32,976 bases of DNA, from the NCBI GenBank assembly GCA_014729705.1, contig WJJK01000099.1:1-32976 (forward strand), given 5' to 3'. The notes below the pieces were generated by a model. It made no database searches and was not told where the DNA came from. It saw only the letters and a list, made by a program, of their open reading frames with translations. The DNA is from Candidatus Altarchaeales archaeon. Its GTDB lineage: Archaea; Altiarchaeota; Altiarchaeia; IMC4; SCGC-AAA252-I15. This document shows, in pieces, positions 1-32,976 of this stretch. Positions within the stretch are counted from its first letter, which is position 1, and each line of letters starts with the position of its first letter. The position numbers were made by a program, and so were the translations under genes.

Positions 1-1
1 G

Positions 2-355
2 GGTCCGGATTCTGAGCCCCGTCTAGGGGATGTGTTTACCGATGACAGTGGCAATACTTCCATCATAAACGAAATAAACTACTCTTATCAGGACGGTAGT
101 CAGTATCTAATAACCGTTAATACGGGCCCTCGCTTCGTTGGAGCTGGCAGCTTTAACGATTCTCAGTATCAGCTTCAGACAGAAGAAGTTACTAAAGAGG
201 GAATCATAGTTCAGGATAGAGGCGACGGTTCTACTTACGTGGTGCGCATTGAAGGCGGAGACGAGATAGTCGCTTTGAGCTTTGTTCTTCAGGACATTTC
301 TGTAGGGGACAAGTGCCAGGTTAGAATCTTCAACAATCCAGTGGAGAGAATATAA
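2..355 (+). CDS. C-terminal part of a putative tail/baseplate structural protein (5' end outside the window)
   Basis: Frame 2 is open from the window edge (GPDSEPRLGD-VFTDDSG...), so the listed GTG at 32 is probably internal. The stop TAA overlaps the next ATG (TAATG). Confidence 0.7.
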   Translation, partial: GPDSEPRLGDVFTDDSGNTSIINEINYSYQDGSQYLITVNTGPRFVGAGSFNDSQYQLQTEEVTKEGIIVQDRGDGSTYVVRIEGGDEIVALSFVLQDISVGDKCQVRIFNNPVERI

Positions 356-630
356 TGAAAGAAGATTTCAGAAATGCATCTTGGTTGCACAGGAAATATG
401 TTATAGAAGGTTTAACGACCTACGAGATGGCGGAATTGCAAGGATGTACCTCTACCGCCGTAAGATATTGGATGAAAAAATATGACATAGAGAGACAACG
501 AACTCGAGGTGGTGTTAGGAAAATAATAACAAGGGATGCGATAACTTTATGTCGGAATTGCCACGGAGTAATAAAGAACAAAGAATACAGTTTTGCTACA
601 AAATATGATGCTGTAGTAAGGAGTTCCTAG
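355..630 (+). CDS. Small HTH DNA-binding-like protein with a C-terminal CxxCH motif
   Basis: WLHRKYVIEGLTTYEMAELQGCTSTAVRYWMKKYDIERQR reads as a resolvase/homing-endonuclease-associated HTH, followed by LCRNCHGVI. Starts at a TAATG overlap. Confidence 0.75.
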   Translation: MKEDFRNASWLHRKYVIEGLTTYEMAELQGCTSTAVRYWMKKYDIERQRTRGGVRKIITRDAITLCRNCHGVIKNKEYSFATKYDAVVRSS

Positions 631-1538
631 TGTCCCCCTCCTGCGCAAATATAACTCTAGAAAAAATAAGAGCTGAGATAGTTATAGGTGATAAGACCTT
701 TGAGACGCCAGATGTAAAGTCTTTCAATGTTACTAAATCTAGGAGTCAGCTGGCTTCTTCCTTCTCGGCCTCTATCGAGGTTCCTGCTACTCAAAAATTT
801 GCCACTGGGGAGCAGATAGTCATTCGTGCGGGAACTTTAGGCAATCTAAAAACCATCTTTACTGGAGAAGTAAGAACGGTTACGGTCAATCCTTCTTTTG
901 AGAAGGCTGATAGTTATGTAGTAAATCTTTCTGGTGCGGATAGATTTATACGCCTGGAAGGCAAGAATATTTCAAGACGGCAGAGAACCAGAGCAGCTCA
1001 GCTTTTCGCAGCTATCACTCAGGTTTCTCCTAAGCCACAGAAAGGTATTTCTTTAGATAAGCGGATAGGAGGAGCAGGAGGCTCCCAATCCATTACTTCT
1101 GAAAGTACCAATCTTCGAGAAAATCCTAAAGTCGTTAAAACGGACCGCCCTTCTTGGGACCCTTTGCATAATGCCAAGGATCCTGAAGAAGTACAACGCT
1201 CCGAGCAAGCTGGAGGTTCTGGAAGTGGTCAAGTTTTGGACATAAGGCCCAAGTCTATTGCCATTCCTACGGGAAGTTCAGTGAGGTTTAGAATCACCAG
1301 CGCTGCCTACGAGGCGGGAGATTCCTGGTCGGTATCAGATACAGACGTTGGTACTATAGAAGACCGGCAAGACGGGACCGCCATCTACACCCAGCGGGGT
1401 CTGGGTGAGAATGTCATCACTTTTACGGACGAGAGCTCGGGGCTGACAGGTATAGCTACAGCGGTGGGTATCCCAGTCCACGACCACAGCAGCCTTGGCC
1501 AGGGAGGCCCGGCATTCGGAGTTTATGCTTCCGAGTAG
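630..1538 (+). CDS. Putative baseplate hub/late-control-D-like protein with a C-terminal Ig-like (Big_2-type) domain
   Basis: GTG start overlapping the TAG stop (TAGTG). N-terminus FSASIEVPATQKFATGEQIVIRAG...FTGEVRTVTVNPSFEKADSYVVNLSGADRFI resembles a hub beta-barrel. C-terminus RPKSIAIPTGSSVRFRITSAAYEAGDSWSVSDTDVGTI... is Ig-like and ends HDHSSLGQGGPAFGVYASE. Confidence 0.6.
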   Translation: MSPSCANITLEKIRAEIVIGDKTFETPDVKSFNVTKSRSQLASSFSASIEVPATQKFATGEQIVIRAGTLGNLKTIFTGEVRTVTVNPSFEKADSYVVNLSGADRFIRLEGKNISRRQRTRAAQLFAAITQVSPKPQKGISLDKRIGGAGGSQSITSESTNLRENPKVVKTDRPSWDPLHNAKDPEEVQRSEQAGGSGSGQVLDIRPKSIAIPTGSSVRFRITSAAYEAGDSWSVSDTDVGTIEDRQDGTAIYTQRGLGENVITFTDESSGLTGIATAVGIPVHDHSSLGQGGPAFGVYASE

Positions 1539-1568
1539 TTGATTTATAGAACACAATCACGTATTATT

Positions 1569-1575
1569 AGGAGGT
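1569..1575 (+). promoter_or_regulatory. Shine-Dalgarno AGGAGGT upstream of the ATG at 1584
   Basis: Exact AGGAGGT 8 nt before the ATG. Confidence 0.8.
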
Positions 1576-1583
1576 AGCAGACT

Positions 1584-2225
1584 ATGGTCTGTGAATGTAT
1601 CCTCGCAGGGCTTTTCGAGGTCGGATTTGACGGAATAATATCTGTAAGTCTCACGGGTTCCTCAGAATTTTTGGATATTGTAAGCCAGTGTGACACAGGC
1701 CCAAATGTGTTCGAAGATGTCCGTAAGCGCCTTAAGGGTCCTTCTGTGGGTTCTATGAGTCTTAGTGCTTACGCGTTTGAGCAGGGCACCGTGGACAAGC
1801 GTCTTGGTACTTCTTGTCCCTCCCAAGCCGGTGTGGACCTGCCAGTGCAGCAGAGGTTTGACTGCGAAAATAACATCACCCGGATTATAAGAACCAAAAC
1901 AGGACAGGCTTTTCGTGAGGGAGATCCTTTTGATGGCCTGACCCTTATAGGGGAGTTTTGTTCTTTCCGAACTATTAATGCCAGCGCCTCCAGCGGTCCG
2001 GCTACCCAGGTTACGGATACCGAGCGCTTTCTGGGCTCGGATTTGATTTGGACGGGACCTCCTTTTTCTTTTGATACTACTGATCCTGATAGTCTGGATT
2101 TTACTATTCTTGGACTTCCTGTTAAACTTACATCATTTAGTATTTCAGCTACAGCCCCGGGAGTAGCTACTAACTCTTATCAGTTCCAATATTCCATCCC
2201 TTCTTGTGAAGGAGACTTAATATAA
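1584..2225 (+). CDS. Putative virion structural protein (tail-tube-like?), Cys-containing
   Basis: Strong SD. 213 aa, beta-rich: GIISVSLTGSSEFLDIVSQCDTGPN...LTSFSISATAPGVATNSYQFQYSIP. Same general plan as the 3144 ORF. Confidence 0.65.
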   Translation: MVCECILAGLFEVGFDGIISVSLTGSSEFLDIVSQCDTGPNVFEDVRKRLKGPSVGSMSLSAYAFEQGTVDKRLGTSCPSQAGVDLPVQQRFDCENNITRIIRTKTGQAFREGDPFDGLTLIGEFCSFRTINASASSGPATQVTDTERFLGSDLIWTGPPFSFDTTDPDSLDFTILGLPVKLTSFSISATAPGVATNSYQFQYSIPSCEGDLI

Positions 2226-2563
2226 TGGTCACCAGATCCACTGCCTATAGGCTACGAGCAAGCCAGCCTACGCCTGTATCTAATACTTGTGAAACTTCTG
2301 TTGCTGCACAGCCGGGAACTATTGCTGGGTTTATTCTTCAAACCTTCAAGGCTGAGAAGATTACTACAGATACCTGTGAAGATAAGGCTCAAATCTTATG
2401 CTCTACAGACATGAGAGGTTTAGGTGGGAACTACACTTCTGCCAGTTATTCTGCCCAGAGGTTTTTAGATCCTGATACTGGTGGTATTGTTTTCCAGGCC
2501 TCGGAAGTTTTCGCCGAGGAGATTATCGAAGAAGACGATGTCCCGGGAGCGGCTAACCTCTAA
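2225..2563 (+). CDS. Small structural/hypothetical protein with paired cysteines
   Basis: 112 aa, TAATG coupling on both sides; SNTCETS...TDTCEDKAQILCSTDMRGLGG. Confidence 0.7.
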   Translation: MVTRSTAYRLRASQPTPVSNTCETSVAAQPGTIAGFILQTFKAEKITTDTCEDKAQILCSTDMRGLGGNYTSASYSAQRFLDPDTGGIVFQASEVFAEEIIEEDDVPGAANL

Positions 2564-2847
2564 TGGAAGAGTTTGAGTTTATCGATTGTGCCACTATAAG
2601 TATTTCCTACCAGCAGAATGGGCTGGCTACGGTATCGTTCACAGTTGTTTCTACTGAACAAGAGCCGGGGGTAAATCCTCCGAGAGACTATACTCAGCTT
2701 ACTTTCGGGGGCGTAGATTTTAAGGGTTTTATAACAGAAGTTAGCTCCTCTATCATTCCCGCTTCTGTTCCAGCTGTCTTTGAACATCAAATAACACTAT
2801 TAGCCACGGGCTGTGCGGATGATTGTCCGCGCGGCATTTCGCTATAA
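2563..2847 (+). CDS. Putative small baseplate/tail protein with a hub-like beta-barrel pattern
   Basis: 94 aa; ISISYQQNGLATVSFTVVS...YTQLTFGGVDFKGFITEVSSS...FEHQITLLATGC resembles hub/protein-D-like beta domains. TAATG start. Confidence 0.6.
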   Translation: MEEFEFIDCATISISYQQNGLATVSFTVVSTEQEPGVNPPRDYTQLTFGGVDFKGFITEVSSSIIPASVPAVFEHQITLLATGCADDCPRGISL

Positions 2848-2858
2848 GGAGATAAGGT

Positions 2859-2930
2859 TTGTCCATTTTTGAAGGATTTATTTACGTTATCGGAAATGAA
2901 GTTAACGATAAACATGGGAGGACAAATTAA
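2859..2930 (+). CDS. Candidate 23-aa micro-ORF (MSIFEGFIYVIGNEVNDKHGRTN), not in the supplied track
   Basis: TTG start at 2859, AAGGAG SD at 2846-2851 (7-nt spacer), and the TAA ends directly before the ATG at 2931. Confidence 0.4.
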   Translation: MSIFEGFIYVIGNEVNDKHGRTN

Positions 2931-3140
2931 ATGGGAAGCTGTTGTGGAAGACCGAACAACAGAGCCAAGAAAGAAGGAGCTGCAAGTTATTACAAAAGGT
3001 ATGCCTATCTTTCTGGGCCTCAAAGGGAGGCGGCTAAAAAAATTGTCGGGGATATCAGCAAATGTGTGTCCTGTGATGCTTTAACGATGGGAGATCCCTG
3101 TACGGTTTGCGGCGAGCCCAAGGCAAAGGAGGAAAAATAG
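2931..3140 (+). CDS. Small Zn-ribbon-like protein
   Basis: 69 aa; MGSCCGRP...KCVSCDALTMGDPCTVCGEPK contains two CxxC knuckles. GGGAGG SD upstream. Preferred over the overlapping 2869-3084 frame. Confidence 0.75.
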   Translation: MGSCCGRPNNRAKKEGAASYYKRYAYLSGPQREAAKKIVGDISKCVSCDALTMGDPCTVCGEPKAKEEK

Positions 3141-3143
3141 ATC

Positions 3144-3833
3144 ATGGTTGTGATCATAGGAGCCGGAACCACAGTTACCTCGAGCATCATTTCGGGAGGA
3201 TTTGTTTCTGTGAGCTTTAGTGTTTCTCCTCAGGTGGAGAGGCTTTTCCAGTTGGGGAGTTTTAATGCTTTCGACGTGAACATTACCACCCAGGAAAGCG
3301 CCAGTATTAGTAACTACGGAGGGGCGTCTACGCCTGTAACCCTTACCCCCTCCACCGCTTGTACTGACTCCGACGCCAGTATGGATGTGACTATCACTCC
3401 AGCTCCTTGTACCGGAGCTGCTAATCCTATTATTAGGACAGGGTCGGATGCCTTGTTTATAACCAGCTTTTCTTACTCAAAGGATTTCCAAGGCTTTGGG
3501 CAGGAAAGCTGGAGTTTAACAGGCAAGCCCCAGATTCAGGGTTTTACCGGAAACATAGCCTTTATCCAGGGCTTCTCCGAGGGTAATCGCCTAGTAGGCT
3601 CGGACATTGTGAGTGACGATGGTGTGGTAATGGTGGACAGTGAGACCAGCACTCCTGGACAGGTAGATGCAACGGGTAGAAACATAAGCGTAAGTGCCGG
3701 CTCTCCTGGTTTAGGTAATGATGACGAGCAGGAGTTCGGTAAGATTACCCAGGTAGGAGGCGGTGTCGGCAAGGAAGACGGTAAGCGGGGAAATGCCTCT
3801 GCTAACATTCCCCACCAGTTGATCTTTTTCTAA
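3144..3833 (+). CDS. Putative virion structural protein (tail-tube-like?)
   Basis: AAAGGAGG SD; 229 aa beta-rich: GGFVSVSFSVSPQVERLFQLGSFNAFDVNITTQESASISNYGG...ITSFSYSKDFQGFGQESWSLTGKP. Confidence 0.65.
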   Translation: MVVIIGAGTTVTSSIISGGFVSVSFSVSPQVERLFQLGSFNAFDVNITTQESASISNYGGASTPVTLTPSTACTDSDASMDVTITPAPCTGAANPIIRTGSDALFITSFSYSKDFQGFGQESWSLTGKPQIQGFTGNIAFIQGFSEGNRLVGSDIVSDDGVVMVDSETSTPGQVDATGRNISVSAGSPGLGNDDEQEFGKITQVGGGVGKEDGKRGNASANIPHQLIFF

Positions 3834-3846
3834 TCGGAGTTTTCTT

Positions 3847-4311
3847 ATGAAGGTTTTGCCTAAGTACAGACTCGAGCTGCGCTGGAAAGATGTAGAGTAT
3901 AAGACAGATGATGTGGCTCATTTGAAGGGTGCTTATTTTACGGGCCCAGTATTAAAGCATGCGGCACAGATAAACCCAGAGGATCACCTCCTTCTGGATC
4001 TTACCAAGCAGCATGTCATTTTCCCTCCCATGGCAGACTACTACCATGTTTTCTTGAACTGGAAAGGGGTGGAATACAAAGAGAATAAGGTATATCTAAA
4101 GGAGTCCTGGGTAAGGGGGAAATACGTAAACACCCTTGAAAAACTTGGTAAAGATGATTGGATTTTGATTGATTGTAAAGGACACGACACTGAGGACTAT
4201 GCTCCGAGGAAAGGTAAGAGAATAGCTCCGGGTGTTCACATGCAAAAATACAATCACTTGTTAGTTTACTACGCTGAGGTTCAGAAGAAAGAAGAGGAGA
4301 GTAAGTACTAA
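3847..4311 (+). CDS. Hypothetical protein made of two tandem homologous domains
   Basis: Internal repeat YRLELRWKDVEYKTDDVAHLKG...LLLDLTKQ versus YHVFLNWKGVEYKENKVYLKES...WILIDCKGH. Confidence 0.75.
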   Translation: MKVLPKYRLELRWKDVEYKTDDVAHLKGAYFTGPVLKHAAQINPEDHLLLDLTKQHVIFPPMADYYHVFLNWKGVEYKENKVYLKESWVRGKYVNTLEKLGKDDWILIDCKGHDTEDYAPRKGKRIAPGVHMQKYNHLLVYYAEVQKKEEESKY

Positions 4312-4715
4312 TGCCTATTTTACCTTCTGGCGGTATTTTTGAACCGGGACCGGTAGTTTCGGGAAGCAAGGTAAGAGGTTCTAAGACTTGGAGGTATTGC
4401 CCCTACTCTACGCAAAGTACGGATCTAAGACAGGATACGCGAGTTCCAGAAGTAGAGAAGGTTTATCACCAAGAAACAAATGGAAGAATGCACACCTACT
4501 CTCTGGGAAGAGGTTTGGGTTGGGTTTGTGCTGACAACGGGTGCTCTTTTTATACGGGTACCGCAACGACAGAAGTAGACCAGGCAGGAAGAGTTTTCAC
4601 TCCTGCTTCAGGGACTACTGCTTGCCCCGAGGATCTACCGACTTTAAGCGGGTCGGTAGCTCACTTGACCAGGGGGCGCACAATAGTTTCGGGAACAAGG
4701 TATTTTCAAATCTAA
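4311..4715 (+). CDS. Cys-containing hypothetical structural protein
   Basis: 134 aa, TAATG-coupled; RYCPYSTQ...WVCADNGCSFYTGTATTEV...TACPEDLP. Confidence 0.7.
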   Translation: MPILPSGGIFEPGPVVSGSKVRGSKTWRYCPYSTQSTDLRQDTRVPEVEKVYHQETNGRMHTYSLGRGLGWVCADNGCSFYTGTATTEVDQAGRVFTPASGTTACPEDLPTLSGSVAHLTRGRTIVSGTRYFQI

Positions 4716-4721
4716 TCCTTT

Positions 4722-4727
4722 AGGAGG
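4722..4727 (+). promoter_or_regulatory. Shine-Dalgarno AGGAGG upstream of the ATG at 4733
   Basis: Exact AGGAGG with a 5-nt spacer. Confidence 0.8.
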
Positions 4728-4732
4728 AAAAC

Positions 4733-5674
4733 ATGGCAGTTAACGTAACTGTACGAGACATCGTTAACTTTCCGGGAGGAACTGCTAAGACAATCACGCT
4801 CGACATTGCGCAGGTTGTTCCTAATGGCGGCAGTCCGGAAGGTGATGAGATTTGGGTAATGTCCGCCACCACTACCGCAACCGCATCTGGTGGTGGTTCT
4901 ATCCAGAACATTTTTAAGAATGAAATGAAGAGAGGGTTTATTCGCGGTGTTCCGCCTGATAACTCTCTCTTAACCATTGGTGCCAACTACCAGCTCAAGG
5001 TAGCCATTGACGAGGCCATAGGAAATGGTGTCGACGTGACTCTTGCTCAGGGCAGCAATCTTCTGCCCGAGGATGTAGCCCAGGATCTGGAAGACAAGAT
5101 CCGTGCGGAGGCAGAGATTGGTCAAGGCGGCGCCAAGGCCGGTAATCTGTCTTATTTGAATGCCCAGGTTCGTTTTGTCAACGGTGTTTTCCGTATCGAG
5201 TCTGGTACCGTATCTGACAGGTACACCGGTTCTGGACGTAGCTCTGTAGTATTGGCTGCCCCTGATCTCGGCACTGACGCCCGAGAGACTCTGGGCCTCC
5301 ACATTACTTCTTCCAGCGAGCAGCTGGCTCTCCGCCAGGTGGTGGAAACTCCTCTAACCTCTGCTTATACTTCGGGAGATACTCTGACTGTAGGCTCTAC
5401 AGACGGTCTTACTGCAGGCGATGCCTTCCAGGTGACTGATGGGGCTAACGCCACCACAGCCCTGGTTTCTGGTACAGAGAGTGCTTCTGTTTTGCGCTTC
5501 ACCGCTGTTTCTGGTGCAGGACTTGGTTTGGAAAACTCTTTTGCTGAGGGTGCTATTCTTAAGAGGTTGGACATTCTGGAAGGCGCTGAGCCTGTCTCTG
5601 TGGTCAGAAACGTAGATCAGCTCTATCGTTTTGCCATTGACAGTATTGTTAATCAGATAGACTTCTCTGCTTAA
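4733..5674 (+). CDS. Virion structural protein with a hook-IN/DUF3383-like module and a 'LTVGSTDGLTAGDAFQV' beta-module
   Basis: Strong SD. ...VTLAQGSNLLPEDVAQDLEDKIRAEAE...VNGVFRIESGTVSDRYTGSGRSSVVLAAPDLGTDARETLGL... Confidence 0.75.
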   Translation: MAVNVTVRDIVNFPGGTAKTITLDIAQVVPNGGSPEGDEIWVMSATTTATASGGGSIQNIFKNEMKRGFIRGVPPDNSLLTIGANYQLKVAIDEAIGNGVDVTLAQGSNLLPEDVAQDLEDKIRAEAEIGQGGAKAGNLSYLNAQVRFVNGVFRIESGTVSDRYTGSGRSSVVLAAPDLGTDARETLGLHITSSSEQLALRQVVETPLTSAYTSGDTLTVGSTDGLTAGDAFQVTDGANATTALVSGTESASVLRFTAVSGAGLGLENSFAEGAILKRLDILEGAEPVSVVRNVDQLYRFAIDSIVNQIDFSA

Positions 5675-5680
5675 TCTAAA

Positions 5681-6280
5681 ATGGTTGTATTTTACCTACG
5701 CAACAGCCGGGTACCTGATGACAAGGTGGTACCCATTACTATTTCGCTTCAGCATGATGCGCTTAAGGCTTATCAAGGAGATACCCGTTCTGATCAAGAC
5801 CCGACCGCGTCGGGAACTGATTTTCCCAATCTTTTAGATCCAGAGGGAGATCAGGCTTGGGTTATGGTTGTTGCTCCTCCGAGGGATGAGTTAGACAAGG
5901 ATACCGGTCTCCCCATTCCTCCTGAGATTATAAACGTAGTTTCCGGCACTACCGTTCATTTGGAAATAGAAGCCGCTTTGGGAAGAATAGGCAGCAAGAT
6001 TGAATGGCCCAATGTGCTGCCTGATACCTCTCCTCCGCAGTTGGTAAGTATACAGCCTCCTTTTGATCAGACTTCTGATGTAAGCATTTTCGCTAACAAC
6101 ATAATCCGTTTAGTTGACCCTTTACCTGCGGCTGGTATGGATCTTTCTACTCTTAACCTTAAAGTTAATGGAATACCTGTAGTAACCAGCGGCATTTCGG
6201 AGCCAGGTGAAGATGTGGAGTTGGAAGGTAATGTTTTTGATTTAGTCATTACCCATAGACCTAAACGAAGTTTCTCTTAG
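5681..6280 (+). CDS. Structural protein with a C-terminal, apparently truncated Ig-like domain
   Basis: 199 aa; SPPQLVSIQPPFDQTSDVSIFANNIIRLVDPLPAAGMDLSTLNLKVNGIPVV... matches the Ig-like repeats in later ORFs. The SD is weak. Confidence 0.7.
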   Translation: MVVFYLRNSRVPDDKVVPITISLQHDALKAYQGDTRSDQDPTASGTDFPNLLDPEGDQAWVMVVAPPRDELDKDTGLPIPPEIINVVSGTTVHLEIEAALGRIGSKIEWPNVLPDTSPPQLVSIQPPFDQTSDVSIFANNIIRLVDPLPAAGMDLSTLNLKVNGIPVVTSGISEPGEDVELEGNVFDLVITHRPKRSFS

Positions 6281-6288
6281 GAGTACAC

Positions 6289-7614
6289 ATGATTCAAAAC
6301 ATTCGTCTTATCAACCCAAACATGACACGCGTGAATGGGTATTTTTATAGCTTTGACGAAGAAACAGATACAATGATTCAAAAGACGGATGATGGGACTC
6401 TGGCTTTTGCTTATCCTCTGGATACTCCAATCAGTCAAGAGGTTGTGGATATGGAGTACGATGGGGAGAGCTGGTGGTCTATGGAGCACATTTCCGGGAC
6501 GCCTGGGGACGGTTTTGTTATCCGGAGATGGGTTATTGAAAACTTCGTTATGGTTTTGCAGCAGTCCTTTACCTTTGCTACGGACAGTAATGACACATTT
6601 CAATCCAGTGCTTTTACTATAGAAAAGTACGAAGGGACCATTCAATCAAACGGTCAAGAGAATAACAACCAGCTGACAGTCAGTTACAGTGATGATGTAT
6701 TTGACCAAATAACTCCCGGAACTAATCTATTCTTAGGTCCTAGTACTAAGACATCACCCACTGATTTCTCTGGGCAGACTTTGCGGGTTACTGCCAGCAC
6801 AACAAATCCCGCGACTAAGACTATCACATTAACTTCGGATAAGACTGTGGGATTTTCTGCAGGAGACAAGGTGGTTTTCAGTAAGCACATTTGGGTGTTC
6901 AACCAAAACCACCTTAAGCAGTTAGACACCGGTTCCTTGTACAAAATGAACGTATTAGATGGTAATCTACTATCGAGAACTAAGGGCGGAGTGTTCAAGG
7001 ACATCAATGCGGCGGGTTTTGTGGATTTGATCCAGGCAAATCCTCCCAGTGGTGTTTTTACCGGAGCCTCTTTGACGCAATTCAACAAACCCAGTTATTT
7101 GATCTTTGTCAGAACCAACAATCTTCTTTTTATTGATGTGTTGGATTCCCAGCTAACTACGGAACTTTCGGCTATTCAGAATAACTTAAGCCCTGATACA
7201 ACCGAAGTATACGAGGTTTTTGATTTAGGTTTAGAAGGCGAAACTATTTTTCGCTTGCAGCAAAAGTTCAACATCAATGGGACTGAAACTACAGAGAGCA
7301 CCTATAACTACCAGCTGGCTACCTTTAAGCCTTTCCCAACTGCCATCGCCCTAACGGCAGATCCAGCTATCTTGCCTGCGGATTCCGGAAACTCCAACTC
7401 TACTATCACTGCTACGGTAACCGATCAGTATGCCTTGCCTTTTGTTCAGAGTCCGGCTGCTACTATTACTTTCCAGACCTCCGGCGGAGGAAGTGGTTCT
7501 GGTCTTACTAACTCTGGTCCTATTTCTCTGGACAGCGACGGGCAAGCCACCACAACCTACATTACAGGAGATGCCGCTGGGTTGGTTACCATTTCTGCGG
7601 AAGTTACTATTTAG
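6289..7614 (+). CDS. Modular tail-fibre/adhesin-like protein, paralogue A, with a C-terminal Big_1-like Ig domain
   Basis: TTAGGAG SD. N-terminus YFYSFDEETDTMIQKTDDGTLAFAYPL...; C-terminus ALTADPAILPADSGNSNSTITATVTDQYALPF...DGQATTTYITGDAAGLVTISAEVTI. Confidence 0.8.
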   Translation: MIQNIRLINPNMTRVNGYFYSFDEETDTMIQKTDDGTLAFAYPLDTPISQEVVDMEYDGESWWSMEHISGTPGDGFVIRRWVIENFVMVLQQSFTFATDSNDTFQSSAFTIEKYEGTIQSNGQENNNQLTVSYSDDVFDQITPGTNLFLGPSTKTSPTDFSGQTLRVTASTTNPATKTITLTSDKTVGFSAGDKVVFSKHIWVFNQNHLKQLDTGSLYKMNVLDGNLLSRTKGGVFKDINAAGFVDLIQANPPSGVFTGASLTQFNKPSYLIFVRTNNLLFIDVLDSQLTTELSAIQNNLSPDTTEVYEVFDLGLEGETIFRLQQKFNINGTETTESTYNYQLATFKPFPTAIALTADPAILPADSGNSNSTITATVTDQYALPFVQSPAATITFQTSGGGSGSGLTNSGPISLDSDGQATTTYITGDAAGLVTISAEVTI

Positions 7615-7628
7615 GGAGAGGGCTGCTG

Positions 7629-8957
7629 ATGCCTGTTAATATCCAGATTAACGATGGTAACTTTTCTTTTGGGCCAGAAAGTGGTTTCTTCTATACTATA
7701 AGCAGCAGCTTGGATTCTTTGGTTCAGGTAGAGGCGGATGGTACCGTTGTTAATACCTTTCCTATTTCTCGTTCTCAGTTACGGAACCCGGTTATCGAGC
7801 TTCACTACGACGGTACTTTCTTCTGGACTTTGGAAGAACTACCCTCTGATCTGGGAATGGTGATTAAAAAATGGAGGCTTTTCCCTTTCAAGACAGCTGC
7901 TTTTCCCAGCGTGTCTCCGAGTGAGTTACGTTGGCAAGATGAACTAACCCTTTTGAATAAGCCGAACATTATTTACCAAGGAGAGGCTTTCGCTATAGAG
8001 CATTACCACCGAACTTTTGATAGTTCTGAAACCCAGGGATCCACCTCTATACGATTAGATGATGCTTCTAAAGTAAGTCCTGGCACCACACTTTATCTGG
8101 GACCCAGTAGTTTTGGGGGATTTGAGGGAAACGAAGAGAAGATTGTAGTTCAATCTGTAAACCCAACTACCGGTGATGTGTCTTTTGTTAAACAAGGCGG
8201 TCTGGAAAATAGCTACACCAGTGGTGATCCTATAGATTTCCATACAGGTATTTGGTTTTTCAATGATCACTCTTTCTCAGGACAGTCTGATAATCTGGGA
8301 GTTTTGAGTAGGTTTGCTTATCCCAGCAAAAATTTGGTCAGGTCGGACTCGGGAGCTAAATACTCCAAAGTGACAGCTGCTGATTTTGATGGTAGCAAAA
8401 TCTCTTTCATCCGTGGTCCCATGCTGATGACTATCAACATTGATACCGTGTCTTTCGACTTGGAGTCCTCTCTCGAGGCCAACCTCATAGAGAATAATAA
8501 ATACGAGCTGATTAAGGTTTACGATCTGATTTCTGATTTGGATAATAACCTCTTTTACAAACTTCAGCAGAGGGAGACCAGCGAGGATTTAGGTACGGGG
8601 TCTCTTACTACCGATGATTTTTCTCCTCAGTTCAACTTCCAAACTGAAACAGATCTTCCATTTGTAAATTCTGTCTCTCTGCGTTTTGAGCCTTCTCGCT
8701 TTGCCATAACTGGCTCTTCTCCCAGGACAAGGGGTTTCACTGTATTTGCAGAGCTTAGAGATCAGTTCAATCTTCCGGTATTAGGAGAGACTGTTCAGTT
8801 TTCTGCATCTCAAAGTGATCTTGGGGACTCTGGTATTCCAGGTACGATGAATCCTGCTGTAGATTTTACTAATGTTTCAGGTACCGCCCGGTCTGTCTAC
8901 ACTCCAAGTTCCACAACCAATGATTTTCTCGTTGACATTGAGGCGGATGTTCTGTAG
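7629..8957 (+). CDS. Modular tail-fibre/adhesin-like protein, paralogue B of the preceding ORF, with a C-terminal Big_1-like domain
   Basis: Same length and order as 6289-7614: GFFYTISSSLDSLVQVEADGTVVNTFPI..., VSPGTTLYLGPS, IWFFNDHS, YELIKVYDLISD...LQQRE, then an Ig-like C-terminus. Confidence 0.8.
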   Translation: MPVNIQINDGNFSFGPESGFFYTISSSLDSLVQVEADGTVVNTFPISRSQLRNPVIELHYDGTFFWTLEELPSDLGMVIKKWRLFPFKTAAFPSVSPSELRWQDELTLLNKPNIIYQGEAFAIEHYHRTFDSSETQGSTSIRLDDASKVSPGTTLYLGPSSFGGFEGNEEKIVVQSVNPTTGDVSFVKQGGLENSYTSGDPIDFHTGIWFFNDHSFSGQSDNLGVLSRFAYPSKNLVRSDSGAKYSKVTAADFDGSKISFIRGPMLMTINIDTVSFDLESSLEANLIENNKYELIKVYDLISDLDNNLFYKLQQRETSEDLGTGSLTTDDFSPQFNFQTETDLPFVNSVSLRFEPSRFAITGSSPRTRGFTVFAELRDQFNLPVLGETVQFSASQSDLGDSGIPGTMNPAVDFTNVSGTARSVYTPSSTTNDFLVDIEADVL

Positions 8958-8968
8958 GGAGGCAGCCA

Positions 8969-9445
8969 ATGGGATCACAAATAATAACAGCCCTGGCAGA
9001 ACAAAAGGGTAACCAGACCACCAACCCTGATGGTTTTGATCCAGATACCAGCCGCCCCATCGAACAGTTGCCTGTGCCTTTCGATACCGACGCGAGTAGA
9101 TCTAAACCAGTGGAGCAGAGATCCACGTTGGCAACTGCCAAGCAGGGAGGGGAGGAGTTTTCTAACCCCATAGAACAGCAGGGTATAGTAGTTCATGCTT
9201 CTACATTTCCAGTTCCCCAGGAAGATCACGTTCTTCAGCAGTTTAAAACTGTTTCTGCGGGACATCCCGATTCAGGCATCTCTCCTCCTCCAGAAGGACC
9301 TATCGAGCAGTTAAGATTTACCACTGCGGACCTCACAGATGCAGAAGTGGATTCAGTTCCTATTCAGCAGTTTCTTTTACAGACGGCGGGTTCCGACGTC
9401 TCAAGACCTGTTGAGCAAAAGCCTAAAATAGAAAACTCTATTCAG
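8969..9445 (+). repeat. Degenerate tandem protein-level repeat (P[IV][EQ]Q / xQQF)
   Basis: At least seven occurrences of a [PV][IVL][EQ]Q core in about 150 aa. Confidence 0.6.
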
Positions 9446-10318
9446 GTTACCCAGTTCGATTTCGTAGATTTGATCTTCCCTCCATGTAACAGTATAAAAA
9501 ATCCTGTAAATACTAACATTCTTTGGAGAATACGCGATTTCGGGTTTCCTTTTGATACCACATCCATTATCTTTACAGTAGAAGGAGTGCAAGTCCAGGA
9601 TAGGGATGAGTTCACCGTTACTTCTTTACCTAATGGTTTGCAGATTTTCTATGACCCCCCTCAGGATTTCGCCCATGACAAGGACATCTTCACTTCCATA
9701 ACTATTAGTGACACAGCGGATCCTCCCAATACCTTCTTTTTGCGCTGCATTTGGAGAACCGTTCCTGACACTCGCCCTCCTTTTTTCCAAAACATATCTC
9801 CAGCCTGCAACTCTACGGATGTCAGCACTACAGCTACATTGGAGTTTGATGTTTTGGATTTCGGAGAAGGGGTAGATCCTGATAGTATTTCTATCTCTAT
9901 TGAGGGTGTAACGGTTTGCAGTGGTGTCAGTCTCGATGCTATAAGTCAACAAGCATTTACGACCATTTCTGGATCACAAGTTGGGGCTCAAGCTACTGGG
10001 TATCATGTTACCTACGAGCACCCCAAAGATCCGTGGAGATTTGGTTCTGAAGTGACTATCGCTTTACAGGCCACTGACCTTTCTCCTGAAAGAAACTCCG
10101 CTCTCTTCGTTTGTTGTTTTGGCACGGAAGGAAGTAACGAACCTATATTTGTTTCTCCCGAACCAGAGCCTTGCGATACCTTTGTGGATAACCAAACAGG
10201 GTTGTCTTTTGAGGTTTATGGAGTAGAACACGGAGTAGACATTTCCACCCTCGAAGTAAGGGTGGACAATAAACTGCGTAAAGTTTTTGTGCGCCCAAGA
10301 CTATTAAGGACGGATTAA
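8969..10318 (+). CDS. Fibre-like protein: N-terminal degenerate P[IV]EQ repeats followed by Ig-like domains, the last one incomplete
   Basis: Repeats RPIEQLPV, KPVEQRST, NPIEQQGI, HVLQQFKT, GPIEQLRF, VPIQQFLL, RPVEQKPK; then TRPPFFQNISPACNSTDVSTTATLEFDVLDFGEGVDPDSISISIEGV... Ig-like. Confidence 0.8.
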   Translation: MGSQIITALAEQKGNQTTNPDGFDPDTSRPIEQLPVPFDTDASRSKPVEQRSTLATAKQGGEEFSNPIEQQGIVVHASTFPVPQEDHVLQQFKTVSAGHPDSGISPPPEGPIEQLRFTTADLTDAEVDSVPIQQFLLQTAGSDVSRPVEQKPKIENSIQVTQFDFVDLIFPPCNSIKNPVNTNILWRIRDFGFPFDTTSIIFTVEGVQVQDRDEFTVTSLPNGLQIFYDPPQDFAHDKDIFTSITISDTADPPNTFFLRCIWRTVPDTRPPFFQNISPACNSTDVSTTATLEFDVLDFGEGVDPDSISISIEGVTVCSGVSLDAISQQAFTTISGSQVGAQATGYHVTYEHPKDPWRFGSEVTIALQATDLSPERNSALFVCCFGTEGSNEPIFVSPEPEPCDTFVDNQTGLSFEVYGVEHGVDISTLEVRVDNKLRKVFVRPRLLRTD

Positions 10319-10325
10319 GGAGGAG
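10317..10325 (+). promoter_or_regulatory. Shine-Dalgarno AAGGAGGAG overlapping the previous stop, upstream of the GTG at 10332
   Basis: Sequence attAAGGAGGAGttcctcGTG. Confidence 0.75.
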
Positions 10326-10331
10326 TTCCTC

Positions 10332-12698
10332 GTGAACGTTCAGCAGGGTAAGTTAGGATCTACAGATACTACAAAGGACATGGAGGATTTCTACGATGAC
10401 GCTGTAGCGAGCTCCGTTTCTGATGTAGACCGGGCTTTACATAACGGAACTCAGTTCGTAAGGCTGGTATTGCAGCGTGCTCAGCCAGTCCAGGCTGTTC
10501 GCGGTGGAAGTAGTTTAAGTATAGGCACCGGAACCGAAGATGAAAATCTCATCGACGGCAGTTTCACTTCTAATGCTACCCCCAGCCAAGAATCCATCAT
10601 CATAGGTTTTGCAGAAAATCAGCTCATCGCAACTACCCAGATAAAGATTTACTCTGTTGATCCTTTGGACACCTCTGCTTCAAACTGGGAAATCGCTACC
10701 AGCTTGGATGGTAGTGACTCCCAGTTCAATTTGGCTAACTTCCAGGCTACTGGGGTTAGCATTCAAGAGGATCCTGTAGTTCTTGATAGTCAGTCCCAGT
10801 TCCGTTACACCATTACTTTCACTGCTCCTTCTATCGGAGGTCTTCGTTACTGGAGAATCAAGAGAACCAGTGCGCCTCTATTTTCCAACACCACTGAAGT
10901 TGAGATTTTGGAACCTCTTATTCCCACCATCTCCTACTTTGATACAGACGGCTCTTTTGCCAGCTCTTTCGAGTTCGAAAGAACCAACATCTTGGACGCG
11001 TGTTATGATACCCCCAACTCTAAGTTTTATACTATTCGTTTCAATACTGACAATGTAGGTTCTTCTAACATAAACCTGGGAGATGATTTCAGTGATGCTG
11101 AGGCAGGGTCAGCTTCCGGTGGAAATAACTTCAACCCTGCAAGATGGGAAGAAAGTACTTCCAATCCGCAGTTTTTACGTTCAAGTGAGAAGTTAGTTCA
11201 TAACGTTGCGACCGGTAACGGTCAGTTAGAAACTACCTATACTTTGAGCGGGGATTTTAGTGCCGAAATAAACGCTAATCCTATCAATCTTACTTCAGAT
11301 CAGATGTGGTTTGTTTTGCGAGCACTGGATAGCAATAACAATACCATTATGAGTGAGGGTGTGGGTTATGACTCGACCCCCACCGTGACCGGTGTGTGGT
11401 TTAACTCCTACATTCAGAATGTCGTTGACTCTACAGCGGCCTGTGAGTTAAGGGAAGTTAGGCCTCTATACCACAATGCCCAAATAGGTACCGATCAGTT
11501 CGTTTTGAACTATAACGGGTCGGCTTGGACAGTGTCCGGAAGTCTTACTGGGGCTCTAACCAACGCACAAACAGGTGAGCTCTATGATGAATCTATAGAA
11601 TCCGATACACCTTTCGAGTTCCTCATTTCTTGTACTGCCACCCCCACATTAGGTGAGCAGTTTACCTTTGATTTAGTTACCACAAGCGGTCATAAATCTC
11701 CAACGGAGTCAGGGATTATAGGGGTAGGAAGAACTTCCACTACCTGGAGTGGTTCTCAGGGATTAGTCACTGGAGAAACTGTCGGGACAGGCGCTGTAAG
11801 CATTGAGTTGTTTGGTAACACAAATGGTTCTATCAATCTGGAAGCAGACGATTATGTAGTTGTAGGATCAGGAGCTTTCCCTCAGATTGCTGTTTTCACC
11901 GTAGAGGCCACTGACAATGAGGGTGATGTTTCGGGAACCCCTCTGATTGAGTCTTTTGATGTAATCGGAGACCCGAGCCTTACTTACAACGACTTTTTGG
12001 ACGGAAGGGTTCAGATCGCTTGTACTTCTTCTGGTTCTGGCGGTGGTTTTGTTTATTTGAAGATAAACAATGAACTCTACAAGTATGCAAATAACATTTC
12101 TCTGGGAACTGAAGATGGTAGCAGTGCTATTCAGTCCAGTACTGCCCAGATCCCTAAGGATGGTACCTCCAGTTTCAACTGGACCCATGAGTCTACGATC
12201 AATGGTCCTCCTTTCCTTACCTACTTAGAGTACGACGAGACCTTGGATCTGGTAAACATTAAGACTATTAATAAAGACACCTTGTTGGATACCACTGATT
12301 CCAAGCAAGCGCTTCTGAACATCTCTGATTATGATGATAACCGTTATAAGGTATTCTTTGATCAGAATGACTTTGATACTCTTTACTATGTAGATAATAG
12401 CACCAACTTGCGGGCTTTCAATCTGGATGATAGGATCTCTGCTTTCATGGCAGTAAATGCTGACGACACGACTCTTCCAGCGGGAACGGCGCAAGCCACC
12501 TTGGTTAATGCGGATGTAATCAATGCCTGGGGAGAAGCCCTGGACGGCAAAGAAGTTACTTTCCAGGTTACCGCGGGGGATGGTGCTGTTACTCCGTCCA
12601 CTGACACGACTATCTCAGGAGGAAGGGCCCAAAGCACTTTCACTGTGGGAAGTACCGTTGGCGTCTCCACCGTGACCGCCACTGTGACCGAAACATAA
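10332..12698 (+). CDS. Large fibre/adhesin-like protein: discoidin-like domain, paralogous N-terminal module and C-terminal Big_1-like domain
   Basis: 788 aa. ENLIDGSFTSNATPSQESIIIGFAENQLIATTQIKIYSVDP...ASNWEIATSLDGSDSQF...YWRIKRTS is F5/8C-like; SYFDTDGSFASSFEF...; C-terminus MAVNADDTTLPAGTAQATLVNADVINAWGEALDGKEVTFQVTAGDG.... Confidence 0.8.
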   Translation: MNVQQGKLGSTDTTKDMEDFYDDAVASSVSDVDRALHNGTQFVRLVLQRAQPVQAVRGGSSLSIGTGTEDENLIDGSFTSNATPSQESIIIGFAENQLIATTQIKIYSVDPLDTSASNWEIATSLDGSDSQFNLANFQATGVSIQEDPVVLDSQSQFRYTITFTAPSIGGLRYWRIKRTSAPLFSNTTEVEILEPLIPTISYFDTDGSFASSFEFERTNILDACYDTPNSKFYTIRFNTDNVGSSNINLGDDFSDAEAGSASGGNNFNPARWEESTSNPQFLRSSEKLVHNVATGNGQLETTYTLSGDFSAEINANPINLTSDQMWFVLRALDSNNNTIMSEGVGYDSTPTVTGVWFNSYIQNVVDSTAACELREVRPLYHNAQIGTDQFVLNYNGSAWTVSGSLTGALTNAQTGELYDESIESDTPFEFLISCTATPTLGEQFTFDLVTTSGHKSPTESGIIGVGRTSTTWSGSQGLVTGETVGTGAVSIELFGNTNGSINLEADDYVVVGSGAFPQIAVFTVEATDNEGDVSGTPLIESFDVIGDPSLTYNDFLDGRVQIACTSSGSGGGFVYLKINNELYKYANNISLGTEDGSSAIQSSTAQIPKDGTSSFNWTHESTINGPPFLTYLEYDETLDLVNIKTINKDTLLDTTDSKQALLNISDYDDNRYKVFFDQNDFDTLYYVDNSTNLRAFNLDDRISAFMAVNADDTTLPAGTAQATLVNADVINAWGEALDGKEVTFQVTAGDGAVTPSTDTTISGGRAQSTFTVGSTVGVSTVTATVTET

Positions 12699-12710
12699 AG
12701 GTGAGCATGA

Positions 12711-15329
12711 GTGGTTACTATAGTACAGTCCACAGCAATAGTAGGAGCTTCTGGGATAGAAAACTCCAGAGGTATGGTTCAGAGCGGAGGACCTACTGCT
12801 GCTAACACTGTAAGCCAAATCGAAGGTTTTTCAGTTACCACCCACGTAGATTCCTTTGGGGGTTTTAGTCAAACTAACAATGTGCGTCAGTTTGAAGGTG
12901 TTGATGGTTCCACAACTGTTCCCACCCCCGACGTAGTAGAAACTACAGCCACGGCTAAGTTTGTAGTTTTCCCCGCAAGTCTATCACGCTCCAAGTTTTT
13001 CCAGGCGGTTATAGGGACCACCGAGACCTTTGAACGGGACTTTGATAGGTCACCTTTTTTCTTTAGTCCTCACGAAACTGACCCCAATACTATACGAGAC
13101 ATCAGTGTAGCGCAACAGTTCCTGGTGTTTACAAGTACTACTATTCGTAGTTTTGAATCTTTACGAGCGACCCCCCGTGACGTTCCTATTATCAGTGTCA
13201 AAGGAAGCAAAGTAGATGATGAGGCTTTTGCTGCTACTGACATTCTAATCAACGGTAGTTTTGAGGCAGGTAATTTTGCTGGTTGGGAAACTGAAACAGG
13301 CACTGGCGGGACGGTAGAAGTTAGAACTGATTCTAACGTTGGCGGTGGTATTGTTGGAGGCTTAACCCCAGATGATGGTACCTACTGGGCTTACCTGAGT
13401 AAAAACGATTCCGGTGGGGACTCGGCCTACATAAAACAAAACATAGTTTTGCCGCAGAAGTACGAATCTACCTTAATAAGTAACCTCTCTTGGAATGCTG
13501 TTTTTGACGCTATAGCTCCTCAAAGTCGAAACCAACTAAGCGTAGTCTTCTATAACGACGAAGTTCCAGTATTTCATTTACGTTATAAGTTTGGAGTTCA
13601 AGGAACACCGACAGCGCCGGCAGATCTACCAGTTCTGACTCCCATTGATGTAGGAGTTTCTGCTACTTCTAATGAGATCCTTAACTACTCCCGCGTATTT
13701 TCCCAGGATAGTAGGCTTGCCGATTTCGACTTCAACGAGGTAGAAGTATGGTGGATAACCGATTCCAGTATTGGTACTGATACCGATACTCTTGTTGATG
13801 CATTCCAGCTAACTCTTAACATCCCCCCGGATCATTTTTTATCTACCAGCAGTTTCGCACATGTTCTAACTAACCATCCAACTGCTTCGGGTCTTTCTTT
13901 TACTATTTCTGGCTCTGATGATATCAATCAGATAGACCAAACAGGTCCTTTCTTTGACGAGACAGTTCCTCTATCTGGAACTCGTTTTAATCCGACTACT
14001 GGTTTTGTTTCTTTCCATGTCAAAGACGCAGCCTCTGATTTGGATCAGGGAAATGTAGATGTTTGGATAGATGGCTTACAGGTGGTTGATGCTGGTAGTA
14101 CTATTACCGGATCTGTCTGGCCTTCTGCCACTAAACAAGTTATTTCCGACCGAGACATTCAGTATGAGTTTACCCGCTTTCAAGATTTCACGCCGCAGTC
14201 TACCGTAGTAGTAAGTGGTGAGTTGACCGATTTAGCTGACCCCGTCAGTAATCAAACCATCACGGATTACTCTTTTACTATTTTGGGATCTGGTTCTTTG
14301 GATGCTACTATCTCGGGGGCTCCTGATGGTACTCCGCCTACTATTATCCCTACTGACCCGGAAGATCTCGATACTCAGATTTCTCCGAACACCAATCTTC
14401 TCTGGAGCATAACAGACGACGCTTCTGGGGTAGATCCAGCCTCCGTTAAGTTGCTGATAAATGGGGCTACGAAGATAGAGAATGATGTCGCTTCTGCTGG
14501 CTCTTTTAGTAGAACTGCTAACAGTCAGCGCGGTTTTGATTACGTTTACAACCCGTTAGGGGCTTTTACTTTCGGAGAGACTGTAACCGGCACCATAGAA
14601 GCTTCGGACAGAGACGGGAACTCTTCTTCTCTGGATTATGAGTTTACTATTACTCCGGATGATACCTTGGAGATCAAGGATTTCTTCTTGGCGGAAAATC
14701 AATCTACCCTCATTACCTCTGGAACAGAGATTTCCGTTTGCGTGGAAGACCTTACTCATGGAGTTAATGTGAGCGGGACAGAGTTCTTGATAAATGGAAC
14801 CGTTCCCTCAGGCCTCGTAGTAACTACCAGCGGTGCAGGACCAGATAAAGTTACTTATTCGGTTCCAGCCGCAGGTATAGTTGACTTCCGCTCAGATATT
14901 AACGTATTTGTACACGCAGAGAATAACTTCCCTGGCGCTTTTCCGGTTGTCAAAGAAGAGCTTTTCGTGCTGCGCCCGGGGTATGATGTCAACTGGTGGA
15001 ACAGAAGTACAGACACCAGCGAGGGGGCAGAGGAAGTATTCCCTTACATAACCAGCATTCAAGTTCTGGCTGAAGTGAAAAACTTCGCCAAGAACTTTAA
15101 TGATGCCAGTTTGTTTTATAGATTCCTCACCGAGAATCAGCAGCACGCTGATCTCGGTGCGTCGATTGTATCCAACATAAAAACGGCAGATCTACCTGCC
15201 AGTGTAAGTTCACTAAACACAATCTTTGAGTACGGCAAGGAAATAGTTTTGGAGCTTGAAGTTGCGGATCTTGAAGGAAATCAACTCAGCTTCACTCATA
15301 CTTTTACTATTGAACCGAAGCCAGAATAA
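12711..15329 (+). CDS. Large fibre-like protein: N-terminal xQxE/xRQF repeats, a 'NGSFEAGxFxGW' carbohydrate-binding-like module and several Ig-like domains
   Basis: 872 aa, GTG start. VSQIEGFSVTTHVDSFGGFSQTNNVRQFEGV; DILINGSFEAGNFAGWETETGTGG; PPTIIPTDPEDLDTQISPNTNLLWSITDDASGVDPASVKLLINGAT. Confidence 0.8.
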   Translation: MVTIVQSTAIVGASGIENSRGMVQSGGPTAANTVSQIEGFSVTTHVDSFGGFSQTNNVRQFEGVDGSTTVPTPDVVETTATAKFVVFPASLSRSKFFQAVIGTTETFERDFDRSPFFFSPHETDPNTIRDISVAQQFLVFTSTTIRSFESLRATPRDVPIISVKGSKVDDEAFAATDILINGSFEAGNFAGWETETGTGGTVEVRTDSNVGGGIVGGLTPDDGTYWAYLSKNDSGGDSAYIKQNIVLPQKYESTLISNLSWNAVFDAIAPQSRNQLSVVFYNDEVPVFHLRYKFGVQGTPTAPADLPVLTPIDVGVSATSNEILNYSRVFSQDSRLADFDFNEVEVWWITDSSIGTDTDTLVDAFQLTLNIPPDHFLSTSSFAHVLTNHPTASGLSFTISGSDDINQIDQTGPFFDETVPLSGTRFNPTTGFVSFHVKDAASDLDQGNVDVWIDGLQVVDAGSTITGSVWPSATKQVISDRDIQYEFTRFQDFTPQSTVVVSGELTDLADPVSNQTITDYSFTILGSGSLDATISGAPDGTPPTIIPTDPEDLDTQISPNTNLLWSITDDASGVDPASVKLLINGATKIENDVASAGSFSRTANSQRGFDYVYNPLGAFTFGETVTGTIEASDRDGNSSSLDYEFTITPDDTLEIKDFFLAENQSTLITSGTEISVCVEDLTHGVNVSGTEFLINGTVPSGLVVTTSGAGPDKVTYSVPAAGIVDFRSDINVFVHAENNFPGAFPVVKEELFVLRPGYDVNWWNRSTDTSEGAEEVFPYITSIQVLAEVKNFAKNFNDASLFYRFLTENQQHADLGASIVSNIKTADLPASVSSLNTIFEYGKEIVLELEVADLEGNQLSFTHTFTIEPKPE

Positions 15330-15332
15330 GTT

Positions 15333-15340
15333 AAGGAGGA
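15333..15340 (+). promoter_or_regulatory. Shine-Dalgarno AAGGAGGA upstream of the ATG at 15347
   Basis: Sequence ttAAGGAGGAaacagcATG. Confidence 0.8.
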
Positions 15341-15346
15341 AACAGC

Positions 15347-16963
15347 ATGGTTGCTGTAAGTAGATTTGTGGAGTTTTCGGTCACCGCCCAGACCTTTGCC
15401 ACAGGCGCATCCACAGATTCCCCCGCCCAGGGAACCTATGGTTTTAGTCGTGGTACTGGTTTAAGTGGTGCCGATACTTTCACCATCACAAAAGATTCCA
15501 ACGATCAGCTCCAGGTCAACATTAACGGTGTAGGTCCGGAAACCATTACTTTGACCTCAGGAACTGATCTTGATCCTCGCTTTGTTGCCCGGGACATTGA
15601 GTTCCGTCTTCATGAGGCTAACTCTGCGGATGCCTTTAAGTTCGCCCAGTGTAAATGGAGAAACGGTAACTGGGGTATTTCTCCCAAGGGACCAAACTCT
15701 GAGAACTCATTTATCATTTATACCGGACAACTTGGAAGCAACGGCGGAGCTAACGATGTTAACGTTTCTGCCGGAGGCAATGATGCTCGCGCCACTCTCG
15801 GTTTTGACACAGTAAACGAACAAGCCGGGGCCGATTTTGCAGGCGGTTACACAGGAACCGTAACCGTATCTGGAAACTACGGCGGTCAGTTTGATGACCA
15901 ATACATGATCCAAATTTCTGACCACGAAACGGTATTTGATGCCACGGCTAACGGCAGCCCCACCTACAGCGCCAGCAACGTTACCACGGGAGGTCTGTAC
16001 ACTAACAGCACAGATACGACCTATACGATAACTATTGATACCACCAATGGTTCCACTATGGGTGCGGGGAATGATAACGTTCCTCAAATGACTTGGACTT
16101 CGAGCCCTGTCTCTGATTCCTCGGCCAGCCCCATCGAGCTTCTTTACCCGGACCACTTTTATGATGTAGGAACCAATGGTCTCCGGGTGAAGTTTGCCGA
16201 TGCTGTATTTGGAAACAACGATCAGTTTGATGTTGTTTGCTCTGGTGCCACCACGGCCAACAACGATCCGGATGGAGGGGCTAAATATATCTTTGACTCC
16301 TACCACGGAGATTCTTCCAAGGCTCTGGGTATCGGTGCTACGACAACACAGCAGACTGGGACTCAGGTAGGTTCTCGCGGGGTAACTGTTGCCTTCGAAG
16401 ATACAGGCACTTTGGATGCTGCCAATAGCGACATCTTCTTCATCACCTGCCGAGGACCGCAGCCTTTGACTGAGCCGGTAACTCAGCTGAACTTTGGAAA
16501 TGTTACTGTTTCTACAAACAGCCCCGTCAAAGCAGTTTGGTTCGAAATCATCGGTGGTGCAGTTTCTATGTCTACCGTCAAGTTCAGCCTACAGTCCGAC
16601 GGTACCTTCCAGCATCACGATCAGGGCGATAACGATACCGAGTTCCGCTTCGGAACGGCTGGAGCTGGAAACTCCGCTCCTGGTTCTGGGCCTACCTCTA
16701 ACAGTCAGGAAGAGTTCCCTGTGGATTCCTCAGGTCAGGGTAGAATCTTGGCTACTGACATTGATTCTGATACTCCACCGAACTATCTATTCGCTACCAA
16801 ACAGGATCTTGCCGTAGTAAGTTCTGCAGATAATGCAGAAAGCATCGGTAACTTCCAGGGCGGTCTGGTGAGTGACTTTATTTGGTTGGCCATTAAGCTG
16901 GGCGCTAATGAAACTGGAGCCAACAGTAATATAAACTACAGGATGTTCTTTGATTTTAGCTGA
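15347..16963 (+). CDS. Abundant-type virion structural/fibre protein with a hook-IN-like module
   Basis: 538 aa, strong SD. DTFTITKDSNDQLQVNINGVGPETITLTSGTDLDPRFVARDIEFRLHEA...NDVNVSAGGNDARATLGFDT. Confidence 0.75.
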   Translation: MVAVSRFVEFSVTAQTFATGASTDSPAQGTYGFSRGTGLSGADTFTITKDSNDQLQVNINGVGPETITLTSGTDLDPRFVARDIEFRLHEANSADAFKFAQCKWRNGNWGISPKGPNSENSFIIYTGQLGSNGGANDVNVSAGGNDARATLGFDTVNEQAGADFAGGYTGTVTVSGNYGGQFDDQYMIQISDHETVFDATANGSPTYSASNVTTGGLYTNSTDTTYTITIDTTNGSTMGAGNDNVPQMTWTSSPVSDSSASPIELLYPDHFYDVGTNGLRVKFADAVFGNNDQFDVVCSGATTANNDPDGGAKYIFDSYHGDSSKALGIGATTTQQTGTQVGSRGVTVAFEDTGTLDAANSDIFFITCRGPQPLTEPVTQLNFGNVTVSTNSPVKAVWFEIIGGAVSMSTVKFSLQSDGTFQHHDQGDNDTEFRFGTAGAGNSAPGSGPTSNSQEEFPVDSSGQGRILATDIDSDTPPNYLFATKQDLAVVSSADNAESIGNFQGGLVSDFIWLAIKLGANETGANSNINYRMFFDFS

Positions 16964-16974
16964 TAGGAGATTTC

Positions 16975-17322
16975 ATGCGTATCGGTAGTAGAGATATTAG
17001 AATGCACAGGGGGTGGATTGTTCTTTACAATGATGGAACTGTAATCTGTGAGGACGACATGCCCTGGGTAAAGGTTCCAGATAAGAAGAACATCCGGCGA
17101 ATGATTTTGAAGTGGGACGATAGATTTTGGAGTTTGGACGATAAAGATCATTACACCGTGCCAAAGAAAAGAGGATACATCGACGTAAATATGGGAGGCT
17201 CTTCCCAGGGTATTCATTCTCGGACCATTGGTTATTATGACATGGAGGAAAAGGCCAAAGTTATCATTCGAGTAGAAGAAGCTACTGGTAGGATGCAGTA
17301 CGATATAGAACCATTTGAGTAG
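16975..17322 (+). CDS. Small hypothetical protein of a 'GWxVxYxDGTxxxxDDxPWxxVP' type often seen near phage tail genes
   Basis: 115 aa; MHRGWIVLYNDGTVICEDDMPWVKVPDKKNIRRMILKWDDRFW. SD TAGGAG. Confidence 0.7.
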   Translation: MRIGSRDIRMHRGWIVLYNDGTVICEDDMPWVKVPDKKNIRRMILKWDDRFWSLDDKDHYTVPKKRGYIDVNMGGSSQGIHSRTIGYYDMEEKAKVIIRVEEATGRMQYDIEPFE

Positions 17323-17341
17323 GGTAAAGGAGAGGTAGTAA

Positions 17342-20300
17342 GTGGTTAAGTTCCTGACAGGGGGCAACTATGATGGCAGCCAGGTCCCTGTTTGTGCCTT
17401 CTGGTCTACAGAAGCAACTACAGATAAGGATGAGGATTTTGCGGACATCGAAGCAGGGGCTACGCAGGGAAACTGCATAGCTAATCATTATTTTGCTGTC
17501 AATGACATTAGTTGCTTCAACGCCGGTCAGTGCAATGGAGAAGGCAAATGTTTGCCTTGTACCAAGTATAAGTACGCCGGTATGCGGATGGGTATTAGCC
17601 ATTCTCCGCCGATGGATTTTTTTCGTCAGTTCAACAAGGGTCTTACCGAGGCAGAGATTAAGTCCCCTCAGTTTCGAGCCTTAGGTTCGGCAGTTCAGCA
17701 GGTTGACCATGACCAGCTGCCTTTCCATATTATTATCAGAAACATCCAAGCTGAGATAGCCAAATGCTGCCGTTGGTCTGTCGGCGATGGTGAGCCTTCC
17801 AAGTTTGTCCTGGCTAAGATAATAGATGGCCCTGACCTCATCGTCGTAACTACTGCGAACGGCGGAACCCAAACGTTAAGGGGCATTCGTGTAAATAATA
17901 GTGCGTTTCCGGATTCGGGAACGCCTAACAATCCAGAAGGCGGTTCTTTCTTTCCCGTAGGACTATCAGTCGTAGCGGGATGGGAGGATCAGCCTTCTTT
18001 TTATTTGGAGCCTCGAACTCATTTGGTGAAAAATGGAGAAGGGGTTGTTTTCAAGTCTTCTGGGAATAATAATGCGGCTTTAGCACGGGCTAAGCAGTTA
18101 GCCGCCCGCGCCCCGGCCGCAGCCGCTAATGCTCAGGCTGCTATTAACGCCGCGGGTGTCCAGGCTACCCAGCTCCTCAATACCGAGGTGGGGTTGGCTA
18201 ATAACATTCTTCAAAGTAATGCCCCCGCGTCCCAGAAGGATAACGCTAATGCCCGCGTGGCAGAGAAACAGGCAGCAGTGGATGCTATTGCAGATGCCCA
18301 GAGTGAAGCCTCCTCCTCGGTTAGCTCGATAAACAGCAATGCTTCCGCGACTATTTCGGCAGAGGAGCCTGATGCTGTAATCTCTGCCGCTTCTGACCTG
18401 TCTCTGGACTTGGATCTTTTAGCAATATGGGTGGAGATAGCCAGCAGTAATGCGGGCGGTCAGCCGGCTTCTGAAACTGCGGCAGCTGCTGCTCGTGTTT
18501 TAAGATCCTTGGCTCAAAGTTTGCTTTTTTCAGGTAGCGGGGGTTTTACCAAATGTGAGCTGGCTTTTACCGATGAGAATCCGGCGGCACAGTGGAACTC
18601 CCCTACAGACGGTAGCTTGCCTTGCAACGGGATGCGTTCGGATTGTAAGTTCTATACAGGCCCTCGTTGGCAGTTTGCTACCACTGAAAAGATGGAGATC
18701 GGTAAGCCGGTACTGGCGGAGGCTATTCAAGAGGTCCGATTTTACTCCGATGATTGGAGCCGTTTTAGTGATCCCGAGGAGGAGTTTAGAACCCGATTTT
18801 CAGTTCCTTTCATCTGGGCCTTTAAGGACTACATAGATGCCGGAGGCACTCCTTTTATTGAGGATATGATCCTCTATAAACCTAAAACCCTTTTTGCTCG
18901 TGCTGGAACTGGGGATAATCTTTCTACTGTACTTAACTCTTATGAGACCATGAGGGTTAACAAGGTTGAAATAAGAGACTATACGGATCTGGATATAAGG
19001 AGATCTTTGAGCCGCATCCAGCCCGGACAAGATGTCTTAGATAAGGATGCTGTTCCTTCTTTTGCCACAACTATTAGTCAGTTTAGTGTGCCTTCAGCTG
19101 TAAGATTGAAAATCACACACCCTCCGACAGATGAAACTTTTGTTTACAGAACTTGGAGCCCCCGCTTCACCAATCGGATTTCCCTATTCGGTAATGCTAG
19201 CCCCAACCAAACCATTTACATTGTAAACAACACCGCTCTCCGAGCTCGTGATAGGTACCATCAGTTCTTTGAGACGAAGAACTTGTTTGACGTCCCTTCG
19301 GGAGGTTTGCCTGGTGCCAACTCTGATTTTGTAGGCACAACCGCTGCCCAACTAATAGACATCTTTGATGTTTTAGAGAAAGAAAAAGAATCTAATCAGT
19401 CGGAAGCAGTTTTAGGATTCGACATAGTCTCTTCTGACACAACTGGATTTTGGGACTCTCTCGTAGAAGTGGATCTTGTACACAATGATATTAATGACAT
19501 TTTTGCTTTTATCCTAATCAATGATGTGGATTTTATTTTTGATAAGGTCCAGGTCGATTATAGAGTACTTCATTCTATTGTTACCCAGGATAGTTTTGAG
19601 GGGGTGGACTTTACCATTCACGATACTGGCATAACGGGAGTAAGTAAGCTGGGCATAGCTACTCGTGATCAAGCTCAGGAAGGAATCGTCAGGGCGACAG
19701 CCAGGCAAATTTTAGGAAATGAGCCGGTTACGGTCAATCATGGTTATTATGCTTGGAGGTTCAAGGACAGAAACATAAGCAAAACTGACGGCCAGTCTGA
19801 TCTTCAGTCTGACACGGGATTTGTTGTGGAAGCTGATCCTGATGGTTTTGTTGTCAATCTTACCTATAGAGTGGTTCAGTACCGGGACGAGGAAGAAATA
19901 ACTAACTGGTACCGGCTTCAGGATTGCGGTATTATAATGGCGGAAATATCTAGTCCCAACGCCCACCGGGTTCTTCCTCTCCCGGACCAGTCAGGTCAGG
20001 TAAAGGCACTTTCCAGTGTTTTGGTAAACAATGGTAGCGTTGGAAGTGTCGTTGCCCCTTGGGCGCCGGAAAAAGTTACTCTAACTATAGAGGGAGAAGA
20101 AAAGGAAATGGTTCTCCTCTATAGAAATGAAGAAGGTGTAGGCTTACCCGCAAATTATGTAGTATTGGGGCCCGCTCCGGGTGCAGAAAACCTTTTTGGA
20201 AGACCTGATCCTGCCCGGGACAGCCTAACTATCCGGTACACCTACTTGCGGGCCCAGACCCACGCCAGAGTAGATCAGGATCCCAGCCCTCCTGAAGGTT

Positions 20301-23300
20301 CTGGGGAGATTGTTACTGAGGATTTCTACGGGGCGGATCTACGAGAGCATAACCATGCAATAAACTTCTTAAGCACTGGGTTAATCGCCGGAGGTACACG
20401 TCCTGATCAAATACAAAGAGATCAGCAGGATTACTGTTTTGTTTTCCAGGACAGTACCGGTCGTCCGATAGGCAGAAAAGTAGTCCGTTTTGCGGTTATG
20501 TATTATAACCTGGCAGCGATTAGTGTTGAGATTTTTTACCAGTGGAGAAGCAACTGTGTTACTTATGCATTGTACCCGGATCTATTTCTATCCTTGGGGA
20601 CGAATGACGGGACCACTATGAGTGCCCCGGGTGCTACTATAAATCCAGAAGACTTATTGCTGGGGTCGCGTGTACAGAATCTATTAGGGAATCATGGATG
20701 CGGTAACATTCCTTTGTGTGGTGACCATGAGTTTTTGAGCTTGGGCCCTCTACGTAAGGAGTTTGAGATTATCGCCAATGTGGCTGAGGATACCGGGGAT
20801 GAAGAAGAACCTCCGCCGCCAGAGCTGAAGGCTTTCTTTCCCAGCGCTGGGCAAGTAGTAGAAGGAGAAATAGTTATTTCTGAGCCTCCGGGCACGCAAT
20901 GGCGCCTAAGACGTGGCCCTTTGTGGTATCCTTACACTATTTGTGAAAGGCCTCGCTATAATAAGAGTACTCAAGGCCCTCTCAACACTGATACTACTGA
21001 GCTTATTAACGCCCAGACAGGCAAATCAGGTGTAGCTACAGGCGAGTTTGGTGTAGGAACCTTTACTCCCGGTGAAGGTGAGTTTGGGGCTCTTCCTCCT
21101 GAGTCGGAGGAGGCATACCGAGGCCCTGACGAGGTTTCTGCTCGGGCTCTGGATATACATCCGAGTCTCCGTGCTTGTACTTCTTCTTATACCTATGGAA
21201 ACACCGTTAAAACGGGAGGCAACGAGTTCGTTGGTTATGCTCGGAAACGTGGAGAAGTAGATCCTTTCTGGTATGAAGGTTTGGGCTGGAGCCCTCCTCC
21301 CTTCGGTAACTTTGGACGGGCGATGTTGCTAACTGAGGTGGCTACTAAGGTAGGAGATTACGCACCGCCGGGACCTGTAGATAAAGGCTTTCGGTGGATG
21401 CCGGTATTCCCTGAGAGAGAAGAACTTGGCGGTACTTTGGAATTGTTTTCGGAGTCTCCGCAACCAGAGTCTGTAGTTTGGAGATTAGTAGGTTCTCAGA
21501 CCCCATTAGGAGGAACTGGGGAATCAGCGCCCGACGGTACCGTTCGTTTCTCTCACAAATCCCTGATAACAAATAGAACTACAGGAGTTTCGTACCCGCA
21601 TGTTTCTTACTTTCCTGTTTTTCTTCCCGACGGTCTGATAGGTTCAGAGCCAGAAAATCAAGGTATTGCTCCAGGTACGGATGCTCCTCGAGGCACTACC
21701 ACCACTGCTTGGGCGTGGAGAGAGGCTGACAGACCTATAACCAGAGGGGCTGACGGTACAGACCCTATTCTGGGATTGCAGGTTCTTTTGCCAGATTACT
21801 TTTTGGATAATCAGCGGATGGAAGTTAGACTTCGTCCACAAGAGGGTTTCTATCAGATTAACTATACTGCTCCCCAGTACGACTCGGCTGGGGAGATTGT
21901 AGAAAATGGAACTCTTCAGCTTGGAGAGGGTCCTCCTAGAGAGATTATCATAGATTTCGTCAATAAAAGATTCGGATTAGCCAACCAGCCGGACACGGCC
22001 TATGATACCAACTTGATTTTAGGAGACGATCCGTTTCCTTGTGAGCCTCGTTTTTCCAGCAATCTTGCTATTTCTCAGCAATGTGGTTGTGAAGGCCAGG
22101 TGTCCGAGGATTCGGATTTTCTCCCGGCCATTTTCATTCATGCAGATCAAATTTCCCCAGATGGTTTTTACGCTCTTTATTCTACTAATGAGATGGGTCC
22201 GGCTTTCGCCACTGACTTGCCTTCAGGGGGGTCGTCTGAAACTCCAAAAAATATCTGCAACTATTTCCTGGAGCACATTTACTTTAGACTCGATTCTAAC
22301 TTCCTACCCTTGACCCCTTCTTTTGACCCCGCCTTCTCTAACGCACTTACGATGCAGTACACTTGGAGCCGTGTTCCCCACGGTAGGTTAGGAGGCTCTG
22401 GTCAGGACGGAACCTTCGGAGGACAGGAAAATAGGGCGCAAAATTATGTAGATAAGCAAGGTGTCTTGACGACTCGCCCATTTGACGGTCAGGATAGCCT
22501 TTCGAAGAATCTGGTTTCTGCTTACTTTCCTTCTCCTTCTGAGGCTCAGCAGGCGTTACAAGATAGCACTGGTATTTTAGTGCCGGGGGCTCTGGATGTT
22601 GGAGATCCTAAACTATTGGGTGGAGCGCCTGCTACGAACAGTAGATCTCGTGGACAGTCTGAGCCTATTACCCTTGATGTTATTTTTGGCACCTTTGTCT
22701 CTGTTAAGAGGGTTCGTATTTGGTTCTTGGCTGGGGAGGGAATGCAAGTACCCACAGTCACTCTGAGCTCTGTTTCTCCCCAGAATAGAACAGGGAACTT
22801 TCCTACCGAGAGAAGTAGTTTAGAGTTGGGAAGTACTTCTTTGGTCGCCAACGGAGGAGATATTCCTTCTTCTCAGAACTTTGATGTTGGGGATATTATT
22901 CAGGGTCAGGTGCTGCTCCAAGTAAGCATCAATCCTGTATTTACGGACATTCCTTTTTGGGATAGATTTGCTCAGGAGTTCCATTTAGAGTTTGCTGGTA
23001 GGGAGAACAACCTGTCTATGGGCATTCACGCCATTGAGTTTGAGGTGGACGCGCTTTTGGGTACCTCTTCCTTGAGTGAGACTGTGTTTATTCCTGACCG
23101 TAAGTACTATACATCTACCTTTTCTCCCGTGGGTACCAACCCTATGGATCTTCTCAAGGGCATTCAAGAGGCTACAGCGTATTGGAGAACCACTTCTGTC
23201 AATGCTGATTCTGGAGCCAACCGTCATAGGGCCTATGCTTGGGATACAAAGGTAGATCAGGAGTCCAATGTTGGTCAAGGAGGTGGGCAGCCTATCATTA

Positions 23301-23878
23301 AGGGGGAACCAGAAGAGCTGGAGCAGCTTCAGGAAGAGGAGTATGATAAGGCAAGGAAGCTTATGCTTCCTCCTTATAGCTTTTCTTATACGGGTTTCGT
23401 TCCTTTGGACGAGCAGCGTTGGATAGATTTTCTGGGAGGTACTGTTCCTTCCTGGACTACTCGTCTTTCATTGCTCGTTAGTAATATAGATGAGGTTTCG
23501 GATGTTAGTAGTGGCAACTTAGTTTATGGGCAGGTGCCTCAACGGAGCCGTTGGAATGCCCCAGGTCACGCCTGGATTCATGTTTTGGAAGAAGAGTTGT
23601 ATCAACCTTGCTGTGAGGGCTGTGCTGATTCCCAGACCGTTAACTATGAGTTCATCCACCTTCACGATAACCTAAAAGTGGTGGAGACTAAATCCTTCTG
23701 GGACGAGCTTCCTGGTGGTCTTTTGAAAGGAGTTAGATCCATTATGGAATCTCCGGATGTTATCATTCTTGACGAAGGTCAGCTATTGGATGCCCAAGGA
23801 AATCCCATTCCACAATCTGTTTTGGATGCATCGGGCATTGCCCGAGACCCTGAAACCGGTGAGCTTATTATAGAATAG
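17342..23878 (+). CDS. Giant (2178 aa) virion/tail protein with an N-terminal Cys cluster and an internal Ala-rich helical segment
   Basis: Single uninterrupted ORF, GTG start, AAAGGAGAGG SD. GNCIANHYFAVNDISCFNAGQCNGEGKCLPCTKYKYAGMRMG; AALARAKQLAARAPAAAANAQAAINAAG.... Confidence 0.85.
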   Translation: MVKFLTGGNYDGSQVPVCAFWSTEATTDKDEDFADIEAGATQGNCIANHYFAVNDISCFNAGQCNGEGKCLPCTKYKYAGMRMGISHSPPMDFFRQFNKGLTEAEIKSPQFRALGSAVQQVDHDQLPFHIIIRNIQAEIAKCCRWSVGDGEPSKFVLAKIIDGPDLIVVTTANGGTQTLRGIRVNNSAFPDSGTPNNPEGGSFFPVGLSVVAGWEDQPSFYLEPRTHLVKNGEGVVFKSSGNNNAALARAKQLAARAPAAAANAQAAINAAGVQATQLLNTEVGLANNILQSNAPASQKDNANARVAEKQAAVDAIADAQSEASSSVSSINSNASATISAEEPDAVISAASDLSLDLDLLAIWVEIASSNAGGQPASETAAAAARVLRSLAQSLLFSGSGGFTKCELAFTDENPAAQWNSPTDGSLPCNGMRSDCKFYTGPRWQFATTEKMEIGKPVLAEAIQEVRFYSDDWSRFSDPEEEFRTRFSVPFIWAFKDYIDAGGTPFIEDMILYKPKTLFARAGTGDNLSTVLNSYETMRVNKVEIRDYTDLDIRRSLSRIQPGQDVLDKDAVPSFATTISQFSVPSAVRLKITHPPTDETFVYRTWSPRFTNRISLFGNASPNQTIYIVNNTALRARDRYHQFFETKNLFDVPSGGLPGANSDFVGTTAAQLIDIFDVLEKEKESNQSEAVLGFDIVSSDTTGFWDSLVEVDLVHNDINDIFAFILINDVDFIFDKVQVDYRVLHSIVTQDSFEGVDFTIHDTGITGVSKLGIATRDQAQEGIVRATARQILGNEPVTVNHGYYAWRFKDRNISKTDGQSDLQSDTGFVVEADPDGFVVNLTYRVVQYRDEEEITNWYRLQDCGIIMAEISSPNAHRVLPLPDQSGQVKALSSVLVNNGSVGSVVAPWAPEKVTLTIEGEEKEMVLLYRNEEGVGLPANYVVLGPAPGAENLFGRPDPARDSLTIRYTYLRAQTHARVDQDPSPPEGSGEIVTEDFYGADLREHNHAINFLSTGLIAGGTRPDQIQRDQQDYCFVFQDSTGRPIGRKVVRFAVMYYNLAAISVEIFYQWRSNCVTYALYPDLFLSLGTNDGTTMSAPGATINPEDLLLGSRVQNLLGNHGCGNIPLCGDHEFLSLGPLRKEFEIIANVAEDTGDEEEPPPPELKAFFPSAGQVVEGEIVISEPPGTQWRLRRGPLWYPYTICERPRYNKSTQGPLNTDTTELINAQTGKSGVATGEFGVGTFTPGEGEFGALPPESEEAYRGPDEVSARALDIHPSLRACTSSYTYGNTVKTGGNEFVGYARKRGEVDPFWYEGLGWSPPPFGNFGRAMLLTEVATKVGDYAPPGPVDKGFRWMPVFPEREELGGTLELFSESPQPESVVWRLVGSQTPLGGTGESAPDGTVRFSHKSLITNRTTGVSYPHVSYFPVFLPDGLIGSEPENQGIAPGTDAPRGTTTTAWAWREADRPITRGADGTDPILGLQVLLPDYFLDNQRMEVRLRPQEGFYQINYTAPQYDSAGEIVENGTLQLGEGPPREIIIDFVNKRFGLANQPDTAYDTNLILGDDPFPCEPRFSSNLAISQQCGCEGQVSEDSDFLPAIFIHADQISPDGFYALYSTNEMGPAFATDLPSGGSSETPKNICNYFLEHIYFRLDSNFLPLTPSFDPAFSNALTMQYTWSRVPHGRLGGSGQDGTFGGQENRAQNYVDKQGVLTTRPFDGQDSLSKNLVSAYFPSPSEAQQALQDSTGILVPGALDVGDPKLLGGAPATNSRSRGQSEPITLDVIFGTFVSVKRVRIWFLAGEGMQVPTVTLSSVSPQNRTGNFPTERSSLELGSTSLVANGGDIPSSQNFDVGDIIQGQVLLQVSINPVFTDIPFWDRFAQEFHLEFAGRENNLSMGIHAIEFEVDALLGTSSLSETVFIPDRKYYTSTFSPVGTNPMDLLKGIQEATAYWRTTSVNADSGANRHRAYAWDTKVDQESNVGQGGGQPIIKGEPEELEQLQEEEYDKARKLMLPPYSFSYTGFVPLDEQRWIDFLGGTVPSWTTRLSLLVSNIDEVSDVSSGNLVYGQVPQRSRWNAPGHAWIHVLEEELYQPCCEGCADSQTVNYEFIHLHDNLKVVETKSFWDELPGGLLKGVRSIMESPDVIILDEGQLLDAQGNPIPQSVLDASGIARDPETGELIIE

Positions 23879-23889
23879 GAGAGTTTTTG

Positions 23890-24276
23890 ATGCCTTATTT
23901 GCAGTATGTTTTTTGCGACAAGTGCAAAAATGCGCGTATGGACATTGATGAGGAGGCTACTCTTCGGTCTTATATAGAAGACGGTCGTAGATCTAAGGAT
24001 GTATTCATAAATCCTGCAACTTTGGTTTGGGATTATCTGGTTTATAGATGTACTATTTGTGGACGTTCATCTAAATACAAGTTTAGGGATATAGAGAAAA
24101 AAGTTAGAGAGCATTTTAGCTCCTTAGGAGAAGAGTATAGAGATTATTTTGAGAACTTAGATCGGGTTGATTTTAAGCGGTTAGATAGATCTCTTCCCCG
24201 TCCTTATTCTTCGAAGTCAAGAAAGAAAACGGGAGAGAGAATCAAGAGAACTTACGAGAGCAGAGAAGAAAAGTAA
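23890..24276 (+). CDS. Small Zn-ribbon-like protein with a basic C-terminus
   Basis: FCDKCKNARMDI...YRCTICGRSSKYKFR (two CxxC) and a Lys/Arg-rich tail SKSRKKTGERIKRTYESREEK. ATG at 23890 preferred to the TTG at 23887; TAGGAGAG SD. Confidence 0.75.
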   Translation: MPYLQYVFCDKCKNARMDIDEEATLRSYIEDGRRSKDVFINPATLVWDYLVYRCTICGRSSKYKFRDIEKKVREHFSSLGEEYRDYFENLDRVDFKRLDRSLPRPYSSKSRKKTGERIKRTYESREEK

Positions 24277-27200
24277 TGGTATATTCCATTTTGACGGAAG
24301 CCAGGGTTAGGCCCTCCGTTGCCCCTAAACAGCCAGACGTCACTGACTACCAGGTGGTTTGGGACGTTAACCAAGACCTGAAGGGCTGGACTACGTTCGT
24401 CAACATGGACATAGTAGGCTCCTGGGGAGGTTTCCTATTTGGAACTAAGAGGACGGAAAGCGGCGGTTTCATCGGACCTTCTTCTGATTTTCCTGCGGTA
24501 GATGCCTTAGTAAACGATCGTATCTTTTTCCGTATGAAGTACGATAAGCACCCCAAAAGCCAGGGAGCTACTACTTTTGGAAAGATACAGTGGACTACGG
24601 AGGCAGATCCGATTTTCGGTGATGATAAAAGTATTACCTTCGATCTCGCCGCCGATGGCAAGTGGAACTTCTATGAGATCAACATGGGCGAAGTTCCCAG
24701 TTGGGTAGGGAACGTAAATAGAGTCCGCTTTTTCCCTTGCGAGGACGGATTCTTTAATGATGAGTTCTTCCTGAGCTTTTTTGAAATAGGCACCAATGCT
24801 TTTGATTTCTCCTTCGAGGAAGCAGATGCTGGTTCTTCCGGTTTTGCCCAGGCAGCGGTTCCTTTAAATGGAGCAGTCACTATAGAAAAGGGCGTCAACG
24901 ATAAACTTATTGTAAATATTGATGATTATGGTGACGTTCAAATAACTCTTACTCCGCAGACTTCTCAGCCTCTTCTTATAGCCAGAGATATTGCCCTTCA
25001 GTTGGGTAAAGTAGGTATAGGGGGGTATACGCGGGCAGATGCTTTTATGACCGAAGACTCCCTTCTCCGGATAGAGTCAGGAACTAGGGCTTCTGATTCC
25101 AGCGTTTCTGTTAAAAGTGGTCCCAATTCTGCGGCTGAGACTTTAGGTTTTACGGATGCTGTGGGTTTCTTTATAGGCACCACAGGAACTGGTTCCGAAC
25201 CTGACTCTCAATACGAACCCCTATCTGCTTACAGACCTACTACTTTAGAGATACTTTCTCTGTTTGATAATGATGAGGATTTGCCCGCTTTTAGTCTGGA
25301 TCCACAGCAGCCCATAGTTCAGGCAGGTAACGTTAACTTCGCTGTAGTAAATCAGCGTCTAACTCAAGACATAGTGTTGGAGGGTAGAGACACCGGCCTT
25401 CAGGGATTTAGTATTACTCAGGACGGTTCCCTGGATGGTGCTTCTAAAACCTTTATAGATTTGAACCATCCCTTCGCTGATGAGGGTAAAGTAGACAAGA
25501 TATTCATGAATGGTGTTCCTAATAGGGACGGCTCAAGTAAGTGGAAGATCTTTCGCCCTCGGTTGGATGGAACTTTAACTCTTGTGTCTGAGGGAGCTAT
25601 CGCTGAGAAGACTTTTACCGATGATCCCAATGGCGGTCTTGTAAGCAGCCCTGTCCCAGATGTTTTTACAGCTGATCTGTCTACATCCAACGTAAAGGTT
25701 CGCCGCGGTGATCTGTTGGGTATTTTTAACGTAGGGTTGCATGCGGGGGCTGGAAATACAATCAAGCCGGATGCTCTTTATTACGAGATAGATGGAGATG
25801 CTACTGGAGATGTGACACCTCCCCCTCCTTCTGGTGCTGGAGAGACGGGTCTGGCTATTTACGCCGAGGGCGCTGCAACGAAGAATAGGGCAGTTATTGA
25901 CATAGATCTTCGCCGGAGATTAAACATTGACCGAGTTAGAGTCAAAGGTATAGAAGATGCAAGAGATTTGGAATATAATCTGGGTATAGCTGGATCTGCG
26001 GAATATAATGCCGACATTAGCGGAGAACACACTATTTGTTACCAAGTAACCCCCACTGTGAGGGATTGCTTCACCAGACAAAACCAAGCTTTTAACATCC
26101 AAGCACTGAACGACGATGTTTTAACTGCGGAGAATGGAGACATAGGTTTTGGAGATGGGGGAGTAGGTGGTATAGGTGGTGCCGATGTCACAGGTTCTAC
26201 CTACTTTTATGTAAACGGAGACGGGGAGTTTCTCGGGTCCTTTGAGTTTGAGAATCAGGGGCCTGAACGTTTTAACTTCTTCCGAGATCCTTTAGGCATA
26301 GAATGCTTCTTTAGCAGTCAGACCCCCAGGCTGGACAAGCCTGTGGGTAAGGTTGTTATGTATTTCAAGGATAAGAAGAACCAAAGAGCATGGCAGCTGG
26401 AGTACTTGGTCGGAAGAGGAGGAAAAGGAGGAAACGGAAGTAAGCCTGGCTTCTCCTTGATCCCTGCTGATACTTTTCAGTCTGTTAGAGTTGATGATAA
26501 GCTCATAGAGCCCTTCGCCGGTATACCTTTGAAAGAAGATCATGTTTCTCTTTTGGTAGACAACCCAGTCATCTTGGATGTTGTCGCCGCCGATGGCACC
26601 AGAAACCCCCAACAAGGTGTTGACTTTGAAGAAAATGTTGGTGAGCTTGGAGGGGTTAACTTCGGAGATCAGGCGGTTTTTCTTGAGTTCCAATGGAATC
26701 GCTTTGAATGGTCCTTTGAGACAATAAGGACTCCTGCTTTAAGATGGTACAGTGATTTCCACTGGAGTACCAAGATTTCTGAGATGCAGGTTTTTGCCGT
26801 GTCGGAGTCCAACGAATCCCTCGGAGACAATGTACAGGTTCTTTTCTCTGCAGATGGTCAAACTTTTACCACTGCCGACTTATCTAACGCCAACGAAAAA
26901 GAGGCTGAGTATAAAATAGGCAACTCTCCTCAGTTTATGCGTCTGATAGTCCGCCCGGTTTTGAAGACTTCTTTGAATGATGTTCAGATAGATTTTGAAG
27001 AAGATCAGGTTTGTTTTGGGGATGAAGGACGCATTACTAAATCCACTTCCCTTAAAGAGGCCCGAGTTGGGTCTGTTGGGGCCAGCACGCCACTTAAGAT
27101 TACAAACAACACTGGGCAGACTGCGGATCTAATACTGGATGTTCCGGAAGACATAGAAACTGCCCGACAGCTTCTGTACTTCAATCAGCTGAATAGCCAG

Positions 27201-30200
27201 GATAACATACAATCTCCACAGGTAGGCCCGCCAGGAAGAGTAGATTTTAATCCGGGCAAAGTTCTAAAGGAACAGTCCAGCGTGACAGTTAACTCCAAAG
27301 CTTACGGTTTGCTCAGCCTTGTGAGCGGTACCGAGAGTTTCCGCTCTGATGATCTCGCGATAAACGGAGGCTTTGAGACTGGTACTCTGGATGGTTGGAA
27401 TGTTGAAATAACTAAATCAGGTACTTTAGATTTTCAAATACCTAAAGTGGATAACCTTTCTGATTCTGCTACGTCTTCGATTCAAACTGGGGAGTTTTCC
27501 TTCGGTGTAAGTCAACACTCATCTGTTCCGGCCCAGGACTCGCAGTTTGCAGGTGTGGCTTTCAAGATTGGACAAACTCACGATCTTTCTGAGTTTGCGT
27601 CAGGTATTGATCAAGGATTCTCTACATTTGATTTTGGCTTTGATTATGCTGCCTATGGAACTGATGCTAATCCTACTATTCGAGTTTATGGTTCCCCAAC
27701 TCTTTCTGGGGTTTTAGAGCCCCCTGGAACTGTAGTAAGTTCGGGGTATGGTAGCAACCTGCTATCGGAACTTGTTGCTACTAAATCCAGCAGTGTCGGA
27801 AACCCTAACTCCGGTAATGCCGGATACGAGTCTACTATTAACGTGAAAGAGGGTACCCGTTTTATTAGGACAGAAATAGATGTTGATATTCCCTCGGAAG
27901 AGACTTCTTTGGGTAGTTCGGGTCTTATTTTTCACATGGACGATTACAGTGCTTTTGTGAACACCCCAGCTTTGACCACTGCCAAATGGTATAAGAGTTA
28001 TTTCACTGGCCAGGGAGATTTTGGGGACGCTTCTTTTGTGCCGGTTACTTCAGGCTCTTTCGTTGCGGTTACCGGCAGCCATCACTGGTACCAGCCAGCA
28101 AGTCAAAGCGCTGATGCCACCCCCGAGCCCGGACAATCCCAGGGTTTCGATTTTGCGTTTACTCAGGATAGGAATAAGGGAGTTCAATCTTTCTCCAGAA
28201 TGCGCCCTACCGATCCTGGTATTTTGGGAGCAAAATGGGTGGGGGAGAAGAAGATCGCAGGGATCCGTGTAGCCCACTCGGACAACACCGGCCCCTTGTT
28301 TGCATCCTCTCACTATCCTCGTTTCTGGCAAATAGAAGTTCTTAAGACCAGGACGGAGCTGGGAGGACAAGAGCCAGACATCAATAACAACTCTCACTTT
28401 AAAGTTGTTCGCCAAATAAAAACTCTCATTAAAGACGACGGCCCTTCTGAGCTCAACATCAATTCCAATGAGTTCGGAGGTTCCAGTTCCAAGATCACAA
28501 CTTGGATCTTTGATGAGCCGGTCTCTACAGAAGGCATTCGGTTGGTATTTACCCTAAACTGCGACTTGTTTGAGCGCCAGAGTTTTTCGGATTTCTCCTC
28601 CTTTAACGCTTTCACAGGTTGCCCGGATAACACCCTTTTCGGTACTGACTTCGTTACTAATAAGGGAATTTATGTTAGTATGATTATACCCCTGGAATCC
28701 CTGGGAAGGACCAGTTTGCCTGTAGACGATGTTCCCGACAGAGAACTTTCCGACGGTATAAACTCGGAAGGAGGAGATGGAGGAACCATCTATGCTGCGG
28801 TGGATTTGGGGCGACATTTTGATGTTGAGACGAATTCTGATTTGTTTGAGTTGGTCGCGGATACCATTAGGCAAACCTCTTGGACTACCAACGCTCTCTT
28901 CAGTGGGGACGATACAGATGATCCCAATCAAGTTACCTGGGCAGGTAGTTCAAGTTTTGCCCGTTGGATAAGATTTGATGCACCGGCTACCCCTGGCGGG
29001 GAGTTTGAGCAGGAGGTTAGATTTTTCCAGGGAGGTCTAAGTGCGGGACAGGGTGTGCCCTATGAGATAGAAAATCTTCCTCAAGGAATTCTTACTCAGG
29101 CCCGTATTTACCCAAGGCTCCAGACTGCCAGCATACCTTTGGAAGGGCCCAATCATTTCTGGAAAGATTTGGGTAACATTTTAACAGATAATCGCACAAC
29201 CACCTTTATAAACTACTCAGATTATCCTATTATCTGTTTAGACCTTGGAAGAGATTATCTCCTAAAACAGACCTCCTCTGCTATTGTACAACGTAGGGAA
29301 CTGTTCACTCCAGGTGCCACTTCTAGCACGGATGACAAAAACTACTGGCAAACCAATAACGACGATGCTTTTGCCTATTCCTCCAAGTCCTTTAGGCAAG
29401 TTAGTGACCCCTCCCGTGTTAAGTATACCAGTTTTGGTGATGCTATTCCTACCAATACTGTGCGTTGGGTTGCGGTTAGGGGTATTGGAAATCTTCTTCA
29501 AGATGATATTTCCGGGGCAAAAGAGTACAACTTTGAAACCCTGGGAGGTATTCTCTCTGGGGTGAATTTTGCCCCAGAAAATCCTGAAGTGCTTACGGAA
29601 AATTCTAACTGGTTTACAACTAATACTGCTGCCCTGCGGGATATTTCTACCTTTGATACTTCCCTGGGTAGACCTTTCAGTATACAAGAGAATGTAGATT
29701 ATGGTTCCAATGGACCATCCAACCAAAGAGGAACTTTTGGAGACCCTTACTTTGTGTGGGATGGTGTTTTCGACATTGCGGATGATGACTTCTGGGGTAT
29801 TGCTTTGCGGGACCCTAATACAGGGCTCAACATAGGAGGAAATGAGTTTCCTCATTATGTGTGGCGAGTGTTTAGGGATCCTTACCGAGGAGATTCGATA
29901 ACTCGCACTATAAAAGCAGTTAAGATCCTTGGATACAACGGAGATTTTTATCCCAAAGATTTTGAAATCCAAAGTTTGGACAGCGCTGATGCTGATCCAA
30001 CCTCCGATTTGAGCTGGACTACTATCGATGGGGGTAACTTTACAGGAATAAATACTTATAACCAGGGTCTGGGTTTTACATTTATTTTACCGGAGCCTTT
30101 AGAGGTTAACGGTATCCGCATCCTGGTAAATGACAGCGAGTATGTGGACGACACGGTTACCTCGCAAGTAAATGAACTTGGACAGTTCAATCAATCCCCT

Positions 30201-32153
30201 ATTGATAGAGGCCCACAAACCAGGATCGTCTCTGTTGTAGTTTACGAGGAAGTAGTAGAGGAGGCCAATCTTGTAGGCACTGTGGAAACAGACCATGCTC
30301 AGGGTTCTTCTATTAGTTCTACTACCCAGGTGCCAGAGCGAGGGCCTGCTAACATGATAGATGACAACTCTCGCACTTTTTTCCAGTCTACAGGTTTTCA
30401 AGAAACCATAACTCTGAGCCTGCCCTTTGCCAGAACTATCAATCGCTTTGAGTGGGAGATGGATCAAAACTATGCAGAGCAGTTTGACCTGGACCCTATA
30501 AGTTCCAATGCTCCCGGTACCTTCCGTCTCAAGTCTAACGAAAACATAGTGTTGGAGACTGTATTAGATATAAGCAACTTTTCTGGACTTACCTTCAGCG
30601 GAACATTAGATCCTCCGGTTACTGCTGACACCTTCGTTTTTGAGGTGGATGAGCCCCAGGGTGTTGATACTGATGCTTCTTCTATAATCATTCACTCTCT
30701 GAGGTTGATAGAAGAAACACAACAAATTACCCCCTTGGTTACTGTCGAGGATACTTTCGATAGGAGACCTGATGGGACCAATCTCCGTAGTACTAAAATA
30801 AACTATGCCAAAGATGCATCTGCCATTGCCAATGTTTATCTGGACGGAGTTGATGCTGGAAACGATGCGCTCTTTTCGGAGAGAGACTTTTTCACTTTCT
30901 GGTTGAAAATAAACGATGTTTCCTTGTTGGATACTAACTTCGGTTCTTTCCGTCTGGGCAATGACAGAAACACCTACTATTCTTGGAGGATTCCTGGACT
31001 AAACTTGAAATCAGGGTGGAACGAAGTAAAGCTCCAGTTTAGTCAGGCCTTTGATAATACTCCAATAGAGTTCCAGTCTGGACCTAACTTCGACCCCGCT
31101 ACCGGGGAGAGCCGGGTAGATTTCGTTACGGCGCCCCAGGTCATATCTACCTCTGTTGATGGTGTTTTCTCACAGAGGGTTGAAGAAGCACCGGGCATTC
31201 GTTTTTTTGAGATGGAGTTTAGGGGTTCTGGTGGCTCCCAGGAGTTGGAAATAGTAGTAGATGACATGAGATTTATTCGTAATAGATTTGAGGATAAATG
31301 TCGCTTTACCCCTTCTCTTTACCTTAACAATAGTGAAACTTTTTCCATTTTCCTTGAAGGCTTGGATCTTTCTGTAGGAACTGTAGAGTTTTGGTTACAG
31401 CCTGATTGGGGGCAGACTGCCCGTATAGACAGATTGCGGGACATTCTGCCGAGTATCTTCAAAATAACGCGTCCCGACGGCAAGTTTTTAAGCTTTTTCT
31501 ATCGTCCCAGTGAAGGATTTGTAACGGTTATCAACGCCGGAGACGAAGTTCTTCAGTTTAAGTCGGATGTTAGTAAGTATTTGTTCCAACCCTTTGACAA
31601 TATTCACGTAGCTCTTACCTGGGATGTGTTTGGGAGAATGCCTCCTACTGGAGCCACTTTACGTATGTGGATTAATGGCCGGGTAGTTTTTGCTACTAAT
31701 AGAACTTGGGACGGCTTACGAGAAGGTGGCGCTACAGTTATGTTTGGCGGGGAAGTAGGGCAGGCAGTGGCTGCTACTCCCCACAACGAAACGGCTATTA
31801 CTTTTACTCCGGTGCCTACTTTGCCCCAGACCAATACGGCTTCTTCCTGGGCACTTTTAGAAAACATAAAGATTTATAACTACGCAAAAACTGACTTTTC
31901 CGACATCAATCGGAGAGACATAAATAGAACTCAGCTTGTAAAACCTTCTGACATGCTTCAGATTTCTCTGGACAATGTGAACTTCTACTCTTCTGGCTCG
32001 GACCAACTTCCGCTGGTTGTAGAGAAAGTTCCCTCGGATGTTACAAAGACTGTGTACATACGTAGTAACATCCCAAAGGACCTTACAGGTGACGAAAATC
32101 GGGATGCCTCTCTACTGGTTAGATGGAAAACCCCACTGGTCCAGTGTGATTAG
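24276..32153 (+). CDS. Giant (2625 aa) modular adhesin/tail-fibre protein with multiple carbohydrate-binding-like, discoidin-like and LamG-like domains
   Basis: Single uninterrupted ORF, TAATG start. N-terminus WDVNQDLKGWTTF...DLAADGKWNFYEINMGEVPSWVGNVNRVRFFPCE; AINGGFETGTLDGW; several discoidin-like regions; C-terminus GTVEFWLQPDWG...NIHVALTWDVFG...LRMWINGRVVF (LamG/ConA-like); end QISLDNVNFYSS...VRWKTPLVQCD. Confidence 0.85.
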   Translation: MVYSILTEARVRPSVAPKQPDVTDYQVVWDVNQDLKGWTTFVNMDIVGSWGGFLFGTKRTESGGFIGPSSDFPAVDALVNDRIFFRMKYDKHPKSQGATTFGKIQWTTEADPIFGDDKSITFDLAADGKWNFYEINMGEVPSWVGNVNRVRFFPCEDGFFNDEFFLSFFEIGTNAFDFSFEEADAGSSGFAQAAVPLNGAVTIEKGVNDKLIVNIDDYGDVQITLTPQTSQPLLIARDIALQLGKVGIGGYTRADAFMTEDSLLRIESGTRASDSSVSVKSGPNSAAETLGFTDAVGFFIGTTGTGSEPDSQYEPLSAYRPTTLEILSLFDNDEDLPAFSLDPQQPIVQAGNVNFAVVNQRLTQDIVLEGRDTGLQGFSITQDGSLDGASKTFIDLNHPFADEGKVDKIFMNGVPNRDGSSKWKIFRPRLDGTLTLVSEGAIAEKTFTDDPNGGLVSSPVPDVFTADLSTSNVKVRRGDLLGIFNVGLHAGAGNTIKPDALYYEIDGDATGDVTPPPPSGAGETGLAIYAEGAATKNRAVIDIDLRRRLNIDRVRVKGIEDARDLEYNLGIAGSAEYNADISGEHTICYQVTPTVRDCFTRQNQAFNIQALNDDVLTAENGDIGFGDGGVGGIGGADVTGSTYFYVNGDGEFLGSFEFENQGPERFNFFRDPLGIECFFSSQTPRLDKPVGKVVMYFKDKKNQRAWQLEYLVGRGGKGGNGSKPGFSLIPADTFQSVRVDDKLIEPFAGIPLKEDHVSLLVDNPVILDVVAADGTRNPQQGVDFEENVGELGGVNFGDQAVFLEFQWNRFEWSFETIRTPALRWYSDFHWSTKISEMQVFAVSESNESLGDNVQVLFSADGQTFTTADLSNANEKEAEYKIGNSPQFMRLIVRPVLKTSLNDVQIDFEEDQVCFGDEGRITKSTSLKEARVGSVGASTPLKITNNTGQTADLILDVPEDIETARQLLYFNQLNSQDNIQSPQVGPPGRVDFNPGKVLKEQSSVTVNSKAYGLLSLVSGTESFRSDDLAINGGFETGTLDGWNVEITKSGTLDFQIPKVDNLSDSATSSIQTGEFSFGVSQHSSVPAQDSQFAGVAFKIGQTHDLSEFASGIDQGFSTFDFGFDYAAYGTDANPTIRVYGSPTLSGVLEPPGTVVSSGYGSNLLSELVATKSSSVGNPNSGNAGYESTINVKEGTRFIRTEIDVDIPSEETSLGSSGLIFHMDDYSAFVNTPALTTAKWYKSYFTGQGDFGDASFVPVTSGSFVAVTGSHHWYQPASQSADATPEPGQSQGFDFAFTQDRNKGVQSFSRMRPTDPGILGAKWVGEKKIAGIRVAHSDNTGPLFASSHYPRFWQIEVLKTRTELGGQEPDINNNSHFKVVRQIKTLIKDDGPSELNINSNEFGGSSSKITTWIFDEPVSTEGIRLVFTLNCDLFERQSFSDFSSFNAFTGCPDNTLFGTDFVTNKGIYVSMIIPLESLGRTSLPVDDVPDRELSDGINSEGGDGGTIYAAVDLGRHFDVETNSDLFELVADTIRQTSWTTNALFSGDDTDDPNQVTWAGSSSFARWIRFDAPATPGGEFEQEVRFFQGGLSAGQGVPYEIENLPQGILTQARIYPRLQTASIPLEGPNHFWKDLGNILTDNRTTTFINYSDYPIICLDLGRDYLLKQTSSAIVQRRELFTPGATSSTDDKNYWQTNNDDAFAYSSKSFRQVSDPSRVKYTSFGDAIPTNTVRWVAVRGIGNLLQDDISGAKEYNFETLGGILSGVNFAPENPEVLTENSNWFTTNTAALRDISTFDTSLGRPFSIQENVDYGSNGPSNQRGTFGDPYFVWDGVFDIADDDFWGIALRDPNTGLNIGGNEFPHYVWRVFRDPYRGDSITRTIKAVKILGYNGDFYPKDFEIQSLDSADADPTSDLSWTTIDGGNFTGINTYNQGLGFTFILPEPLEVNGIRILVNDSEYVDDTVTSQVNELGQFNQSPIDRGPQTRIVSVVVYEEVVEEANLVGTVETDHAQGSSISSTTQVPERGPANMIDDNSRTFFQSTGFQETITLSLPFARTINRFEWEMDQNYAEQFDLDPISSNAPGTFRLKSNENIVLETVLDISNFSGLTFSGTLDPPVTADTFVFEVDEPQGVDTDASSIIIHSLRLIEETQQITPLVTVEDTFDRRPDGTNLRSTKINYAKDASAIANVYLDGVDAGNDALFSERDFFTFWLKINDVSLLDTNFGSFRLGNDRNTYYSWRIPGLNLKSGWNEVKLQFSQAFDNTPIEFQSGPNFDPATGESRVDFVTAPQVISTSVDGVFSQRVEEAPGIRFFEMEFRGSGGSQELEIVVDDMRFIRNRFEDKCRFTPSLYLNNSETFSIFLEGLDLSVGTVEFWLQPDWGQTARIDRLRDILPSIFKITRPDGKFLSFFYRPSEGFVTVINAGDEVLQFKSDVSKYLFQPFDNIHVALTWDVFGRMPPTGATLRMWINGRVVFATNRTWDGLREGGATVMFGGEVGQAVAATPHNETAITFTPVPTLPQTNTASSWALLENIKIYNYAKTDFSDINRRDINRTQLVKPSDMLQISLDNVNFYSSGSDQLPLVVEKVPSDVTKTVYIRSNIPKDLTGDENRDASLLVRWKTPLVQCD

Positions 32154-32161
32154 GAACGATA

Positions 32162-32976
32162 ATGGTTGAAAGAAACATGATCCGTGAAGGGTTTATTCGT
32201 AATACGCCTGTATCAACGGGTAACCCTACCTTTTCAGGAAGTCAAGTTGCTAATGAGGCACAACTTTCTGCTTTGGCCGATGAGAATACCTCGGTGGCGG
32301 CTATCACTGTTTCTGCTACAGAAAACATAGATCTAACTGCAGACTTGGGCGCGCGCTGGAAGTTAGGGCGCCTGGAGTTGTACACAGACGAGTCTACCAT
32401 AGGTAATGTTACCATGGAGATCAGCGACAATAATGTTGACTTTCATGGAGTAACTCTTACCGGTTCTCCGAACATGTACGTGGGCGACATACCAGATTCC
32501 ACGGTTTCGGGTGCCCCAAGGTATATTAGATATAGACATGCTGCTTCTACGGCTACGGATGTTTTTGAGTGGAAGGCAATTAATGATGATACCATCGTAG
32601 ACTTTGGCGTTGACGGTAGCCAAACTCAGGCACAAATAGATGATGCTCCAGTGGGTCGACCTTCCGATAAAGTTACAGAGTTGAAACTTTTCAATCGATA
32701 CGGTAAGTCTGGAACCGCCTCTGTGTTTGTCGATAACACGGGAGCCGCAGCAGATGAACTTATAGAGGTAGCAACCACAACCACTGGTCCCTGGTTTGGT
32801 AGAGTTATCTCCGATACCGTGCAGCCGGATAGAGTTCCTTTTACTTCTGGTACCCTGGATAATACCCAGGTTGTTGGCGCAAGTGGTTATTTTGTAGATT
32901 ATGTTAATAGTTCAAAAGACAGAGGATGGCAGGGGGATAATGGTGCTTCCGCCTCCATTGTTGCCAATGGGGTTGA
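32162..32976 (+). CDS. Discoidin (F5/8C)-like structural protein, 3' end outside the window
   Basis: ATG at 32162 after TAGGAA, open to the window end. MVERNMIREGFIRNTPVSTGNPTF...ADLGARWKLGRLELYTDESTIGNVTMEISDNNVDFHGVTLTG...APRYIRYRHAASTATDVFEW. Not in the supplied ORF track because it has no stop. Confidence 0.75.
   Translation, partial: MVERNMIREGFIRNTPVSTGNPTFSGSQVANEAQLSALADENTSVAAITVSATENIDLTADLGARWKLGRLELYTDESTIGNVTMEISDNNVDFHGVTLTGSPNMYVGDIPDSTVSGAPRYIRYRHAASTATDVFEWKAINDDTIVDFGVDGSQTQAQIDDAPVGRPSDKVTELKLFNRYGKSGTASVFVDNTGAAADELIEVATTTTGPWFGRVISDTVQPDRVPFTSGTLDNTQVVGASGYFVDYVNSSKDRGWQGDNGASASIVANGV

Follow-up and report, generated by a model that had tools for sequence, protein, structure and literature searches.

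The window analysed here, a contig of 32,976 nucleotides assigned to an archaeal metagenome-assembled genome (MAG), raises the question of whether its large modular proteins form the adhesion apparatus of a virus or a cellular surface-protein operon. The window is the entire contig C29 of a 2.3-Mb MAG of 405 contigs. Positions 6289 to 32976 had been described in the original prediction as one contiguous adhesin cassette of ~26.7 kb, and the coding block was indeed contiguous, with 26,576 of 26,688 bases coding in 11 tandem ORFs, all on the plus strand (w13 to w23; 441, 442, 449, 788, 872, 538, 115, 2178, 129, 2625, and 271+ aa). The limits of that interval proved arbitrary. The preceding ORFs w11 and w12 (4733 to 6280) were built from the same module library, and the gene block begins at a tape measure gene upstream of the window and continues downstream of it in contig C387.

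At each end, the window shared exactly 141 bases with another contig, its start with the end of C314 and its end with the reverse-complemented end of C387; both identities fit the pattern of assembly-graph overlaps. Contig C314 carried the C-terminal part of the tape measure followed by w1, and C387 the remainder of w23 and more tail genes. The co-binned contig C373 encoded terminase, portal, and major capsid protein, along with an N-terminal tape-measure fragment. No end common to C373 and C314 was found, so C373 is placed in this virus by its gene content, by co-binning, and by its synteny with relatives. That the overlaps are assembly chimeras is argued against by the same gene order in four other contigs. 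With the tape measure adjoining and genes for terminase, portal, and capsid elsewhere in the genome, the block has the setting of a tail module of tailed phages (Caudoviricetes), as originally predicted, and the window contig is viral despite its archaeal MAG label. A cellular (archaeal) surface-protein operon, as this label and the Big_1 and discoidin modules might suggest, would explain why the contig was binned with archaeal 16S rRNA genes, but the exact overlaps with the tape-measure contig, the collinear viral contigs, and the terminase, portal, and capsid genes in the contig set speak against it, as does w20, which had no relative in 60 related genomes. This reading, which the original prediction had named as its possible refutation, is excluded by the gene context and retains a negligible probability.

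Relatives were recovered from IMG/VR with two queries. The large protein w22 found two independent viruses, G061 (297,725 bp) and G063 (95,333 bp); a further contig, G062, overlapped G061, came from the same sample, and was 100% identical where compared. The capsid protein found 37 loci, a close group at 86 to 100% and a second group at 66 to 70%. The capsid-positive genomes G064 (295,848 bp) and G067 (79,563 bp) encoded, in unchanged order, orthologues of nearly all window ORFs, beside tape measures of 4,651 and 4,169 aa, respectively. In G068, from the more distant capsid group, relatives of w1, w3, w4, w6, w8 to w11, and w13/w14 were recognisable after a tape measure of 7,006 aa. Altogether, w1 to w23 were collinear in five genomes, those of the window virus, G061, G063, G064, and G067. 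No match was obtained for w20, w22, or the G061 orthologue of w3 by tblastn against INPHARED, for w20 against IMG/VR, or for w22 against GTDB genomes, and the lineage was not found described in the literature searched.

The tape measure of G061 matched PhageMin_Tail (2.2e-25) and phrog_4211 (7.5e-80), and its terminase and major head protein were assigned by PHROG matches as well. A DFDGD motif was present in six tape measures, including that on C373 of this bin, and in four relatives the tape measure was similar to the separate single-chain RNA polymerase of G061 (E 9e-13 to 1e-5). The motif within the tape measure, its conservation in relatives, and the similarity to a two-barrel RNA polymerase point to a putative polymerase of the type known from Thermus phage P23-45. 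In this long-tailed phage (and P74-26), the tape measure, 5,002 aa in length, is fused with an RNA polymerase (PMC10770324). The viruses studied here share with it the polymerase motif in the giant tape measure, found in relatives and on C373, and the separate single-chain RNA polymerase of G061 parallels the non-virion RNA polymerase of P23-45. They differ from it in that this virus is ~300 kb in size, the genome of P23-45 being much smaller, in the far larger adhesion module, and in the tape-measure and terminase matches, which fall with Bacillus, SPbeta-like, and Lactococcus phages. No tail sheath (PF04984) was detected in G061, G063, or G000 at E 0.1, which is consistent with a long non-contractile tail; the tail is probably of this type, a diverged sheath being conceivable. 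Identity with the 'moraphages' was rejected, since these have tail sheaths.

The host is probably a bacterium, judging by the gene content of relatives, rather than the archaeon of the bin; as the contig set of the window itself contained no tRNAs, the call was derived from relatives. About 28 tRNA genes were found in G061. An initiator tRNA among them has the bacterial mismatch C1:A72, and a tRNA-Tyr shows the bacterial features of a long variable arm and an encoded CCA; the same genome also encodes a CCA-adding enzyme of the bacterial type and a DNA polymerase of family A. An archaeal host was rejected on these grounds. Cas1, sought for a CRISPR link to the archaeal bin, was not found in G000. 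A relative of the capsid protein was present in a WOR-3 bacterial MAG, where it is possibly mis-binned too.

The window ORFs, all on the plus strand, open with w1 (2 to 355), the C-terminus of a 619- to 735-aa protein encoded next after the tape measure and a putative distal tail or tail-hub protein. It runs upstream into C314 and was 82 to 85% identical to the G061 and G063 orthologues adjoining the tape measure gene. The ORF w3 (630 to 1538), a putative tail-tip protein by its position, carried the conserved HDHSSLGQGGPAFGVYASE at its end and was syntenic in G061, G063, G064, and G067 at 70 to 77% identity. The ORFs w4 to w10 (1584 to 4715) encode small conserved tail-module proteins (49 to 83% identity), whose order was kept in the four relatives.

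Sharing of modules was assessed by comparing all ORFs with hhalign, using per-ORF alignments of orthologues from the five genomes and reversed profiles as decoys, the best of 210 reversed-profile comparisons scoring 26.3. The paralogues w13 (6289 to 7614; 441 aa) and w14 (7629 to 8957; 442 aa) matched along their whole length (score 302), and the Big_1-type Ig domain at their C-termini recurred in w16 (10332 to 12698; scores 44 with w13 and 41 with w14), where it occupies aa 699 to 788 behind an N-terminal beta-rich module at aa 57 to 192. Ig-like repeats of the GVD type linked w15 (8969 to 10318), with about 2.5 copies after a variable N-terminus, and w17 (12711 to 15329), with repeats at aa 409 to 757 (score 112; internal tandem repeats 92 in w15 and 89 in w17). 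The NGxFExGxxxGW (NGxFE) module of w17, at aa 175 to 372, recurred in w22 (24276 to 32153) at aa 1024 to 1228 (score 58). The IN module was found once in w11 (4733 to 5674; aa ~66 to 190), in w18 (15347 to 16963; aa 43 to 155, with a conserved C-terminus), and in w22 (aa 199 to 294), at scores of 59 for w11 with w18 and 53 for w18 with w22. In w12 (5681 to 6280), the N-terminus was related to w11 (score 36), and the C-terminal half resembled, by eye, a truncated GVD-type repeat. Common modules (scores 50 and 42) connected w22 with w23 (32162 to 32976), the first 271 aa of a protein of ~1200 aa whose rest lies in C387. In an earlier comparison of three genomes, the sharing by w16 and w23 was not separable from decoys; five genomes separated it.

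The modular tail protein w22 (2625 aa) contained in addition a predicted discoidin domain at aa 1996 to 2149, other discoidin-like regions, and a LamG-like region at aa 2344 to 2555, and its orthologues on four viral contigs were 46 to 60% identical. No module in common with other window ORFs was detected above decoys in w19, w20, or w21. The ORFs w19 (16975 to 17322) and w21 (23887 to 24276) encode small conserved proteins, with 54 to 82% and 45 to 52% identity, respectively, in four relatives. The ORF w20 (17342 to 23878) encodes a tail protein of 2178 aa, the second largest, and takes up a quarter of the interval from 6289 to 32976; it was 55 to 59% identical among the three closest genomes and 44 to 45% in two more, kept its position, and is possibly a structural hub. 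Module combinations differ from protein to protein, so the previously noticed re-use is real, holding above decoys among w11 to w18, w22, and w23 and not extending to w19, w20, and w21.

Full-length scans of the window proteins against Pfam and PHROG gave almost no matches, and the family names first given to the modules were upheld in part. The label Big_1 (PF02369) was matched by eight of nine copies (best 6e-8) at the C-termini of w13, w14, and w16, the window copy of w16 scoring 4.9e-7, slightly under the curated cut-off. Six Big_1-type copies also matched Invasin_D3 (PF09134; best 1.3e-9), and the Big_1 profile matched an Ig group 1 protein and invasin in the PDB (5ldy, 0.0016; 1cwv, 0.0047). 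For aa 1996 to 2149 of w22, the G061 orthologue matched F5/8C (PF00754) at 2.9e-5, below the curated cut-off, and a five-sequence profile matched only discoidin/CBM32-like domains in the PDB (fucosidase, APC10, glucanase, AlyQ, and EndoD), individually weak and consistent, the best at 0.009; the assignment of this region as a predicted F5/8 type C (discoidin) domain is supported. The discoidin label of w16 aa 57 to 192 was unsupported, with no F5/8C match in the window, G061, or G063 copies. The LamG label of w22 aa 2344 to 2555 was less firm, the G063 orthologue matching Laminin_G_3 (PF13385) at 3.2e-6, just above the cut-off, and the window copy weakly at 0.038, with no PDB match for its profile. 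The GVD repeats gave a weak Big_5 match at best (0.0034). The names hook-IN and NGxFExGxxxGW corresponded to no Pfam family: searched at E 0.1, the 33 module sequences, among them those of w11, w18, and w22, matched no flagellin or hook IN family, and no CBM family was matched by the NGxFExGxxxGW module, which resembles a carbohydrate-binding module by motif only. The sole CBM family matched was CBM_AftD, on the discoidin region.

Profile searches of the PDB with whole w3, w20, and w22 gave nothing useful. Two AlphaFold models, of w22 aa 1430 to 2625 and of w16, were of low confidence (mean pLDDT 36 and 27 for the pair), most likely due to shallow alignments. A fold search with the better model gave no match below E 0.001, and the matches for w16 aa 57 to 192 were all weak, for example to CBM35 at E 0.2.

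The modules diverged at different rates. With boundaries picked by eye in three genomes, mean pairwise identity was 76% for Big_1, 71% for IN, 66% for GVD, 64% for LamG, 55% for discoidin-like, and 42% for NGxFE modules, the last two being less conserved across relatives than Ig and IN modules (66 to 76%). Within w16, aa 57 to 192 diverged fast (32 to 58% identity) compared to the Big_1 domain (88 to 94%). We infer that such a pattern would be expected if the Ig and IN modules were spacers and joints and the others faced a changing host surface. Domain shuffling, which had been suggested for this interval, was unsupported there, w1 to w23 being collinear in the five genomes. The sole module-scale change observed was in the N-terminal part of w17, ~200 aa longer in three of the five (1063 to 1110 aa in three relatives, compared to 872 aa in the window).

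Shuffling does occur outside the window, at a distinct downstream locus and next to the capsid gene. The D1 gene, immediately downstream of the window, encodes 318 aa in this virus (C387) and 1,056 aa in G061, and G063 carried in its place five paralogues (2,025, 1,982, 838, 1,056, and 1,083 aa), all with rearranged common segments. On C373, a gene of 1,841 aa beside the capsid gene joined D-family segments to others from a LamG protein whose gene lies elsewhere in G061. No relation was detectable between the D modules and the window modules, which indicates two module libraries, one conserved in the window and one volatile outside it.

We consider it likely that the interval from 6289 to 32976 makes up the greater part of the distal-tail (tip and fibre) module of a sheathless ~300-kb jumbo phage with a long, probably non-contractile tail. 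The order in the virus would be capsid genes, giant tape measure, w1 to w12 as the tail-tip core, w13 to w23 as large adhesion proteins, and the variable adhesin locus. The Ig-type domains (Big_1 and GVD) and IN modules would serve as stiff spacers and joints, and the beta-sandwich-like discoidin, LamG, and NGxFE modules on w16, w17, w22, and w23 would make many weak contacts with bacterial surface sugars and so keep the virion in place up to tail-hub engagement and DNA injection. The fast-evolving parts would be the binding-like modules, the w17 N-terminus, and above all the downstream D1 locus, with the scaffold staying collinear, and the most specific contacts may be made by the D-locus proteins.

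A tentative alternative, distinctly less probable, is that w13 to w23 are mainly tail-tip architecture (collar, baseplate, and fibre shafts) and that receptor binding falls to the variable proteins of the D1 locus, beyond the window. The conservation of the collinear block in five genomes would suit it, as would the variability of the D1 locus, a single gene of 318 aa in this virus and five paralogues in G063, and the protein of D-type and LamG-type modules adjoining the capsid gene of this virus, and the conserved w22 may be scaffold instead of receptor-binding. However, the discoidin, LamG-like, and NGxFE modules of w17 and w22 belong to, or look like, types whose usual ligands are sugars, and those of the NGxFE and discoidin-like kinds diverge faster than the scaffold. 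It is unlikely, though in keeping with the Ig-type and sugar-binding modules that virion proteins with no receptor role carry in 936 phages (PMC6669499) and gut phages (PMC13370021), that the proteins are surface decorations, tail or head whiskers or fibres that hold the phage to particles, biofilm, or mucus with no specific receptor. Their genes lie right after the tape measure, the classical place of tail-tip genes.

For the distal-tail reading extended to the whole lineage, the chances are about even that these are ~300-kb sheathless jumbo phages of an undescribed lineage, in which RNA polymerases are fused to tape measures reaching 7,006 aa and adhesion works in two tiers, the conserved array of the window being complemented by an adhesin locus that rapidly expands and contracts and trades modules with the capsid-side gene. 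The lineage would extend tape-measure-fused RNA polymerases, putative here, to jumbo phages. The analysis links giant proteins, which Pfam and PHROG leave nearly unannotated, to a particular virion structure; their lineage is represented by 37 IMG/VR loci recovered with the capsid protein. The hypervariable adhesin locus, set apart from a conserved tail architecture, is a place to seek the evolution of host range.

A modular grip on the host by Ig-like and sugar-binding domains is already known in phages, and the version in the window is unusually large. Gut crAss-like phages and Flandersviridae relatives have modular Ig-like adhesins shown to bind epithelium (PMC13370021); the window proteins are alike by description, as modular Ig-domain proteins placed on the virion, whereas nothing in the window suggests binding to epithelium. 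In lactococcal siphophages of the 936 type, carbohydrate-binding modules decorate the neck, tail tube, and Dit (PMC6669499), and small binding 'bricks', predicted ones in our case, are likewise re-used on several virion proteins, although the window proteins reach 2,625 aa with many modules each. Virion proteins of jumbo phages carry discoidin and Laminin-G3 domains according to a survey (PMC7824862), the two lectin-type folds also predicted, less firmly for LamG, for the window proteins, whose conserved cluster combines them with Big_1 and GVD Ig repeats and with IN and NGxFE modules of no named family.

The RNA polymerase motif DFDGD was found inside the tape measure proteins of all six viruses seen, and the tape measures of four viruses resembled the separate single-chain RNA polymerase of the related viral contig G061. 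The tape measure gene lies at L019:365-14029 in G061, and the corresponding open reading frame at 42805-49587 in C373, the co-binned contig carrying the terminase and major capsid genes; in the related viral contigs, it was located at 250757-264712 in G064, 38784-51293 in G067, and 64770-85790 in G068 (IMGVR_UViG_3300017963_000217). In this respect, the jumbo lineage matches the arrangement of Thermus phage P23-45, whose tape measure is fused to an RNA polymerase (PMC10770324). The G068 open reading frame at the tape-measure position encodes 7,006 aa, with tape-measure similarity spanning aa 3809-4569, and is longer than the P23-45 tape measure of 5,002 aa (PMC10770324).

The adhesin locus just downstream of the window comprised a single gene in G061 (L016:14783-17953) and was expanded to five paralogues in the related contig G063 (L026-L028, 21299-42318), showing shuffled segments and internal duplications. 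In C373, a 1,841-aa protein adjoining the major capsid gene (27319-32844, L054) combined segments of these adhesins with segments of a LamG protein whose gene lies at a different place in G061.

The C373 terminase gene (13553-16624, L053) was split by an in-frame insert of ~390 aa, which looks like an intein and was absent from G061. An intein was also present in the G061 ribonucleotide reductase. G061 also carries about 28 genes for tRNAs (L011, L024, and L025), which together serve most of the amino acids, and its L022:6994-8016 matched the actin-like family Volactin over its full length (8.6e-66); G061 otherwise looks like a bacterial-type phage. In the archaeal bin containing the window, a Baseplate_J match within a 1,131-aa frame (contig C284, 30602-32197) possibly represents another phage or a contractile system.
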